From Zoogloeaceae bacterium G21618-S1 (GTDB taxonomy: Bacteria > Pseudomonadota > Gammaproteobacteria > Burkholderiales > Rhodocyclaceae): a stretch of DNA of 64,000 bases. The stretch is from assembly GCA_027214125.1 (NCBI GenBank), contig JAPWHF010000009.1, forward strand, positions 186,001-250,000, written 5' to 3'. Positions 1 through 64,000 of the stretch are shown one piece after another. The translations under genes were made by a program, and so were the position numbers. The notes below the pieces were generated by a model. It did no database searches. It saw nothing but the letters and a program-made list of their open reading frames with translations, and was not told where the DNA came from. The first letter of the stretch is position 1. The number at the start of each line of letters is the position of its first letter.

Positions 1-1115
1 GCGCGGGCGCCCTCCTCAATACCACTATTGATATAGCCCATCACGCGCTGCTGCTGAACGGCCGACACCAGCGGCCCAATCTGCGTGCTCGGGTCGATAC
101 CCGGCCCCATCTTCATGCTCGCGGCAATCTCCGAGAGCCCCTCGACCACCTGCTCGAACCGGCTCTTGTGAATGAACAGGCGTGAGCCGGCGGTGCACAC
201 CTGCCCCTGATTGAAGAAGATCGCCTGCGCCGCACCGGCCGCCGCAATCGCCGGGTCGGCATCGTCGAGCACGATCACCGGGCTCTTGCCGCCCAGCTCC
301 AGCGAGAAGCGCGTCATGTTCTTGATCGCGGCCTGCCCGACCAGCTTGCCGACCTCGGTCGAGCCAGTGAAGGCGACCTTCTCGATGCCCGGATGCGAAG
401 CCAATGCTGCACCTGCGGTGTGGCCGAGGCCGGTAACCACGTTCAGCACGCCCGGCGGGTAGCCGGCTTCGAGCGCCAGCTCTGCAAAGCGCAACGCCGA
501 AAGCGGCGTCTCTTCGGCCGGCTTGAGCACCATGGTGCAACCGGTGGCCAGCGCCGGGCCGACTTTCCAGGCCGCCATCAGCAGCGGGAAGTTCCACGGG
601 ATGATCGCGCCGACCACACCCACCGCCTCGCGCCGCGTAAAGCCGAAGAACTCCCGGTCGCGCACCAGCGGCACCGACACCTCCATGGTGCTGCCTTCAA
701 TCTTGGTGGCCCAGCCGGCCATGTAGCGCAGGAAATCGATCGCCAGCGCGACGTCGACATGCCGCGCCATGGTCACCGGCTTGCCGTTGTCCAGCGCCTC
801 GATCTCGGCCAGCTCCTGCGCGTTGGCTTCGAGCAGATCGGCCAGCTTGAGCAATAGGCGCTCGCGGTCGACCGGGCGCATCTTCGACCATTCACCCTGC
901 TCAAACGCATGGCGGGCCGCCGCGACCGCGCGATCGATATCAGCGGCGTCGGCAGCCGGTACGCGGCAAAAAGCTTCACCAGAGGCCGGATCGGTCACGT
1001 CCAGCATCTCGCCATTCTGGGCATGCACCCAATTGGCACCAATCAGCATGCGGCCGGTACGCTCAAGAAAGGCGCGTGTTCCGTCGCCCATGGGGAAGTC
1101 GGGGTAAAGCTGCAT
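1..1115 (-). CDS. aldehyde dehydrogenase (3' end beyond the window)
   Basis: NAD(P)-dependent aldehyde dehydrogenase; the first 371 residues are visible and the C-terminus runs off the left edge. I read it by translating the minus strand from the ATG at 1115, which follows GGAGACAG. Visible family signs are the cofactor-binding IIPWNFPLLMAAWK segment, the FTGSTEVGK turn, the ELGGKSP motif with the general-base Glu, and FFNQGQVCTAGSR with the catalytic Cys. It is the last visible gene of the long minus-strand run that begins with the aralkylamine dehydrogenase genes. A role in oxidising the aldehyde made by that enzyme (for example phenylacetaldehyde) fits, but the substrate is inferred from context only. 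Confidence 0.9.
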   Translation of the reverse strand, partial: MQLYPDFPMGDGTRAFLERTGRMLIGANWVHAQNGEMLDVTDPASGEAFCRVPAADAADIDRAVAAARHAFEQGEWSKMRPVDRERLLLKLADLLEANAQELAEIEALDNGKPVTMARHVDVALAIDFLRYMAGWATKIEGSTMEVSVPLVRDREFFGFTRREAVGVVGAIIPWNFPLLMAAWKVGPALATGCTMVLKPAEETPLSALRFAELALEAGYPPGVLNVVTGLGHTAGAALASHPGIEKVAFTGSTEVGKLVGQAAIKNMTRFSLELGGKSPVIVLDDADPAIAAAGAAQAIFFNQGQVCTAGSRLFIHKSRFEQVVEGLSEIAASMKMGPGIDPSTQIGPLVSAVQQQRVMGYINSGIEEGAR

Positions 1116-1152
1116 CGTGCTGTCTCCTTGGTTGTTTTTTCTACAAGAATGC

Positions 1153-1641
1153 TTACTGGCCACCCTCGCGCAATGGCATCAAGCCGGCACGCGACACGGC
1201 CTCGATCCGCGCGGTTTCGGCAACGTCCGCCGGCAAGCGAAGCTGCTTGACCAGGCGTTCGATCAGACGGTCTTCCAGCTTGAGCAAGCGGCCATCGGCA
1301 TAGGCCACCTCCCACAACATGGTGAGGATTTCGCTCTGCTCGCCGGGGGTGAAACCGCGTCGTACGGCCTGCACAAACTCCCAATCGTCGAGGACTTCGG
1401 CATAGCGTTGCTCGGCCACGGCAATCAACTCGGCCACCCGCTCTTCGCGTAAGCCGAAATGCCTGCGCAGCAGCCGGGCAATGGCCTCGGCCTCCATCGG
1501 GCTGGCCTCATGATCGACATGCATGGCTTCGATCAGCAATGCGGCAACGGCAATGACGCGGCGCTCGAAAGGACCGTGCTCCGAGCCTTCGGCTTCGAGG
1601 TCGCCTTTGAGCAAACGGATGAATCGCTTCAACATGGGCAC
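1153..1641 (-). CDS. TerB/DjlA-N-like helical protein
   Basis: Protein of 162 residues, mostly helical, resembling the TerB tellurite-resistance / DjlA N-terminal fold. The HGPFERRVIAVAALLIEAMHVDHE segment and the later ILTMLWEVAYADGRLLKLED segment are the two acidic helix-turn elements typical of this fold, in which Asp and Glu residues form a probable metal site. It has no signal peptide and is probably cytosolic. It lies 3 bp downstream of the YCF48-like gene and 37 bp upstream of the aldehyde dehydrogenase, so it is probably co-transcribed. There is no other tellurite-resistance gene nearby, so a tellurite role is not supported. Confidence 0.75.
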   Translation of the reverse strand: MPMLKRFIRLLKGDLEAEGSEHGPFERRVIAVAALLIEAMHVDHEASPMEAEAIARLLRRHFGLREERVAELIAVAEQRYAEVLDDWEFVQAVRRGFTPGEQSEILTMLWEVAYADGRLLKLEDRLIERLVKQLRLPADVAETARIEAVSRAGLMPLREGGQ

Positions 1642-1644
1642 TCC

Positions 1645-2598
1645 TCAGGGTTTATGGACAAGGGGCGGAAGCACGCCGGACTGGCCGGCGACGAACACCG
1701 CGCCATCGGCCGCCACCACGATCGCGGCGAGATTCTGGCGATCATCACGAATACTCACCGCCAGATGATCGCTCCCCGCCGGCAACGCAGCCATCACCCC
1801 GCCGCTGCCCACCAGGAGTAGCTCGCCATCGGGGGTTTCGACCGCATCGGCCAGCGCCTGGCTCAACTCGCCCGGCACCGTTGTCCAGTGCTCGCCGTCG
1901 TCGCGGCTGATCAGCACCCGGCCGCTCATGCCATACAGCACCAGGCTGCCGTCGCGGCGCTGCAGACCGCCCCACAGCGATCCGGTGGCGCCGGTGTCGA
2001 GCAAGCGCCAGTGCGCGCCACCATCGGTGGAACGAAAGGCTGCACCCATTTCGGCGGCAATGAACAAATCGTTGTGCGGGCCGACAAACAGGTTGTTCAA
2101 GTGCATGTCGGCAGTGTCGCCCTCGCCCACGGTCAGCCGGGTCCAGGTTGCGCCACCGTCATGGGTCACCAGCGCCGTGCCATAGCCGCCGACCACGAAC
2201 CCGTTCGCGGCGTTGAGGAAGCGCACCGACAACAACACCGGATCACCGCCCACGCGATAGGCGATACGCCAGTTTTCACCGCCGTCGATGGTGCTGAGAA
2301 TCACCCCGCCGTGACCGACCGCCCAACCATGCGTGGCATTGATGAAGCTGACCCCGGTGAGCAGGCTGGACACCGGCACCGAGTGCGCCTGCTTCCAGTG
2401 CTGGCCGTTGTCGCGCGAGAGCACCACCGTGCCGTAGTCGCCCACCGCGACCAGCCGGTCGCCCGCACGGGCCATGGCGGTGAGCGGCACCTGGGCGGCC
2501 AGTCGGGCCGACATCGCCGGGGTCACCGGCTCGGACTGCGCCTGCACGGCACTGCTGCCCAGGGTCAGCGCCACCATCAAGAGTGTGAACAATCGCAT
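1645..2598 (-). CDS. YCF48/BNR-repeat beta-propeller protein
   Basis: Secreted 317-residue protein with a signal peptide (MRLFTLLMVALTLGSSAVQA). It carries repeated BNR/Asp-box motifs: SRDNGQHW, STIDGGENW, THDGGATW, STDGGAHW and SRDDGEHW. It belongs to the photosystem II stability factor (YCF48)-like family, which in non-photosynthetic bacteria is often found beside RND exporters of the type upstream here. I chose the ATG at 2598, preceded by AAGG at a good distance; a TTG six codons upstream overlaps the previous gene and is less likely. Probably a periplasmic accessory protein of the DUF1302/DUF1329/RND module. Its molecular function is unknown. Confidence 0.85.
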   Translation of the reverse strand: MRLFTLLMVALTLGSSAVQAQSEPVTPAMSARLAAQVPLTAMARAGDRLVAVGDYGTVVLSRDNGQHWKQAHSVPVSSLLTGVSFINATHGWAVGHGGVILSTIDGGENWRIAYRVGGDPVLLSVRFLNAANGFVVGGYGTALVTHDGGATWTRLTVGEGDTADMHLNNLFVGPHNDLFIAAEMGAAFRSTDGGAHWRLLDTGATGSLWGGLQRRDGSLVLYGMSGRVLISRDDGEHWTTVPGELSQALADAVETPDGELLLVGSGGVMAALPAGSDHLAVSIRDDRQNLAAIVVAADGAVFVAGQSGVLPPLVHKP

Positions 2599-2612
2599 CG
2601 CAAATACCTTGT

Positions 2613-4976
2613 TCAATGCGCCATCAGCGGTGCGGCCACCGGACGACGACGAGGAATGAGCAGATCAAGCGTGACCGCGATGGCGGGCAGCAAGGTGATG
2701 GCCATGATCATGTTCATCATGAACATGAAGGTCAGCAGCATGCCCATGTCGGCCTGAAACTTGAGCGCCGAGAACGACCAGGTCGCCACGCCCACCGACA
2801 GCGTGATGGCGGTAAACACGGTTGCCACACCCACTTCGCGCAGCGCCTGCTTGAAGGCGGTGACGATGTCCTCGCCGTGGGCCAGATGCATCTGGATGCG
2901 ATTGTAGATATAGAAGGCGTAATCGACGCCGATACCCACCGCCAGCACCATCACCGGCAGCGTGGCCACGGTCAGGCCGATGTCGAGCGACTTCATGAAC
3001 CAGTAGCCAAGAAAGGTCGCCACCGTGAGCGGCACGCAGCAAGCCACCATGGCGCGCCAGTCGCGATAGACCAGAAACACCAGTACCAGAATGGTGGCGT
3101 ACACATAGAGCATCATCGGCAGCTCGGAATGCTCGACAATCTCGTTGGTCGCCGCCTGCACGCCCGCATTGCCGCTGGCCAGACGCACCGTCACCGAGGG
3201 CAACGTGTGTTCTTCGCGGTAAAGCTTGACCGCCGCCACCACGCCTTCGATGGTGCTGGCCTTGTGGTCAGCCAGATACAGGTTGATCGGCATCAGGGTG
3301 CAATCGGCGTTGTACAGGCGCATGCCTTCGGGCACTTGCCGCACCACTTCGCCGAGGGTCAGCTCCTCGCGCGGCAGCGCCGCCCATTTCGGGTTGCCTT
3401 CATTCACGCCAGCGTTGGCAAGCTTGGCCATGACCGGCAACGACTGCGCCGAGAGCACACCCGGCACATTGGCCAGATGCCAGCTCAGGCGGTCCACATA
3501 AGCCATGTTTTCGTAGATAAAACAGCCGTCCTTGGGCGTCTCGACCACCACGGTGAGCAAATCAAGGCCGAGCGCGAAGCGGCTGACCACGCCTTCCACA
3601 TCCTTGTTGTAACGCGAATCGTCATGCAGCTCGGGCGCGCCGGGCAGCACATGACCCACATGCCGACCCTGGCTCTGCCACACCGCCACACCGAACAACA
3701 GAACGCCCACCAGCGTGCCGATGGCGGCATTGCGCGGCGTGGCGATGTGCACGCCAAGACGCACCATCAGCCGGTTGCGCAAGCTCTCCATCTTGCCGGC
3801 GCGCAGCACGAAGGCTTCGTCGAAGCGAAAGTAGCTGGCCAGCACCGGCAGCATGATCAGGTTGGTGATGATCTTGTAGGCCACGCCCACCGAGGCGGTG
3901 ATGGCCAGCTCGCGAATCATCGGGATCGGCACCAGCGCCAGCGTGGCAAAGCCCACAAACGCGGTGATCAGCGCCAGCGTGCCCGGCACCAGCAAACCGG
4001 TGAAGCTGCGCACCGCAGCGGTGTAGCCATCCGCGCCGTTGATGACTTCCTTGGCGATGTAGTTCACCTGCTGGATGCCGTGCGACACGCCGATGGCAAA
4101 CACCAGAAAGGGCACCAGCACCGCCAACGGATCGAGGCCGAAGCCGAGCAGCGTGATGGTGCCGAACTGCCACACCACCGACACCAGCGAGCAGGCCAGC
4201 GGCAAGAAGGTGAGCACCAGCGAGCGCGTATACCAATAGACCGCCAGCGCGGTGAGCACGAACGCGAGGGCGAAGAATTCGATCACCGAGGTCGCGCCTT
4301 CGGAGATGTCGCCCATCTGCTTGGCGAAGCCGATGATCTGGATCTCGATGTCGGCATCGGCGTATTTGTCGCGCAGGTCGGTTTCCAGGCGGCGGCTGAA
4401 ATCGAGGTAGTTGAGGCGTTCGCCGGTTTTAGGATCGGGGTCGGCCAGCTCGGCCACCACCATCGCACTGGTCGAATCATTGGCCACCAGCGAGCCGATG
4501 AAACCACCGATCACGGTGCGCTCGCGGATGCCGGCAATCGCCTCGGGGGTGAGCGCATTGACGGTCACATCGCCACCGACCACATCCTCGGCCTTCATCC
4601 CCTCTTCGGTGATCTGCACCGCGCGGGTGTTGGGTGTCCACAGCGAGGTGACGGTGCGCCGATCGACGCCGGGCATGAAGAACAGCGCCTGGGTCACGTC
4701 ATACAGCCGGGTCAGCGCCTTTTCGTTCCAGACATCGCCGGACTTCGGATGCACCACGGCGATGATCCGGTTTGCGCCAAACAGCACGTCGCGATACTGG
4801 TTGAAGGTTTTGACGTATTCGTGGTTCTGCGGCAGCTGCTTGTCGAAACCGGCGGACATGCTCAGCTGCGACGCGAAGCCGCCCATCACCACGGTGAAGG
4901 CAAGCAGCGACAGCAAAGTGACAAGCCGGTGCGCGAAGAAGAAGCGCTGCAGGCGAAGAACAAGTTGTTCGATCAT
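2613..4976 (-). CDS. RND-superfamily (MMPL-type) exporter
   Basis: Inner-membrane transporter of 787 residues with the two-fold RND layout. Each half has one N-terminal membrane helix, a large periplasmic loop and a block of five helices. The repeated intramembrane signatures AIGVSHGIQQVNYI and VGIGVDYAFYIYNRIQ mark the two halves. The size and single-chain form match the HpnN/MMPL-like predicted exporters rather than AcrB-type drug pumps, and no membrane-fusion or TolC gene is adjacent. It sits between a DUF1302 outer-membrane protein and a YCF48-like protein. It may move a hydrophobic compound between membrane and envelope; the substrate is unknown. Confidence 0.88.
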   Translation of the reverse strand: MIEQLVLRLQRFFFAHRLVTLLSLLAFTVVMGGFASQLSMSAGFDKQLPQNHEYVKTFNQYRDVLFGANRIIAVVHPKSGDVWNEKALTRLYDVTQALFFMPGVDRRTVTSLWTPNTRAVQITEEGMKAEDVVGGDVTVNALTPEAIAGIRERTVIGGFIGSLVANDSTSAMVVAELADPDPKTGERLNYLDFSRRLETDLRDKYADADIEIQIIGFAKQMGDISEGATSVIEFFALAFVLTALAVYWYTRSLVLTFLPLACSLVSVVWQFGTITLLGFGLDPLAVLVPFLVFAIGVSHGIQQVNYIAKEVINGADGYTAAVRSFTGLLVPGTLALITAFVGFATLALVPIPMIRELAITASVGVAYKIITNLIMLPVLASYFRFDEAFVLRAGKMESLRNRLMVRLGVHIATPRNAAIGTLVGVLLFGVAVWQSQGRHVGHVLPGAPELHDDSRYNKDVEGVVSRFALGLDLLTVVVETPKDGCFIYENMAYVDRLSWHLANVPGVLSAQSLPVMAKLANAGVNEGNPKWAALPREELTLGEVVRQVPEGMRLYNADCTLMPINLYLADHKASTIEGVVAAVKLYREEHTLPSVTVRLASGNAGVQAATNEIVEHSELPMMLYVYATILVLVFLVYRDWRAMVACCVPLTVATFLGYWFMKSLDIGLTVATLPVMVLAVGIGVDYAFYIYNRIQMHLAHGEDIVTAFKQALREVGVATVFTAITLSVGVATWSFSALKFQADMGMLLTFMFMMNMIMAITLLPAIAVTLDLLIPRRRPVAAPLMAH

Positions 4977-5025
4977 GTGTGGAGCCTCGGTGGCCGGGCA
5001 CCGCGAGGGTGCCCGGCGTGCCGCA

Positions 5026-6807
5026 TCAGAACGAGTAGGAAATGCTGGCGCCGATGAAGTCCCGGTCGCGCGCGAGGTTGTTCGCGCCGCCGCCCGAGAA
5101 ATTCACGTACTGGATCGAGCCCTTGACGCTGTCACGGTAGTTGAACAGCAGCGACAATGCCGCGGCCTTGCGCCCGGCGACAAAGGGAATCGTGTTCGGA
5201 CTGGTGCCCGACACGTCGTGATACCAGTCCAGCTGCGGCGTCAGCGTGATGCCCGAACCAAAGGCATTCGGGTAGTTCAGGCCGATTTCGGTCACATAAC
5301 CCCAGGAAGTGCGATCGGGCAGCGCGTAGTTCGGCAGGAAGTACGGAATCTTGCCGCTGCGATCGAGCCCGGGATAATGCGCCACCGCCGCCTCGGCCAG
5401 AATGAAGCCATCGGCCGCACCCAGCGCCTTGGCCAGGCCGCCCAGCGTGTCGTTATGGCTGAAGGTGTAGAAGCCGGTCAGATGGAACTGCCACTTCTCT
5501 TCTTCGACATAGCCGGGATGGCTGCCCACGTCGTACACACTGTTCTTGTCAAAAGCGCCGCCGCCCACGGCCTTGCCAAAGGGCACGGTCGGATCGACAC
5601 CCACGCTGTCGCGCGGACGGTAGGACAACTCCGCCCCCACCGCCACCGGTCCGGCTTTGGTGTTCAAGGCCACGGCGTAGAGGTCACGATCCTCACCATA
5701 GGCCAGGTAATAGCCGGTCACGGAGCCGGCGTTGTTACCGGTAAAGCCCAGGAAGGGCAGTTTGTCGTGATAGCGCTGGTAGACAAAGGAGAACTCGGTA
5801 TCGATCTCCTCGGCGAAGTAGCGCAAGTTCACCCCGTACTGTCCGCCATTCTTGGGCTTGCGCTGACCAAGATAGGGAACTGCCGTGCCGTTGGCGACAC
5901 GCTGATCATCGGTCAGCGCGGTCTGGTCGCCGCAGGCGCCGGGCAGGCCGAAGTCGTTACAGATCGAGGTCGGCAGATAGGCCACCCGATTGCCCTTGCC
6001 CACCACGTCGGCCCCCGAGAAGTAGGTGCCGACCGGATCAAACTTGAAGCTGTTCCAGCGGAACTGGTAGTAAGCCTCCAGGCTGAAACCACTGCCCAGA
6101 CCGGCCGACAGCGAGAGCATGGGCGCGGGAATGAAGATTTCCTTGAGCTGGGTACCCGGCACGTGGAACTTCTGGATGTCCAGCGCGTTCATCTGGTTCA
6201 CACCGCCGAGGATGAAGATGTCTTCACCCCACGACAGCACCTGATTGCCCAGCTTTACTTTGGCGGTTTCACCGCCGATGCTGAACTCCTTGGCAATCCA
6301 CGCATCAAGCAGCGAGGCCTGACCGGTGGCCGACGATTCGGTCACCTCGGTACGGCGGGTCTGATCCGCCTGGAAGTCATGGAACCAGGTCACCCGACCC
6401 AGCGCGCTCCAGCCACCGGGGTAGCGCAGCGAGATGTCGTGCGTGCCCTTGAGTGCGGCGGACACCATGTCGCCCTTCTTGTAGTTCAGGTCGCCGTCGT
6501 CGAAGTTGGTGTAGTTGAAGTCGGCATTGGCATAACCGCTCGCCCCCTGCTTGCGCTGCAATTCATTGTTGGTGCCGTTGTTGCAACCGCCGTTGTCATT
6601 GCCGAGCAGCTTGCAATCGGCATTCGACGCACGGTTGATGACGCCGAAGGAAACGGTGGAGTCGAAGCTGCCGCGCAACCCATCGGTTTCGCCGAAGCGG
6701 AAGGCATGGGCGCTGCCGGCAAAGCCCAGGCAAGCCAGCGCGACCGCCGCAGTGACACTCGAGACGCGCCCGGTCGCGGACACGCGCTTTTGATCTTGGA
6801 TGTTCAT
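5026..6807 (-). CDS. DUF1302 family outer-membrane protein
   Basis: 593-residue DUF1302 protein. After a long signal peptide ending near SAHAFRF, the chain is rich in alternating beta strands (for example FSLEAYYQFRWNSFKFDP) and ends in Phe (GASISYSF), as expected for an outer-membrane beta barrel. It is preceded 15 bp upstream by the DUF1329 gene. The DUF1302-DUF1329 pair is a recurrent neighbourhood in Proteobacteria that degrade hydrophobic or aromatic compounds. Function is unproven; an outer-membrane channel or lipid/hydrophobic-compound handling role is the usual suggestion. Here the pair lies in the amine dehydrogenase transcription unit. Confidence 0.88.
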   Translation of the reverse strand: MNIQDQKRVSATGRVSSVTAAVALACLGFAGSAHAFRFGETDGLRGSFDSTVSFGVINRASNADCKLLGNDNGGCNNGTNNELQRKQGASGYANADFNYTNFDDGDLNYKKGDMVSAALKGTHDISLRYPGGWSALGRVTWFHDFQADQTRRTEVTESSATGQASLLDAWIAKEFSIGGETAKVKLGNQVLSWGEDIFILGGVNQMNALDIQKFHVPGTQLKEIFIPAPMLSLSAGLGSGFSLEAYYQFRWNSFKFDPVGTYFSGADVVGKGNRVAYLPTSICNDFGLPGACGDQTALTDDQRVANGTAVPYLGQRKPKNGGQYGVNLRYFAEEIDTEFSFVYQRYHDKLPFLGFTGNNAGSVTGYYLAYGEDRDLYAVALNTKAGPVAVGAELSYRPRDSVGVDPTVPFGKAVGGGAFDKNSVYDVGSHPGYVEEEKWQFHLTGFYTFSHNDTLGGLAKALGAADGFILAEAAVAHYPGLDRSGKIPYFLPNYALPDRTSWGYVTEIGLNYPNAFGSGITLTPQLDWYHDVSGTSPNTIPFVAGRKAAALSLLFNYRDSVKGSIQYVNFSGGGANNLARDRDFIGASISYSF

Positions 6808-6822
6808 CTGATGACCTCCGAC

Positions 6823-8199
6823 TTAGCGCTCGCCCATGCGACGAATCGCACCGGCGCTGAAGAAGCTGTCGTTGTACTTTTCGCGGTTGGCGGCTTCGAG
6901 TTCGATCACGTCGCCTTCCTGCGTCCAGTTGTCCATGGCGTAGCGGCGGGCAACCAGGTCGTACATCTGCTGCTCAAAGGTCACGCAGGCATTGATGTCC
7001 GGCGAGGCCCACAGGCTGCCTTCCTGCACACGCCACAGGTTGCCCTTGGCGTCGTACATATCGACATGCAGCAGCGCCCAGGAGTCTTCGTCAAAGTAGA
7101 ACTTGCGCTTGGCGAAGGAGTGACGCTTGTCTGACTTGACGGTGGCTTCCACTTCCCACACGCGGTGCACTTCGTAGCGCATCTTGTCGCGGTCGATGAA
7201 GTCCGGCTTGATCAGATCCTTGATCTTGTTTTTCTTGTCGATCAGCTTGTAGGAGTTGTACGGAACCACCATCTCCTTCTTGCCGATCAACTTGAGGTCG
7301 TAGCGGTCAAGCGCGCCGGAGAACATGTTGATCTGGTCGACAAAGTACAGGTTGTCGAAACCGGCAATGGGGTTGTCGTAGGCAAAGGCCGGGGCGCGAC
7401 GCACACGGCGCTGGCCGGGGAAGTAGATCCACGCATCCGAGGGCTGGTCGTGGAAGGTGTGGATCAGATACACCTCACCCGCACGCGAAGCCGGCGTCAG
7501 CAGCTCGTAGATCTGCTTCGATTCGACCGAGTTCACCTCTTGCGGGCTTTGGATCTTGGGGTCGGCAAACGGATACCAGTCGTAGAACCACTGCTTGTTC
7601 TCCGTATAGCTGCCGTCCTTTTCGGGCAGCACGGCCGAGATCTGCTGGCGGCGCGCGTAGCCCACGTAGCGGGTCTTGAAGTTCCACATCGCCTCGTAGC
7701 CGGTCTTCGGAATCGGGAAGGCCAGACCGCCGCCATAGGCCTTGGCCAGCTTCCAGCCCTCCTCGGTCGTTTCCGCATGTGTGGCGTTCTTGCGGGTCTG
7801 GTCCTGGAACCAGCCCGGGAAGGTGCAGCTGCGTCGGGTGGGATACACATCCATCCGGTAGCCCTTGTAGGCCTTGATCAGCGCAATCTGCCCTTCCGGC
7901 AATTTGTCTTTGTATTGATCGACGTTGCTCGCGTCGATCGAATACAGCGGCTTGTCGTCGGCAAAGGGGTCGACATGGCCCGGCTTCCAGCCCGCGGGGG
8001 CGCTGCTCATGCCGCCCTTCCATTCCGGAATCGTGCCGTCCTTGCTGGCAGCCTTGATGGCACCGGTCGGCGTCAGGTCGGCGCCCAGATGCGCAGCGTC
8101 CTGCTCGCTGACGGCGGCATGTGCCGACAAGGTCATACTTGCCAATACGCCGAGACCGAGATGCTTCCAGCGCGGCGTCCTCTTCATGGTCTGTTTCAT
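6823..8199 (-). CDS. DUF1329 family (LolB-like fold) periplasmic protein
   Basis: 458-residue DUF1329 protein with an N-terminal signal peptide (LGLGVLASMTLSAHAAVS) and a chain rich in aromatic residues. Family members are predicted to have a LolA/LolB-like half-barrel that holds a hydrophobic ligand; no lipobox Cys is present, so it should be soluble in the periplasm. The start at 8199 is supported by GGGGAGA about ten bases upstream. It follows the cytochrome c gene by 34 bp, linking the DUF module to the aau genes. Together with the DUF1302 barrel and the RND protein it suggests a trans-envelope path for a hydrophobic compound. Confidence 0.88.
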   Translation of the reverse strand: MKQTMKRTPRWKHLGLGVLASMTLSAHAAVSEQDAAHLGADLTPTGAIKAASKDGTIPEWKGGMSSAPAGWKPGHVDPFADDKPLYSIDASNVDQYKDKLPEGQIALIKAYKGYRMDVYPTRRSCTFPGWFQDQTRKNATHAETTEEGWKLAKAYGGGLAFPIPKTGYEAMWNFKTRYVGYARRQQISAVLPEKDGSYTENKQWFYDWYPFADPKIQSPQEVNSVESKQIYELLTPASRAGEVYLIHTFHDQPSDAWIYFPGQRRVRRAPAFAYDNPIAGFDNLYFVDQINMFSGALDRYDLKLIGKKEMVVPYNSYKLIDKKNKIKDLIKPDFIDRDKMRYEVHRVWEVEATVKSDKRHSFAKRKFYFDEDSWALLHVDMYDAKGNLWRVQEGSLWASPDINACVTFEQQMYDLVARRYAMDNWTQEGDVIELEAANREKYNDSFFSAGAIRRMGER

Positions 8200-8233
8200 G
8201 GGCTTGTCTCCCCTTTTTTAGATGTGGGTGGTG

Positions 8234-8677
8234 TTATTCGACGACGACACCGCGCGCAGCGAGCTGCGTCACGACGGCCGCGCGTGCACCCGGCACGTCG
8301 TCCAGTGGCGCACTTCGGTAAGCGGCAACTTCGGCTTCGGTGTAAGGCGTGAAGTCCGCCGGCAAGGTGGATTCGGAAAACGCGTGCGCCATCCAGTTCA
8401 GCATCCGGGCGATATCGGCATTTGAGAACGGCGAGTTGGACGTGCCCGGCACTTTGACCAGAAAGGCACGTCCGTCGGGCAGGCTCAGAAAATGTCCCAA
8501 CTGATTGCGCATGGTCGGGATCCCGCTGCGCGAGACCCCGCTGCCGTCCACCTGGTGACAACCGGCGCAGCCGAGGATGTATTGCGCCCGTGCCTTGGCG
8601 TCCGGGCTGGCATGCGCCAGCGCCGGAACGGCACCCAGCAGGACAGCGAGAACGGTGGCGACGAGGCGCATTTTCAT
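8234..8677 (-). CDS. periplasmic mono-haem cytochrome c of the aau operon
   Basis: 147-residue c-type cytochrome with a signal peptide (ending LAHA) and one haem-binding CAGCH site at residues 37-41; GIPTM (Met56) is a candidate axial ligand. The start at 8677 has GAGG just upstream and lies 7 bp after the aauA stop. The aralkylamine dehydrogenase cluster of Alcaligenes faecalis also has a small cytochrome-like gene right after aauA, so the position is conserved. It may accept electrons from the amine dehydrogenase or link it to the respiratory chain. The single haem site rules it out as a MauG-type di-haem enzyme. Confidence 0.88.
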   Translation of the reverse strand: MKMRLVATVLAVLLGAVPALAHASPDAKARAQYILGCAGCHQVDGSGVSRSGIPTMRNQLGHFLSLPDGRAFLVKVPGTSNSPFSNADIARMLNWMAHAFSESTLPADFTPYTEAEVAAYRSAPLDDVPGARAAVVTQLAARGVVVE

Positions 8678-8684
8678 GGCTGCC

Positions 8685-9215
8685 TCAGCTCCCGTCCGCC
8701 ATGCCGACCACCACACCGGTGGTGCAGTGGAACATCGATGAATCATTGGCCATGCACCAGTTGATGTCGTTGTGCAGGCCCATCCGGTAGGCCGGTACTT
8801 CGCGCTCATTGGTGTTGCACAGGCAGCGTCCGCAGGCGGTTTTGCCGCAGCAGTCGTTGTAGCTGATGAGGTAGTCCTTGCCATCCTCGGGGTTGTGGCA
8901 GGTGCCCACCCAGGCCACTTTGGAAGGCTCCGTGCCCGGCGGGCAGGTCGAGGCGCTCCCGCCACAGCAGGCGCACAGGTAACCGTCCAGCGCGCAGAAG
9001 CGCCAGTAGTCGCAATCGGTCTCGCCGGCGGCGGCGCCCTTGGCTTTGTGCGCGGCACCAGCCGCGGCCTGGGCGCTGCGGTCAAAGGGCAAAACCGGCA
9101 GCACGAAGGCCGTGCCGACCATCAACTTGCCGATACGGATGAGCGCGCCGCGCCGTGACGAGCGCTGGGCGACCGTCCGGGTCTTGCGCTCAAAGAGGTC
9201 GTCAAACCATTTCAT
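8685..9215 (-). CDS. aauA: aralkylamine dehydrogenase light chain (TTQ subunit)
   Basis: Light subunit of the tryptophan-tryptophylquinone amine dehydrogenase, which deaminates aromatic amines such as tyramine or phenylethylamine to aldehydes in the periplasm. The 176-residue precursor has a Tat-type leader (SSRRGALIRIG). The Cys-rich body closely follows the aromatic-amine dehydrogenase pattern: CDYWRFCALDGYLCACCGG, CPPGTEP, GKDYLISYNDCCGK, NDINWCMAN and FHCTT. By alignment from memory with the methylamine enzyme, the two cofactor-forming tryptophans are W102 (KVAWVGTC) and W153 (NDINWC). The many cysteines form the disulfides that AauD is thought to help make. The CCGK/CGRC details favour aralkylamine over methylamine dehydrogenase. 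Confidence 0.95.
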   Translation of the reverse strand: MKWFDDLFERKTRTVAQRSSRRGALIRIGKLMVGTAFVLPVLPFDRSAQAAAGAAHKAKGAAAGETDCDYWRFCALDGYLCACCGGSASTCPPGTEPSKVAWVGTCHNPEDGKDYLISYNDCCGKTACGRCLCNTNEREVPAYRMGLHNDINWCMANDSSMFHCTTGVVVGMADGS

Positions 9216-9243
9216 TGTTGTCTCTCCTTGGGATTGGCAGGGC

Positions 9244-9852
9244 TCAGGCGCGCTGGTGGTCGTGCTGGTGGTCGATGAAGTCCTGCACCGAGGCCACGCC
9301 GAGTTCCTTGGCGGTAAAAAGGCTCTCGAGTTGCTCGCGAGAATTGACCAGCCCCTTGGCGGTGATCCGCCCCTGCTCGTCCATCAACACCGCGTAGGGC
9401 AGCTTGCCAACATGGAAGCCGATGCCCAGATCCTGCGACAGCAGATAAGGGAACTGCTTGAGGTCGGCCTTCTCGTAGAAGGCCAGATGCTCGGGCTGCT
9501 CACCGTCGGAGGCCAGCACCACGCGCAGCCAGCTGCGCTCGGTGTCATTGACCGACCGGAGGATGGGCAACAGCTTTTTGCACACCGGGCAGGTCGGCGA
9601 GAGGAAGAACAGCAGCGTGCTCTTGTCGGCCGCGCCACCGATGCGGACCCGGGCGTTGCCGGTGAGCGTCGGCAGCTCGAAGCTCGGCGCCGCCTCGCCG
9701 ACCTTTGGGCCGGTGTCGATCATCAGCGCGCCCATGGGCGCGACGCGCTCGTACAGCACACCGATCTGCCGGGCCAGGGCAAACAGCCCGATCAGTGCTG
9801 CCAGCACGGCAACCCACAGCAGTGCGTTGGAAATCATCAGGGCTTCGTTCAT
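9244..9852 (-). CDS. aauD: AauD/MauD thioredoxin-like maturation protein
   Basis: 202-residue protein with an N-terminal membrane helix (residues about 6-27) and a periplasmic thioredoxin-like domain carrying SPTCPVCKKLL (C88-x-x-C91). MauD-family proteins are required for disulfide formation and stability of the multiply cross-linked light chain. The ATG at 9852 overlaps the aauE stop (ATGA), indicating translational coupling; a longer in-frame reading upstream lies inside aauE and is rejected. The gene order B-E-D-A is the classical one for amine dehydrogenase operons. Confidence 0.93.
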   Translation of the reverse strand: MNEALMISNALLWVAVLAALIGLFALARQIGVLYERVAPMGALMIDTGPKVGEAAPSFELPTLTGNARVRIGGAADKSTLLFFLSPTCPVCKKLLPILRSVNDTERSWLRVVLASDGEQPEHLAFYEKADLKQFPYLLSQDLGIGFHVGKLPYAVLMDEQGRITAKGLVNSREQLESLFTAKELGVASVQDFIDHQHDHQRA

Positions 9853-10400
9853 GATCCGTTCCTCAATTGCATCAGTCGGGGATGGTTGGCGAGCAACTGG
9901 TTGCCCGCGGCATAGATGCCGAGCAGCGCGAGGGTGCCGCCGGCGACAGAAATGAAATCGACCCACACCAGCGGCCGGGCCAGGCCAGCTTGCGCACCGG
10001 CTACGGCCAACATCATCAGCACGGCATTGCGCACGGGCAGCGCCCAGGACAGACGGGTGTTTCCGTCCGCCCCACCGCAGCCGCAGTCGATGTCGGTGTG
10101 GCCACGCAAGAGGTTGATGAGCACGCCACCGGTGGACACGCCGAGCACCGCCAGCGCCAGCACCAGACCAATGCCACGGGTGGATTCGAGCAGCAGCGCC
10201 GCGCCGGCCGCCGCCTCCAGTATCGGAAGCACACGGGCGAACAGCGGCACCACCGGGTCGGGCAGCAGACGGTAGAGCTCGACCGCCGCCTCGAACACCG
10301 CCATGTCGCGCAGCTTCTGCCAGGCGCCGAGGAGCAGGATCACCGCCAGTGCCGAGCCACAGGCCCGTGCCAGCACCGGGTCAATGAGCAGCGCGTCCAT
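9849..10400 (-). CDS. aauE: AauE/MauE membrane protein
   Basis: 183-residue integral membrane protein of the MauE/DoxX-like methylamine utilisation family, with about four to five hydrophobic helices (ALAVILLLGAW, ILEAAAGAALLLE, GLVLALAVLGVSTGGVLINLL, NAVLMMLAVAGAQAG, VAGGTLALLGIYAAG). The loop HTDIDCGCGG is a conserved Cys pair and suggests redox exchange with the thioredoxin-like AauD. It starts at ATG 10400, sharing one base with the aauB stop. In methylamine users MauE is needed for light-chain assembly, and the same role is inferred here. Confidence 0.92.
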   Translation of the reverse strand: MDALLIDPVLARACGSALAVILLLGAWQKLRDMAVFEAAVELYRLLPDPVVPLFARVLPILEAAAGAALLLESTRGIGLVLALAVLGVSTGGVLINLLRGHTDIDCGCGGADGNTRLSWALPVRNAVLMMLAVAGAQAGLARPLVWVDFISVAGGTLALLGIYAAGNQLLANHPRLMQLRNGS

Positions 10401-11551
10401 CACTGCAACTCCATCAACGTCGGGGTCTCGCCAACGCCTTCCATGCGGTCGGCCAGTTTGAGCTTGCCGTCGGCGTCGTACATGGCGATTGCGCCTTTGA
10501 CGCCGTCATAGGCGAAGAGCCTGGGCGCGGCACCGCGGCTCACGCCGATGGCGATCGCATCACTGCCCGGCGCCTTGGCCACGCGTTTTTTGGCGGCGAT
10601 GTCGAATGCCCAGATTTCCTTCGCTGGCGACTTGTGGCTGCCGACCTTGCCATCGGCATGCATGCCGACAAACAGTCGTCCGGTCTCGTTGTGCTGCGCG
10701 ATTACCTGATAGCCGCCCGGGCGCCATCCGGCTTTGCGCTCTTCCGCGCTCACCAGCGGCCAGACCGCGTCGAAACGGGCAACTTCGCCACCCAGGTGCG
10801 CGGTGTAGACATCACCCAGGAAGGAAACGAAGCGGTAGGTGTCGCCGTCCTGCTCGCCGTGAATGAAAATCGGGTCGACATCGGGATCAAAGAACTTCTC
10901 GCTGCGCTTTTGCGCGGCCGGCTGCCCATCGGCATCGAGCGAAATGGTCAGCATCGTGCCGTCGCCACACACCGTCGAAAACCGGTTGGGCACAGTTTGC
11001 GCGGGCAGCACGATCCAGCACCCCGGCGTGGCCACTTCGGCCACCGGCTTCTTCGCTTGCAGATCGATCACCATCACCGAGGTGGCCGGCGTGGCGTTCT
11101 GCACATACAGCCAGCGGCCATCGCTCGACGGGCGGATGATGCCTTTGTAGTTCAGTGCCTGCGCATGACGCGGTGGGATCACGATCTCGCCCGTCTTGGC
11201 CAGCGTTCCGGCATCGTGGATGTCGACCACGTCGGTGCGCTCGCCGTGGTTGAGGCGCGAGTAGTACGTCGTCGCCACATAGATCGTCTTGCGATCGGGC
11301 GACAGAATCGACTGCCCGGCAAAGCCGGTGGCGATCATGCCCAGATAGGCCTTGCTCTGACCGTCGATGACATGCAGACGACCATCGACAATGTGGTTGA
11401 TCGAAACATCGGACAGGTAGATCCGATACGGATTGGCCGGCGCCAAGGGCTTGACCGAAATGATCTCCGGCGCAATCTCGGCTACCGCTGTGCCGCCCGA
11501 CAGCGTCAGCAGCAGCGAGAGGCCGAGTCCACTCAGGGTGTGTCGAACCAC
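10400..11551 (-). CDS. aauB: aralkylamine dehydrogenase heavy chain
   Basis: 383-residue heavy subunit, a seven-bladed beta-propeller that scaffolds the TTQ light chain. Recognisable family segments are YLSDVSINHIVDGR, ILSPDRKTIYVATTYYSR, GERTDVVDIHD and NATPATSVMVIDL. The start is placed at GTG 11551, because AAGGAGG stands six bases upstream and a signal peptide (VRHTLSGLGLSLLLTLSGG...AVAE) follows directly. The upstream in-frame ATG at 11632 has no ribosome site and would extend the leader by 27 residues. It is the first gene of the minus-strand run and is divergent from an AraC-type regulator. Confidence 0.93.
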   Translation of the reverse strand: MVRHTLSGLGLSLLLTLSGGTAVAEIAPEIISVKPLAPANPYRIYLSDVSINHIVDGRLHVIDGQSKAYLGMIATGFAGQSILSPDRKTIYVATTYYSRLNHGERTDVVDIHDAGTLAKTGEIVIPPRHAQALNYKGIIRPSSDGRWLYVQNATPATSVMVIDLQAKKPVAEVATPGCWIVLPAQTVPNRFSTVCGDGTMLTISLDADGQPAAQKRSEKFFDPDVDPIFIHGEQDGDTYRFVSFLGDVYTAHLGGEVARFDAVWPLVSAEERKAGWRPGGYQVIAQHNETGRLFVGMHADGKVGSHKSPAKEIWAFDIAAKKRVAKAPGSDAIAIGVSRGAAPRLFAYDGVKGAIAMYDADGKLKLADRMEGVGETPTLMELQ

Positions 11552-11595
11552 GTTGAACCTCCTTGTCGAAGGGGCACCCGCGCTTTCGCTCTGTG

Positions 11596-11627
11596 TGTCG
11601 GGGCCCGCTGTCCTTGTGTCCCCGACA
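11596..11627 (-). other. inverted repeat in the aauB leader
   Basis: Eight-base perfect arms, TGTCGGGG (11596-11603) and CCCCGACA (11620-11627), with a 16-base spacer, 45 bp upstream of the aauB start. It could form a hairpin in the aauB leader RNA or be a protein-binding site. There is no U-run, so it is not an intrinsic terminator. Confidence 0.45.
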
Positions 11628-11752
11628 TGCAATCATCGGGGCTTCCCTGCCGTCCGAAGCAATGGCTCCGGCGACGGGTTGGACGCATCTTGTGACCGGG
11701 AGGGCGCAGGCCGTTATCCCAATTCGGCAATGCTCGAATTGATGCAACTGTC

Positions 11753-11840
11753 TGTAGTGAAAGGATTTTTTGTAGTGCACCGCAGCATTTTCGGTAGAGA
11801 CGGGCACTTCATCGAAAAATCTTGCACAAGACATCGAAAT
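11753..11840. promoter_or_regulatory. direct-repeat pairs in the aauB/AraC intergenic region
   Basis: The 350-bp gap between aauB and the divergent AraC-family gene contains two pairs of direct repeats. TGTAGTG occurs at 11753 and 11771 (18 bp apart). CATCGAAA occurs at 11810 and 11832 (22 bp apart, about two helical turns). AraC-family activators bind such tandem same-orientation half-sites, so these are candidate operators for the adjacent regulator. No convincing sigma54 element was seen here. Assignment is inference. Confidence 0.5.
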
Positions 11841-11901
11841 TGACTTAGCTTAAAAAAGACAGATGCCGTAGAGCATCCGATTAAGCCAAAGGAGATAGTC
11901 C

Positions 11902-12912
11902 ATGACGGACCTTGGGGAAGCGGCACTTGCCAGCGCCCTGCCACCGCATTGCACCGTGAGCGAAGTCACCAGCTTCGATGCAGATGACCACGCCTCAAAT
12001 CTGCAGCACTGGAAACAGCACTACGTACAGTTGTCAGCTGGGCGTTTCGAAGGTCGGCTGGAAGAAGCCTGGTTCGGCAACGTTCAGGTATTTCGCGAGC
12101 GCACAAATCAGTGCGTACACGAGGGCGGCGTCGCTTGGGAGGGATCGCGAACTTTCGGAATTCCCGTCGAAATGGACGGGCTGGGCTGGTATTGCGGCGA
12201 GGTGTTCGACGAAAACTCCATCCTCACCTTGCGCGGCGGAGCCGAACTCAATTTCCGCACGCCCAACATACTCGATATCATCGCGGTCACGGCCGATTCG
12301 GAAGCGCTGAACCGCTACGCGATGCAAGTCGAACACATCGATCTGGAAGCCCTGCTGGGATCGCGCCGGATCTTGCCCAATACACCCAAGCAGGTTGCCG
12401 AGCTACGCAGCTTTCTGCTCACCGTACTGGCATCGATCAATGCCGCACCAGCAATGGTCAATCACGCACAGATGCGGAAAGCCATCGAACAAGGCATCTA
12501 CAGCTGCCTACTGGCGTCGATCGGCAACGAAAGTGACGCTGAGCGTCCGCCCACAACCTCAACCTCACGGGTTCAGATTGTCGAGCGCGCGCGCGAATAC
12601 ATGCGCGCCCACATCGAAGACCCGATCACCGTAGCTGACCTGTGCCAGGAGCTGAACGTATCGCGGCGCACCTTGCAATACAGCTTTCAGGACGTACTCG
12701 ACCTCAATCCGGTCAGTTTTTTGCGCGCCATGCGGCTCAATGGCGCCCGCCGCGACCTGCGACGCCGTCCGGTGCAGGAATCGGTCGCCGACATTGCCGC
12801 CCGCTGGGGGTTCTGGCATCTGTCGCATTTCGCCTCCGACTACAAATCGATGTTCGGCGAACTCCCCTCAGAAACACTCAATAACCGTCGATCGAGCATT
12901 TTAAGCGTGTAA
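11902..12912 (+). CDS. AraC-family transcriptional regulator, probable aau activator
   Basis: 336-residue regulator. The N-terminal 200 residues resemble the ligand-sensing part of EutR/OruR-like AraC proteins (QHYVQLSAGRFEGRL, NLLDI-like NILDIIAVT). The C-terminal 100 residues are a two-helix-turn-helix AraC domain (ITVADLCQELNVSRRTLQYSF and ESVADIAARWGFWHLSHFASDYKSMFGELPSE). The ATG at 11902 follows AAAGGAGAT. It is divergent from aauB and the only regulator next to it, so it probably senses aromatic amines or their aldehydes and controls the aau run. The target is inferred from position. Confidence 0.88.
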   Translation: MTDLGEAALASALPPHCTVSEVTSFDADDHASNLQHWKQHYVQLSAGRFEGRLEEAWFGNVQVFRERTNQCVHEGGVAWEGSRTFGIPVEMDGLGWYCGEVFDENSILTLRGGAELNFRTPNILDIIAVTADSEALNRYAMQVEHIDLEALLGSRRILPNTPKQVAELRSFLLTVLASINAAPAMVNHAQMRKAIEQGIYSCLLASIGNESDAERPPTTSTSRVQIVERAREYMRAHIEDPITVADLCQELNVSRRTLQYSFQDVLDLNPVSFLRAMRLNGARRDLRRRPVQESVADIAARWGFWHLSHFASDYKSMFGELPSETLNNRRSSILSV

Positions 12913-12941
12913 CTGCGCGCCTTGATATTGCGCGCGGGTGC

Positions 12942-14966
12942 TTACATCCGGCCCAGCTTCCGATACAAGGTGTTGCGGCTGATACCCAGGCGCCGTGCCG
13001 CAGCCGACACGTTGCCGCCCTCTTCCTCAAGCACCTGCTCAATCGCCCGCTTCTCAATGGTTTCGAGCGATTCCGTACCCTGCGGCAGCGCTACATCAAT
13101 GCGTCGTGGCCGCGGTTCGGCCCGCTCGACCGGCTCGTCGGAGTCGCTTTCCATGGCGAAGAGTTCTTCGGGCAAATGCGTTGAGTCGATCAGGTCTTCG
13201 TCATCGTCGAGCAAGGCCACTGCGACCCGCAAGGCATTGTGCATCTGGCGGATATTGCCCGGCCAGCCGTAACGCTCGAAGAACACGAGCACCTCTTCGG
13301 CCACCGTAATATCGCGCATCCCGTCGGTTTCGATCGCGATGATATTGGCCACGATGGCTCGGATGTCACTGCGTTCGCGCAGCGACGGCAAGGTGACGGT
13401 GAGCCCGTTAACCCGGTAGTACAAGTCCTGGCGGAAAGCCCCTGTCTTGACCGCGTCTACCAGATTGCGGTGCGTCGCGCACACCAGCGACACATCCACC
13501 GGCACCGGTTTGGCACCACCGAGCGGCGTCACGACCCGGTCCTGCAGTACACGCAGCAAGCGCGCCTGCAGGTTGAGTGGCATATCGCCGATCTCATCGA
13601 GAAACAGCGTGCCGCCGCACGCCTGCTGGATTTTGCCGGTATAGCCTTCCTTGCGCGCACCGGTAAATGCACCCCCGAGATAACCAAACAACTCGGACTC
13701 AATCAGATTTTCGGGAATGGCCGCGCAATTGAGCGCCACAAACGGCGCCGTGCGCCGCGGGCCCACATCATGGAAGGCCTTGGCAAACATTTCCTTGCCT
13801 ACACCGGACTCACCCAGGATCAGCAAGGGAATATCTTTGCCGACCATGCGGGTGGCACGTTGAATGGCTGCCCCCATGCGCGCATCGCCGGTATCGAGGC
13901 AATCAAAATTGACGCGCCCATCGCCACAAGCCGCCTTGCGCGCACTGGCCGGGGTCGGTGCCGACGCAATTTTTGAAGGCGCCGGCGTCGCGGCCGGCGT
14001 AGAGCGTGACGAAGGCAAGAGCGCAGCAGGCATATTCATGCGGGCATAAACGCGTTCGCCATGACGGCGCGGCAAGGACGACAAAGCATGCGGATCACGC
14101 ATACTCCGATCCACGAAAACGCCAAAATTCTGCTCAAACAACAGACTGAAATCGAGCTGACGCAGCATCGTGCGCGTGAGCTTGAGCAGCTCCAGCGCAC
14201 ACCGGTTGGCGCCCAGCAATTCGCCCCCTTGGTTGAAGGCCAGCACACCCTCTTGCAAGGAACCGACGTATTCCATGCGCGGGTGGAAGAACACCAGAAT
14301 TTCGCGACCAAACTCCGCCTCGAACAGGCGCTTCTCAAGCAACTGGGCGGACATGCGGACCAATCCGAGGGTGTGCCGTTCGTGCGAACGGGAGTCGCCG
14401 GAGATGTCGAGCACGCCCATCAACTGACCACCGGCATCGAAAATGGGTGACGCACTACACGTCAGAAAGGCATTGCAATCAAAAAAATGCTCAGCGCCCA
14501 CCACCTCGACCGGCCGCTGTTCGGCAATGGCGGTGCCGATGGCATTGGTGCCGCGCAGCCCCTCGCCCCACTGGGCGCCAGCCTTCAGCGCGACCTGATT
14601 GGCTCGGCTGACAAAATCAGCATCGCCCATCCCTTCGAGCACCAGTCCATTCCCGTCCGACAACACCACGATGCTGCCGGTGGATCGAATCTGTTCATAG
14701 AGATGGCTAAGCACGCCACGTGCGTGCGAGAGCAAAAACGCATTGCGATCACGCGTCTCGCGCAGTTGGCTGTCGGACACTGGATCCACCTCGGCCGTAT
14801 GCGCCGACGCCTCCAGCCCTACCTTTATACAACGTGACCAGGAATTGGCGACCGTCCCCACCATGGGCACTAGCGCGTCGGCCGGCGCGCCTTGCTCAAA
14901 AAACGCCGTGCGAGCGTCGCGAACACGGACATCTCGATGCTCCACCGATTGCAGCGGATTCTCCAT
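12942..14966 (-). CDS. AcoR-like sigma54-dependent activator (GAF-AAA-Fis)
   Basis: 674-residue bacterial enhancer-binding protein. It has an N-terminal GAF-like sensor (about 60-220) of the AcoR family and a linker to about 350. A sigma54-interaction AAA+ domain follows, with Walker A GESGVGKE (385-392), GAFTGA (432-437) and Walker B GGTLFLDEIGD (451-461), and a Fis-type helix-turn-helix at the C-terminus (GGNVSAAARRLGISRNTLYRKLG). Start ATG 14966 follows GGAGGAGAG; longer readings are rejected. It is divergent from pedF, whose upstream region carries a sigma54 promoter and two enhancer-like sites, so it very probably activates that operon. It is a paralogue of the protein at 22030-23922. 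Confidence 0.93.
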   Translation of the reverse strand: MENPLQSVEHRDVRVRDARTAFFEQGAPADALVPMVGTVANSWSRCIKVGLEASAHTAEVDPVSDSQLRETRDRNAFLLSHARGVLSHLYEQIRSTGSIVVLSDGNGLVLEGMGDADFVSRANQVALKAGAQWGEGLRGTNAIGTAIAEQRPVEVVGAEHFFDCNAFLTCSASPIFDAGGQLMGVLDISGDSRSHERHTLGLVRMSAQLLEKRLFEAEFGREILVFFHPRMEYVGSLQEGVLAFNQGGELLGANRCALELLKLTRTMLRQLDFSLLFEQNFGVFVDRSMRDPHALSSLPRRHGERVYARMNMPAALLPSSRSTPAATPAPSKIASAPTPASARKAACGDGRVNFDCLDTGDARMGAAIQRATRMVGKDIPLLILGESGVGKEMFAKAFHDVGPRRTAPFVALNCAAIPENLIESELFGYLGGAFTGARKEGYTGKIQQACGGTLFLDEIGDMPLNLQARLLRVLQDRVVTPLGGAKPVPVDVSLVCATHRNLVDAVKTGAFRQDLYYRVNGLTVTLPSLRERSDIRAIVANIIAIETDGMRDITVAEEVLVFFERYGWPGNIRQMHNALRVAVALLDDDEDLIDSTHLPEELFAMESDSDEPVERAEPRPRRIDVALPQGTESLETIEKRAIEQVLEEEGGNVSAAARRLGISRNTLYRKLGRM

Positions 14967-15018
14967 ACTCTCCTCCGACAAGCCATTTTTTATTTTTTTT
15001 CTGATAGTTATGCGAGCC

Positions 15019-15054
15019 TGTTCCTCAACGTAGCAGGTGCTCCAAGGTGGAGCA
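15019..15054 (+). promoter_or_regulatory. tandem enhancer-like sites upstream of pedF
   Basis: Two imperfect palindromes of the form TGYTCC-N5-GGARCA: TGTTCCTCAACGTAGCA at 15019-15035 and TGCTCCAAGGTGGAGCA at 15038-15054, spaced 19 bp centre to centre. They lie about 130-165 bp upstream of the sigma54 element at 15184. The same paired pattern occurs upstream of exaC and between pedH and the relay operon, so it is a candidate binding site for the AcoR-like activators. Confidence 0.65.
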
Positions 15055-15183
15055 AATTGGGCAGACTCATGTGTCACCTGTCACGCAACTAGTGTGCCAG
15101 CAAAGACTGAATGATGGCTGACCATCCGTCGTTTCGCCACTAACGGCCGCTTCCGACAGAGCCCATCCGTCCACTGACACAAC

Positions 15184-15198
15184 TGGCACAGCCTTTGC
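15184..15198 (+). promoter_or_regulatory. sigma54 -24/-12 promoter of the pedF operon
   Basis: TGGCACAGCCTTTGC matches the sigma54 consensus TGGCAC-N5-TTGC exactly, with GG and GC 12 bases apart. It is 66 bases upstream of the pedF ATG and downstream of two enhancer-like palindromes. Confidence 0.85.
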
Positions 15199-15263
15199 GG
15201 GGGAAAGCTCACCCCCTGCCATCGAGCAGCGGATCGAACTCAACCAAGATAGAGGACCCAACA

Positions 15264-15695
15264 ATGTCTTATTTCTCTGCACGTCGTCCCTTGCGCCACG
15301 CCACGATGATCTTTGCCCTGGCAGTGTCGGGCTACGCCTTCGCCCACGGCGACGTCACACCGCAAGCCGTCGACACCTCCACACTCAAGCCCGTTGGCAC
15401 TGACTGGCTGGCCGAAAACCCCTACCGGGGCGACAAGGAAGCCATCCGTATTGGCGATTCCGCCTACAACCAGAACTGTGCCCGCTGCCACGGCCTGGGC
15501 GGCATTTCTGGCGGTATCGCGCCCGATCTGCGTATGCTGCCCGAAGGCGCCGAAGGCGACGAAATCTTCCTGAACCGTATTCGCCACGGCGCCACGCGCA
15601 ATGGCAAGGTCTACATGCCCCCGTTCGAAGGTATCCTGCAGCAAGAGGCCATGTGGTCGATTCGTGCCTGGTTGGAGACTGTCCATGAAGAATGA
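15264..15695 (+). CDS. pedF: cytochrome c-550 PedF
   Basis: 143-residue periplasmic c-type cytochrome of the PedF/ExaB-associated family, the electron acceptor of PQQ-dependent alcohol dehydrogenases. It has a signal peptide ending YAFA, then HGDVTPQAVDT and NPYRGDKEAIRIGDSAYNQNCARCHGLGG with one CARCH haem site, and MPPFEG with a likely axial Met. The ATG at 15264 is preceded by AGAGGA. It is the first gene of a sigma54-controlled operon and overlaps the next gene by 11 bases, suggesting translational coupling. A second, diverged relative lies at 30960. Confidence 0.93.
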   Translation: MSYFSARRPLRHATMIFALAVSGYAFAHGDVTPQAVDTSTLKPVGTDWLAENPYRGDKEAIRIGDSAYNQNCARCHGLGGISGGIAPDLRMLPEGAEGDEIFLNRIRHGATRNGKVYMPPFEGILQQEAMWSIRAWLETVHEE

Positions 15696-16536
15696 ACTAC
15701 GTCGTTTCGCATGCCGCGCGCTCACGGCCGCGGCATGTCTGGCCGGCGGCCTGAGCTTCGCCGCGGCAGCCGACGCGCTGGAAATCCAGCAGCCCGGCCG
15801 CCTGCGGGTTGCCGTGTATGCCGACTTCCCGCCGTACTCTGCCAAGGGCAAGGGCGTCGACATCGCCATCGGCCGTGAGTTGGCCAAGCGCATGGGCCTG
15901 ACCGCCGACGTGGTGGAAGTCACCGCCGATGAGGACATGAACGACGATCTGCGCAACATGGTGTGGAAAGGTCACTACCTGGGCACCCGCCCGGGAGACG
16001 TGATGCTCCATGTGCCCGTCGATCAGCACCTGGCCGAAATGAACGACAAGGTCCGCATCTTCGCCCCTTATCACCTCGAATCGCTTGCCGTTGCGCGCGA
16101 TCCGTCGCGCGTGCCGCCGGTCAAGGGCTCTGCCGCCACCGCACTGGAGGTTTTTACCCGCGAAAAGATCGGTGTCGAAACCGCCAGCCTGGCCGACGAT
16201 TTTCTGCTCAGTGTGCTCAATGGACGACTGCGTAACAACGTGACCCACTTCAAGACCGTCAATGAAGCGGTGGCTGCGCTCAAGGCTGGCGACATTGCCG
16301 CGGTGATGGCCTCACGTGCCGAAATCGAAGGCGCCCTGGGCACCCCCGGCCGTATCGACGTCGGCCCCGTGTCGATGCCGGAGCTGCGCATCAAGGGCTG
16401 GGCACTGGGCATGGCCGTCAAGGCCGACAGCACGGTTCTGGCCGAGGCGCTCTCGCAGGCCATGATTGACATCCAGCGCGACGGCACACTGGCGCGCATC
16501 TTCAAAGAGCACGGCATCACCCATCAAACCCCCTGA
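15685..16536 (+). CDS. quinoprotein dehydrogenase-associated substrate-binding protein (PedG/MoxJ-like)
   Basis: 283-residue periplasmic protein with the fold of family 3 solute-binding proteins. It has a signal peptide (ACLAGGLSFAAAADA), then LRVAVYADFPPYSAKGKGVDIAIGRELAKRMGL and a C-terminal LSQAMIDIQRDGTLARIFKEHGI. Members of this group accompany PQQ dehydrogenases and cytochrome c-550 rather than ABC permeases, and none is present here. MoxJ/XoxJ-type proteins are thought to help dehydrogenase activation or maturation rather than import. It lies between pedF (overlapping) and the beta-propeller gene, all probably in one transcript. Confidence 0.88.
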   Translation: MKNELRRFACRALTAAACLAGGLSFAAAADALEIQQPGRLRVAVYADFPPYSAKGKGVDIAIGRELAKRMGLTADVVEVTADEDMNDDLRNMVWKGHYLGTRPGDVMLHVPVDQHLAEMNDKVRIFAPYHLESLAVARDPSRVPPVKGSAATALEVFTREKIGVETASLADDFLLSVLNGRLRNNVTHFKTVNEAVAALKAGDIAAVMASRAEIEGALGTPGRIDVGPVSMPELRIKGWALGMAVKADSTVLAEALSQAMIDIQRDGTLARIFKEHGITHQTP

Positions 16537-16576
16537 CAACAGAATCGATGGCACGACCATCGGCGAGGAGACACCC

Positions 16577-17527
16577 ATGCGCAAAACCGCGCTAAAAACC
16601 TTGGCGGCGTTGGCATTCTTCGGCCTTGCCGGCACGGCCCTGGCCGCTCCGCTGGCCTACGTACCCAACGAAAAATCCGGCACCGTCAGCGTCATTGACA
16701 CCGCCACGGACACCGTCACCACCACCCTCAAGATCAGCGAGCGGCCGCGTGGCATCGCCATCGCCCCCGACGGCAGCCGACTGTATCTGACCGACTCGCC
16801 CACCGAGTCGCTCATCGTGGTCGATCTGGCCACCGGCAAGCCGGTCGATAGCTGGAAGCTGGGCGACTCTCCCGAGGGCTTGTACATCTCCAAAGACGGC
16901 ACCCTACTGGCTGCAGCGGTCGAAGAGGACAACAGCGTCGCCCTGCTTGAGGCGGCCACCGGCAAGACACTGGCGCACATCAAGGTCAAGGGCGAAAACC
17001 CCGAGCACGCCGTGTTCAGCCCCGACGGCAAGTGGATCTACGCCAGTGCCGAAGATGCCGAGCAGGTCGACGTGATCGATGTCGCCGCCATGAAGCAGGT
17101 GGCGCAGATTCCGGTCGCCAAACGTCCGCGCGGTATCGGATTTACGCCTGACGGCAGCCGTGCCTACGTGGCCTGCGAAATCGACAGCACGGTGTTCGCC
17201 ATCGACGTGGCCAGTCACACGGTAATCGCCAGCATTCCCGCCGGCAAGTTCTCCAATGGCATCACCGTCAGTCCCGACGGCAAGCGGGTATACGTCTCCA
17301 ACGGCAAGGACGGCACGGTGATGGCCATCGACACCATGAGCAACACCGTCGTAGGCACCGTACCAGTCGGCAAGCGCCCGTGGAACATGGCGATCACGCC
17401 CGACGGCGCCAAACTGTATGTCGCCAACGGCCGCTCAGACAGCATCACCGTGATCGACACCGCCAGCCTCAAGGCGATCAAGGACATCCCGGTCGGCAGC
17501 TTCCCCTGGGGCGTAGTGATCCGATGA
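16577..17527 (+). CDS. PQQ-catabolism-associated YVTN beta-propeller protein
   Basis: 316-residue secreted protein with a signal peptide (LAALAFFGLAGTALAAP) and about seven YVTN-type repeats of roughly 42 residues (AYVPNEKSGTVSVIDTATDTV, YVACEIDSTVFAIDVASHTV, YVSNGKDGTVMAIDTMSNTV, YVANGRSDSITVIDTASLKA). It matches the beta-propeller family repeatedly found beside pedF-type cytochromes and PQQ alcohol dehydrogenases. Its function is not established; a scaffold or electron-relay accessory is possible. The ATG at 16577 has GGCGAGGAG upstream. Its stop overlaps the cytochrome b561 start (ATGA). Confidence 0.9.
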   Translation: MRKTALKTLAALAFFGLAGTALAAPLAYVPNEKSGTVSVIDTATDTVTTTLKISERPRGIAIAPDGSRLYLTDSPTESLIVVDLATGKPVDSWKLGDSPEGLYISKDGTLLAAAVEEDNSVALLEAATGKTLAHIKVKGENPEHAVFSPDGKWIYASAEDAEQVDVIDVAAMKQVAQIPVAKRPRGIGFTPDGSRAYVACEIDSTVFAIDVASHTVIASIPAGKFSNGITVSPDGKRVYVSNGKDGTVMAIDTMSNTVVGTVPVGKRPWNMAITPDGAKLYVANGRSDSITVIDTASLKAIKDIPVGSFPWGVVIR

Positions 17528-18048
17528 GCCCGCGCTACAGCCGCGTCGCCATGGGCCTGCACTGGCTCATGGCAGTGCTCGTGATCGGTCTGATTGGCTG
17601 GGGGCTATGGATGTCCGACCTGCCCAAGGGGCCGGAGCGCGGCTGGGCGATCGGCATTCACAAATCCTTCGGGATGCTGGCCTTGCTGCTTGTTTTGGTG
17701 CGGCTCGGCTGGCGACTCGGCCACCGCCCACCAGCCAATCCGGCGCTGACAGCCATCGAAACGCGCCTGGCCAACGCGGCCCACCACCTGCTGTATGTAC
17801 TACTTGTGGTGGTGCCCTGCATGGGGCTGACGTCGGTCAATTTCACCAAATACCCACTCAAGTTCTTCGGCATCGAAGTGCCCAAAGCCGGCTGGCCTGA
17901 TGAGGCGCTCAATACGCTGTTCAGCACTACCCACAAGTTTCTGGCGTGGACGCTGATCGCGCTGATCGTGCTGCATGTCGCCGCCGCCATTCGTCACGCC
18001 ATCCGCCGGGACGGCACCATTCAACGGATGCTGCCGGGCAAGCACTGA
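17524..18048 (+). CDS. cytochrome b561
   Basis: 174-residue four-helix membrane cytochrome of the bacterial b561 family. His residues expected to hold two b haems are visible in RVAMGLHWLMAVLV, IGIHKSFGMLALLL, NAAHHLLYVLLVVVPCMGL and TTHKFLAWTLIALIVLHVAAAIRHAI. It starts within the stop of the beta-propeller gene (ATGA overlap). In this operon it may pass electrons between the quinone pool and the periplasmic PedF system, in either direction. That role is inferred from context. Confidence 0.92.
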   Translation: MSPRYSRVAMGLHWLMAVLVIGLIGWGLWMSDLPKGPERGWAIGIHKSFGMLALLLVLVRLGWRLGHRPPANPALTAIETRLANAAHHLLYVLLVVVPCMGLTSVNFTKYPLKFFGIEVPKAGWPDEALNTLFSTTHKFLAWTLIALIVLHVAAAIRHAIRRDGTIQRMLPGKH

Positions 18049-18076
18049 ACACCGGGCGATACACATGTGCACCTAA

Positions 18077-18113
18077 ACGACACACCTGCTCCATTTCGGA
18101 ACAGGTGTGTCGT
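18077..18113. terminator. 37-bp palindrome at the end of the pedF operon
   Basis: Inverted repeat with arms 18077-18092 and 18098-18113 around ATTTC, with one mismatched pair in the arms (18089/18101). It lies 28 bp after the b561 stop, in the gap between convergent genes. It would form a stable RNA hairpin in both directions but lacks a U-run. Its core, TGCTCC-ATTTC-GGAACA, also fits the enhancer-like motif found upstream of the sigma54 promoters here, so it may be a protein site instead of, or as well as, a terminator. Confidence 0.55.
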
Positions 18114-18217
18114 GCGCGCCCGCACACCCCATGTGGCCGCTACGTCAACTTCCCGAAAGCGTCGATGCAATCCGACCGGTGTCGTGGGCGACGAGGATCA
18201 GGCGCATGGCGCCGGGC

Positions 18218-18628
18218 TCAATCATCGCGCGGACCAATCCAAGCAAACGGGTTGTAGGCCAGCTCCCACAAATAGCCGTCCGGATCCTTGAAGTAGCCGC
18301 TGTAGCCACCCCAAAACACTTTTTGGGGTTCTTTGGCCAGCGTCGCACCAGCGGCCAACGCTTGCGCCATCACCTGATCTACCTCGGCTTCTGACGACAG
18401 GTTGTGCGCCAGCGAAAAACCGGGGAAGCCCTCGCCCTCCTTGCTCACCTGCGCGTCCTCTGCCAGCGCATCGCGGCCGTACAGCCCGAGCCAGGTGCCA
18501 TTGAGCGTAAAGAAGGCAACCCCCGGCGGCGACGCCATACGCGGGAAGTCCAGGCCATCTTCATAGAAATGAATAGACGCAGCCAGATCACGCACTCCCA
18601 GGGTCACCATGCTGATACGAGGTTTCAT
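18218..18628 (-). CDS. VOC (glyoxalase/bleomycin-resistance) family protein
   Basis: 136-residue vicinal-oxygen-chelate protein with two beta-alpha-beta-beta-beta modules. It begins ISMVTLGVRDLAASIHFYEDGL and ends GYSGYFKDPDGYLWELAYNPF, where the Glu near the C-terminus is a usual metal ligand. The ATG at 18628 follows GGAGGCAG and overlaps the stop of the upstream acetyltransferase gene (ATGA), so the two form a small operon. Substrate unknown; such proteins range from metal-dependent lyases to antibiotic-binding proteins. Confidence 0.88.
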   Translation of the reverse strand: MKPRISMVTLGVRDLAASIHFYEDGLDFPRMASPPGVAFFTLNGTWLGLYGRDALAEDAQVSKEGEGFPGFSLAHNLSSEAEVDQVMAQALAAGATLAKEPQKVFWGGYSGYFKDPDGYLWELAYNPFAWIGPRDD

Positions 18629-19215
18629 GTCACTGCCTCCGAATTGTATTCGCTTGGCGCACGCCACTGCGCCACAGGCAAACGGTACCAGCAGTGCGCG
18701 CGCAAGGGGCTGCCATCGGCCAGGGACGGATGCATGAACTGCCCCGCCTGACGCATTCCAAGGCGCGACATGACCGCGCGCGAGCGGACATTGATCACGG
18801 CCGTAAACGAAACAATCTCGGACAGCCCCAACTGCTCGAAGCCCACCGCCAGCGCGCCACGGGCCGCCTCACTGGCATACCCCTGCCCCCAAAACGGCAG
18901 GGCAAGCCGCCAACCAACCTCCACGCAAGGTGAAAACGGCAAGGCGGTGGTGGGCTCATGCAAACCCACGAAACCCATGAAGTCGCCCGTGCGCTTCAGC
19001 TCGCACGCCCAAAAACCCCAACCGCGCGCATCGATCAACGCCTCACAACGCGCCGCCAAGGCGTCGCTGGCCGCCCCTGTCAGGGGCGCGGGGAAAAACG
19101 CCATCACTTCCGGATCGGCATTGAGCGCTGCAAACGGCCCCCGGTCGGCCATCCGCCACTGTCGCAGGCGCAAACGCGCCGTTTCAAACTCGATCACCGC
19201 TTCGGTTGTCAGCAT
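18625..19215 (-). CDS. GNAT acetyltransferase (RimJ/RimL-like)
   Basis: 196-residue N-acetyltransferase. It begins with the ETARLRLRQWRMADRGPFAALNADPEVMAFFP segment typical of the RimJ/RimL group, contains GWRLALPFWGQGYASEAARGAL (the acetyl-CoA pyrophosphate loop Q/R-x-x-G-x-G/A in variant form), and has NVRSRAVMSRLGMRQAGQF near the end. I chose the ATG at 19215 over one 19 codons upstream because it fits the family start and AAGGGAG lies upstream. It is coupled to the VOC gene. The acceptor is unknown. Confidence 0.88.
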   Translation of the reverse strand: MLTTEAVIEFETARLRLRQWRMADRGPFAALNADPEVMAFFPAPLTGAASDALAARCEALIDARGWGFWACELKRTGDFMGFVGLHEPTTALPFSPCVEVGWRLALPFWGQGYASEAARGALAVGFEQLGLSEIVSFTAVINVRSRAVMSRLGMRQAGQFMHPSLADGSPLRAHCWYRLPVAQWRAPSEYNSEAVT

Positions 19216-19348
19216 GCTCGCCGTGCGCTCCCTTACCGCTTTAGCATAGGAAAACACCGACGCTGCGTCCACGCAAGAGGCCGGCTCCGCTGGAACCGAT
19301 TTTCATCAGTCCGGCAGGCCGGCCCACTGCGTGACAAGGATACGCGAC

Positions 19349-19669
19349 TTACTTTTCAGCGCCCGCAAGAATCCAGTCAATCGCTGCTTTCAGGTTGTCA
19401 TCACTGATCTTCGCTTCGTCATTCGGGGTCATCGGAATCTGTCCCCAGACACCGCTACCACCCTCGCGCACTTTGGCAAACAAGACACTCTGCACGTCGG
19501 CCTGGCCAGCGTATTTGGCCGCGATATCGCGGAAGGCCGGGCCCACCATTTTCTTGTCGAGCGCATGACAACTCACGCAACGCGCCTTCTTCACCACATC
19601 GTACGAGGCCGACGCGGGCTGGATGAATCCGAATGCCAGCGCGGCAAGGAGCAACACTTTTGTACACAT
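19349..19669 (-). CDS. small cytochrome c (c551-like)
   Basis: 106-residue class I cytochrome c with a signal peptide (VLLLAALAFGFIQPASA), haem site CVSCH at about 31-35 and GQIPMTPN supplying the axial Met. The size and motif match the c551/c5-like electron carriers. The ATG at 19669 has AAAGGAA upstream. It lies 23 bp after the DUF779 gene on the same strand and may be read from the exaC promoter. It could serve as a mobile carrier for the quinoproteins in the region, which is inference. Confidence 0.9.
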   Translation of the reverse strand: MCTKVLLLAALAFGFIQPASASYDVVKKARCVSCHALDKKMVGPAFRDIAAKYAGQADVQSVLFAKVREGGSGVWGQIPMTPNDEAKISDDNLKAAIDWILAGAEK

Positions 19670-19692
19670 GAAAAATTCCTTTAACTAGAGAC

Positions 19693-20064
19693 TCAGACCA
19701 CGCCCGACGCTTCGAGCTCGGCCCATTCGGTATCGGTAAACAAACGCGACCGGGTGTGAAAGGACACGCCCTCCGGCCCTTCGAGCGAGAAAGTGCCGCC
19801 CCCTCGCGCTTCGATCACGTCAATGATCAGCTGGGTGTGCTTCCAGTACTCGTACTGCGAAGTGCTGATGTAAAACGGCGTGCCGCCGATCTCGCCAAGA
19901 AACACGTCGTTGTCGACGCTGATCTCGCCCTTCAGGTAACAGTTGGCCGCACTGCCATCGCAGCATCCGCCCGACTGATGAAAGAGCAGATCCGGGCCGT
20001 GCTTGGCCTTCAGCCGTTCAATCAACGCCAATGCGGCGTCGGTAGCGATCACTCGGTCGATCAT
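19693..20064 (-). CDS. DUF779 protein associated with aldehyde dehydrogenase
   Basis: 123-residue DUF779 protein; the Cys-rich motif FHQSGGCCDGS and the YISTSQYEYWKHTQLIIDV segment are diagnostic. The gene is very often next to ExaC/AcoD-type aldehyde dehydrogenases, as here, but its role is not known to me. Start ATG 20064 follows CAAGGAG. Between it and the aldehyde dehydrogenase there is a hairpin followed by a U-rich stretch, so its expression may be lower than that of the upstream gene. Confidence 0.9.
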   Translation of the reverse strand: MIDRVIATDAALALIERLKAKHGPDLLFHQSGGCCDGSAANCYLKGEISVDNDVFLGEIGGTPFYISTSQYEYWKHTQLIIDVIEARGGGTFSLEGPEGVSFHTRSRLFTDTEWAELEASGVV

Positions 20065-20090
20065 GAAACACTCCTTGAACATGCAGCCTG

Positions 20091-20121
20091 GAAACAAAAG
20101 TGGGGCGACCGAAGCCGCCCC
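20091..20121 (-). terminator. hairpin between exaC and the DUF779 gene
   Basis: On the minus strand GGGGCG and CGCCCC arms (20116-20121 and 20102-20107) enclose a GCTTCGGT loop and are followed by ACTTTTGTTTC. This resembles a weak intrinsic terminator or attenuator, about 85 bp after the exaC stop and 27 bp before the DUF779 ribosome site. Confidence 0.55.
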
Positions 20122-20205
20122 AAAAGACCCCTGACTGCGAGGAGAGAGAACACGGTGTGCGACCGACCCCGGGGCATCCGCGCCCGGCCGCATGCAACTT
20201 GTTGC

Positions 20206-21726
<1,521 letters not shown>

Positions 21727-21786
21727 GGTGTCTCCAGTTTTCTGAACTATTCGGGTGCGGACACTCGTCCGTCGCAGAACACCATC

Positions 21787-21801
21787 GCAGGGGGCGTGCC
21801 A
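21787..21801 (-). promoter_or_regulatory. sigma54 -24/-12 promoter of exaC
   Basis: On the minus strand TGGCACGCCCCCTGC matches TGGCACG-N4-TTGC with one change (C for the first T of the -12 box); GG and GC spacing is correct. It is 60 bases upstream of the exaC ATG. Confidence 0.75.
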
Positions 21802-21933
21802 AAGTGGCCGGCAGCCTCGCCAGGCACCCCGAACATCCGGTCTCTGCAAGGGATCAAGCGACGATCACCGCACCGGACGGCCGGATCGCGCAGGCACCAA
21901 CACGTAGCGCGCAATGCTTCGAAAAAGCACAAC

Positions 21934-21969
21934 TGTTCCATCATGGAGCGCTCTTGAGCAGGTGGAACA
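21934..21969 (-). promoter_or_regulatory. tandem enhancer-like sites upstream of exaC
   Basis: TGTTCCATCATGGAGCG at 21934-21950 matches TGYTCC-N5-GGARCA closely. The next site exactly 19 bp on, CTTGAGCAGGTGGAACA at 21953-21969, has a perfect GGAACA half. They lie about 135-170 bp upstream of the exaC sigma54 promoter and 60-95 bp upstream of the second AcoR-like gene. Confidence 0.6.
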
Positions 21970-22029
21970 CACCAGAACCACCGATTCACGGCCGCCTGCA
22001 GACGGCACGAATCCTGCTGTCATCACACC

Positions 22030-23922
22030 ATGTCGCCGCCCAAACCCACCGCTGCCACAGCCCCACACATCGACGCTTCCTGGCAGCGCTCGACCAACTA
22101 CGGCCTCAGCCCCGAGCACCCGCTGCACCTGGACATCGCCAGCCGCTCCCTGCTCGCCGAGCGCCTCGAAGCCAACGCCCGCCTGATGAGCTATGCCCAG
22201 CCGGTCATGGAATACCTGCACCGCCAGCTCACACAGTCGTCTTCCATGGTCTTGCTGGCCGACCGCGACGGTCTGGTGCTGCGTACCGTGGGCGATGGCG
22301 ATTTTGTCGATCGCGCCCAGCGTGTCGCCCTCACCCCCGGCGCCCACTGGCGCGAAGCCGTGATGGGAACCAATGCCATCGGCACCGTCGCCCACGAATC
22401 GCGCACCATTGCGGTTTGCGGCGAGCAGCACTTTCTCGAGCGCAACCGCTTCCTCACCTGCATCGCCACGCCCATCCACGCCCCCACCGGTGGCATGCTC
22501 GGCATTCTCGACCTCTCGAGCGACACCCGCGTCACCTTGCCCCACGCCCAGGCGCTGCTTACCTCCACCGCCGAGATGATCGAGCACCGGCTGATCGAAT
22601 CGCTCGATACCGGCAAAGTCATCGTGCGCTTCAGCCCCCACGCCGAAATGCTGGGCACACCCATCGAAGGCATCGCCCTGTTTGACGAAGCCGGCCGCAT
22701 GATCGGCTGCAACCGACGTGCCCGCGCCCTGCTCGGCCTCGCCGACCCCACCACGCTGCCCGACTTCACCACCTGCTTCCAACGCGACTGGCGGCGCCTC
22801 CCCTGCTTGGTCGAAGCCAGCGCCACCGGCCCGATTCTGCTGCGCACCTCACCGCCCCCAGCGCTTTCCGCCCGCCTGCAATGGCGCAATCCACCGCCAC
22901 CCACTCCGCATTACAGCCACGCGGCGCCCACGGTCAAGCACGACACAACAAAGCGACATAGCGGCTTCGACGTTCTCGACCACGGCGACCCCCGCATGCA
23001 ACAGGCCATTCGCCGCGCACGGCGCATCGCCCGGCACAACATACCGCTGCTCATCCAGGGCGAAACCGGCTCCGGCAAAGAACTGTTCGCCCGCGCTTAC
23101 CACGCCGAAGGCCCGCGCAGCGACGCCCCCTTCGTCGCCGTCAACTGCGCCGCCATCCCCGCCACCCTGATCGAATCCGAACTCTTCGGCTACGCCCCCG
23201 GCGCCTTCACCGGCGCCAAAGCCAAAGGCGCCCCCGGCCGCCTGCAAGACGCCGACGGCGGCACCCTGTTTCTCGACGAAATCGGCGACATGCCCTTGCC
23301 GCTGCAAGCCGTGCTGCTACGCGTACTCGAAACCCGCCGCGTTACCCCGCTCGGCAGCAGCCACGAAAACCCCATCGACATCGCCCTCGTCTGCGCCAGC
23401 CACCGCCCCCTGCACACCCTGGTCGCCGAAGGCGCCTTCCGCGCCGACCTGCTCTTCCGGCTCAACGGCCTGTCCGTCACCCTGCCCGCCCTGCGCGAAC
23501 GCGCCGACTTCGACCGCTTCCTCGACACCCTGCTCGCCGACGCCGCCGACGGCCGCCCCATCCGCCTCTCCGACACCGTGCGCGCCCAACTACGCGCCTA
23601 CCCCTGGCCCGGCAATGTCCGCCAACTCAAAAACGCCCTGCGCGTCATGGTCGCCCTGCTCGACGACACCGACACCGTCATCGAACTCGCCCACCTGCCC
23701 GAAGACCTCGTCACCGCCATCGCCAACACCCCGCCCCATGTACACGCCGCCGAAGACCTGCGCAGCTGCGAACAACGCCTCGTCCGCGCCTGCCTGCAAC
23801 GCCACGGCGGCAACGTCTCAGCCGCCGCCCGAGAGCTCGGCATCACCAGAACCACGCTGTACCGGAAATTGCGTCAGGATGATGACGCCAGACAAAACAA
23901 CGACCCCAGCGAGTCGACGTAG
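22030..23922 (+). CDS. second AcoR-like sigma54-dependent activator
   Basis: 630-residue enhancer-binding protein of the same build as the one at 12942-14966. It has a GAF-like sensor (about 35-190), an AAA+ domain with Walker A GETGSGKE (344-351) and GAFTGA (391-396), Walker B GGTLFLDEIGD, and a Fis-type helix-turn-helix (GGNVSAAARELGITRTTLYRKL). It has intact residues for sigma54 contact, so it should be functional. It is divergent from exaC, whose promoter is of sigma54 type, and probably activates it in response to an alcohol or aldehyde. The ribosome site before ATG 22030 is weak; no better start is evident. Confidence 0.92.
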   Translation: MSPPKPTAATAPHIDASWQRSTNYGLSPEHPLHLDIASRSLLAERLEANARLMSYAQPVMEYLHRQLTQSSSMVLLADRDGLVLRTVGDGDFVDRAQRVALTPGAHWREAVMGTNAIGTVAHESRTIAVCGEQHFLERNRFLTCIATPIHAPTGGMLGILDLSSDTRVTLPHAQALLTSTAEMIEHRLIESLDTGKVIVRFSPHAEMLGTPIEGIALFDEAGRMIGCNRRARALLGLADPTTLPDFTTCFQRDWRRLPCLVEASATGPILLRTSPPPALSARLQWRNPPPPTPHYSHAAPTVKHDTTKRHSGFDVLDHGDPRMQQAIRRARRIARHNIPLLIQGETGSGKELFARAYHAEGPRSDAPFVAVNCAAIPATLIESELFGYAPGAFTGAKAKGAPGRLQDADGGTLFLDEIGDMPLPLQAVLLRVLETRRVTPLGSSHENPIDIALVCASHRPLHTLVAEGAFRADLLFRLNGLSVTLPALRERADFDRFLDTLLADAADGRPIRLSDTVRAQLRAYPWPGNVRQLKNALRVMVALLDDTDTVIELAHLPEDLVTAIANTPPHVHAAEDLRSCEQRLVRACLQRHGGNVSAAARELGITRTTLYRKLRQDDDARQNNDPSEST

Positions 23923-23933
23923 CCGGGTCGAAG

Positions 23934-24035
23934 GTAGGTTGGGTTGAGCGCAGCGAAGCCCAACGCGGCGCCTAGCCCCCTATCGATGCTGCGAACCGAC
24001 GATTGTTGGGCTTCGCTGCGCTCAACCTAACCTAC
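23934..24035. repeat. long inverted repeat (REP-like element)
   Basis: Arms of 31 bases at 23934-23964 and 24005-24035 pair at 30 of 31 positions around a 40-base loop. The arms contain the GTTGAGCGCAGCGAAGCC type of sequence common in dispersed palindromic repeats of Proteobacteria. It lies between the AcoR-like gene and the EthD gene and may act as a transcription boundary or RNA stabiliser. Copy number elsewhere cannot be judged from this window. Confidence 0.8.
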
Positions 24036-24074
24036 AACAAGCGAACACCCCGCAAAAAAGACAGGAGACACCCC

Positions 24075-24395
24075 ATGATCAAAGTCAGCGTCATGTACCC
24101 CAACACCCCCGGCGCCCGCTTCGACCACGACTACTACCGCGACACCCACATGCCCATGGTCAAAGCCCGCCTCGGCGCCGCCTGCCGCTACTACACCGTC
24201 GACAAAGGCCTCGCCGGCGGCGCCCCGGACGAAGCGCCCACCTACGTCGGCATGTGCCACATTTTCTGCGAGTCCGTCGAGGCCTTCCAAAACGCCTTCG
24301 GCCCCCACGCCGACGACATCATGGCCGACATCCCCAACTACACCGATCTGACGCCGGTGCTGCAGATCAGCGAGGTTGTTATCGAGCGCGGCTGA
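24075..24395 (+). CDS. EthD family protein
   Basis: 106-residue EthD-domain protein (dimeric alpha/beta barrel), recognised from MIKVSVMYPNTPGARFDHDYYRDTHMPMVKARLGAA. It is cytosolic with no signal peptide. ATG 24075 follows ACAGGAGACA. Members are small proteins associated with ether or alcohol oxidation clusters, where EthD is required for activity by an unknown mechanism; many others have no assigned role. It follows the second AcoR-like gene and the REP-like repeat. A link to the alcohol-oxidation regulon is possible but unproven. Confidence 0.88.
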   Translation: MIKVSVMYPNTPGARFDHDYYRDTHMPMVKARLGAACRYYTVDKGLAGGAPDEAPTYVGMCHIFCESVEAFQNAFGPHADDIMADIPNYTDLTPVLQISEVVIERG

Positions 24396-24585
24396 GGCCA
24401 CCACGCTCAAAAACCACATATGACCAACCGAAACACGCGACCGTAACGAAACACACCCTTCTTACTACAGCACCCAGTAGGAACTCACCGCCTCCCGCTC
24501 AATGTTGCTTGCCGTCCCTCGCCAAATGGCATCCAATCCATACTGGATACGATGAAATGTATCGACGATTCCCATGCGAGGAAAA

Positions 24586-24951
24586 ATGGAACTTCGAGAC
24601 TTTGTTGCACAAACACTGACCGAAATTGCCGAAGGAGTGGTGCGGGCTCAAGAGACGCTTACGCCTATTGGAGCAAAGGTCAATCCGCAAATGTCCCGCG
24701 TATTTTCAAAGGGAGAGAAAAACTACGAGGCGTTCGGCTGGGCAAACGGAGAAGGCGCAAACCCTGTTTTATTAGTGAGCTTCGATGTAGCAGTAACTGC
24801 ATCGGAAGGGAGAAAAACAAAGGGCGGCATCGGCGTTGTCACCGGCATTGTTTCTCTTGGTTCCAGTGGAGCAACAGATAGAAACGATACGGCTGTGTCT
24901 CGCTTGAGTTTCAAGGTTCCGCTGCTGCTCCCGCTCCACAAGAGCAGCTGA
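24586..24951 (+). CDS. hypothetical protein of an unnamed small family
   Basis: 121-residue protein, predicted cytosolic: MELRDFVAQTLTEIAEGVVRAQ, then VNPQMSRVFSKG, FDVAVTASEGRKTKGGIGVV and VSRLSFKVPLLLP. I know similar uncharacterised proteins with the same opening helix and the ending SRhxFKVPhxLP, but no function. GAGG lies four bases before ATG 24586, which I prefer to the ATG four codons upstream. Base composition is clearly lower in GC than its neighbours, and it sits between palindromic repeats, which suggests recent acquisition. Confidence 0.6.
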   Translation: MELRDFVAQTLTEIAEGVVRAQETLTPIGAKVNPQMSRVFSKGEKNYEAFGWANGEGANPVLLVSFDVAVTASEGRKTKGGIGVVTGIVSLGSSGATDRNDTAVSRLSFKVPLLLPLHKSS

Positions 24952-25065
24952 GCCCAACGCAACGCCCAACCCAAGATACTGTCCGATCTATCGGTGAGGG
25001 TGAGCGGCTGCTGCATGAATCTACGCTGCGGACTCGAGGCCCAAGGGCGCAATCGGCATCCAGCC

Positions 25066-25095
25066 GATCGGTTCGGGGAATTCTCCGAACCGATC
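25066..25095. repeat. 30-bp near-perfect palindrome
   Basis: GATCGGTTCGG at 25066-25076 and CCGAACCGATC at 25085-25095 form a palindrome centred on GAATTC with a single mismatched pair. It is followed by no U-run on either strand, so it looks more like a protein-binding or cruciform site than a terminator. Confidence 0.65.
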
Positions 25096-25151
25096 TGAAC
25101 GATGCCACAGCACAAAGCCGGGCAGACTCAGACCATGGAAAAAATATACAA

Positions 25152-25180
25152 GGGCGCAATAACCGAAGGGCATTGCGCCC
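25152..25180. repeat. REP-like hairpin
   Basis: GGGCGCAAT (25152-25160) and ATTGCGCCC (25172-25180) flank AACCGAAGGGC. The arrangement, a nine-base stem around an AACCGAAGGGC loop, resembles widespread dispersed palindromes of Proteobacteria. Confidence 0.55.
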
Positions 25181-25351
25181 TACATCACGCCAGAACACCC
25201 AATCCGTCTGCGTCAGCGCTCCCGGCGCAATCCAGACGCCGGGTGCATGTCTTGAACTACGACCTCGTCAAATACACCCCATAAAAAACCGGCGCCGCCT
25301 GACAACAGGTTTCGGCGCCGGCGATGGCAAGTCAGCCTGCGTGGATCACCC

Positions 25352-26209
25352 TCACTCCTGGTAATACCCAACCCCAATCAGTGCCCCGCCTTCGCGACGC
25401 ACATACGAGCTCTTTTTTTCGACGGCATTGGTGACCGGGTTGCGCCAGACGTAGTCGACCACGGCTTCTTCGCCGGAGGCGGTCTTGTCGATCATTTCCT
25501 GGACAATGGCGTGGCCTTCGGCGTCGGTGATGCCGACGGCGTCCTTGCCGGTGAGCATGGGGTTCATGCCGATAGCGCTGTATTTGCCACTGGCCAGATC
25601 AATGGCAAAAACATAGAGATCGTTCTGCACAAACACGCCCTGGCGGTCGTTGAACGCGGCGTTGGCTTTGTCCATGCCTTCGGTCTTGGCGTAGGCGATG
25701 GCGCGAGTGAGCATTTTTTGCGCGTCGGCGGCGGTGGAGCGCGGGGCGAAGTAGCCGACGCCGACGACGTAATCATTGACCTTGCTCACATAGCTGACCT
25801 TCGGCTCGACATGGTTGGTCTTGCGGTTGAGCCACATGTAGCGCACCTGGCCTTCGCCGTTGCGGGCGGTAATGTCGATCATGTCGCGGAAGAGCGGGTT
25901 GCCTGCGGCGTCGGTGGTGCCGAGCACGTTGAGGCCGACCAGCGCTTCGGGCGCGGCGCCGCTGGCGTGGTAGGTGCCCTGATTGTCGATCACGAAAACG
26001 TAGAGATCTTTGCTGACGAACTTGCCTTTCTGGTTGTTGAAGGCGGCAAAAGAGCGCTCGGGGCCGTTGGCCTGCATGTATTTAACGGCCTGATCGAACA
26101 TGGCGCGGGCTTCGCGCGGGGTGCCTCGATCGGCGGCATGGGCGCCGGCGATCAGGCCCAGGCTTAGGAGTGCGGCAGCGGCGTAGTTAAGACGATAGCG
26201 GCGGGTCAT
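25352..26209 (-). CDS. secreted double-Cache domain protein
   Basis: 285-residue periplasmic protein with a signal peptide (LLSLGLIAGAHA) and two similar Cache-type sensor domains of about 125 residues. Each begins A...A-x-x-F/N...FNNQKGKFVSKDLYVFVID or FNDRQGVFVQNDLYVFAID and ends VSYVSKVNDYVVGVGYF or SSYVRREGGALIGVGYY. There is no transmembrane or signalling domain, so it is a free ligand-binding protein rather than a receptor. It lies 38 bp after the response regulator gene and probably belongs to that operon, perhaps presenting a ligand to the sensor kinase. Confidence 0.85.
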   Translation of the reverse strand: MTRRYRLNYAAAALLSLGLIAGAHAADRGTPREARAMFDQAVKYMQANGPERSFAAFNNQKGKFVSKDLYVFVIDNQGTYHASGAAPEALVGLNVLGTTDAAGNPLFRDMIDITARNGEGQVRYMWLNRKTNHVEPKVSYVSKVNDYVVGVGYFAPRSTAADAQKMLTRAIAYAKTEGMDKANAAFNDRQGVFVQNDLYVFAIDLASGKYSAIGMNPMLTGKDAVGITDAEGHAIVQEMIDKTASGEEAVVDYVWRNPVTNAVEKKSSYVRREGGALIGVGYYQE

Positions 26210-26247
26210 GATTTCAATTTCCTGTTCCGGGTTGATTGGCGTCTGGA

Positions 26248-26901
26248 TCAGCACGGCACGGACGACGGCGTCGGAAGTTCGACGAGACCGTGGCGAGCAG
26301 CCAGTCGGAGAAGCGAAAAATCGGTTTCGGCGTCCAGCTTCTGGCGGACCGCCGAGAGATGATTAAGCACGGTTTTACGACTCAGATGCATCTGCAGCGC
26401 GATACGCGGGGGCGATTCACCGCTGGCGGCCATACGCAGCACTTCGAACTCGCGCGGGGTCAGCCGCGAGAGCAGGTCGTCTTCTTCGAGCGCTGCGTTG
26501 GCCACCACCTGCGCGACATCGGCAGAGAGCACTCGGCGACCCGCCGCAACCTGGCGGATACCACTGATCAGCTCGCCCGGATCGCTGCTTTTGGTGAGGT
26601 AGCCCATGGCGCCGGCACGAAAGGCCTGAGTCACAAAGCCCGGGCTGTCGTGCATGGTGAGCACAAGCACCCGAATGCCGGGCGACCGGGCCAGGATACG
26701 CCGAGTGGCCTCAATGCCGCTTGCACCACGCAGGCTGAGGTCGACAACGGCCACATCGAGCGCGATATCCCGCGCCGCGGCGTAAGCGTCGTCGACAGTG
26801 GCGGCTTCGGCTGCCACACACATATCGGGCTCGGCATCGATCAGGCGCCGATAGCCAGAGCGAACGACGTTGTGGTCGTCAAGCAGAAGAATCCGGATCA
26901 T
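26248..26901 (-). CDS. NarL/LuxR-type response regulator
   Basis: 217-residue regulator with a receiver domain (DD at 8-9, phosphorylated Asp54 in VVDLSLRG, Lys in YLTKSS) and a LuxR-type helix-turn-helix (LTPREFEVLRMAASGESPPRIALQMHLSRKTVLNHLSAVRQKL). It overlaps the kinase stop (ATGA) and has GGAGGGGG upstream. Regulators of this type (AgmR/PedR/ErbR) control PQQ alcohol dehydrogenase genes in pseudomonads. The adjacent divergent pedE-like gene is the obvious target. Confidence 0.92.
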   Translation of the reverse strand: MIRILLLDDHNVVRSGYRRLIDAEPDMCVAAEAATVDDAYAAARDIALDVAVVDLSLRGASGIEATRRILARSPGIRVLVLTMHDSPGFVTQAFRAGAMGYLTKSSDPGELISGIRQVAAGRRVLSADVAQVVANAALEEDDLLSRLTPREFEVLRMAASGESPPRIALQMHLSRKTVLNHLSAVRQKLDAETDFSLLRLAARHGLVELPTPSSVPC

Positions 26902-28196
26902 ACCCCCTCCTTTTTGGCGTGTGCCAGCGGAAGTTCCCAAGCAATTATCACGCCAGCGGTCTCCGCGTCTTCGATACGAAGGAGTCCCCCAACCATGGCG
27001 GCACGCTCGCGCATACCACGGATGCCACTGCCGGCGTCTCGCATGATCGCCGCTGCGCGGCCTCGGCCATCATCGGCCACGGACATGACCAGGCGCTGGC
27101 CCGCGGCCTCCAGTGCAATGCGAACCCGTTTGGCGCCACTGTGTCTGAGCACATTGGTCAGCGCTTCCTGCAAGGTCCGGTAAAGCGCCAGCGCGGCCGG
27201 CGCTGAGAGCAGCGGTAAGGCACTGGGGAGGTCGATGGCTGTGGCGATTCCGGTGGCACGCGCCGCCCAGCCATGGGCGTGGTCACGCACGGCCGCGAGC
27301 ACGCCCATGTGTTCCAGGCCATGCGGTTTAAGCCGTGCCAACAACTCGCGCACATGCAATTGCACCCGACTGGCCTCGCCACGAATCTCGATGGCCGAAG
27401 CGGCAAGTGCCGACGGTTCCGCACGCCCGGCATTGCGCTCGATGTAGCTGGCCGACGCGGCGATAGCCACCAACGACTGACCAAATTCATCATGCAGTTC
27501 GCGGGCGATTTCGCGACGCTCCTCCTCTTGCACGCTGATCAGCCGGCGCGTCAGATCGCCTTCGCGCGCTTGCGCCTCAGCCAGTTTGGCGGCCAACTGG
27601 TCGATGGCCCGCGAAATCCGCGCGAATTCGGGCAGTTCGAAACATGCCGATGGGTGTGCAAAGCACCCCTCGCCGATCGCCTTGATGCGACGCTCCAACT
27701 CGCGGACCGGGGACAGCGCGCGGCCGACCGCCCACCACACCGACAGCAGCGACAACACGCCAAATGCTGCCAGCGCGGCAAGTTGGCGCGACGCATCGTG
27801 AATGATCTCGTCAATCTCGCTGCGCGGATCGGGGCGGATCACGTAGGTCTCGCCCCCCAAGGCGAAACGCCGGGCCGCGGTGTGATTGGAACTGCTATCC
27901 GGAAACCAGGTGGCGATGGCATCGATCAGCCCGAGTGATTCATTCTGGAGCGGTCGCTCCATATCGGGACGATCCTGCTCCAGCGACAGGTGGCGCAATT
28001 CGTGTGTGCCGATGCTGCTCAGCGCCTGCGGACCTAGCTCGGCCACGGCCAGCAACAAGGCCGCCAGATGCGAGGAGGCCGCCATTTCCTCGGCCACATC
28101 TTCGCGCAGGGAAGTCAGCACCAGCGTACAGGCGACCGCCAGCAAGGCCACCAGCGCCGCGCCGAGATACAGCACAAGTTTGTGTCTCAAGTCCAT
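26898..28196 (-). CDS. NarL-family sensor histidine kinase
   Basis: 432-residue membrane kinase. It has a membrane helix at about 8-30, a periplasmic domain to about 138, a second helix 138-158, and a HAMP-like linker. A HisKA_3 dimerisation domain with the phospho-accepting His235 in ARELHDEFGQ and a HATPase domain (EALTNVLRHSGAKR, DDGRG, GIRGMRERA) follow. It is coupled to the response regulator and divergent from the PQQ dehydrogenase gene at 28408. It is similar in plan to the kinase at 37808, including the same ELHDEFGQ box. The sensed signal is unknown; PedS-type kinases sense alcohol metabolism or lanthanides. Confidence 0.92.
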   Translation of the reverse strand: MDLRHKLVLYLGAALVALLAVACTLVLTSLREDVAEEMAASSHLAALLLAVAELGPQALSSIGTHELRHLSLEQDRPDMERPLQNESLGLIDAIATWFPDSSSNHTAARRFALGGETYVIRPDPRSEIDEIIHDASRQLAALAAFGVLSLLSVWWAVGRALSPVRELERRIKAIGEGCFAHPSACFELPEFARISRAIDQLAAKLAEAQAREGDLTRRLISVQEEERREIARELHDEFGQSLVAIAASASYIERNAGRAEPSALAASAIEIRGEASRVQLHVRELLARLKPHGLEHMGVLAAVRDHAHGWAARATGIATAIDLPSALPLLSAPAALALYRTLQEALTNVLRHSGAKRVRIALEAAGQRLVMSVADDGRGRAAAIMRDAGSGIRGMRERAAMVGGLLRIEDAETAGVIIAWELPLAHAKKEGV

Positions 28197-28226
28197 TACC
28201 GGCCTCCGTTTTACGACAGTGCCTTT

Positions 28227-28241
28227 GCAAGCGACATGCCT
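28227..28241 (-). promoter_or_regulatory. possible sigma54 element upstream of the kinase gene
   Basis: On the minus strand AGGCATGTCGCTTGC has the correct GG/GC spacing and a perfect TTGC box, but an imperfect -24 box. It is 30 bases upstream of the kinase ATG. No enhancer-like pair was found near it, so confidence is low. Confidence 0.35.
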
Positions 28242-28257
28242 GCCAGCGGCAAGGCGA

Positions 28258-28274
28258 CCGGGAAAATTTCCCGG
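28258..28274. promoter_or_regulatory. palindrome in the kinase / pedE divergent region
   Basis: CCGGGAAAATTTCCCGG is a perfect 17-bp palindrome with a central A, followed by a further CGGGAA half at 28280. It lies 134 bp upstream of the PQQ dehydrogenase start and 62 bp from the kinase start. It is a candidate dyad for the LuxR-type regulator of this locus. Confidence 0.5.
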
Positions 28275-28407
28275 CTCGCGCGGGAAGCCCTCCCGAGCCC
28301 CGACCAGAACCGACGCCGATACTGATTGCGTCCCTCAGCGCTGCGCCGGCAGAGCCCGACCCAGCGGACACACCAACACCATTCGAATCCGGAGACAAGG
28401 AACAACC

Positions 28408-30291
28408 ATGACACGACACCCCCTACCCTTTCGGCCCCAACTGCGCCCCCTTGTGCTGGCCATCGCGGCCAGTATCGCCATGCCGGCTGCCGCGGCCAAG
28501 CTGGTGAGTTGGGAAGACATTCAGAACGATCACCAGACGACCGGCGATGTGCTGTCCTACGGTCTGGGACTCAAGGCCCAGCGCCACAGCCCACTAAAGC
28601 AGGTCAACACCAAGACGGTCGCCGCACTGGCACCGGCCTGGAGCTTCTCCTTTGGTGGCGAGAAGCAGCGCGGCCAGGAAGCGCAGGCCCTGGTGCACGA
28701 GGGCGTGATCTACGTCACCGCCTCGTACTCGCGCTTCTTTGCCATCGAGGCCAAGACCGGCAAGCGCCTGTGGGAATACGAACATCGCCTACCCGATGAC
28801 ATCCGCCCGTGTTGCGACGTGGTGAATCGGGGCCCGGCCATTTATGGCGACAAGGTGTTCTTCGGCACGCTCGACGCAGCCATCGTGGCGCTCAACAAGG
28901 ACACCGGCAAAGTCGTGTGGAAGAAGAAGTTCGGCGACCACAAGGTGGGCTACACCATGACCGGCGCGCCCTTCGTGGTGAAAGACCAGAAGAGCGGCAA
29001 GATATTGCTGGTGCACGGCTCCTCGGGCGACGAGTTCGGCGTAGTCGGCTGGCTGTTTGCGCGCGACCCGGACACCGGCGAAGAAGTGTGGGCACGGCCG
29101 ATGGTCGAAGGCCACATGGGTCGCCTCAACGGCAAGGACAGCACTCCCACCGGCGACGCCAAGGCGCCGAGCTGGCCGGACGATCCGAAGTCGCCCACGG
29201 GCAAGGTCGAGGCCTGGAGCCATGGTGGCGGCGCGCCCTGGCAGACCGCCAGCTTCGACATCGAGAACAACATGGTGGTGATCGGCGCCGGCAACCCGGC
29301 CCCGTGGAACACCTGGAAGCGCACCAAGGAAGGCGACGATCCGCGCAACTGGGACAGCCTGTTCACCTCTGGCCAGGCCTATGTCGACGCCAGCACCGGC
29401 GAGCTCAAGGGCTTCTACCAGCACACCCCGAACGACGCATGGGACTTCTCGGGCAACAACTCGGTCGTGCTCTTCGAGTACAAGGACCCGAAAACCGGCA
29501 AGCTGGTCAAGGCCTCGGCACACGCCGACCGCAACGGCTTCTTCTTCGTCACCGACCGCGAAAAACTGGCCAAAGGGGCCGGCTACCCAAACAAGCCCAC
29601 CTCTCTAATTGGTGCCTGGCCGTTTGTCGACGGCATCACCTGGGCCTCCGGCTTCGATCTCAAGACCGGCAAGCCGATCGAGAACAACAATCGGCCGCCG
29701 CTCCCCAAAGAGGGCGCGAACAAGGGCGAATCGATCTTCGTTTCACCGCCCTTCCTCGGCGGCACCAACTGGATGCCGATGTCCTACAGCCCGGACACCG
29801 GCCTATTCTATGTGCCAGCCAACGAATGGGCCATGGACTACTGGACCGAGCATCTCACCTACAAGGCAGGCTCGGCCTATCTCGGCCAGGGTTTCCGCAT
29901 CAAGAAACTGCATGACGATCATGTCGGCGTATTCCGCGCGATCGATCCCAAGACTGGCAAGATCGTTTGGGAACACAAAGAAGAGTTCCCGCTGTGGGCG
30001 GGCACACTGACCACCGCGGGTGGCTTGCTGTTCTCCGGCACATCCAACGGCTACGTCAAGGCCTTCGATGCCAAGACTGGCGAGGAGTTGTGGAAGTTCC
30101 AGACCGGCTCTGGCGTGGTTTCGGTGCCGATTACCTGGGAGATGGACGGCGAGCAGTACGTCGGCATCCAGTCGGGGTACGGCGGTGCCGTGCCGCTGTG
30201 GGGTGGCGATCTGGCTGAACTGACCAAGCAGGTCACTCAGGGCGGTTCATTCTGGGTCTTCAAGTTGCCCAAGCAACTGGCGGCCAACTAA
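28408..30291 (+). CDS. pedE: PQQ-dependent alcohol dehydrogenase, calcium type (PedE/ExaA)
   Basis: 627-residue periplasmic quinoprotein alcohol dehydrogenase with an eight-bladed propeller. It has a signal peptide to about residue 30; the vicinal disulfide Cys135-Cys136 ([10 protein letters not shown]); Glu209 (GDEFGVVG); Asn296 (GAGNPAPWN); and Asp346 in NDAWDFSGNN. The position two after the catalytic Asp is Ser348, as in calcium enzymes, not the Asp of lanthanide enzymes. Repeated WxFxTGSG / AxDxxTGKxxW tryptophan-docking motifs are present. ATG 28408 has GGAGACAAGGAA upstream. It oxidises primary alcohols to aldehydes, passing electrons to a PedF-type cytochrome. Sequence is close to PedE/ExaA. 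Confidence 0.95.
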   Translation: MTRHPLPFRPQLRPLVLAIAASIAMPAAAAKLVSWEDIQNDHQTTGDVLSYGLGLKAQRHSPLKQVNTKTVAALAPAWSFSFGGEKQRGQEAQALVHEGVIYVTASYSRFFAIEAKTGKRLWEYEHRLPDDIRPCCDVVNRGPAIYGDKVFFGTLDAAIVALNKDTGKVVWKKKFGDHKVGYTMTGAPFVVKDQKSGKILLVHGSSGDEFGVVGWLFARDPDTGEEVWARPMVEGHMGRLNGKDSTPTGDAKAPSWPDDPKSPTGKVEAWSHGGGAPWQTASFDIENNMVVIGAGNPAPWNTWKRTKEGDDPRNWDSLFTSGQAYVDASTGELKGFYQHTPNDAWDFSGNNSVVLFEYKDPKTGKLVKASAHADRNGFFFVTDREKLAKGAGYPNKPTSLIGAWPFVDGITWASGFDLKTGKPIENNNRPPLPKEGANKGESIFVSPPFLGGTNWMPMSYSPDTGLFYVPANEWAMDYWTEHLTYKAGSAYLGQGFRIKKLHDDHVGVFRAIDPKTGKIVWEHKEEFPLWAGTLTTAGGLLFSGTSNGYVKAFDAKTGEELWKFQTGSGVVSVPITWEMDGEQYVGIQSGYGGAVPLWGGDLAELTKQVTQGGSFWVFKLPKQLAAN

Positions 30292-30300
30292 CCCAGCACG

Positions 30301-30328
30301 GCCGGGGCAGCGAACAGGCTGCCCCGGC
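30301..30328 (+). other. hairpin after the pedE-like gene
   Basis: Perfect 11-base arms GCCGGGGCAGC (30301-30311) and GCTGCCCCGGC (30318-30328) around a six-base loop, in the 56-bp gap before the pentapeptide-repeat gene. There is no U-run. It could stabilise the upstream mRNA or reduce expression of the genes that follow. Confidence 0.6.
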
Positions 30329-30347
30329 ACACCCCGGACCCCGCACC

Positions 30348-30935
30348 ATGACCCAATCTGTATTGCTCATCCCCCTGATCGCCGCGGCGCTGATCAGTCA
30401 GGCCGCCGCCGACACCTCGCCGACCGAGACGGTTAAAACGCTGGTTATCAACGGCTGTCCGATTTGGCCCTACACCCGCTGTCCGGGCGCCGACCTGCGC
30501 CACGCCGATTTGGTTGGAAAGAATCTGGCAGGCGCTGACCTGCGCGGCGCAAACCTGACACGGGCGGATCTGCGCGCCGCCAACCTCGCGGGCGTCAACC
30601 TCGAAGGCGCAAACCTCACCGCTGCACGCCTGCAAAAGGTCAATGCGCCGGCCGCCAACTTCCGCCACACCACGCTGGTAGGCGCCAACCTGGAAGCCGC
30701 ACGGCTGATGCGCAGCGACTTGTCCGGCGCTGACCTGACTGGCGCCAGCCTGGAGTTCGCGCGGCTGAACTTCGCCTGGCTCGAAGGCGCACAACTAGTA
30801 TCTGCCAATTTGCAGGAGGCCAAGTTTGCGACGGTCAACCTGCGCGGCGCCCGCATGGAGGGCTGTATAACGCGCTACACCATCTTCCCCGACGCCAATT
30901 TTGAAGACTGCCATGGCTGCCCCACCGACTGGTAA
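30348..30935 (+). CDS. secreted pentapeptide-repeat protein
   Basis: 195-residue protein with a signal peptide (LLIPLIAAALISQAAA) followed by about 20 A(D/N)LxX pentapeptide repeats (ADLRHADLVGKNLAGADLRGANLTRADLRAANL...) that should form a right-handed quadrilateral beta helix. Cysteines flank the helix (NGCPIWPYTRCPG and GCITRY...DCHGCPTDW) and may be disulfide-linked in the periplasm. Pentapeptide proteins of this secreted kind accompany PQQ dehydrogenase genes, but I know of no established role. It is followed by a cytochrome c gene 24 bp downstream. Confidence 0.9.
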   Translation: MTQSVLLIPLIAAALISQAAADTSPTETVKTLVINGCPIWPYTRCPGADLRHADLVGKNLAGADLRGANLTRADLRAANLAGVNLEGANLTAARLQKVNAPAANFRHTTLVGANLEAARLMRSDLSGADLTGASLEFARLNFAWLEGAQLVSANLQEAKFATVNLRGARMEGCITRYTIFPDANFEDCHGCPTDW

Positions 30936-30959
30936 TTGGCGCCTACAGGAGATACCGCA

Positions 30960-31451
30960 ATGTCCTTACCGAGCAAGTCCGGCATGCGCAGCATCGCCGC
31001 AATCGGCCTCCTCTGGGTCGGTGCGCTGATCGCGCCAGCACACGCCACATCCACCCCGCCACCGGCACCCGATGTCGACAGTTCGGCGCTGGCCGCGCTG
31101 GCGGACCTGGCTGGCGACCTCAATCCATATCGTGGCGATCTGCGCGCCATCGCCGTCGGCCGCGACGCATTCAACCAAAGCTGTGCGCGCTGTCACGGCG
31201 TCGACGCCGACGCCCATGCGTCACCGGCTCCCGATTTACGCCGCATCGGCCGAATCTGCGCCCGCGTACCCGAGCCCGACCTCCAGCTCCGCTGTCAGAC
31301 AGACGCGGACGCCTATTTCCGCGACACCGTCGAAAAGGGCAAGATCAAACTCGGTATTGAGCACATGCCGCCTTGGAAGAACGTGCTATCGACCGAGCTG
31401 ATCTGGGCCATCCGCAGCTTCGTCGAAACATCCCAGGGTCGGGCCAAGTGA
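30960..31451 (+). CDS. PedF-related cytochrome c
   Basis: 163-residue c-type cytochrome with a signal peptide (IGLLWVGALIAPAHA), haem site in FNQSCARCHGVDADAHASPAPDLRR, and HMPPWKNVL near the end as the likely axial Met. It shares NPYRGDLRAIAVGRDAFNQSCARCHG with PedF (15264) but has a 20-residue insertion with two extra cysteines (GRICARVPEPDLQLRCQTDAD). It follows pedE and the pentapeptide gene and is a likely dedicated electron acceptor of this dehydrogenase. ATG 30960 follows CAGGAG. Confidence 0.9.
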   Translation: MSLPSKSGMRSIAAIGLLWVGALIAPAHATSTPPPAPDVDSSALAALADLAGDLNPYRGDLRAIAVGRDAFNQSCARCHGVDADAHASPAPDLRRIGRICARVPEPDLQLRCQTDADAYFRDTVEKGKIKLGIEHMPPWKNVLSTELIWAIRSFVETSQGRAK

Positions 31452-31479
31452 ACCGCCCCATAGCGGCGTCCACGCAAAC

Positions 31480-31515
31480 GGGGCGGCATGCGCACCGTTT
31501 CGCGCATGCCGCCCC
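31480..31515. terminator. 14-bp stem between convergent genes
   Basis: Perfect arms at 31480-31493 and 31502-31515 (GGGGCGGCATGCGC and its complement) with an eight-base loop, located between the convergent cytochrome c and pedH-like genes. It probably separates the two transcripts, though it has no U-run. Confidence 0.65.
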
Positions 31516-31540
31516 GCGGGCGAGTTTCAAACGCCGGGGA

Positions 31541-33325
31541 TCAGCTCTTATGGAGCTTGAACACCCACACCGAACCCCCTTGCTCAAGGAAGTTCACCCG
31601 CTGGGCGACGTCGCCGCCCCACAGCGGTACAGCACCGCCCCAACCGGAGACCACAGCGATGTACTGCTCGCCGTCCTGTTCCCAGGTCACCGGAGGTGCA
31701 ACCACGCCGGAACCGGTCTGGAAGCTCCACACTTCCTTGCCAGTGGTGGCATCCAGCGCCTTCAGGTAGCCCTCGGGCGTGCCATAGAAGGTCAGGTTGC
31801 CGGCGGTGGTGAGCACGCCACCCCACAACGGAGCGTAGTTCTTGTTTTCCCACACGATCTTGCCGGTGACCGGATCAACCGCACGCAGCGCGCCGATGTA
31901 GTCCTCGTTCAGCGCCTTGATGGTGAAACCAGCGCCCAGGTAGGCCGCACCTTTTTTGTACGACACGGGCTCGTTCCAGATATCCATCGCCCATTCGTTG
32001 GCCGGCACATAGAAGTAACCGGTCTTCGGGTTGTAGGCGATTTGCTGCTGGTTCTTGCCGCCGAGGAAGGACGGTGCGGAGGTGACCACTTCGCCCTTCT
32101 TGCCATCACCACTCTTGCTCGGGTCGCCCGGGCGGTTGGCGTCGTCATACACCGGACGGCCGGTCTTCAGGTCGATGCTCTTGGCCCAGGTGATCTTGTG
32201 CACGAACGGGAAAGCGTTGAGCAGCTTGCCGTTGGTGCGGTCGAGGACGAAGAAGAAACCGTTGCGGTCGGCCTTGCCGCCGGCCTTGATGGTTTTGCCG
32301 TCCTTGACGTAGTCGAAGGAGACAAACTCGTTCACGCCATCGTAGTCCCAGCCGTCATGCGGCGTGGTCTGGTAGTGCCAGACGATCTTGCCGGTTTCCG
32401 GGTTGATCGCAACGGTGGAGGACGAGTAGAGGTTGTCGCCCGGGCGCAGGTGGCTGTTCCACGGGGCCGGGTTGCCGGTGCCGGCGAAGATCAGGTTGGT
32501 ATCCGGATCGTAGGTCGCGCCAGCCCAGGTGGCTGCACCGCCGGTCTTCCACAGATCGCCCGGCCAGGTGGCATTGGTCTTGCCGGAAATGCCGTTATCC
32601 ATGGCTTTTCCGTCGGCACCATAGGTGTAGCCCATGTGGCCTTCGACCACCGGACGCGACCACTTCATTTTGCCGGTCAGGGCGTCGCGCGCCTCGATAC
32701 GGCCAACCACGCCAAACTCACCACCGGACACGCCGGAGATGACCATGCCCTTGACGATGATCGGTGCAGCCGTCATCGAGTAGCCGGCGTGATAATCGTC
32801 GACCTTCTCTTTCCACACGACCTTGCCGGTTTCGCGGTTCAGCGCCACGAGCTGGGCATCGAGCGTGCCGAAGATCACCAGATCACCAAACAGTGCGGCG
32901 CCGCGGTTGACCACGTCGCAACACGGCATGATGCCGTCGGGCAGGCGGTGCTCGTACTTCCACAGCTTCTTGCCGGTCTTCACATCCAGCGCAAAAAGGC
33001 GGCTATACGAGGCGGTGACAAACATCACGCCGTCGTGAATCAAGGGCTGCGATTCTTGTCCGCGCTGCTTCTCCCCGCCGAAGGACATCGACCACACCGG
33101 CACCAGATCCTTGATGGAATCGGTGTTGATCTTGTCCAGGGCCGAATATCGCTGGCCCTGCGTGCCCATACCGAAAGACACCACATCGTTCGCGGTGGCC
33201 GCGTCCTGCACGATGTCGGCGTCGCTCACGCCTTTGGCCTGAATGCTGCCCATGCCCATCACCGATGCGGCGATCAGCGAGACGGCGACAGCCCAGCGCT
33301 TGTTGGATTTGCTCCTGCCTTCCAT
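31541..33325 (-). CDS. pedH: PQQ-dependent alcohol dehydrogenase, lanthanide type (PedH)
   Basis: 594-residue periplasmic quinoprotein closely resembling PedH. It has a signal peptide to about residue 30, Cys135-Cys136 ([10 protein letters not shown]), Glu203 (GGEFGVVG), Asn285 ([22 protein letters not shown]), and catalytic Asp327 followed by Asp329 in [12 protein letters not shown]. The extra Asp is the hallmark of lanthanide-dependent alcohol dehydrogenases, as in XoxF and PedH. ATG 33325 has AAGGAGG upstream. A sigma54 element is 80 bp upstream, and it is divergent from the SoxYZ/MBL/TonB operon. I prefer pedH over xoxF because overall sequence follows PedH and no xoxG/xoxJ pair is attached. 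Confidence 0.94.
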
Positions 33326-33404
33326 TGAGTAACCTCCTTGAGTTTTCTTGTCCTGCCCCGTGCTTGCCCAGGCGGGCAATGCCGGAACATGGCAAGGGAC
33401 TTCC

Positions 33405-33419
33405 GCAAGAGGCATGCCA
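33405..33419 (-). promoter_or_regulatory. sigma54 -24/-12 promoter of pedH
   Basis: On the minus strand TGGCATGCCTCTTGC matches TGGCAC-N5-TTGC with one change in the -24 box. It is 80 bases upstream of the pedH ATG; the paired enhancer-like sites are about 145-180 bp further upstream. Confidence 0.7.
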
Positions 33420-33564
33420 TTGAGCGACACCTGTCGCACCTGACCATGCCAGCCGCCGTTCAAGCGCCCGCAAACGCTCACTGAACGCGCCATCGGAACG
33501 GCTTGCGCGCCTGCCACAGCCCACCTCACGAATGTCAATCGTGACCCGCAACTGGCCAGCGCGC

Positions 33565-33600
33565 TGCTTCGAAACACGTCACTTGTTCCAAAGTGAAACA
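33565..33600. promoter_or_regulatory. shared enhancer-like sites between pedH and the relay operon
   Basis: TGTTCCAAAGTGAAACA at 33584-33600 matches TGYTCC-N5-GGARCA. A degenerate copy, TGCTTCGAAACACGTCA, lies exactly 19 bp before it at 33565-33581. The pair stands between two divergent sigma54 elements (33405-33419 minus, 33709-33723 plus) and could serve both. Confidence 0.6.
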
Positions 33601-33708
33601 CCTGCACGGGCATGATGCGCCGTATTGTAGGGAAGCGCCAACACACACCTGCGCCAACCCCCGGCAAGCAACAGTCGTTGCGCGGCATTGCCGTCGTCAG
33701 GCAAAAGC

Positions 33709-33723
33709 TGGCACGACGCTTGC
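33709..33723 (+). promoter_or_regulatory. sigma54 -24/-12 promoter of the SoxYZ-like relay operon
   Basis: TGGCACGACGCTTGC is a perfect match to the sigma54 consensus TGGCACG-N4-TTGC. It is 55 bases upstream of the ATG at 33778 and 109 bases after the enhancer-like pair. Confidence 0.87.
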
Positions 33724-33777
33724 GATTGTCAGACCTATCAAACAGAGCGTGCACACCACGCCGACCCGGAGACATGC

Positions 33778-34542
33778 ATGCCCCAGTTATCACGCCTTGC
33801 CGTGTTTGGACTCACCCTGTGGGCGACGCTGGCCATTGCCCAGCCCGATCCGCTCGACTCGGCCCGCTGGGGCGACATGCGCGCCCAGCTCTTTGCCGCC
33901 GACGCCAAAGTGGTGTTCGATTCGCGGGTGAGCGTGATTGGCCCGCTCACCGCCGAAGACGCCATGAACGTGCCCATCGCCGTCGACGCCACAGCCCTGC
34001 CTGATGTGGCCGAAGTGCTGGTATTTGCCGACTTCAACCCGATCACCAAGGTGCTGGCCTTTCGTCCCGTCGCGGCGCGCGCCGAGCTGGCCTTCCGTAT
34101 CAAGCTGCAGCAATCGTCACCGGTCCGCGCCGCCGCCCGCACAGCCGACGGCGTGTGGCATGTGGGCGGCACCTGGGTCATCACCACCGGCGGCGGCTGT
34201 ACCGTGCCCTCGACCGGTTCCGCCTCGCCCGAGTGGCAGCGCCGACTCAATGAAGTGAGCGGGCGCATCTGGTCGCGCCCCGAAGGCAACCGGGTGCGGC
34301 TACGCATCATCCACCCGATGGACACCGGCCTGGCCGCCAGCATTCCGGCCTTCTATATCGAACAACTCAGCATCACCGACGGCCAACAGCGCGTCTTGAT
34401 GGAGATCGACGCCTTCGAGCCGGTCAGCGAAAACCCGCTGTTCACGCTCGACCTGCCGCCCGCCATCACCGACCTGGGCGCGGTGCAGATCACCGGCCGC
34501 GACAACAACGGCAACAAGGTCAACGCGCAGGTGGCGCGATGA
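33778..34542 (+). CDS. quinoprotein dehydrogenase-associated SoxYZ-like carrier
   Basis: 254-residue secreted protein fusing a SoxY-like and a SoxZ-like domain. A signal peptide ([15 protein letters not shown]) is followed by [28 protein letters not shown] (SoxY-like Ig fold). A Gly-rich Cys motif [10 protein letters not shown] ends that domain, and a SoxZ-like half ([24 protein letters not shown]-like [12 protein letters not shown]) completes it. In sulfur oxidation the SoxY Cys carries the substrate; in this PQQ-linked subfamily the cargo is unknown. ATG 33778 follows CGGAGA. First gene of a tightly coupled six-gene operon. Confidence 0.9.
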
Positions 34543-35483
34543 AGCGCCTGTTCGCCGCCCTCGCCCTCGTCGCCTGCCTGCCGGTCACGCACGCCGCCGG
34601 CTTCGACTACCAGCTCGCGCCGCGCCAGATCGCGCCCGACACCTGGGTGCTCGAAGGCGCGCAAGAAGACTTCTCCTTCGCCAACGGCGGACGCATCGTC
34701 AACACCGCCTTCGTCGTCACCGGCGCCGGTGTAGTGGTGATCGACAGCGGCCCCTCGCGCCAGTACGGCGAGCAGACTGTCGCCGCCATCGCGCGGATCA
34801 CCGACAAACCGGTGGCCAAGGTATGGATCACCCATCACCACCCCGACCACTTCCTCGGCAACCAGGCCTTCGCCGCCAAGGCCCTGGGCGCCCTGCCGCG
34901 CACCATCACCGACATCGGGACCGAAGGCAAAGTCTTCAACGAGAACATGTACCGCCTGGTCGGCGACGCCATGCGTGACACCGAAGTGGTGGTGCCGGCC
35001 GAAGCGCTCGCGCCCGGCATCGTCGAGATTGGCGGCCACCGCTTCGAACTGCTCGCGCTGGACGGCCACACCGCCGGCGACCTTGCCGTGCTCGACCACA
35101 CCACCGGTGTGCTGTTCGCCGGCGACCTCGTCTTCCACGACCGCACGCCCACCACACCGCACGCCACCATCGCCCGCTGGCTCACCAGTCTGGACGCACT
35201 CGAAGCCCTGCCCTTCAAGCAGGTCGTACCCGGCCACGGCCCGGTCGCCGCCGACGCCGGCCCGATCCGCCAGACGCGCGACTACCTCAAATGGCTGGAC
35301 GGCGTGCTCACCCAGAGCGCCGCCGCCGGGCTCGACATGACCGAAGTCATGCGCCTGCCCCTGCCAAAAGTCTTCCGCCAGATGGCCGTCATCGACGCCG
35401 AGTTTCCGCGTTCGGTCAGCCATCTGTTTCCGGCCGCAGAAGAAGCGGCGCTCAACACCACATCAGGCCACGCTAAGGACTGA
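34539..35483 (+). CDS. quinoprotein relay system MBL-fold zinc hydrolase
   Basis: 314-residue periplasmic metallo-beta-lactamase-fold protein. It has a signal peptide (LFAALALVACLPVTHA), THHHPDHFLGN with the HxHxDH metal ligands, and further metal residues in DGHTAGDLAV, FAGDLVFHDRTP and PGHGPVAAD. It belongs to the zinc hydrolase group that co-occurs with the SoxYZ-like carrier and PQQ dehydrogenases. The four-base ATGA overlap with the carrier gene supports a functional pair, analogous to SoxYZ and its hydrolase partners. The reaction is unknown. Confidence 0.9.
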   Translation: MKRLFAALALVACLPVTHAAGFDYQLAPRQIAPDTWVLEGAQEDFSFANGGRIVNTAFVVTGAGVVVIDSGPSRQYGEQTVAAIARITDKPVAKVWITHHHPDHFLGNQAFAAKALGALPRTITDIGTEGKVFNENMYRLVGDAMRDTEVVVPAEALAPGIVEIGGHRFELLALDGHTAGDLAVLDHTTGVLFAGDLVFHDRTPTTPHATIARWLTSLDALEALPFKQVVPGHGPVAADAGPIRQTRDYLKWLDGVLTQSAAAGLDMTEVMRLPLPKVFRQMAVIDAEFPRSVSHLFPAAEEAALNTTSGHAKD

Positions 35484-35486
35484 ACA

Positions 35487-37808
35487 ATGATCAAACACAC
35501 CCCCATCGCCCTCCTGATCGCCGCCCTAGGCAGCACCTCCGCCCACGCGGCTGACCCCGCCACCCTCGGCACGGTCGAAGTCATCGGCACCGCCCCGCTG
35601 CCTGGCCTCGATGTGCCGCGCGACCACGTGCCCTCGGCCATCCGCACGCTCGACGACAGCGCGCTACGCAAGGCCGGCGGCAGCTCGCTGGCCGAAAACC
35701 TCCAGCGCCGCCTGCCCGGCGTGTCGGTCAACGAAGTGACCGGCAACCCGCTGCAGGCCGACCTCAACTACCGCGGCTTCACCGCCAGCCCGCTGCTCGG
35801 CACGCCGCAAGGCCTGTCGGTGTTCATGGACGGCGTGCGGCTCAACGAAACCTTTGGCGACGTGGTCAGCTGGGACCTCATTCCGCAGTCGGCCATTGCC
35901 GATCTCACCCTCGCCCCCGGCGCCAACCCGCTCTACGGCCTCAACACCCAGGGCGGCGCCATCGGCCTGCACACCAAGCGCGGCGACACCCACCCCGGCG
36001 GCGAAGCCAGTCTGTCGAGCGGGTCCTTCGGTCGCACCAAGGCGAGCCTGTCGCACGGCGGACAGCGTGAAGAATTGTCGTGGTTCGTCGCTGGCGACGC
36101 CCTGCACGACGACGGCTGGCGCGATCACTCCCCCTCCGAAGCCGGCCAGCTTTTCGGCAAACTGGCGTGGACCACCGCCACCACCGACATCGCGCTCACC
36201 CTGGCGCACGCCAATACCGATCTCATCGGCAACGGCCTGGTGCCCACCAGCCTGCTGTCCGACGAGCGCAACGGCGTGTTTACCCACCCCGACCAGACCC
36301 GCAACCGCAGCACCCTGCTCTCGCTCGCCGCAAACCACTGGCTCGACGACAGCAACCGCCTCGCCGCAAACGCCTACCTGCGCCGTACCCGCTCACGCAC
36401 GCTCAATGGCGACGCCAACGACGACTACGAAGACGCCTACGAAAACTGGGTGACCGGCGGCATGGTCGGCCCGGCACCAGACGAGACCGGCGTGCTCAAC
36501 CGCACCGCCACCGACCAGAACGGCGCCGGCCTCGGCCTGCAATGGACGCATTACGCCGAGCGCCACCAATTCGCGCTCGGCCTCAGCCACGACCGCGGCC
36601 ACGCCCGCTTCAAGCAGACCGCTCAGGAAGGCCAACTGACCGGCGAGCGCGGCGTCGACACCGACGAAGCGGCCACGCTGGAAAACCATCTGTCCGGGCG
36701 CACGCGCACCACCAGCATTTATCTGACCGACACCATCAACCTGGCGCCCACGCTTCAGCTCACAGCCGCCGCCCGCTTCAACCACACCCACGTCATCAAC
36801 TACGACAAGCTCAATCGAAGCGCTCCGAACCTCGATGGCGACTTCACCTACAACAAGCTCAACCCCGCGCTGGGTCTGAGCTGGCAGGCCACCCCGACGC
36901 TGACAATGTACGGTGGCATCAGCCAGAGCAACCGCGCACCCAGCCCGATCGAACTCGGCTGCGCCGACCCGGCCAACCCCTGCACGCTGCCCAACGCGCT
37001 GGCCGCCGACCCCTTCCTCAAGCAAGTGGTCACCCGCAGTCTTGAATTCGGCCTGCGCGGCCAGACCAGCATGGGACTTCGCTGGCATGCCGGACTATTC
37101 CGCGCCACCAACCACGACGACATCCTGTTTGTCGGTACCTCCACCAGCGCCGGCTACTTCACCAACTTTGGCCAGACCCGCCGCCAGGGGCTGGAACTGG
37201 GCGCCAGCGGCAATACCGGCGCCTTCGACTGGCGCGTTGACTACACCCTGCTCGACGCCACCTTCCGCAGCAGCGCCTGCCTGCTGGCCGAGAACAACTC
37301 CAGCCGCGGCCAGAGCACCGAATGCACCACCGGCGGGCAGAATGATGAAATCCTCGTCTCACGCGGCGACCGCATGCCGGGCCTGCCGCGTCACAGCCTC
37401 AAGCTCGGCCTCGACTGGCGCGCCACCGACCGACTCCTCATTGGCACCCATGTGCTCGCCTACTCTGGCCAGAACGCACGCGGCAACGAGAACGGCAAGC
37501 ACCGCGCTGGCAGCGCAACTGACCGGTCGGGCAACACGCGTCAATTCGATGACGACGGCAAGCTGCCCGGCTACGCCATCGTCAACCTTTCCGCCGACTA
37601 CACGCTGGGCAGCGGCTGGACGCTGTTCGGCCGCATCGACAACCTCTTCGACCAGCGCTACGCCACCGCCGCCGCGCTGGCCGAAAACCCCTTCGAGGGC
37701 GGCAACTTTCAGACCGACCCCGACGACTGGCGTCGCGAGCGATTTGAAGCGCCGGGCACGCCGCGCGCCGGCTGGATCGGCCTGCGCTACGCCTGGGGCG
37801 GCCGCTGA
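35487..37808 (+). CDS. TonB-dependent receptor of the pedH/relay operon
   Basis: 773-residue outer-membrane receptor with a signal peptide, a plug domain (AADPATLGTVEVIGTAPLPGLDVP... LPGVSVNEVTGNPLQADLNYRGF, LYGLNTQGGAIGLHTKRG) and a 22-strand barrel ending AGWIGLRYAWGGR. It starts 3 bp after the hydrolase gene and shares one base with the kinase gene, so it is firmly part of the operon. TonB receptors import scarce chelated metals or cofactors. Being in a lanthanide-type dehydrogenase locus, it is a candidate for lanthanide-chelate or PQQ uptake. The ligand cannot be read from sequence. Confidence 0.92.
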   Translation: MIKHTPIALLIAALGSTSAHAADPATLGTVEVIGTAPLPGLDVPRDHVPSAIRTLDDSALRKAGGSSLAENLQRRLPGVSVNEVTGNPLQADLNYRGFTASPLLGTPQGLSVFMDGVRLNETFGDVVSWDLIPQSAIADLTLAPGANPLYGLNTQGGAIGLHTKRGDTHPGGEASLSSGSFGRTKASLSHGGQREELSWFVAGDALHDDGWRDHSPSEAGQLFGKLAWTTATTDIALTLAHANTDLIGNGLVPTSLLSDERNGVFTHPDQTRNRSTLLSLAANHWLDDSNRLAANAYLRRTRSRTLNGDANDDYEDAYENWVTGGMVGPAPDETGVLNRTATDQNGAGLGLQWTHYAERHQFALGLSHDRGHARFKQTAQEGQLTGERGVDTDEAATLENHLSGRTRTTSIYLTDTINLAPTLQLTAAARFNHTHVINYDKLNRSAPNLDGDFTYNKLNPALGLSWQATPTLTMYGGISQSNRAPSPIELGCADPANPCTLPNALAADPFLKQVVTRSLEFGLRGQTSMGLRWHAGLFRATNHDDILFVGTSTSAGYFTNFGQTRRQGLELGASGNTGAFDWRVDYTLLDATFRSSACLLAENNSSRGQSTECTTGGQNDEILVSRGDRMPGLPRHSLKLGLDWRATDRLLIGTHVLAYSGQNARGNENGKHRAGSATDRSGNTRQFDDDGKLPGYAIVNLSADYTLGSGWTLFGRIDNLFDQRYATAAALAENPFEGGNFQTDPDDWRRERFEAPGTPRAGWIGLRYAWGGR

Positions 37809-39181
37809 TGCGCGCCCGCCTCGACACCCGCGTCAGCCTGGTGGTCACACTGGCCGCCGCCGCGCTGATGCTGTTTGGCGGCTCGCTGTGGCTGGCCGCC
37901 ACCCGCGACGCCATTCACGAGGAAGTCGAAGCGGCCAGTCGCGTGGCCGAGCAATGGATTCAAGTGCTGGTGCACGACGCGGCCGTCGTGCCCGACGCCC
38001 TGGTACACCAACTCTCGGCCGTCGGCCGGGTACGTGCCAATACCCTTGAAATCATCGACGCGGACACGGGCGCGCTGCGCTATCGCTCGCCCGGCCCCAC
38101 TTACAAGGCCGGACGCAATGCGCCCGCCTGGTTCGGCGCCCTGCTCAGCCCTGATTTCAGCCCCCGGCTCATCAGCGGCCCCGGCGTGCACATCCGCCTG
38201 CTGCCCGACGCCTCACGCTCGGTGCTCGACGCCTGGGACAATGCCGTCGCTGCCGCCGGCTGGGCGCTGGCCATCCTGTGCCTGCTCGGCATCGCCGTGC
38301 GCCGCTCCATCGACCGCGCACTGGCCCCGCTCACCGAATTCGAGACCGCCCTCGAGCACGCTGGCGACGGCCGCTTCGACCACCGCCTGCCGCGCCAGCG
38401 CAGCCTCGAACTCGACCGCCTCGCCGAGCGCTACAACCAGATGGCGACCCAGCTCGCGTCGTCACTCGATCACAACGCCCGCCTTGAAGAAGACCAGGCC
38501 TTCAGCCGCGCGCTCACCGCCCGGCTCGAAGAAGAGCGCCGTCAGCTCGCCCGCGAACTGCACGACGAATTCGGTCAGGGCATCACCGCCGTACGCGCCA
38601 TCACTGGCGCCATCGCCCAGAAGAGCCGCGACGACGCCACCCTGCACGGCAACGCGCAAGCCATTCTGGCCATGACCGGCCAGATGCAGGACGGCGTGCG
38701 CGCGATTCTCGAGCGCCTGCGCCAACCCGGCGCCGACACCCCGGCCCGCCTCGACGATGCACTCACCGCCTACTGCACCCACTGGCGCAACTGCTACCCG
38801 GCGGTGGATGTGCAGCTGGGCCTCGCGCCGTTGCCGGCAGTGCTCGACGCCAACTTCAGCCTCACCGTGTTGCGCCTGGTACAAGAAGCGCTCACCAATG
38901 TGGCCCGCCACGCCAAGGCACACCATGTCGACATCGCGCTGAATACCTCCGACGCCAGCCTCACGCTGACCATCACCGACGACGGCCGCGGCTTCGACCC
39001 GGCCAGCCCCACCGCCCGCCTCGGTCTCACCGGTATGCGCGAGCGCATCGCCGCCCACCACGGCCGGCTCGACATCACCGCCGCACCTGGCGCCGGCACC
39101 CGCCTGAGCATCCGCCTGCCCTGGCCGAGCACCGCCACGCACACCCCGCTGCACGCCTTCACCCCAGGAGAGACCTCATGA
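37808..39181 (+). CDS. NarL-family sensor histidine kinase of the relay operon
   Basis: 457-residue kinase. It has a membrane helix at about 10-31, a periplasmic sensor to about 145, a second helix about 146-163, and a HAMP region. HisKA_3 with His252 in ARELHDEFGQG and a HATPase domain (EALTNVARHAKAHH, DDGRGFDP, GLTGMRERIAAH) follow. It starts on the last base of the TonB receptor stop (TGATG) and overlaps the regulator gene (ATGA). Placement with the metal-receptor candidate suggests it senses a metal or alcohol signal, like PedS-type kinases. It resembles the kinase at 26898. Confidence 0.92.
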   Translation: MRARLDTRVSLVVTLAAAALMLFGGSLWLAATRDAIHEEVEAASRVAEQWIQVLVHDAAVVPDALVHQLSAVGRVRANTLEIIDADTGALRYRSPGPTYKAGRNAPAWFGALLSPDFSPRLISGPGVHIRLLPDASRSVLDAWDNAVAAAGWALAILCLLGIAVRRSIDRALAPLTEFETALEHAGDGRFDHRLPRQRSLELDRLAERYNQMATQLASSLDHNARLEEDQAFSRALTARLEEERRQLARELHDEFGQGITAVRAITGAIAQKSRDDATLHGNAQAILAMTGQMQDGVRAILERLRQPGADTPARLDDALTAYCTHWRNCYPAVDVQLGLAPLPAVLDANFSLTVLRLVQEALTNVARHAKAHHVDIALNTSDASLTLTITDDGRGFDPASPTARLGLTGMRERIAAHHGRLDITAAPGAGTRLSIRLPWPSTATHTPLHAFTPGETS

Positions 39182-39825
39182 ACCCCCAACCGCTATCCGG
39201 ACTGCGCCTTGTCATCGCCGACGACCATGCCGTCGTGCGCATGGGTTTTCGTCTCCTGCTCGAAGGCGCCGGCGCCACCGTACTGGCCGAAGCCGAAAGC
39301 GGCGAGCAAGCCATCGCACTCTTTGCCGAACACCGGCCCGACGCCCTGGTGATGGATGTGTCCATGCCCGGCCAGGGCGGCCTCGCCACACTTGAGCGCC
39401 TCACTGCCCACCACCGCGGCGCCCGCGTGCTGATGCTCTCGGCCCATGACGACATGCAGATTCCCGCCCGCGCGCTCAAGGGCGGTGCCACCGGTTACCT
39501 GTGCAAACGCGCCCGCCCCGAAGAGCTGGTGCGCGCGGTTGGCTGTGTGGCGCGCGGCGAGCGCTACATCGACCCCGAACTTGCCCCCCGGCTGGCGCTG
39601 GCACAGTTCAGCGACAGCGACCCGGTCGCACAGCTCTCGGACAAGGAATTCACCGTCTTCAAACAGCTCGCGCTCGGCCGCTCGGTGGCCGAAGTGGCCG
39701 ACACGCACCACCTCGCGCCCAGCACGGTCGGCACCCATCTGTACCGCATCAAGCAAAAGCTCAACGCCAGCAACGCCGCCGAGCTGGCCCTCATTGCCGT
39801 GCGCAGCGGGTTGATCGAGGTGTGA
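39178..39825 (+). CDS. LuxR-type response regulator of the relay operon
   Basis: 215-residue regulator with a receiver domain (DDH at 15-17, phospho-acceptor Asp60 in LVMDVSMPGQGG, Lys in YLCKRARPEE) and a LuxR helix-turn-helix (LSDKEFTVFKQLALGRSVAEVADTHHLAPSTVGTHLYRIKQKL). It overlaps both neighbours by four bases. It is cognate to the kinase just upstream. Its promoter targets are not evident; the palindrome upstream of pedE or the pedH region are possibilities. Confidence 0.92.
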   Translation: MNPQPLSGLRLVIADDHAVVRMGFRLLLEGAGATVLAEAESGEQAIALFAEHRPDALVMDVSMPGQGGLATLERLTAHHRGARVLMLSAHDDMQIPARALKGGATGYLCKRARPEELVRAVGCVARGERYIDPELAPRLALAQFSDSDPVAQLSDKEFTVFKQLALGRSVAEVADTHHLAPSTVGTHLYRIKQKLNASNAAELALIAVRSGLIEV

Positions 39826-41924
39826 CCCGACACCGACCATGGCGCTGGCTGGCCCTGTGCGTCGGGCTGCTCACCATCGCAAACGCTGCGGCCGGCCAGC
39901 TCAGCCGTGACGAGATCGCACGGCGCATCTCGCCACCCCTAGTGGTCGGCGAAAAACCAGCCGACACGCCCGCCTGGCCGATCAGCAGTGAGCTCACGCC
40001 CGACGCCGGGCCGGTCGGCTGGGTGTTCGAGTCGATTGACCTCGCGCCCATCCCCGGCTTTGAAGGCACGCCCTACAACCTGCTCATCCACATCGACACC
40101 ACCGGCAAGCTACTCGACGTCGAGCTGCTGCGCCAGCACGAACCGGTGTTTCTCAGCGGCCTTGGCGAAGCGCCGCTGCACGCGTTCCTCGCCCAGTACG
40201 CCGGCCTCAACCTGAGCCAATCCATCACCGTGTCAACGGCGTATTCAGATAGAGCTAACGCGCGGCAAGGCGACCCCAGCCGCGTGGTACTCGACGGCGT
40301 GACCAAAGCCACCGCCTCGGTGCGCATCGCCAACCAGACCGTACTCACCGCCGCACTCGCCGTGGCCCGCGCCCAGCTCGGTTTTGCCGGCCCCGCACAG
40401 CAAACGCCGCCTGCCGAAGTGCGCGAGGACCTGTTCGAAGTGCGCAGCTTTGCCCAATTGCTGGCCGACGGCGCCATCGCAAAACTCAGCCTGAGCCGCG
40501 CCGATGTCGAAGCCTTGTTTGCCGGCACCGACGGCGCCGGGCTGGACACCTCGGACGAAGCGCCCAACGCGCTGGTCACCGAGCTGTACATCGCCTATCT
40601 GAACGCACCGACCATCGGCCGCGCGATCCTCGGCGACGCCGGCTACACACATCTACGCGACTTTCTTGAACCCGGCCAACACGCCTGGTGGGTAGCCAGC
40701 GCGGGGCCTGAGGCTTTTGTCGACGCCCGCTTCGTTCGCGGCACGGCCCCAGAACGGCTTGAAATGAAGCAGCACGGCACGCCCTTCGAACTGCGCGACT
40801 TCGACACCGCCCCGCCGTCACCGCCCGGCGCGCCACCACTGAACGCCGCGCTGGTGCTGCGCACCTCGCCGCTATCGGGGCTCGACCCGGCGGCCGAGCA
40901 GCACTTTGAACTGAGCTTTACCCGCCAGCGCGGGCAGATCCTGCCGCAGCGCTTCTACGGCAAGGCCACGCTGGCCTACACACCGCCCACCGCCTACTTC
41001 CGCCTGCCGCCCAAGGCATTGCCGGAGTGGTTGATTGCCTGGCGCGAACGCGCGGTCGAGCTGTCGATCATCGGCGTCGCGCTACTCATCCTCAGCATTG
41101 CACTGGCCCGGCCGCGCTGGCTGAGTGTGTCGGCACGCAAGCTGCGCGTTTTTCGGCTCGGCTTTCTGGCCTTCACGCTGATCTACATCGGCTGGATCGC
41201 GCAGGGCCAGCTGTCAATCGTGCAGATCACCGGTGCCATCAAGACGCTGGCCGCGGGGCACGCGCTCACCAGCTTTCTGTATGACCCGGTGTCACTGCTG
41301 ATCATGGCTTTCACGCTGCTGAGCTTCTTCATCTGGGGCCGAGGCACTTTCTGCGGCTGGCTTTGCCCCTTTGGCGCACTTCAGGAATTCGCCGCCATGC
41401 TCGGCGCCCGACTGGGAATCAAGGCGCGCAAGCTGCCGCCCCGCATGGCTTACGCGCTTGACCGCGGTCGGTATGTGGTGCTGCTCGCGCTGGTCTTGAG
41501 TGCCGCGTTGGTGCCAGCGATGGCCGAGCGCCTGGTCGAAGTCGAACCCTTCAAAACCGCCATCACCGTCGGTTTCGACCGCGCCTGGCCCTTTGTGCTT
41601 TACGCCACTGGCCTGCTGGCGCTGGGCGCGGTGTATTACAAATTCTTCTGCCGCTACCTGTGTCCACTGGGCGCGGCGATGGTCATCGGCGGAAAACTGC
41701 GCCTGCTCGACTGGCTGCCACGCCGCGCCGAGTGCGGCCAGCCCTGCCAGACCTGCCGCCACCGCTGCGCCTATGACGCGATCGACCGCAAGGGCACGAT
41801 CCGCTACCAAGACTGCTTCCAGTGCCTCGATTGCGTCGGCATCTATCACGACGATGCACGCTGCGCGCCACTATTGCTGTATCGGCGCAAAGGCCGACGG
41901 GTGGGCACAATCAAGTCGCCCTAG
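39822..41924 (+). CDS. NosR/NirI-like flavin and iron-sulfur membrane protein
   Basis: 700-residue membrane protein with the NosR plan. A secreted N-terminal FMN-binding domain carries DGVTKAT at 158-164 (covalent-FMN Thr motif type). A periplasmic part and about five membrane helices follow, with CGWLCPFGALQE and CRYLCPLG motifs. A C-terminal cytoplasmic ferredoxin-like part has ECGQPCQTCRHRC and YQDCFQCLDCVGIYHDDARCAP. The start is GTG 39822, overlapping the regulator stop. NosR/NirI proteins move electrons across the membrane for nitrous oxide or nitrite reductases; no nos or nir gene is near. Here it may feed or drain electrons for the quinoprotein relay. Confidence 0.88.
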   Translation: MTRHRPWRWLALCVGLLTIANAAAGQLSRDEIARRISPPLVVGEKPADTPAWPISSELTPDAGPVGWVFESIDLAPIPGFEGTPYNLLIHIDTTGKLLDVELLRQHEPVFLSGLGEAPLHAFLAQYAGLNLSQSITVSTAYSDRANARQGDPSRVVLDGVTKATASVRIANQTVLTAALAVARAQLGFAGPAQQTPPAEVREDLFEVRSFAQLLADGAIAKLSLSRADVEALFAGTDGAGLDTSDEAPNALVTELYIAYLNAPTIGRAILGDAGYTHLRDFLEPGQHAWWVASAGPEAFVDARFVRGTAPERLEMKQHGTPFELRDFDTAPPSPPGAPPLNAALVLRTSPLSGLDPAAEQHFELSFTRQRGQILPQRFYGKATLAYTPPTAYFRLPPKALPEWLIAWRERAVELSIIGVALLILSIALARPRWLSVSARKLRVFRLGFLAFTLIYIGWIAQGQLSIVQITGAIKTLAAGHALTSFLYDPVSLLIMAFTLLSFFIWGRGTFCGWLCPFGALQEFAAMLGARLGIKARKLPPRMAYALDRGRYVVLLALVLSAALVPAMAERLVEVEPFKTAITVGFDRAWPFVLYATGLLALGAVYYKFFCRYLCPLGAAMVIGGKLRLLDWLPRRAECGQPCQTCRHRCAYDAIDRKGTIRYQDCFQCLDCVGIYHDDARCAPLLLYRRKGRRVGTIKSP

Positions 41925-41985
41925 CCGCCGCCGTTAAGCATTCAATGGAGGCGTATCGCCTCAAGCGATGCAGGAGCAGCACCGG

Positions 41986-43365
41986 ATGCCCAATTCACTC
42001 AAACTGTCCGAACTCATCGGGGCGCTCAGTCACGCCCTCGACATGACCGAAGGCCAGCCCCCCGGGCATTGCGTGCGCTGCTGCTGGATTGGCACCCATA
42101 TTGGCCGTGAGATCGGGCTCGATGACGCTCATTTGTGGGAGCTGTATTACACCTTGTTGCTCAAGGATCTGGGCTGCAGCAGCAACGCCGCGCGCATCTG
42201 CGAGCTCTACCTCGCGGACGACCACCAGTTCAAGCGCGACTTCAAGCTCGTGGATGGCAGCCTGCCGCAGGTGCTCAACTTCGTGCTGCGCCACACCGGC
42301 CTGAAAACCGGGCTGGCCGAGCGCTTCCGCACCATGCTGACGATCTTCCGCGACGGTGATCGCATCGCCCAGGATCTGATCCAGACCCGCTGCCAGCGCG
42401 GCGCCGATATTGCCCGCCAGCTTCGCTTTAGCGAGCAGGTGGCGATGGGCGTGCATTCGCTCGACGAGCACTGGAACGGCAACGGCCGGCCCGACCGTCT
42501 TGCGGCCGAGGCGATCCCGCTATATGCGCGCATCGCACTGCTGGCGCAGGTGGTCGACGTGTTTCACACCGCCGATGGCGCCGAAGCGGCTCTGGCCGAG
42601 GCCGAGGAACGCGCCGGAAGCTGGTTCGACCCGTCGCTGGTCGCTGCGCTCAAGCGCGTGGCGGAAGATCCTGGCTTCTGGCACATGCTCAGCGACGCAC
42701 AGCTCGACACCGCGGTGTTTGCGCTAGAACCCGGACGCACCGAAGTGGCGCTCGACGATGACTACCTCGACGAAATTGCCGCCGCCTTCGGTCAGGTGGT
42801 CGACGCCAAAAGCCCTTACACTTCCGGCCACAGCGCCCGGGTGGCGCTGTACACCGACATGATCGCCGAGTCGCTGGGGCTGTCGGCCGAACGCCGGCGC
42901 TGGCTCAGGCGCGGCGCGCTGTTGCACGACGTGGGCAAGCTCGGCGTGTCCAACGCGATTCTGGACAAACCCGGCAAGCTCGACGACACCGAGTGGGCTG
43001 CCGTCAAAATGCACGCAGCACACACCGAGACCATTCTCATGCGCATCCCGGCCTTCGAAGAGCTGGCCCGCGTCTCGGCGGCGCATCATGAACGACTCGA
43101 CGGTGGCGGCTATCCACGCGGCCTGACCGCCGAACAGATCAACACCGAAACCCGCATCATCACCACCGCCGACATTTTCGACGCGATCACCGCCGAGCGG
43201 CCATATCGCAGCGCCATCCCGATTCCGAAAACGCTCGAAATCATGGCCGAAAACGTTGGCACCGCCATCGACGCACGCTGTTTCGACGCACTCAAAGCCG
43301 CCCTCGAACGCCTCGACGCCCCACCGCAAAACGCCCATTCCGACACCGCCGCGCTGGCCTCGTAG
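41986..43365 (+). CDS. tandem HD-GYP protein (N-terminal copy degenerate)
   Basis: 459-residue cytosolic protein with two HD-GYP-type domains. The C-terminal one is intact, with LLHDVGKLG and HHERLDGGGYPRGL, as in cyclic-di-GMP phosphodiesterases. The N-terminal one has LLKDLGCS where HD is expected and DEHWNGNGRPDRL where HHE-x-x-DGxGYP is expected, so it has probably lost catalysis. I use ATG 41986 because CAGGAG lies nine bases upstream; ATG 41968 is possible. A GGDEF gene follows in the same direction. Confidence 0.88.
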   Translation: MPNSLKLSELIGALSHALDMTEGQPPGHCVRCCWIGTHIGREIGLDDAHLWELYYTLLLKDLGCSSNAARICELYLADDHQFKRDFKLVDGSLPQVLNFVLRHTGLKTGLAERFRTMLTIFRDGDRIAQDLIQTRCQRGADIARQLRFSEQVAMGVHSLDEHWNGNGRPDRLAAEAIPLYARIALLAQVVDVFHTADGAEAALAEAEERAGSWFDPSLVAALKRVAEDPGFWHMLSDAQLDTAVFALEPGRTEVALDDDYLDEIAAAFGQVVDAKSPYTSGHSARVALYTDMIAESLGLSAERRRWLRRGALLHDVGKLGVSNAILDKPGKLDDTEWAAVKMHAAHTETILMRIPAFEELARVSAAHHERLDGGGYPRGLTAEQINTETRIITTADIFDAITAERPYRSAIPIPKTLEIMAENVGTAIDARCFDALKAALERLDAPPQNAHSDTAALAS

Positions 43366-43436
43366 GCGAACCCCAATGCCGGAAACGGAGAAACCTCGTT
43401 AGACTGGGTCGGGTACTGTGTCCGACAGGGCAAGCA

Positions 43437-44381
43437 ATGGATCACCTCTGCTTTACCGATTTCACCTCAGCCAGCAAAGCGGTACTCCGCCATTTGCACC
43501 GCCGGATCGGCTTCAAACTGTGGATGATCACCCGCACCGAGGGCGAAGACTGGATCGTGCTCGACGCCGAGGACTACGGCTATGACGTCGAGCCCGGCAC
43601 AGTGTTTCGCTGGGCCGATTCGTTCTGTTCCCAAATGGTCAAGGGCAACGGACCACACATCGCACCACGCTCGGACATGATCCCCGCCTACGCCGCCGCG
43701 CCGATCGGCCAGCAGGTCGACATCAAGGCGTATGTCGGCGTGCCGCTCACACGCGCTGACGGCAGCCTGTTTGGCACACTATGCGCCATCGACCCTGCCT
43801 ATCAACCCGATTCAATCACCGACGAACTTCCGCTCATCGAGCTGCTTGGCGCCCTGCTGGGCACCATTCTGCAGTCCGAGCTGAAAGCGACCGACGAAAA
43901 GCGGCGCGCCGAGCGCCTTGCTGCCGAGGCCATGACGGATGCACAAACGGGGCTGTACAACCGTCGCGGCTGGGATGTCCTGATCCGCCAGGAAGAAACC
44001 CGGTGCCGCCGCTACGGCCATTCAGCCGCGATCATCGTTGCTGACCTGGATGGTCTCAAGATAATCAATGACACACGCGGTCATGCCGCAGGCGATGCGC
44101 TGATCGTGCAAACGGCCGACATCCTGCGCAACTGCGTGCGCGGTAACGATATCGTCGCACGACTCGGCGGCGACGAATTCGGCATCTTGAGTGTGGAATG
44201 CGATCACGCTGGCGCGCAGATCTTGTTTGAGCGCGTGCGCGCAGCAAGTCATGCGGCAGGCGTCGAGATATCCATCGGCATGGCCATGCGCGGACATGTC
44301 ACCGGACTCGAAGACGCTTGCGAACAGGCCGATCAGGCCATGTTCGCAGACAAACGGGCGCGAAAGGCCACCCACGCCTGA
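43437..44381 (+). CDS. GAF-GGDEF diguanylate cyclase
   Basis: 314-residue protein with a GAF domain (about 10-150) and a GGDEF domain. The active-site GGDEF is intact in IVARLGGDEFGIL and an RxxD inhibitory site (RGND) sits five residues before it, so the enzyme should make cyclic-di-GMP with product inhibition. There is no membrane helix. It lies 71 bp after the HD-GYP gene, pairing synthesis with degradation. ATG 43437 has AGGGCAAGCA upstream, a weak ribosome site. Confidence 0.9.
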   Translation: MDHLCFTDFTSASKAVLRHLHRRIGFKLWMITRTEGEDWIVLDAEDYGYDVEPGTVFRWADSFCSQMVKGNGPHIAPRSDMIPAYAAAPIGQQVDIKAYVGVPLTRADGSLFGTLCAIDPAYQPDSITDELPLIELLGALLGTILQSELKATDEKRRAERLAAEAMTDAQTGLYNRRGWDVLIRQEETRCRRYGHSAAIIVADLDGLKIINDTRGHAAGDALIVQTADILRNCVRGNDIVARLGGDEFGILSVECDHAGAQILFERVRAASHAAGVEISIGMAMRGHVTGLEDACEQADQAMFADKRARKATHA

Positions 44382-44391
44382 TCGCCCAGCC

Positions 44392-46323
<1,932 letters not shown>

Positions 46324-46517
46324 GCGGGTGAAACTCCAGCGGGTCTGGCAACAGCATGCAGCAAGACGGAAAAAGAAGCGTGCCGGGCGAGCGCCCGGAC
46401 GACAAGGGCGGAAGTATCCCCGCCCGTACCGACCGCAGTCAATCGAACCGACCGGCGGTCAGGGCAGGATGCAGGCGCGCCCGGGATGCCACGCACGGCC
46501 GATGAATTCATGAGCTG

Positions 46518-47381
46518 TTATCGCAGCAGCAAGGTGGGCATGCAGGTCGACTTGAGCATTTCGGTCGTCTTGCTGCCAAACAACAAACTGCGCAAGGGTG
46601 AATGGCTGTAGGCGCCCATCACCAGCATGTCGAAATCGCCAGTGGCCAGCGCGGCGGCCACCACCTCTTCGGGGCTGCCTTCCTTGACGCTGCCAGTCGC
46701 CTCGATGCCGCTGGCCACCAGTGTGGCAACGGCGGCGTCCAGCGCCTTCCTGTCGGTCGATCCCGGCTTGTTCGCGGTCAGCAACAGCAGCTTCAGGCCG
46801 TTAAACAAAGGACTGCGCGCCAACATGTCGACGCCCTTGCGGGTGACGTTGCTGCCATCAAAAGCAAACAGCACGGTCTTTGGCTCGCGGTAGGCTTCAG
46901 TCACCACCAGCACCGGCCGGGTGGCGGAGCGCACGACCCACTCCAGGTGTTTGCCAAGGCCGGCTTTGGCATCGGGCTTGGGGCGGCCGTTGCGGCCAAT
47001 GATCAGCAGCCGGCTGCCTTCTTGCTGCTCAGCTAGCGTCTCCTCGATGTCGCCATGGCGCAGACGGCTGTCGACAGTGCTCGCGCCGCCTTGCACGGCG
47101 CGCTCGCGCAGGCCGGAGAGCAGGTCACGACCCCGCTCACGCGCGAGACGCGTGCGCTCGGCATCTTCCTGGGTCAGCCGGTCCATCAGCTTCTCCTGGG
47201 CGTCGAGGCCAATGGAGCCGCTGTGGTCCTGGTCGCTGGACAGCTCGACGTGACGCTCGAGCACATGCAGCAGCTCCACCGGCGCATCAAGGCGACGGGC
47301 CGCCCAGGTGGCATAGTCGGTCACGACATCGGCCAGCGGCGTGGTGTCCACGCAGGCGAGAATCTTGCGATCGATATTCAT
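46518..47381 (-). CDS. tandem universal stress protein (UspA type)
   Basis: 287-residue protein with two Usp domains. The first begins KILACVDTTPLADVVTDYATWAARRL and contains LLIIGRNGRPKPD; the second begins KTVLFAFDGSNVTRKGVDML and ends MLVMGAYSHSPLRSLLFGSKTTEML, with the ATP-binding G-x2-G-x9-G(S/T) pattern in the second half. It follows the SulP transporter gene by 11 bp and is surely co-transcribed with it, a common pairing in Proteobacteria. It probably modulates stress physiology or the transporter; the mechanism is unknown. Confidence 0.92.
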   Translation of the reverse strand: MNIDRKILACVDTTPLADVVTDYATWAARRLDAPVELLHVLERHVELSSDQDHSGSIGLDAQEKLMDRLTQEDAERTRLARERGRDLLSGLRERAVQGGASTVDSRLRHGDIEETLAEQQEGSRLLIIGRNGRPKPDAKAGLGKHLEWVVRSATRPVLVVTEAYREPKTVLFAFDGSNVTRKGVDMLARSPLFNGLKLLLLTANKPGSTDRKALDAAVATLVASGIEATGSVKEGSPEEVVAAALATGDFDMLVMGAYSHSPLRSLLFGSKTTEMLKSTCMPTLLLR

Positions 47382-47392
47382 GTACGTTCTCC

Positions 47393-48874
47393 TCAGTGGT
47401 CCAGCAGCACGTCGTCGGCGCCGTCTTTGTCGTGGACGGCGAACTTGTCCACCATCGTGGCGCTCGCTTCGTTCAGGCCGATGACTTCGACCTCGGTACC
47501 CTCGCGGCGGAATTTGAGCACCACCTTATCCAGCGCGCTGATCGCCGTGATGTCCCAGAAGTGGGCGCGGCTGACGTCGATGCGGACCGTGTCGAGCACC
47601 TCCTTGTAGTCGAAAGCGTTGGCAAAGCGTTCTGCCGAGGCGAAGAACACCTGGCCACTGACCTGGTAGCTGCGGCTGCGGCCGTCGTCCTCGGTGCGGG
47701 AGCCGATACGCAGGATCTGCCCGACCTTGTGCGCAAAGAAAAAGCCTGACAGCAGCACGCCGGTCAGCACACCCTTGGCCAGGTCGTGGGTCGCCACGGT
47801 CACGACCACGGTGGCAAACATCACCATCGAGGAACTCTTGGGGTGCTCGCGCAGATTGGTGATGGAGCCCCAGTTGAAGGTGCCGATCGACACCATGATC
47901 ATCACCGCCACCAGTGCTGCCATCGGTATCTGCTTGACCCAGTCACCCAGGAAGACAACCAGAATCAGCAGCACTACCCCGGCCACCAGCGTCGACAACC
48001 GACCGCGGCCGCCCGATTTAACGTTGATGACCGACTGCCCGATCATCGCGCAGCCCGCCATGCCGCCGATGAAACCGGTGGCGATGTTGGCGATGCCCTG
48101 GCCGACGCATTCCTGGCTCTTGTCGCTCTTGGTGTCGGTCAGGTCATCGACGATGGTGGCGGTCATCAGCGATTCGAGCAGGCCGACCACCATCAGCGTC
48201 AGCGAGTACGGCAGGATGATCTGCAGCGTCTCAAAATTGAAGGGCACGTTCGGCATCAGGAAGGACGGCAGGCTGTCGGGCAGCTCGCCCATATCGCCAA
48301 CCGTACGAATGTCGAGGCCAAGCGCGATGGACACCGCGGTCAGCGTAATGATGGTCACCAACGGTGAGGGCACGGCGCGGGTGATGTACGGGAAACCATA
48401 GATGATCGCCAGCCCGGCCGCCGTCATGGCATAGACATGCCAGGTGACGTCGATCAGCTCCGGCAACTGGGCCATGAAAATCAGGATCGCAAGTGCGTTG
48501 ACGAAGCCGGTGACCACCGAGCGCGACACGAAGCGCATCAGCTGACCCAGCCTCAGCCAGCCGGCAAAAATCTGCAGCACGCCGGTCAGCACCGTGGCCG
48601 CCAACAGGTATTCAAGGCCGTGCGACTTGACCAGCGTCACGATGACCAGAGCCATGGCGCCGGTGGCGGCGGAAATCATACCGGGCCGGCCACCGAAGAA
48701 GGCGGTCAGCGTGGCGATCGAGAAGGAGGCATACAAGCCCACCTTGGGGTCCACGCCCGCAATGATGGAAAAGGCAATCGCCTCGGGAATCAAGGCCAGT
48801 GCGACCACAAGACCTGCAAGCAGATCGTTGCGGACATTCGAAAGCCAGTCCTGCTGGAGTCGGTGTAGGGACAT
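47393..48874 (-). CDS. SulP-family anion transporter with STAS domain
   Basis: 493-residue inner-membrane transporter. It begins [39 protein letters not shown], the SulP signature, has about 10-14 membrane helices, and ends in a cytosolic STAS domain ([42 protein letters not shown]). The substrate may be sulfate, bicarbonate or another anion; sequence alone does not decide. It is the first gene of a two-gene unit with the tandem Usp. Confidence 0.92.
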
Positions 48875-49449
48875 AGTTATCGGTATGTCGGCCGTAATGG
48901 CCGAATGAAGAAGAATAGGAAACGCACGACACCCGGCAACACGACGGGCGAAGAAGACCCAGCGGCAACGTGCCTGCGTCGCCGACGAGATGGCGCGGGG
49001 CGCCTTCAGACGTAGATCAGGGGGGTGTTACAGCGCAGAAATAGCCGCGCGGCAAGGACGCGCCGCGATAGTTGACCGGCTGCGCGCCATGCCCGGCAAA
49101 GCCATTGAGGCGAATGCATTGCGATGGAATTGAGCGGCGCGCGGCGACTACGTACATGGCGGCATTGTGCATTGCACAACAACACCGAGTCAAGGCAGAA
49201 GCCGGCGCAACCTCGCTTCATCGGCAACTGGCACCGGCGAATCCAGCTGCGCTTATCGGGACGGATCATGGCGCACAAAAGGGTATCGGGTGCCGAGAGG
49301 CAACCGGTGCGTAGTGGCCCATCGGCCTTGGGCCGCCGCCGGAAACCGCTTCACTGAGACTGAGCGGCGTGTTTGCCAAGACATTTGATCTCGGTAGAAC
49401 ATTTGCTCTACCCTGCAGGTAGATCAAACATTCTACCTTGAGGCTTGCA
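48875..49449. other. 575-bp intergenic region
   Basis: Separates the divergent SulP and TetR genes. The short frames inside it (for example 49006-49278 minus) have no ribosome site, no family likeness and Cys/Arg-rich composition typical of chance translation. The only structure I can support is the paired operator at 49393-49437. Confidence 0.6.
49393..49437. promoter_or_regulatory. paired operators of the TetR regulator
   Basis: Two 20-bp dyads sharing GGTAGA and TCTACC arms with eight-base centres: 49393-49412 and 49418-49437, 25 bp centre to centre, ending 12 bases before the TetR ATG. A weaker related copy (ACATTTGATCTCGG) lies just before at 49381. The location over the start region is typical of autorepression by a TetR protein. 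Confidence 0.75.
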
Positions 49450-49974
49450 ATGCCCCTCCACCAACAAATCGCCGCACGTCTTGAACAGGCTTTCAGCCAA
49501 CAAGGCTTTGCCGAACCCAGCGTGGCCGAGCTCAAGACGGCGGCCGATGTCAGCCTGCGCACCCTTTACCGCCACTTTCCCTCGAAGGAATCCATGGTGA
49601 TCGGCGCGCTGGAACACCGTCATGCGCGCTACCTCAGCTTCCTCAGCGATGGCGAACCGGCCCCGGGCAAAGACGCCCTGCGGCACCTCTTCAAGCGCCT
49701 CGGCGAATGGATGAAGAACGACGCACCCCACGGCTGCCTGTCGATGAGCGCCTTCGTCGCCTTTCCCGGCCAGCCGCAGATTGTCGCCGCCGTCAGCCAC
49801 CACAAGCAGGACATGGTCGCGCTGATGGCACGCCTCAGCGGCCGGCCCGATCTCGCGCAAGCCCTCTTCCTGCTCCACGAAGGCGCCTCGGCCGCCTGGC
49901 CCTTGCTGGGCGAGCAAGCCATTCACGCAGCAGAAAGCGCCGCCCTGCAACTTATCGAAGGAAATCCCTCATGA
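49450..49974 (+). CDS. TetR-family repressor
   Basis: 174-residue TetR regulator with an N-terminal helix-turn-helix (FAEPSVAELKTAADVSLRTLYRHFPSKESMVIGALEHR) and a helical ligand domain (GCLSMSAFVAFPG). ATG 49450 follows TTGAGG; the TTG at 49438 would overlap the operator and is rejected. Two palindromic operators stand directly upstream. Its stop overlaps the start of the quinone oxidoreductase gene (ATGA), so it should repress both genes and respond to a small electrophile or quinone-like ligand. The ligand is inferred. Confidence 0.9.
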   Translation: MPLHQQIAARLEQAFSQQGFAEPSVAELKTAADVSLRTLYRHFPSKESMVIGALEHRHARYLSFLSDGEPAPGKDALRHLFKRLGEWMKNDAPHGCLSMSAFVAFPGQPQIVAAVSHHKQDMVALMARLSGRPDLAQALFLLHEGASAAWPLLGEQAIHAAESAALQLIEGNPS

Positions 49975-51032
49975 GCTCCCAAGCCACCACCATGCGCGGC
50001 GTCCAACTCATCGGCCACGGCGGCATGGAGATGCTGAAAGTCAGCACCGACCTGCCCGTCCCGACCCCCGCCCCTGGAGAGGTGCTGATCCGCGTCAGCG
50101 CCGCCGGCGTCAACAACACCGACATCAACACCCGCATCGGCTGGTACTCCAAACACGACAACGCCGCCGACGACGCCGGCTGGACCGGCGAGGCGCTCGC
50201 GCTCCCCCGTATACAAGGCGCCGACGTGTGCGGCCACATCGTGGCGGTCGGCGACGGCGTCGATGCCTCGCGCATTGGCCAGCGCGTGCTCGTCGAACCC
50301 TGCCTGCGCGAAGCCGGCGGCGAAGTGCGCGCCCAGCCCTGGTACTTCGGCTCTGAATGCGACGGCGGCTTTGCCGAATTCACCGTGGTGGCCAGCCGCC
50401 ACGCCCACGCCATCAACAGCCCGCTATCCGATGTCGAACTCGCGTCATTCCCCTGCTCATACTCCACCGCCGAGAACCTGCTCACCCGCAGCCAGGTCGC
50501 CCCGGGTGAGCGCGTACTCATCACCGGCGCCTCCGGCGGCGTCGGCTCCGCCGCCATCCAGCTCGCCAAAGCCCGCGGCGCCTATGTCATCGCCGTCTCT
50601 ACCGAAAGCAAAGCCCCGGCTCTGCGCGACCTGGGCGCCAACCAAGTCATCCGACGCGACGCGGTGCTGACCGAGCTCGTCGACACCAACAGCATCGACG
50701 TCGTCATCGACCTCGTCGCCGGCCCGCACTGGCCGCAGTATCTCGAGGTGCTACGCCCCGGCGGTCGCTACGCCGTCTCCGGCGCCATCGCCGGCCCCAT
50801 CGTCGAACTCGATGTTCGCACCCTCTACCTCAAAGACCTCAGCCTGTTCGGCTGCACGGTGCTCGGCTCCGACGTGTTCCAGGGCCTGATCCGCTGGATC
50901 GAACAAGGCAAGATCGCGCCCGTGGTGGCGCACCGCTTTCCGCTGGAACAGATCTGCAACGCGCAACGTGTGTTTCTGGAGAAGAAGCATGTGGGGAAGA
51001 TTGTGTTGAACATTCGGTCGGATGCTCAGTAA
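49971..51032 (+). CDS. zinc-type alcohol dehydrogenase / quinone oxidoreductase (MDR family)
   Basis: 353-residue medium-chain reductase: an N-terminal GroES-like domain (PVPTPAPGEVLIRVSAAGVNNTDINTRIGWY) and a Rossmann domain with ERVLITGASGGVGSAAIQLAKARGA. Zinc ligands of classical alcohol dehydrogenases are not clearly complete, which favours an NADPH:quinone oxidoreductase or enone reductase activity. It is coupled to the TetR gene by a four-base overlap. Probably a detoxification enzyme controlled by that repressor. Confidence 0.9.
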   Translation: MSSQATTMRGVQLIGHGGMEMLKVSTDLPVPTPAPGEVLIRVSAAGVNNTDINTRIGWYSKHDNAADDAGWTGEALALPRIQGADVCGHIVAVGDGVDASRIGQRVLVEPCLREAGGEVRAQPWYFGSECDGGFAEFTVVASRHAHAINSPLSDVELASFPCSYSTAENLLTRSQVAPGERVLITGASGGVGSAAIQLAKARGAYVIAVSTESKAPALRDLGANQVIRRDAVLTELVDTNSIDVVIDLVAGPHWPQYLEVLRPGGRYAVSGAIAGPIVELDVRTLYLKDLSLFGCTVLGSDVFQGLIRWIEQGKIAPVVAHRFPLEQICNAQRVFLEKKHVGKIVLNIRSDAQ

Positions 51033-51304
51033 ACATGCTTACCCAGCGGGGAGACGAGGCATGAACACCTGTTGGCAAACATCGCGCCCAACACTTTGGG
51101 TGCCACGCTGGCGGCGCCGGATGTTGACTTCGCCTAGCGCCACCCAGCCGACGCACGGGCCACGGAGAAATCGTCAGCGCTTGAGCGCGGGCTTTGACAG
51201 GCTCATCAACACAGAATTAGTGACAACTTACACAGCCATTGTTGGCCCCCGCGGCCAAGAGAATCGATTAGGCCTATAGCGCGCTACATCCAGTTTCACG
51301 GACA

Positions 51305-52411
51305 ATGCCAGCTGAATGGAAACCAACATTCCATCACCCCATGGCTTTCGATCTACCTCTTCAACATGCCGGCTCTTCACTTGCTGTGACATCTCTCGCC
51401 ATTCTGCTCACAGGCTTTTCGATCTTCAGCGCGATCAGCCTCGCTCTGACACATTTCGCCAGCGATCTATACCAAGATCAGCCGATGTCACGCGTAATGG
51501 CTTTGATCCTGCTTGTGGCGTTGAGCAGTCTGCAGATCGCGCATTTCGCGTGGCTACACCTCGATTCGGAATGGGTGGCAATGCTGCCCTACCGCATGAG
51601 CTTGTTCGCCGTGGCACCGTCTTTCTTCTTGTTCAGCCAGCCATTGCTGAACGCCAAAGCACTACCGTCAGTCAGACCCGCGCTTCTCGCTCACGCGCTG
51701 CCGATTGCGATTTCACCCTTCCTGCCTGACGGCTTGGCATTGCCACTGGCATTCACCATTGGTGCCGGTTACTTGCTTTGGCTGGCGCGCAGTCTTCACG
51801 CCTTGCGGCGTGAGCGCGAGAACTTCCACAAGGAAATATTGTTGTTAGGTGGCATATTCGCGATCGCCGTCGGCGTCTCGGCGCTCGGACTGGCCCAGGC
51901 ATCACTGCCGGGGAAATTGTTTTTCAGCCTGTATGCGGTTGCGATCGGAGCCGCATTCTTTCTGGTGCAAACCACGCTCGGCCTGCGGCCGAAACTATCC
52001 GCGGAAATCAGGGAGGTTGTGCAGACCGCTTATGCCAACTCCACGTTGACCAACGTGGATTGCGATGCGGTCCTGTCGGAACTGAGCCGACTCATGGCAG
52101 CCGACCGGGCCTATATCGATCCGAACCTGAGCCTTCCCGCCCTGGCTGAACGCCTCGGGCTCAGCAATCATCAGTTGTCTGAGCTGATCAATGTCCGTTT
52201 GGGGAAAAGCTTCTCCCGCTATCTGCGCGAACTGCGTGTTGAGGCTGCCAAAGCCATGCTGTGTGACGAACCGTCGGCCTCCGTGCTGTCTGTTGGACTC
52301 AGCGTGGGGTTTACCTCGCAATCGAACTTCTATGAGGCCTTCCGCGAAATCGAGGGCATGGCACCCGGCCAGTTCCGCAAGCTTCGCGCTCGGAGCGGCG
52401 CCGTTCAATAG
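51305..52411 (+). CDS. membrane-anchored AraC-family regulator
   Basis: 368-residue protein with about seven hydrophobic helices in the first 220 residues (for example LAVTSLAILLTGFSIFSAISLALTHF and LPLAFTIGAGYLLWLA). A C-terminal AraC helix-turn-helix domain follows (NLSLPALAERLGLSNHQLSELINVRLGKSFSRYLRELRVEAAKAML and SVLSVGLSVGFTSQSNFYEAFREIEGMAPGQFRK). This layout, a multi-helix membrane sensor fused to AraC, is a known subfamily. The start is uncertain; ATG 51305 and the ATG 12 codons later both lack a strong ribosome site. It probably controls the membrane-protein/SDR cluster that follows. Confidence 0.88.
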   Translation: MPAEWKPTFHHPMAFDLPLQHAGSSLAVTSLAILLTGFSIFSAISLALTHFASDLYQDQPMSRVMALILLVALSSLQIAHFAWLHLDSEWVAMLPYRMSLFAVAPSFFLFSQPLLNAKALPSVRPALLAHALPIAISPFLPDGLALPLAFTIGAGYLLWLARSLHALRRERENFHKEILLLGGIFAIAVGVSALGLAQASLPGKLFFSLYAVAIGAAFFLVQTTLGLRPKLSAEIREVVQTAYANSTLTNVDCDAVLSELSRLMAADRAYIDPNLSLPALAERLGLSNHQLSELINVRLGKSFSRYLRELRVEAAKAMLCDEPSASVLSVGLSVGFTSQSNFYEAFREIEGMAPGQFRKLRARSGAVQ

Positions 52412-52543
52412 CGTTTCTTGGCTTTCCAATGCTCCGGAATGATCATTCCGGAGCTAAAAGCTGTTCCTTTTCGATCGGAACGGAAGAACCCAGCGCGCCC
52501 GATCGCCAAACTGCAGGCTCCAGTACCCCCCCAGGAGCCCTTC

Positions 52544-52888
52544 ATGAACACCTACGTTCTGCTGCTTGCCGAGGCGCTGATCAGCATCGCCGCGAGCCTC
52601 GCGGTTCTTCATGTGCTGTCTCGCCCCTTGTTGAATATCCTCAACCAAATCTGCCCGGACGAACAGGCCGCGTCCTTCTGGATGAGCTACACGAAGGTGA
52701 TGCTGATGATCGCACCGCTGCTGCTCGTACTGATGGTCGACATGTTCTCGCACTTCAGTAGCCCGACAGATACCTTACGTCTCGCCTTGGTCGCGGCATT
52801 TGCCGGGCTGCTGATCGGTCTGCGCTCAATCGGAAAGCGCCTGGGCCAGTTCGTTCGCGTGCCAGCGCAAGCGGAGCACACGTCATGA
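52544..52888 (+). CDS. small membrane protein of the SDR/DUF2269/DUF4166 cluster
   Basis: 114-residue protein with three hydrophobic helices (YVLLLAEALISIAASLAVLHVL, VMLMIAPLLLVLMVDMF, LRLALVAAFAGLLIGLRSI). ATG 52544 follows CCAGGAG. I do not recognise a named family. It overlaps the SDR gene by four bases (ATGA) and is the first gene of a four-gene coupled operon downstream of the AraC-type regulator. Confidence 0.8.
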   Translation: MNTYVLLLAEALISIAASLAVLHVLSRPLLNILNQICPDEQAASFWMSYTKVMLMIAPLLLVLMVDMFSHFSSPTDTLRLALVAAFAGLLIGLRSIGKRLGQFVRVPAQAEHTS

Positions 52889-53751
52889 ATATCCTGCTCA
52901 CCGGGGCGAGCGGTTTCATCGGCCGCACGCTCACGACCGCACTGAGCGCTGCGGGGCACCACATCCAGCCCGTGTGCCGCAGCGAGGGCGTCGACTTCAA
53001 GCAGATGCTGTCGGTCGAGCATTGGCTGCCACTGCTCGACGACGTCGATGCCGTCATCAACTGCGTCGGCATCATCGGGGAACACAGCAGCCAGCGTTTT
53101 ACCGTCCTGCACACCCAAGCACCGTCAGCCCTGTTCCGCGCTTGCGCCCAAGCCGGTGTCCGACGGGTATTGCAGATCTCTGCGCTGGGGGCCGACGAGA
53201 CGGCTTTTTCTGCCTATCACCTGAGCAAGCGATCAGCCGACGACTGTTTGCGCAGCCTCGATCTCGACTGGTTCGTTCTGCGCCCGTCTCTGATCTACGG
53301 ACCCGGAGGCAAAAGTGCGGGCTTGTTCATGCGCATGGCAACACTGCCCTGGATACCGGTCATCGGCAATGGGCAACAGACACTGCAGCCGGTACATATC
53401 AGCGATGTCGTGCTGGCCGTCATGAAGAGCCTCACATCGCCGGTGGCAAAACAGACGCTGGACATCGTCGGACCCGACACAGTGACGTTTGCCGAGTGGC
53501 TGCAAACGATGCGCGCAGCACGGGGGCTGTCCCGAGCCCGGACGGCTCGCATCCCGTTCTGGATGGCAATGGCCGCTGCCTACGTGGGTCGTTTCTTCAA
53601 CCCGATGCTGCAACCGGAGAACTTGCGCATGCTGCAACGCGGTTACCGGGCTGACTTCACGCCCTTGGCGAAGTTTCTCGGACGTCAGCCGCAAACCGCC
53701 ACCGCAGCTCTGTTTTTCTCCCAATCGCTGCCTACACGGAGGGCATCATGA
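52885..53751 (+). CDS. extended SDR / NAD(P)-dependent epimerase-like protein
   Basis: 288-residue Rossmann protein with the N-terminal nucleotide motif MNILLTGASGFIGRTL, followed by DAVINCVGIIGEHSSQRF and the YHLSKRSAD catalytic YxxxK region. It is of the atypical NDUFA9-like type. The C-terminal part (VAKQTLDIVGPDTVTFAEWLQTMRAARGL) resembles substrate-binding parts of such proteins. It is coupled by overlap to the small membrane protein and to the DUF2269 gene. Substrate unknown. Confidence 0.9.
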   Translation: MNILLTGASGFIGRTLTTALSAAGHHIQPVCRSEGVDFKQMLSVEHWLPLLDDVDAVINCVGIIGEHSSQRFTVLHTQAPSALFRACAQAGVRRVLQISALGADETAFSAYHLSKRSADDCLRSLDLDWFVLRPSLIYGPGGKSAGLFMRMATLPWIPVIGNGQQTLQPVHISDVVLAVMKSLTSPVAKQTLDIVGPDTVTFAEWLQTMRAARGLSRARTARIPFWMAMAAAYVGRFFNPMLQPENLRMLQRGYRADFTPLAKFLGRQPQTATAALFFSQSLPTRRAS

Positions 53752-54227
53752 TCTACGCCACGCTCAAAACACTGCACATCCTCAGCATGGTGCTGCTCTT
53801 CGGCACCGGGCTTGGTAGTGCGTTCTACAAGTGGATGGCCGACCGTGGCGGCAATGTTGCCCACATCGCCATCACAAACCGTCATGTCGTGTTGGCCGAT
53901 TGGATCTTCACCACCCCGACCGTCATCTGGCAGCCCATCAGCGGGCTATGGATGGCTTATCTGCTCGACATCCCTCTGACAACGCCCTGGATTGCGGCCA
54001 GTTTCTCGCTTTTCTTCCTGGCCGGCGCATGTTGGCTCCCCGTCGTATGGCTGCAGATCCGCATGCAAAAGATCGCCGCAGAGGCCCTTGCCAAAGGATC
54101 GGGCTTGCCGCCGCTCTACTGGCGAATGGCGCGGTGGTGGTTCTGGTTAGGTGTCCCCGCCTTTACAGCGATGGTTGCGGTAGTCGCGCTGATGGTCTTC
54201 AAACATATTCCGGGAGTGGGATCATGA
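53748..54227 (+). CDS. DUF2269 membrane protein
   Basis: 159-residue integral membrane protein with four helices, starting YATLKTLHILSMVLLFGTGLGSAFYKW, the DUF2269 signature. His residues in or near helices (LHILS, NRHVVLADWI) would allow haem or metal binding, but that is not established. It overlaps both neighbouring genes by four bases. The SDR, DUF2269 and DUF4166 set recurs as an operon in Proteobacteria with no assigned role. Confidence 0.88.
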   Translation: MIYATLKTLHILSMVLLFGTGLGSAFYKWMADRGGNVAHIAITNRHVVLADWIFTTPTVIWQPISGLWMAYLLDIPLTTPWIAASFSLFFLAGACWLPVVWLQIRMQKIAAEALAKGSGLPPLYWRMARWWFWLGVPAFTAMVAVVALMVFKHIPGVGS

Positions 54228-54814
54228 AAAGCTTGATGCAACGGGCGCTCGGCGCCGACTGGGACAAGCTGCCGCCTGCCCTGCAGGCGCACTATCGATT
54301 CGGCACGACGACCGACACCGGAGAGATGGATATTGAATATCCACGGTTCATGCAGCCGCTGCTCAGTGTGCTTGGGGTGTTCGGAGTGCTGGTCAACCGA
54401 TGTGGGCAGCGCGTACCAACGGTGGTCGAAAAATGTGTGGTCGACGAGCGTCAGTATTGGCGGCGGACGATCACCTACCCGAACGGGCAAGTCATCCGCT
54501 TCGACAGCTTCTGGGTTCCGGCTGATCATGGCCAAATGATTGAATTCGTCAATCCCGTGCTCGGCCTGCAGATGGCACCGTACGTGACCGAAGATCAGCT
54601 CCACTATCGCGGCGTGCGGTTCGTCGCAAAACTGGGACCGATCCTGCTCCCGATTCCGGAATGGATGGTGCTGGGCCACACGACGATCGTTGAGGAAGCG
54701 GTAGATGAAACCCATTTTGCAATGGACTTCCGCCTCACTCACCCCCTGTTTGGCCAGCTTTTTCGCTACTCCGGAACATTCGAGGCCGCTTCGAACTCCC
54801 CAGCGTCAAAGTGA
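54224..54814 (+). CDS. DUF4166 protein
   Basis: 196-residue protein of the DUF4166 family: KLPPALQAHYRFG near the start, VLNRCGQRVPTVVEK-type middle (GVLVNRCGQRVPTVV), DERQYWRRTITYPNG and HPLFGQLFRYSGTFE at the end. No signal peptide or membrane helix is evident. ATG 54224 overlaps the DUF2269 stop. In other bacteria this domain is sometimes fused directly to the SDR partner, which supports a common pathway. The function is unknown. Confidence 0.85.
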   Translation: MKSLMQRALGADWDKLPPALQAHYRFGTTTDTGEMDIEYPRFMQPLLSVLGVFGVLVNRCGQRVPTVVEKCVVDERQYWRRTITYPNGQVIRFDSFWVPADHGQMIEFVNPVLGLQMAPYVTEDQLHYRGVRFVAKLGPILLPIPEWMVLGHTTIVEEAVDETHFAMDFRLTHPLFGQLFRYSGTFEAASNSPASK

Positions 54815-54857
54815 GCTCGACATTCGGCATCCCGCGCCGGCACTCGGCCGACGCCGC

Positions 54858-55223
54858 TCAATCGCCCTTACCCAGCAAGCCCTTCAAGTTCGCAAACGGC
54901 GAGTGCGTAGCGACCGGGCCGCGGTCGGTTTGCATGCTGGTGCCGGCCTGGGCTTCGGCCTGGCGCTGGTGTTCGTTGTCGTGGCAATACACGCAGAGCA
55001 ACTCCCAGTTGCTGCCATCGGCGGGGTTGTTGTCGTGGTTGTGGTCGCGGTGGTGCACGGTCAGCTCACGCAGATTGACGTGGGTGAAGCTGCGGGCGCA
55101 GCGGCCGCAGATCCAGGGGTAGATCTTGAGCGCGCGCTCGCGGTAGCCCTGGCTACGGGTGTCAGCGGCGCGGCGGGCATCGGCGACAATGCGGTCGAGT
55201 TTGGAGGGGTCGGGGGTCTTCAT
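54858..55223 (-). CDS. yajD: YajD-like HNH nuclease
   Basis: 121-residue HNH endonuclease of the YajD family. A CxxC pair (CGRCARSF), the LTVHHRDHNHDNNPADGSNWELLCVYCHDNEH motif with the catalytic His and a second CxxC-type zinc site (CVYC) are all intact. The C-terminal tail ends FANLKGLLGKGD, the usual YajD ending. The cellular role is unknown. It is convergent with the DUF4166 gene. Confidence 0.92.
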   Translation of the reverse strand: MKTPDPSKLDRIVADARRAADTRSQGYRERALKIYPWICGRCARSFTHVNLRELTVHHRDHNHDNNPADGSNWELLCVYCHDNEHQRQAEAQAGTSMQTDRGPVATHSPFANLKGLLGKGD

Positions 55224-55434
55224 AGTGGCACTCGAAACGGTTCGCCTGAATCATAGACCATCAACGTCGTACTGCCTCAATTTGTGGCGCCCCCTGCATC
55301 ACCAACGCGCGCCGGGCTTGTCTGACTTGCTCAGGCACTTATCCACAGTTTCTGTGGGCAAGTCCAAGGCACTGGAATCGTGCCGCGCCACGTAATAGAC
55401 TGCGCCGGCATTGTTGATAGTGAGGAAACACACC

Positions 55435-55794
55435 ATGCGTAAATCCGGCGCGGGCGGGCTCGTCTATTCCACCGAAACCGGGCGCATGTGCCCGACTTGC
55501 CGCGAACCGATGGCGGACTGCCGCTGCAAAAGCGCGTCTGCCGTGCCAGCGGGCGACGGCATTGTGCGGGTGAGCCGCGAGACCAAGGGGCGCGGCGGCA
55601 AGGCGGTGACCGTGGTGCGCGGCGCGGCGCTGAATGCGATTGAACTGGCAGAGTTGGGCAAGAAGCTGCGCAACGCCTGCGGCACGGGCGGCACGGTGAA
55701 GGACGGGGTGATCGAGGTTCAGGGCGACCACTGCGAGCGGGTGATCGAGGCGCTGAAGAAGGATGGCTTCACGGTCAAGCGCGCGGGCGGCTGA
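55435..55794 (+). CDS. SUI1/eIF1-like translation initiation factor (YciH family)
   Basis: 119-residue protein with an N-terminal segment (RMCPTCREPMADCRCK, a probable zinc knuckle) and a SUI1 domain (RVSRETKGRGGKAVTVVRGAAL, LGKKLRNACGTGGTVKDGVIEVQGDH, VIEALKKDGFTVKRAGG). Bacterial members bind the ribosome, and YciH can influence start-codon selection. ATG 55435 follows TGAGGAAA. It is a single gene on the plus strand before the TonB receptor gene. Confidence 0.93.
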   Translation: MRKSGAGGLVYSTETGRMCPTCREPMADCRCKSASAVPAGDGIVRVSRETKGRGGKAVTVVRGAALNAIELAELGKKLRNACGTGGTVKDGVIEVQGDHCERVIEALKKDGFTVKRAGG

Positions 55795-55916
55795 AGGTCA
55801 AGCAGGGCGCGCAAATCATGATTTTCATGAGCCGCGCTGCCACCCAGCACGGACGCGGCATTGCCAAGGCATCGGCACACTGGGGATACTTACTGAAACC
55901 CTCACGGACCCACGCC

Positions 55917-58013
55917 ATGCGCCAACCCGCTTTCACGCCCCGCCCCTTGCTCCTTGCCCTGCTGCCTTTCTTTGCCGGCAGTGCGATGGCCGCCGACACG
56001 GCCACGGTCCTTAACCCGATGGTGGTCACCGGAAGTCGCGCTGAGGCGGCGAGCTTTGATCTGCCCTACTCGATCGACGTGGTCGACAGCCGCACGATCG
56101 GTGAGGGCAAGCTCGGGGTGAATGCCTCCGAAGCACTGGCGGGCGTCCCCGGGCTGGTGATACAGAACCGCAACAACTACGCGCAGGACTTGCAGATTTC
56201 GTCTCGTGGCTTCGGCACACGGGCGGCCTTCGGGGTGCGCGGCATCAAGCTGATCACTGACGGCATCCCGGCCAGCACACCGGACGGCCAGGGCCAGGCA
56301 GCCACCTTCAACCTCGACACCGCCGAGCGCATCGAGGTGCTGCGCGGGCCCTTCTCCAGCGTGTATGGCGCCAGCTCCGGCGGCGTGATTCAGCTCTTTT
56401 CGCGCGATGGCAAAGGCGCGCCCAGCCTCAAGGCAGGCGTCACAGCCGGCGCGTGGGGCACCAGCAAGATTGAGCTGGGCGCCGAGGGTGCGGTGGGCAA
56501 AACCGGCTACATCCTCAACACCTCGCGCTTCGACAGCAATGGCTTCCGCGACCACAGCGCAGTGACGCGCGACCAGGTCTTCGGCAAGCTCAGCTTTGTG
56601 CCCGATGCCGACAGCACGCTCAAATTTACTGTCAGTTCGCTCAAGCAAAACGGTACGCAAGACCCGCTCGGCCTCAAGTGGGCGACCTTCAAGGCCGACC
56701 CGACTGCCGTCGAGAGCAACGCCACCACTTTCAACACCCGCAAGCACATTGACCACATGCAGGGCGGCTTGCAGTACGCCCGGCAGTTTGGCGCGGGGCG
56801 GCTGGAGTTCAATGCCTACGCCGGCACGCGCAGCGTGACGCAGTATCTGTCGATCCCCAGCTTCGTGCAGGCGCCAGCATCGCACTCGGGCGGCGTGGTT
56901 GATTTTGACCGCAGCTTCCATGGCTTTGGCGCACGCTGGATTCACACGCTCGACGCAGGCCCCGGCATGCTGACCCTGACCGGCGGGCTCGACTACGACC
57001 GCTCAGAAGACGACCGCAAGGGCTACGAGAACTTCATCGGCACCACCCTGGGCGTCAAGGGCGCGCTTCGCCGCGACGAGATCAACACCGTCACCAGCCT
57101 GGACCCCTACGCGCAGGCGAGCTGGAAAGTCGGCGACGTCACGCTGCAAGCTGGTCTGCGGCACAGCCATGTGGAGTACGAGGTGGACGACGCCTATCTG
57201 TCGAACGGCGACGGCAGCGGCGAGGTGAGCTATCGCAAAACCACCCCCGCCGTTGGCGTGCTGTGGGCGGTCACGCCGGCGCTCAATCTGTATGCCAGTG
57301 CAGCGCGCGGCTTCGAGACACCGACCGTCACCGAGATGTCCTACGCCAGCGCCGGCGGCGGTTTCAACTTTGACCTCAAGCCGGCCCGCAGCGTGCAGGT
57401 CGAACTCGGCGCCAAGGCCTTCCTCAGCGACGACACCCGTCTCAACGCGGCGGTTTTCCAGATCCGCACCGACGACGAACTGGTAGTCGCCAGTTCCTCG
57501 GGCGGGCGCACGGTGTACGCCAACGCAGCCAAAACCCTGCGCCAGGGCATGGAGATCGCACTGGATTCGGAATTCTCCGAACAGTGGCGCGCCCGCCTGG
57601 CCGTGACCTGGCTGCGCGCCATCTACGACGGCGCCTTCACCAACGGCAGTAACAACGTGGCCGACGGATCGCGCATGCCCGGCATCCCGGCCACCAGCGC
57701 CTTCGGCGAGATCGTATGGCAGCCGCGCAGCGATCTGTCCGCCGCACTGGAGACCCAGTACCGCAGCAAAGTGTATGTGGAAGACAGCAACACCGAGCGC
57801 GCCGCACCGGCCTACACCGTCTTCAACCTGCGCCTGGCGGCCGAACAAAAAATGGGGCCATGGAAACTGACAGAAATGGTCCGCCTCGACAACCTGTTTG
57901 ACCGGACCTATGTCGGCTCGGTCATCGTCGGCGACGGCAATGGCCGCTTCTACGAACCGGGCAGCGGCTTTGGCTGGTTTGCCGGTGTGTCGGCACGCTA
58001 CAGCTTCGACTGA
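55917..58013 (+). CDS. TonB-dependent receptor
   Basis: 698-residue outer-membrane receptor with a signal peptide (LLLALLPFFAGSAMA), a TonB-box-like VLNPMVVTGSR, a plug domain (VNASEALAGVPGLVIQNRNNYAQDLQISSRGFG, YGASSGGVIQLFSRDG) and a barrel ending SARYSFD. The Phe-terminal strand is slightly modified (final Asp). ATG 55917 gives the family length. It is followed by a strong terminator and is a single-gene unit. The substrate (siderophore or other) is not readable; no transport genes are beside it. Confidence 0.9.
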   Translation: MRQPAFTPRPLLLALLPFFAGSAMAADTATVLNPMVVTGSRAEAASFDLPYSIDVVDSRTIGEGKLGVNASEALAGVPGLVIQNRNNYAQDLQISSRGFGTRAAFGVRGIKLITDGIPASTPDGQGQAATFNLDTAERIEVLRGPFSSVYGASSGGVIQLFSRDGKGAPSLKAGVTAGAWGTSKIELGAEGAVGKTGYILNTSRFDSNGFRDHSAVTRDQVFGKLSFVPDADSTLKFTVSSLKQNGTQDPLGLKWATFKADPTAVESNATTFNTRKHIDHMQGGLQYARQFGAGRLEFNAYAGTRSVTQYLSIPSFVQAPASHSGGVVDFDRSFHGFGARWIHTLDAGPGMLTLTGGLDYDRSEDDRKGYENFIGTTLGVKGALRRDEINTVTSLDPYAQASWKVGDVTLQAGLRHSHVEYEVDDAYLSNGDGSGEVSYRKTTPAVGVLWAVTPALNLYASAARGFETPTVTEMSYASAGGGFNFDLKPARSVQVELGAKAFLSDDTRLNAAVFQIRTDDELVVASSSGGRTVYANAAKTLRQGMEIALDSEFSEQWRARLAVTWLRAIYDGAFTNGSNNVADGSRMPGIPATSAFGEIVWQPRSDLSAALETQYRSKVYVEDSNTERAAPAYTVFNLRLAAEQKMGPWKLTEMVRLDNLFDRTYVGSVIVGDGNGRFYEPGSGFGWFAGVSARYSFD

Positions 58014-58386
58014 TCAAGGATCAACCTCTGGGGCGCAGCTCACCCCTTCAAGCCCGCTTCGGCGGGCTTTTTCTTTTTGTGCCGCCCTGGCATGCCGAGC
58101 CTGCACAACGGGCACCTGCCCCATCGCGCAGCAACACTGTCCATTCGCTGTACAACCCCCCTCCAGCCCATCGAAACGCCAGCGGCATGCGCCACCAGCC
58201 CGAACCCGCATGGGTACGCGCTTTGCGCCACACCAGGCACTTCGCAAAGCGGTGACAAACAGCGCAGGCACGAAGATCGCGACCTATGACTTGCGCCGTG
58301 ACGACGGTGGAGCACATCCGTCACAGGGAGGCGACTGCGCATCTGGCGCGGACATTCCATAAAGACCATGCATTGGAGACAAACAC
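58014..58386. other. intergenic region between TonB receptor and porin
   Basis: Holds the terminator at 58051-58079. The rest shows no gene I can support; the short frames lack start signals. It presumably includes the porin promoter and leader, for which I see no clear consensus. Confidence 0.6.
58051..58079 (+). terminator. intrinsic terminator after the TonB receptor gene
   Basis: Stem AGCCCGC-TTCG-GCGGGCT (58051-58068) followed by a T-rich stretch (TTTTCTTTTTG), 38 bp after the receptor stop. Textbook intrinsic terminator. Confidence 0.93.
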
Positions 58387-59559
58387 ATGCAAAAAACGCT
58401 CATCGCCCGCGCCATCGGCGTGGCTCTTATCACCGCTTCGGGCTGTGCCGGCGCCGTCAGCTTTACCGACGGCGACAAGACGCTGGACATCAACACCACG
58501 GTCAACGGCTTCTACGCCTTCCGCACGACTGAAGACGACCGCGGCAAGGTGAACAACTCAGGCATCACCAACGGCCTGCTGCCGGGCTGGATCAACTTCG
58601 TGTTCACCACCAAGGCTGAAGGGCTGGACATCAAGGCACACGTGGGCTTTGCCCCGGGCCTGAACAACGATTCCAGCGTGGTCGGCCTGCCGATCAGCAA
58701 GAGCGGCAGCGGACGTCAGGATCCGTACTCGCAGATCGACACCCGCAACCTGTACTTCCAGTTCGGCAACGAGAACATGGGTACGGTCAAGATCGGTCGC
58801 GACATCGGCCTGTTCGCCCAGAAAGTCATTCTCTCCGACATGACCCTGCTCGGCCTGGGTGGCACCACCGGCGCCTCGATTCCGTACAACACCACCTTCG
58901 GCATGATCGCCCACGGTTACATGTACACCGGCTTCCAGCCGCAGATCACCTACACCACGCCGAACATGAGCGGTTTCTCGGCTTCGGTCGGTATCTTCCA
59001 GCCGAGCGACTTCATCGGCAGCGGTGAGACCTCCACACCGGGTCTGCAAGCCATCGCCAGCTACGACTGGACGGGCAGCAACCCGGGGTCGGTCTGGGGC
59101 GGCCTGATCCACCAAAATACCGACGAAGGTTTGAGCAACACCAAAACCTTCAGCGCTCGGGGTTTCGAACTCGGCGCCAAGATGGCCTTCGGTCAGTTCG
59201 AGGCACTGGCTTACGGGTTCAACGGCAAAGGCCTGGGTCTGTCCACCGTCGGCGCCCTGTTCCACTCGCCCAACGGCGAATCCGACAGCTCGGGCTACTT
59301 CCTGCAAGGCACCTACAAGTTCGGCGCCACGAAGGTGGGCCTGAACTACGGCGAGAACAAAGACAAGGGCGGCACGCTGACCGGCAGCAACAAGTTCCGC
59401 GGCACGACGCTGGGCGTCTACCACACGCTCAACAAGTACATCACCCTCGTTGGCGAAATCAACCAGGAAAAATCCAGCGGCCCCGACGCCATCAACTCGG
59501 GCGGCAACGGCGACCTGAAGACCCGCACCATCTCCCTCGGGGGCATCGTCTTTTTCTAA
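58387..59559 (+). CDS. outer-membrane porin
   Basis: 390-residue porin with a signal peptide (IGVALITASGCAGA) followed by FTDGDKTLDINTTVNGFYAF and a chain of amphipathic strands ending in ISLGGIVFF with a C-terminal Phe, the sorting mark of outer-membrane barrels. It resembles the DcaP/porin-type proteins of Betaproteobacteria. It contains several Gly/Asn/Ser-rich loops (IGSGETSTPG, GNGDLKT). It has its own terminator and is a single-gene unit. Substrate preference is unknown. Confidence 0.88.
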   Translation: MQKTLIARAIGVALITASGCAGAVSFTDGDKTLDINTTVNGFYAFRTTEDDRGKVNNSGITNGLLPGWINFVFTTKAEGLDIKAHVGFAPGLNNDSSVVGLPISKSGSGRQDPYSQIDTRNLYFQFGNENMGTVKIGRDIGLFAQKVILSDMTLLGLGGTTGASIPYNTTFGMIAHGYMYTGFQPQITYTTPNMSGFSASVGIFQPSDFIGSGETSTPGLQAIASYDWTGSNPGSVWGGLIHQNTDEGLSNTKTFSARGFELGAKMAFGQFEALAYGFNGKGLGLSTVGALFHSPNGESDSSGYFLQGTYKFGATKVGLNYGENKDKGGTLTGSNKFRGTTLGVYHTLNKYITLVGEINQEKSSGPDAINSGGNGDLKTRTISLGGIVFF

Positions 59560-59592
59560 GAGCACGAAAAAGACAGTCTCCCTCGACTTGTG

Positions 59593-59617
59593 CGGCGCCT
59601 TCGGGCGCCGTTTTTTT
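59593..59617 (+). terminator. intrinsic terminator after the porin gene
   Basis: Stem CGGCGCC-TTCG-GGCGCCG (59593-59610) followed by seven Ts, 33 bp after the porin stop. Confidence 0.93.
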
Positions 59618-59654
59618 GGCGGTAGAATCAGCTCACATTCATCGGGAGACCCGC

Positions 59655-60140
59655 ATGCCCCGACGCCCCCGACTGAGCACAGCGCTCAGCCTGATCCTTG
59701 CCCTGAGCCTGAGCACGATCGCCCGCGCCGACGACATCGTCCATCAGCGCCTCAACACCAAGGATTACGCCACCGCCCGCATCGCCGTGACCGACGCCAT
59801 CATCGACGAAGGCTTGCGCGTGGCGTCAGTCAGCAATTTTGGCGACATGCTGGCACGCACCGACGCCGACCTGCACCACGGCGCAACCCCGTATCGCCAT
59901 GCCGAAGTGTTCGCCTTTTGCAGCGTCCAGGTCGCCGCGCAACTGGTGAACGAAGCGCCAGAGCACATCGCCTATTGCCCACTCACCATCGCCATCTATC
60001 AACTGGACAAGGAAGCGGGATATCCCGTCCATATCCTGTTTCGTCCGCCGAGCAGCAATAGCCCGGGCGGGCAATCAGGTCTGACCTTGCTCAATCGCAT
60101 CGTCGGCCGGGTTCAGCATAATTTTCCGGCGCCGAAGTAG
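59655..60140 (+). CDS. secreted DUF302 family protein
   Basis: 161-residue protein with a signal peptide (LSLILALSLSTIARA) followed by a DUF302 domain: DDIVHQRLNTKDYATARIAVTDAIIDEGLRVASVSNFGDML, with YRHAEVFAFCSVQVAAQLV and the YPVHILFRPP ending. The domain has a small alpha/beta fold found alone or beside haem or copper proteins; no function is established. The ATG at 59655 follows CGGGAGA. A TAGAAT sequence shortly upstream (59633) could be the -10 box of its own promoter. Confidence 0.88.
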   Translation: MPRRPRLSTALSLILALSLSTIARADDIVHQRLNTKDYATARIAVTDAIIDEGLRVASVSNFGDMLARTDADLHHGATPYRHAEVFAFCSVQVAAQLVNEAPEHIAYCPLTIAIYQLDKEAGYPVHILFRPPSSNSPGGQSGLTLLNRIVGRVQHNFPAPK

Positions 60141-60210
60141 CAGCGGCAGTCGCGCAAGAACGGAGACGTCAACGCAAAACGCGGCGCAAGGCCGCGTTCT
60201 ACAAGGGGGT

Positions 60211-60298
60211 TGGCGGAAGCTCAGGGATTCGAACCCTGGATACCTTTCGGTATGCCGGTTTTCAAGACCGGTGCAATCGACCACTCTGCCAAGCTTCC
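60211..60298 (-). tRNA. tRNA-Ser (anticodon UGA)
   Basis: The minus strand from 60298 gives an 88-base tRNA with the acceptor stem GGAAGCT/AGCTTCC, an anticodon stem-loop ACCGG-TCTTGAAAA-CCGG reading UGA, the long variable arm of serine tRNAs (TACCGAAAGGTA stem-loop), a GGTTCGAATCC T-loop and an encoded CCA end. It reads UCA (and other UCN) codons. Confidence 0.95.
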
Positions 60299-60366
60299 AT
60301 TTTGTCCGCGCTCGCCGGTTTCACGAGCTGGCGCGGCCCGGAGTATAGCCGATTGTGCCGCCCCCG

Positions 60367-61668
60367 TCAGTCGCGCTCGAACAGCGCAATCGATTCCACA
60401 TGCGAGGTTTGCGGAAACATGTTGGCAATGCCCACGCCCTTGAGCCTGTAGCCTTTTTCATAGGTCAGTACTGCGGCATCGCGAGCGAGCGAGGCCGGAT
60501 TACAGGACACGTAGACGATCCGGCTCGGCGCATCTTCACCCAGGGCGCGGACGACGGCATTTGCCCCGTCACGCGGCGGATCGATGAGCAGTTTATCGAG
60601 TTTGCCGAAAGCCGCGATGCTGTCTTCGGTGGCTTCAAACAGGTTGGCCGCATAAAACTCGGTACGCTCCGCCAGGCCATTGGCACGAGCGTTCTCTGCG
60701 GCGCGGGCCACCAGGGCATCGCTACCCTCGACGCCAATGACCGTTGCTCCGGAACGTGCGATCGGCAGGCTGAAGTTGCCAAGCCCACAGAACAGATCGG
60801 CAATGCGCTCGCCGGGCTGCGGATCGAGCAGCAACATCGCACGACGCATCAGCACCCGATTGATCGGAATGTTCACCTGCGTAAAGTCGTTGGGCCGGAA
60901 GGTCATCGTCACATCGAACTCCGGCATGCTGTATGTCAGCGCTGGTGCGGCTTGCGGATGAACACAATAGGCCGACGTGGGGCCGGCGGGTTGCAGCCAG
61001 ACCTGGACCGAATGAGCCTCCGAAAACTGTCGCAATTTAGCTAGATCATCGTCGCTCAACTCCACCAGATTGCGAAACACCAGAACGGTTTCGGTGTCGC
61101 CAACGGCAATCTCGATTTGCGGCACGCGATCGGGTACCGATAAACCCGCGATCAAGCCACGCATCTGCGGCAGCAGGTCCGAAATATGCCGCGGAAGAAT
61201 CTGACAAGACGTCATGTCGGCAATATAGCTGCTGCGCTTTTCGTGAAACCCCACCAACACGCCGCCCTTCGATGGCACATGGCGTACCCCGATGCGGGCG
61301 CGGTAACGATACCCCCAGGGCGCGCCAACCACGGCCGGATACATGATGGCAGGCTTGAGTCGGGCGATATGCCAAAACGCGTCTTCGAGCACACGCTGCT
61401 TCGCCGCGGCCTGCGCGTTGGAATCGAAATGCTGCATCGAGCAACCGCCGCACTTGTCGAAAAAGGCACATTTCGGCATCACCCGCTGCGCGCTGGCGCG
61501 AATGATTTTGGTGATCTCGGCTTGCTCGTAAGTCTTCTTCTTCCGGACAACGGAATACTCAACCTCCTCGCCCGGCAACGCGCCATCGACAAACACAGCC
61601 TTCCCTTCTGCGGAGCGCGTCACACCCCGACCTTCATGGTCGAGCGATTGGATGATGGCAATGGGCAT
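60367..61668 (-). CDS. rlmD: 23S rRNA (uracil-1939-C5)-methyltransferase
   Basis: 433-residue RlmD. It has a TRAM-like N-terminal domain ([32 protein letters not shown]) and a 4Fe-4S site with Cys67, Cys73 and Cys76 ([10 protein letters not shown]). The methyltransferase core has [15 protein letters not shown] and [10 protein letters not shown], and the catalytic Cys is in [13 protein letters not shown]. It makes 5-methyluridine 1939 in 23S rRNA. The length is typical (about 430). It is divergent from the lipoprotein gene across a 330-bp gap. Confidence 0.95.
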
Positions 61669-61998
61669 GGTCAGCTGATCGTCAAGAAAGGCGGTATTGT
61701 AACGACCCCTCGGGCGACATCAATCCTTCATTTTGCAACACCACCAACTATCAGAAACGGCGCAAAACACCCGACAATGAAACACTTCGACACAACGCAC
61801 AATCTGAAACAATTTAATTAGTCTCTCAGAACACCAACAACCGCGGCAGAACTAGGGTTTGGGGCCGTCAAATGATGTTGCGGCACAGCAACAAAGCACT
61901 TGTATGCCATGATGTGCGTGCTACTATTTTTCATGACTCCTGTATTAGGCAGGATCAACATCAACGTAACGCCCAACCCAAGAAAGAGGCCCCCGAAT
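61669..61998. other. intergenic region between rlmD and the lipoprotein gene
   Basis: About 330 bp, lower in GC than the genes around it, with no supported coding region. It must hold the divergent promoters of rlmD and the lipoprotein gene; only the latter has a recognisable candidate (61900-61927). Confidence 0.6.
61900..61927 (+). promoter_or_regulatory. possible sigma70 promoter of the lipoprotein gene
   Basis: TTGTAT (61900-61905) and TACTAT (61922-61927) separated by 16 bases, about 72 bp before the ATG. The spacing is acceptable and the -10 box is good, but no transcription start can be confirmed. Confidence 0.4.
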
Positions 61999-62403
61999 AT
62001 GAAGAATTCTCTCCTCGTCGCCGCCCTTGTCGCTCTCGCCGTGTCCGCCTGCGGACAAAAAGAAGAGCCGGCTGCACCGGTCGCTGCCCCGGCCGTTGAA
62101 GCCCCTGCCGCTGCTCCGGTCACCGAAGCCCCTGCCGAGGCCGCCAAGGAGATGAGCGCTGCTGACGCCGCCAAAGACAGCGCGGCTGCTGCCGCTGATT
62201 CCGCTAAGGATGCCGCGGGTCACGCGATGGACGCTGCCAAGGAAGGCGCAACCGCCGCAGTCGAAGCCACTGGCGACGCTGCTGCCGCTGCCAAGGAAGC
62301 CGCCGGCAATGCCGTTGAATCTGCCAAGGAAGCAGCTGGCAACGCTGTTGAAGCTGCCAAAGAAGCCGCAGCCGATGCCAAGCCGGAAATGCCCAAGCAG
62401 TAA
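61999..62403 (+). CDS. alanine-rich repeat lipoprotein
   Basis: 134-residue lipoprotein: signal peptide with lipobox LAVSAC (Cys18-19 region), a Pro/Ala-rich spacer (PAAPVAAPAVEAPAAAPVTEAPAEA), then about eight 11-mer-like amphipathic repeats (AAKEAAGNAVESAKEAAGNAVEAAKEAAADA) resembling late-embryogenesis-abundant or apolipoprotein helices. ATG 61999 has AAGAGG upstream; a longer upstream reading lacks a lipobox in the right place. It probably lies on the outer or inner membrane and may stabilise the envelope under stress. The function is unknown. Confidence 0.85.
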   Translation: MKNSLLVAALVALAVSACGQKEEPAAPVAAPAVEAPAAAPVTEAPAEAAKEMSAADAAKDSAAAAADSAKDAAGHAMDAAKEGATAAVEATGDAAAAAKEAAGNAVESAKEAAGNAVEAAKEAAADAKPEMPKQ

Positions 62404-62423
62404 GCACCTCATCTGTTGCAATC

Positions 62424-62452
62424 AAAAAACCTCGCTTCGGCGGGGTTTTTTG
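62424..62452. terminator. terminator between the lipoprotein and WalJ-like genes
   Basis: Stem AACCTCGC-TTCG-GCGGGGTT (one G-U pair) with A-run before and T-run after (62424-62452). It works for the plus-strand lipoprotein gene and, read in reverse, for the minus-strand MBL gene ending at 62453. Confidence 0.88.
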
Positions 62453-63229
62453 TTATTTATGCCGCAATTCCATCCATTCTGACCCAGCCTGCTGCGTGGC
62501 GATTTGCCAGGCGATTGGCGTGTCAGTGAGCGCCTGAACCAGGCAGGCCGTCACATGCGCCGGATCATTGTTGGTTTCACTCAGATGCGCAGCAAGCACA
62601 ACTTGCAGGTCATCACCGCGCAAGGCGCACAACAACTCCGCCGCAACGCGATTCTCCAGATGGCCGAGGCCGCCGCTGATCCGCGCCTTCAAGCTCGCCG
62701 GATAGGGGCCGTGCGCGAGCATGGCGGCATCGTGGTTGAACTCCAGCATCAATCCTGCACAGCCTCGCAGCGTATCGCGCATTGATGCGGTTACGCGACC
62801 CGCGTCGGTCAAGACGCCCAGCGACAATCCCTCCGCCGACACGACGAACTGGATAGGTTGTTCCGCGTCATGCGGAACGGCGTAAGGACGAATCTGGAGG
62901 TCCTGGATGACGAAATCGGCGGTGCCATCGATGTCTTCGAGACAAGGGACGGCGATTTGACGACGTGCCAATGCGCGACGGGTGCCGGCTGAGGCATACA
63001 CCGGGCAGGAAAAACGTTTGGCGAGGGCCGCAACCCCGGCCACATGATCGCTGTGCTCGTGAGTGAGGAGCACAGCGTCAATTTGCTCTGGCACGACGCC
63101 CAGTCGCGCCAGGCGCTGCGCGAGCACGCGTGGCCCGAAGCCACAATCGATCAGCAGGCGCGTTCGCCCCGACTGGACCAGCAGCGCGTTGCCGCGGCTG
63201 CCGCTGCCCAGCGAGGCGAAGCGGATCAC
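62453..63229 (-). CDS. MBL-fold hydrolase (YycJ/WalJ-like)
   Basis: 258-residue cytosolic metallo-beta-lactamase-fold protein: MIRFASLGSGSRGNALLVQ at the start (family mark of the YycJ/WalJ group), metal ligands in LTHEHSDHVAG, then PHDAEQPIQFVV, LTDAGRVT, LEFNHDAAML and a C-terminal AHLSETNND. WalJ-like proteins are predicted nucleases or phosphodiesterases linked to cell-wall or DNA processes. ATG 63229 overlaps the bamC stop (ATGA), and this bamC-MBL pair is usual in Betaproteobacteria. Confidence 0.9.
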   Translation of the reverse strand: MIRFASLGSGSRGNALLVQSGRTRLLIDCGFGPRVLAQRLARLGVVPEQIDAVLLTHEHSDHVAGVAALAKRFSCPVYASAGTRRALARRQIAVPCLEDIDGTADFVIQDLQIRPYAVPHDAEQPIQFVVSAEGLSLGVLTDAGRVTASMRDTLRGCAGLMLEFNHDAAMLAHGPYPASLKARISGGLGHLENRVAAELLCALRGDDLQVVLAAHLSETNNDPAHVTACLVQALTDTPIAWQIATQQAGSEWMELRHK

Positions 63230-64000
63230 TTCAGCTGTTCGTGCAGCAGGCTGAGGATCTTGGTAGCGGTCTGCGAGGTGTCCTCGCCGCCTTCACGCGT
63301 GAGCACCCGGACGCGACTTCGGTCGGCGTTTTCGCCCGCCACTTGAATCCGATACTCGCTGCCCGACACCGCGGGTTTGTCGTTGCTGCGCCAGAACGCC
63401 AGTTTGGCCAGGAAGCCTTCGGGCTTCTTGGTGTTGTTGTCGAGTTCCGGATCGATGTAGCGCACGTAGTAAACGCCTTCTGACCGGTTACGATCCTGCA
63501 CTGTGAAACCGATACGATCGAGCGCGAGACCGACACGGCGCCATGCGCGATCGAAGGGCTCGTCGACCTTGAGCTGGGTCTGCCCGCCTGCAGTCGCCAG
63601 CGTGGCTTGCTCTGGCCGTGGTGCGACCGCAACACTCTCCTCTGCCCGCTTTTCTTCGGCGCCCAGATGCACCATCAGACGGCGCAGCATTTCGGCTTCG
63701 AGTTCCGGATCGGCCGGACGCGGTTGCCACACGGTGGTGGATTTCGATTCGTTTTCGTAGATTTCCATCATGCCGCGGTGGCTGATGAATACCTCGACCG
63801 TACCCGGCTCTATACCCTTCTCGATACGAGTGCGGAACTTGTCGCGCTCGGGCGTCGAATACAGGCCATCAAGCACCTTGCCCAACGTCGAACGAATGAT
63901 GTCTTGCGGAATCTTGGCGCGGTCTTCGGCCCAGTCGGTTTCGAGTACGCCGATTTCCGGCGAATCGATGTTCAGAATAAAGCCGAGCTCGATCCAGAAG
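63226..64000 (-). CDS. bamC: outer-membrane assembly lipoprotein BamC (5' end beyond the window)
   Basis: The C-terminal 258 residues of BamC are visible; the lipoprotein leader and start lie beyond 64000. The frame continues through 63885 (a TTG within the gene, not the start). The segment VLETDWAEDRAKIPQDIIRSTLG is diagnostic of BamC, the NlpB-family component of the beta-barrel assembly machine. The two helix-grip domains follow (ISHRGMMEIYENESKS..., QTQLKVDEPFDRAWRRVGLALDRIGFTVQDRNRSEGVYYVRYIDPE). It overlaps the WalJ-like gene by four bases. Confidence 0.93.
   Translation of the reverse strand, partial: FWIELGFILNIDSPEIGVLETDWAEDRAKIPQDIIRSTLGKVLDGLYSTPERDKFRTRIEKGIEPGTVEVFISHRGMMEIYENESKSTTVWQPRPADPELEAEMLRRLMVHLGAEEKRAEESVAVAPRPEQATLATAGGQTQLKVDEPFDRAWRRVGLALDRIGFTVQDRNRSEGVYYVRYIDPELDNNTKKPEGFLAKLAFWRSNDKPAVSGSEYRIQVAGENADRSRVRVLTREGGEDTSQTATKILSLLHEQLK

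What the first reader, a model, noticed from the sequence alone, without database searches (positions are those of the whole stretch)
15019..33723. A shared enhancer code ties three PQQ-oxidation loci into one sigma54 regulon
Three separate intergenic regions (15019-15054, 21934-21969, 33565-33600) each carry a pair of TGYTCC-N5-GGARCA-like dyads, and in all three the two sites are exactly 19 bp apart. Each pair stands 109-180 bp from sigma54 -24/-12 elements (15184, 21787 minus, 33405 minus, 33709), and two AcoR-like enhancer-binding proteins with intact GAFTGA motifs lie beside two of them. The repeated spacing makes chance unlikely. The proposed regulon couples pedF/PedG-like/propeller/b561, exaC, pedH and the relay operon. 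Sites and spacing are seen; the binding protein is inferred.
Basis: partly seen in the sequence, partly recalled or inferred. Interest (0 to 1): 0.82.

Follow-up and report, generated by a model that had tools for sequence, protein, structure and literature searches.

The report
Paired-site enhancer code for alcohol oxidation
A block of alcohol-oxidation genes in a Denitromonas bacterium and its relatives carries a repeated paired DNA site, two palindromes exactly 19 bases apart, which is probably the landing pad of its own activator proteins, and which sits not only before genes but, unusually, also at the end of an operon and inside a gene.

Summary
The genome is most likely Denitromonas. 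Two reported pairs (15019-15054, 33565-33600) are conserved in five congeners. The middle pair was read one unit off: the conserved pair is 21915-21950. All are 17-bp dyads repeated at 19 bp. A matrix trained on these three finds two more in the window: 18068-18103, between the converging pedF and exaC operons, and 27936-27971, inside a histidine-kinase gene, in its most conserved stretch of DNA. Conserved sigma54-like promoters also face EBP1, EBP2 (weak) and the kinase: seven promoters and five arrays within 18.6 kb. In 35 loci of other species picked by a protein, not by the motif, the pedF 5' pair is present in 28 of 34 and the operon-3'-end pair in 26 of 35; a sigma54 motif lies upstream of pedF in 34 of 34 and around the operon end in 0 of 35. 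The regulon reading is well supported by sequence; the binding protein (EBP1, perhaps EBP2) is inferred. The new part is a conserved enhancer-type pair at an operon's 3' end, with no promoter motif nearby and, in 20 of 26 cases, no canonical terminator found.

The parts
12942..14966 (-). EBP1, GAF-AAA+-Fis-HTH sigma54 activator (AcoR-like), GAFTGA intact
   Evidence: Pfam (longer ORF to 15077); GAFTGA and HTH; NCBIfam (none of the 25 models shown over its cut-off)
15085..15099 (-). sigma54-type promoter TGGCACACTAGTTGC facing EBP1 (missed by reader)
   Evidence: conserved in five congeners; coordinates
15019..15054 (+). array A: tandem dyads, 19 bp; upstream of pedF, downstream of the EBP1 promoter (in the EBP1 leader)
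15184..15198 (+). sigma54-type promoter of the pedF operon
   Evidence: invariant in six genomes
15264..18048 (+). pedF cytochrome c550, PedG-like SBP, beta-propeller, cytochrome b561 (pedF start inferred)
   Evidence: Pfam; PedF equivalog over cut-off
18068..18103 (+). array B: tandem dyads in the gap between convergent operons; second dyad sits in an extended inverted repeat (18077-18113)
   Evidence: out of sample for the matrix; not listed as a terminator
20206..21714 (-). exaC acetaldehyde dehydrogenase (start inferred); DUF779, cyt c, GNAT, glyoxalase follow downstream
   Evidence: NCBIfam ExaC over cut-off; Pfam
21787..21801 (-). sigma54-type promoter of exaC (TGGCACGCCCCCTGC)
   Evidence: TGGCAC and GC cores conserved in six genomes
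   Evidence: footprint; genome scan
22004..22017 (+). weaker sigma54-like element facing EBP2 (GGCACGAATCCTGC); very close to the ATG at 22030
   Evidence: conserved in six genomes; uncertain
22030..23922 (+). EBP2, GAF-AAA+-Fis-HTH sigma54 activator
   Evidence: Pfam
26898..28196 (-). histidine kinase HK1, followed by response regulator (26248-26940) and Cache protein (25352-26254)
   Evidence: Pfam
27936..27971 (+). array D: tandem dyads inside HK1 (codons 76-87), downstream of the HK1 promoter
   Evidence: score 23.5; 8 of 10 codons from codon 78 identical in six genomes, the maximum of the gene
28227..28240 (-). sigma54-like promoter of HK1 (GGCATGTCGCTTGC)
   Evidence: conserved in six genomes; sigma54 motif before HK1 in 6 of 9 other loci
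31541..33329 (-). pedH-type PQQ dehydrogenase with WDYDG motif (start approximate, not tested)
   Evidence: NCBIfam; motif
33405..33419 (-). sigma54-type promoter of pedH
   Evidence: conserved
33565..33600 (+). array E: tandem dyads, 19 bp, between pedH and the SoxYZ-like operon
33709..33723 (+). sigma54-type promoter of the SoxYZ-like relay operon
   Evidence: conserved
33688..39181 (+). SoxYZ-like carrier, SoxH-like hydrolase, TonB receptor, histidine kinase (ORF bounds, first start not refined)
   Evidence: Pfam; NCBIfam

Best explanation
It is a self-contained sigma54 regulon for periplasmic alcohol oxidation, read by one tandem-dyad code: two 17-bp TGY(N11)RCA dyads (ideal TGYTCC-N5-GGARCA) whose starts lie exactly 19 bp apart. 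The likely reader is EBP1, an AcoR-like GAF-AAA+-Fis-HTH activator encoded at the locus, possibly with the related EBP2. On sensing its unknown ligand through GAF, two dimers would bind side by side on a pair and nucleate the hexamer. The hexamer would then loop to the nearby -24/-12 promoter and open it: pedF operon, exaC operon, pedH, SoxYZ-like relay operon, the HK1-RR operon, and the regulators themselves. Shown: the sites, spacing, promoter motifs and conservation. Inferred: the binding protein, looping and activation. Array B, at the 3' end of the pedF operon, I take to be the same protein's site, probably acting as a downstream enhancer or boundary; its role is the least certain step.
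For: Footprints of arrays A, C, E and their promoters in six genomes, and of B in six. In the own genome the 36-bp pattern is found in this locus only. In ten loci chosen only by EBP homology, 7 of 9 close dyad pairs are at 19 bp. Family-wide pattern: 60 matches at 58 places in 150 genomes, 12 of them in three training genomes, against 17 in 368 non-own genomes of the class. Of the 32 pattern-positive genomes 29 hold a PedG homologue, of the other 118 only 23 (Fisher p 1e-13; excluding Denitromonas 25 of 28, p 6e-12). PedG-chosen loci: 5' pair 28 of 34, 3' pair 26 of 35; sigma54 motif upstream of pedF 34 of 34, around the operon end 0 of 35. RpoN is present. EBP1 homologues sit beside the 5' pair in loci that span that gap (for example L117, L120, L122, L124, L137, L147).
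Against: No binding or expression data. EBP1 and EBP2 have near-identical recognition helices, so the reader protein cannot be told apart by sequence. exaC upstream pairs reach threshold in only 14 of 23 loci. The first dyads of arrays C and E are weak. The EBP2 promoter is nearly on top of its start codon. In one search the 5' pair is missing or below threshold in 6 of 34 and the 3' pair in 9 of 35. Two pattern hits, L126 and L128, lie 5.7 and 6.8 kb from EBP1 with no other panel gene nearby; three hits (L143, L144, L148) have no panel gene at all and look like chance; G009:C1:4141220 lies outside the known loci and was not examined; the reversed control also hit once (G003). Perfect single dyads also occur outside the locus in congeners (G004:C28:259580) and in the reversed control (1 each in G006 and G009).
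Confidence: 0.8

Rival explanations
1. The dyads are sites of another regulator encoded nearby (the LuxR-type response regulators or the AraC protein), not of the EBPs.
For: A response regulator and an AraC protein are also in the locus; no binding was tested.
Against: The dyad is of the TGT-N10-12-ACA type reported for fifteen EBP groups (PMC6615313, passages). In one search a sigma54 motif lies upstream of pedF in 34 of 34 loci, 28 of which also carry the pair. A different palindrome (CCGGGAAAATTTCCCGG) sits before pedE, where a LuxR-type regulator could act. L050 has a pair between an EBP1 homologue and exaC with no HK1 or RR1 match in its 19 kb.
Confidence: 0.1
2. Array B is simply the transcription terminator of the converging operons; its dyads are hairpin stems and its likeness to the enhancer pairs is secondary.
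For: In 3' elements pairing extends beyond the dyad (0.36-0.68 of 28 elements at arm positions 9-18, against 0.2-0.45 of 20 5' elements). In Denitromonas the second dyad is the core of a long inverted repeat. Five of 26 3' pairs overlap a hairpin plus T-rich tail.
Against: 20 of 26 3' pairs have no canonical terminator within 150 bp by my scan and one has a separate one; L142 shows a separate hairpin with six T, seen by eye and missed by that scan. A terminator needs neither TGYTCC/GGARCA letters nor a second dyad 19 bp away, yet a 19-bp pair is found in 14 of 19 genera (genera). The terminator scan does not list it in the window.
Confidence: 0.25
3. Array D is kept for the kinase's protein sequence, not as a DNA site.
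For: The peptide DMERPLQN is itself invariant in six genomes.
Against: Codons, third positions included, are identical for 8 of 10 from codon 78, against a gene mean of 0.127 per codon. Of nine HK1 genes in other loci, L114 and L151 have pairs at the same depth; L136 (depth not comparable), L119, L121 and L150 have weaker sites below threshold; L056, L140 and L178 have none.
Confidence: 0.3

Closest known systems
GAF-type bEBP regulons with TGT-N10-12-ACA UAS (such as AdhR in Clostridium; PMC6615313 and PMC7017808, passages only)
   Same: Sigma54 activators, inverted TGT/ACA repeats, -24/-12 promoters, alcohol metabolism; adhA1 and adhA2 have three predicted AdhR sites each
   Different: No fixed 19-bp tandem register and no operon-3'-end site in the passages read; different enzymes
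ped cluster of Pseudomonas putida (PMC12997753, passages only)
   Same: Same kinds of enzymes and helpers (PedE, PedH, PedF, PedG, pentapeptide protein, SoxYZ-like and SoxH-like proteins, kinase and LuxR-type regulators)
   Different: Regulators in the passages are kinases and LuxR-type proteins; 'RpoN', 'AcoR' and 'enhancer' do not occur in its main text and 'sigma54' occurs once, which I did not see
NtrC peak inside a gene downstream of the promoter (Caulobacter cdzI, PMC10274813, passage); FleQ leader sites (recalled)
   Same: An EBP bound downstream of a promoter or inside a gene
   Different: Here a paired site at an operon 3' end recurs in 14 of 19 genera examined

Membership tests
bacterial enhancer-binding proteins (sigma54 activators) | AAA+ sigma54-interaction domain with GAFTGA, Fis-type HTH, sensory GAF | tested here: met
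   EBP1 and EBP2: PF00158, PF02954, PF01590; GAFTGA
AcoR proper (acetoin catabolism) | regulates aco genes, responds to acetoin | not tested
aco genes were not searched for; ligand unknown; none of the 25 NCBIfam models shown for each EBP reached its cut-off.
sigma54 regulon | rpoN in the genome and conserved -24/-12 promoters | tested here: met
   PF04552 hit; seven elements conserved in six genomes, EBP2's a weak match
sigma54 regulon | expression lost without rpoN or EBP | not testable with these tools
   needs mutants
TGT-N10-12-ACA UAS class | inverted TGT/ACA, 10-12 bp apart | tested here: met
   TGY-N11-RCA dyads (some ends vary, such as GCG in array C); class definition from PMC6615313
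intrinsic terminator (array B) | GC stem followed by T-run | tested here: not met
   not in the window's list; in relatives 5 of 26 overlap one

The most novel reading that the evidence does not exclude
The activator of an operon also binds a conserved tandem enhancer at that operon's 3' end (array B) and inside another target gene (array D). It thereby ties promoter, terminator region and neighbouring convergent operon into one looped regulatory unit, a bacterial enhancer-terminator element that acts from downstream and can act as a boundary as well.
Probability: 0.4. Interest if true: 0.82.

Novelty: new variant of a known kind. Interest (0 to 1): 0.68.

Why it matters
It gives an exact, testable cis-code (two dyads, 19 bp) for sigma54 control of PQQ alcohol oxidation in this bacterial family, where the regulators in the passages I read for Pseudomonas are two-component and LuxR-type proteins. 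The conserved 3'-end pair is the surprising part: enhancer sites in bacteria are usually looked for before genes, and a site found at an operon's end in 14 of 19 genera makes downstream enhancer action or regulated boundary formation directly testable.

Tried and rejected
The idea that the perfect dyad at 18087 is only a hairpin: held at first, then weakened when the 19-bp partner at 18068 and the 3'-end recurrence appeared. Reversed-pattern control (2 matches): too lenient, since the class-wide search gave 17 forward against 2 reversed, so I use the class rate (about 0.046 per genome, about 7 in 150 before allowing for genome size). Spread of the code to the whole class: not supported; the class hits do not look like dyads. 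Separate 3' pairs at exaC ends: of 31 rows 13 have one, all where exaC converges on the pedF operon or in the two genomes of genus g69, whose loci appear twice each. Literature: ten searches listed no paper whose title or abstract start names this motif or a 3'-end EBP site; the library is open-access only, several lists were cut (one search held 9,085 papers, 20 listed), and beyond titles and abstract starts I read passages of six papers only: PMC12997753, PMC13390443, PMC7017808, PMC6615313, PMC6366067, PMC10274813.

Limits of counts: the matrix was trained on 16 distinct rows of arrays A, C and E from six Denitromonas genomes (two duplicate rows dropped), so scores of A, C and E there are circular; B, D and the other loci are out of sample. 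The 35 loci are the PedG best hits at E 3.4e-100 or better (38 genomes) minus three Denitromonas used in training; one more, G002, is of the same genus; one locus (G065) lacked a readable 5' end. Many of these loci had first been fetched through the motif, but membership of the 35 was set by PedG alone. The 3' window was 390 bp and the 5' window up to 500 bp. In one search I used 28 3' elements (25 of the 26, one identical row dropped, plus three Denitromonas) and 20 5' elements picked by hand. The background (20 of 504,208 positions at 21 or more) still includes true sites. Genus counts were made by hand from the table.
Full report
What the sequence shows. The window most likely lies in a Denitromonas genome: of the four named relatives of EBP2, three are Denitromonas (halophila, ohlonensis, iodatirespirans) and one an unclassified assembly. 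From window 12.9 kb to at least 34 kb the region is syntenic in five congeners, with gaps. Aligning the intergenic regions gives sharp footprints. Between EBP1 and pedF the conserved pair is 15019-15054; between pedH and the SoxYZ-like gene it is 33565-33600.

More than chance. A symmetrised 17-bp matrix from arrays A, C and E, scanned as a tandem, finds two further 19-bp pairs in the window: 18068-18103 (score 31.6) and 27936-27971 (23.5). Among the 17 sites scoring at least 9.4, five close pairs are at 19 bp, with one each at 5 and 24. Of 200 column-permuted matrices, 2 reached 23.5 at all. Across ten Denitromonas genomes, a 36-bp pattern with up to three mismatches gives four hits in each of the six syntenic genomes, all in this locus. 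The other four genomes gave 3, 2, 3 and 0; one hit (G009:C1:4141220) lies elsewhere and was not examined, and the reversed control hit once, in G003. The ideal dyad TGYTCC-N5-GGARCA occurs twice in the 4.39-Mb genome, at 15038 and 18087; about one is expected by chance, so it is the placement that counts.

Other genera. In ten loci chosen by EBP homology alone, 7 of the 9 pairs of good dyads within 120 bp are at 19 bp. In 150 family genomes a looser pair pattern matches 60 times (58 places) in 32 genomes, 12 of the matches in three training genomes. In 368 non-own genomes of the class it matches 17 times, so about 7 would be expected in 150. Of the 32 positive genomes 29 hold a PedG homologue, against 23 of the other 118.

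The operon-end element. I then picked loci by PedG homology only and scanned 35 non-training loci from 19 genera. A pair scoring 21 or more lies upstream of pedF in 28 of 34 and at the 3' end of the pedF operon in 26 of 35 (14 of 19 genera). The rest of these loci gave 20 such positions in 504,208, some of them true sites. A sigma54 motif is found within 400 bp upstream of pedF in 34 of 34, and within 400-500 bp of the operon end, on either strand, in 0 of 35. Of the nine misses, G123 keeps a perfect single dyad, G168 and G002 a fair one, and G068 and G125 two TGYTCC half-sites 16 bp apart. The 3' pair stays with the pedF operon where exaC has moved away (G082, G086, G094, G109, G143, G177), and the exaC ends there lack one. 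In Denitromonas the second dyad is the core of a long inverted repeat that changes sequence but stays largely palindromic, and 3' elements in general pair further out than 5' elements. Only 5 of 26 overlap a hairpin with a T-rich tail, 1 has a separate terminator and 20 have none by my scan; that scan missed the obvious separate one in L142 (seen), so it is not exhaustive. The window's hairpin is not called as a terminator.

The intragenic element. Array D lies in HK1 codons 76-87. Ten codons from codon 78 hold 8 that are identical in all six genomes, the maximum of the gene, against a mean of 0.127 per codon. It lies 256 bp downstream of a conserved sigma54-like element before HK1. Of nine HK1 genes in other loci, six have a sigma54 motif just upstream; two have a clear pair at the same depth, four a weaker site, three none.

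How it most likely works. The EBPs belong to the GAF-AAA+-Fis class with intact GAFTGA and RpoN is encoded. From established bEBP biology (recalled), dimers bind UAS dyads, assemble a hexamer and loop to the promoter. Two dimers at 19 bp would seed that assembly. Arrays C and E each lie between two divergent sigma54-type promoters. Array A lies upstream of the pedF promoter but downstream of the EBP1 promoter, in the EBP1 leader, which suggests autoregulation; D too lies downstream of the promoter it may serve. Through HK1 and its LuxR-type regulator the signal could pass to pedE, whose upstream region holds a conserved CCGGGAAAATTTCCCGG: a two-tier circuit, inferred. pedH has a WDYDG motif and pedE WDFSG; that these mark lanthanide and calcium types is recalled. 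For array B I favour EBP binding with a downstream-enhancer or boundary role, with a plain terminator as the main rival.

Novelty. The dyad type is known: TGT-N10-12-ACA (PMC6615313, passage). The fixed 19-bp tandem register, its family-wide link to PQQ alcohol oxidation, and the operon-end and intragenic placements were not found in ten searches of an open-access library, which is weak evidence of absence.

Noticed in passing
28258-28274: Perfect palindrome CCGGGAAAATTTCCCGG upstream of pedE, identical in four congeners and with one changed base in G007; candidate site of the adjacent LuxR-type response regulator.
   Followed up: partly
31541-33793 and 28411-30291: The two PQQ dehydrogenases differ at a motif that I recall as marking the metal: WDYDG (lanthanide type) in pedH, WDFSG (calcium type) in pedE; the pedH side carries a TonB receptor gene in the divergent operon.
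   Followed up: partly
24400-25352: In G006 and G004 this gap holds about 5.5 and 7.5 kb of extra DNA compared with the window.
   Followed up: no
L126 8001-8036 and L128 8001-8036: 19-bp pairs 5.7 and 6.8 kb from an EBP1 homologue with no other gene of the panel in the stretch; their target is unknown.
   Followed up: no
L117 7001-7036 and 13754-13789: In G077 both the exaC end and the pedG end, separated from each other, carry near-perfect pairs (scores 41 and 42).
   Followed up: partly
L179 and L183, pedG 3' end: Two loci (G068, G125) have two TGYTCC half-sites 16 bp apart instead of a 19-bp pair, possibly a variant spacing.
   Followed up: no
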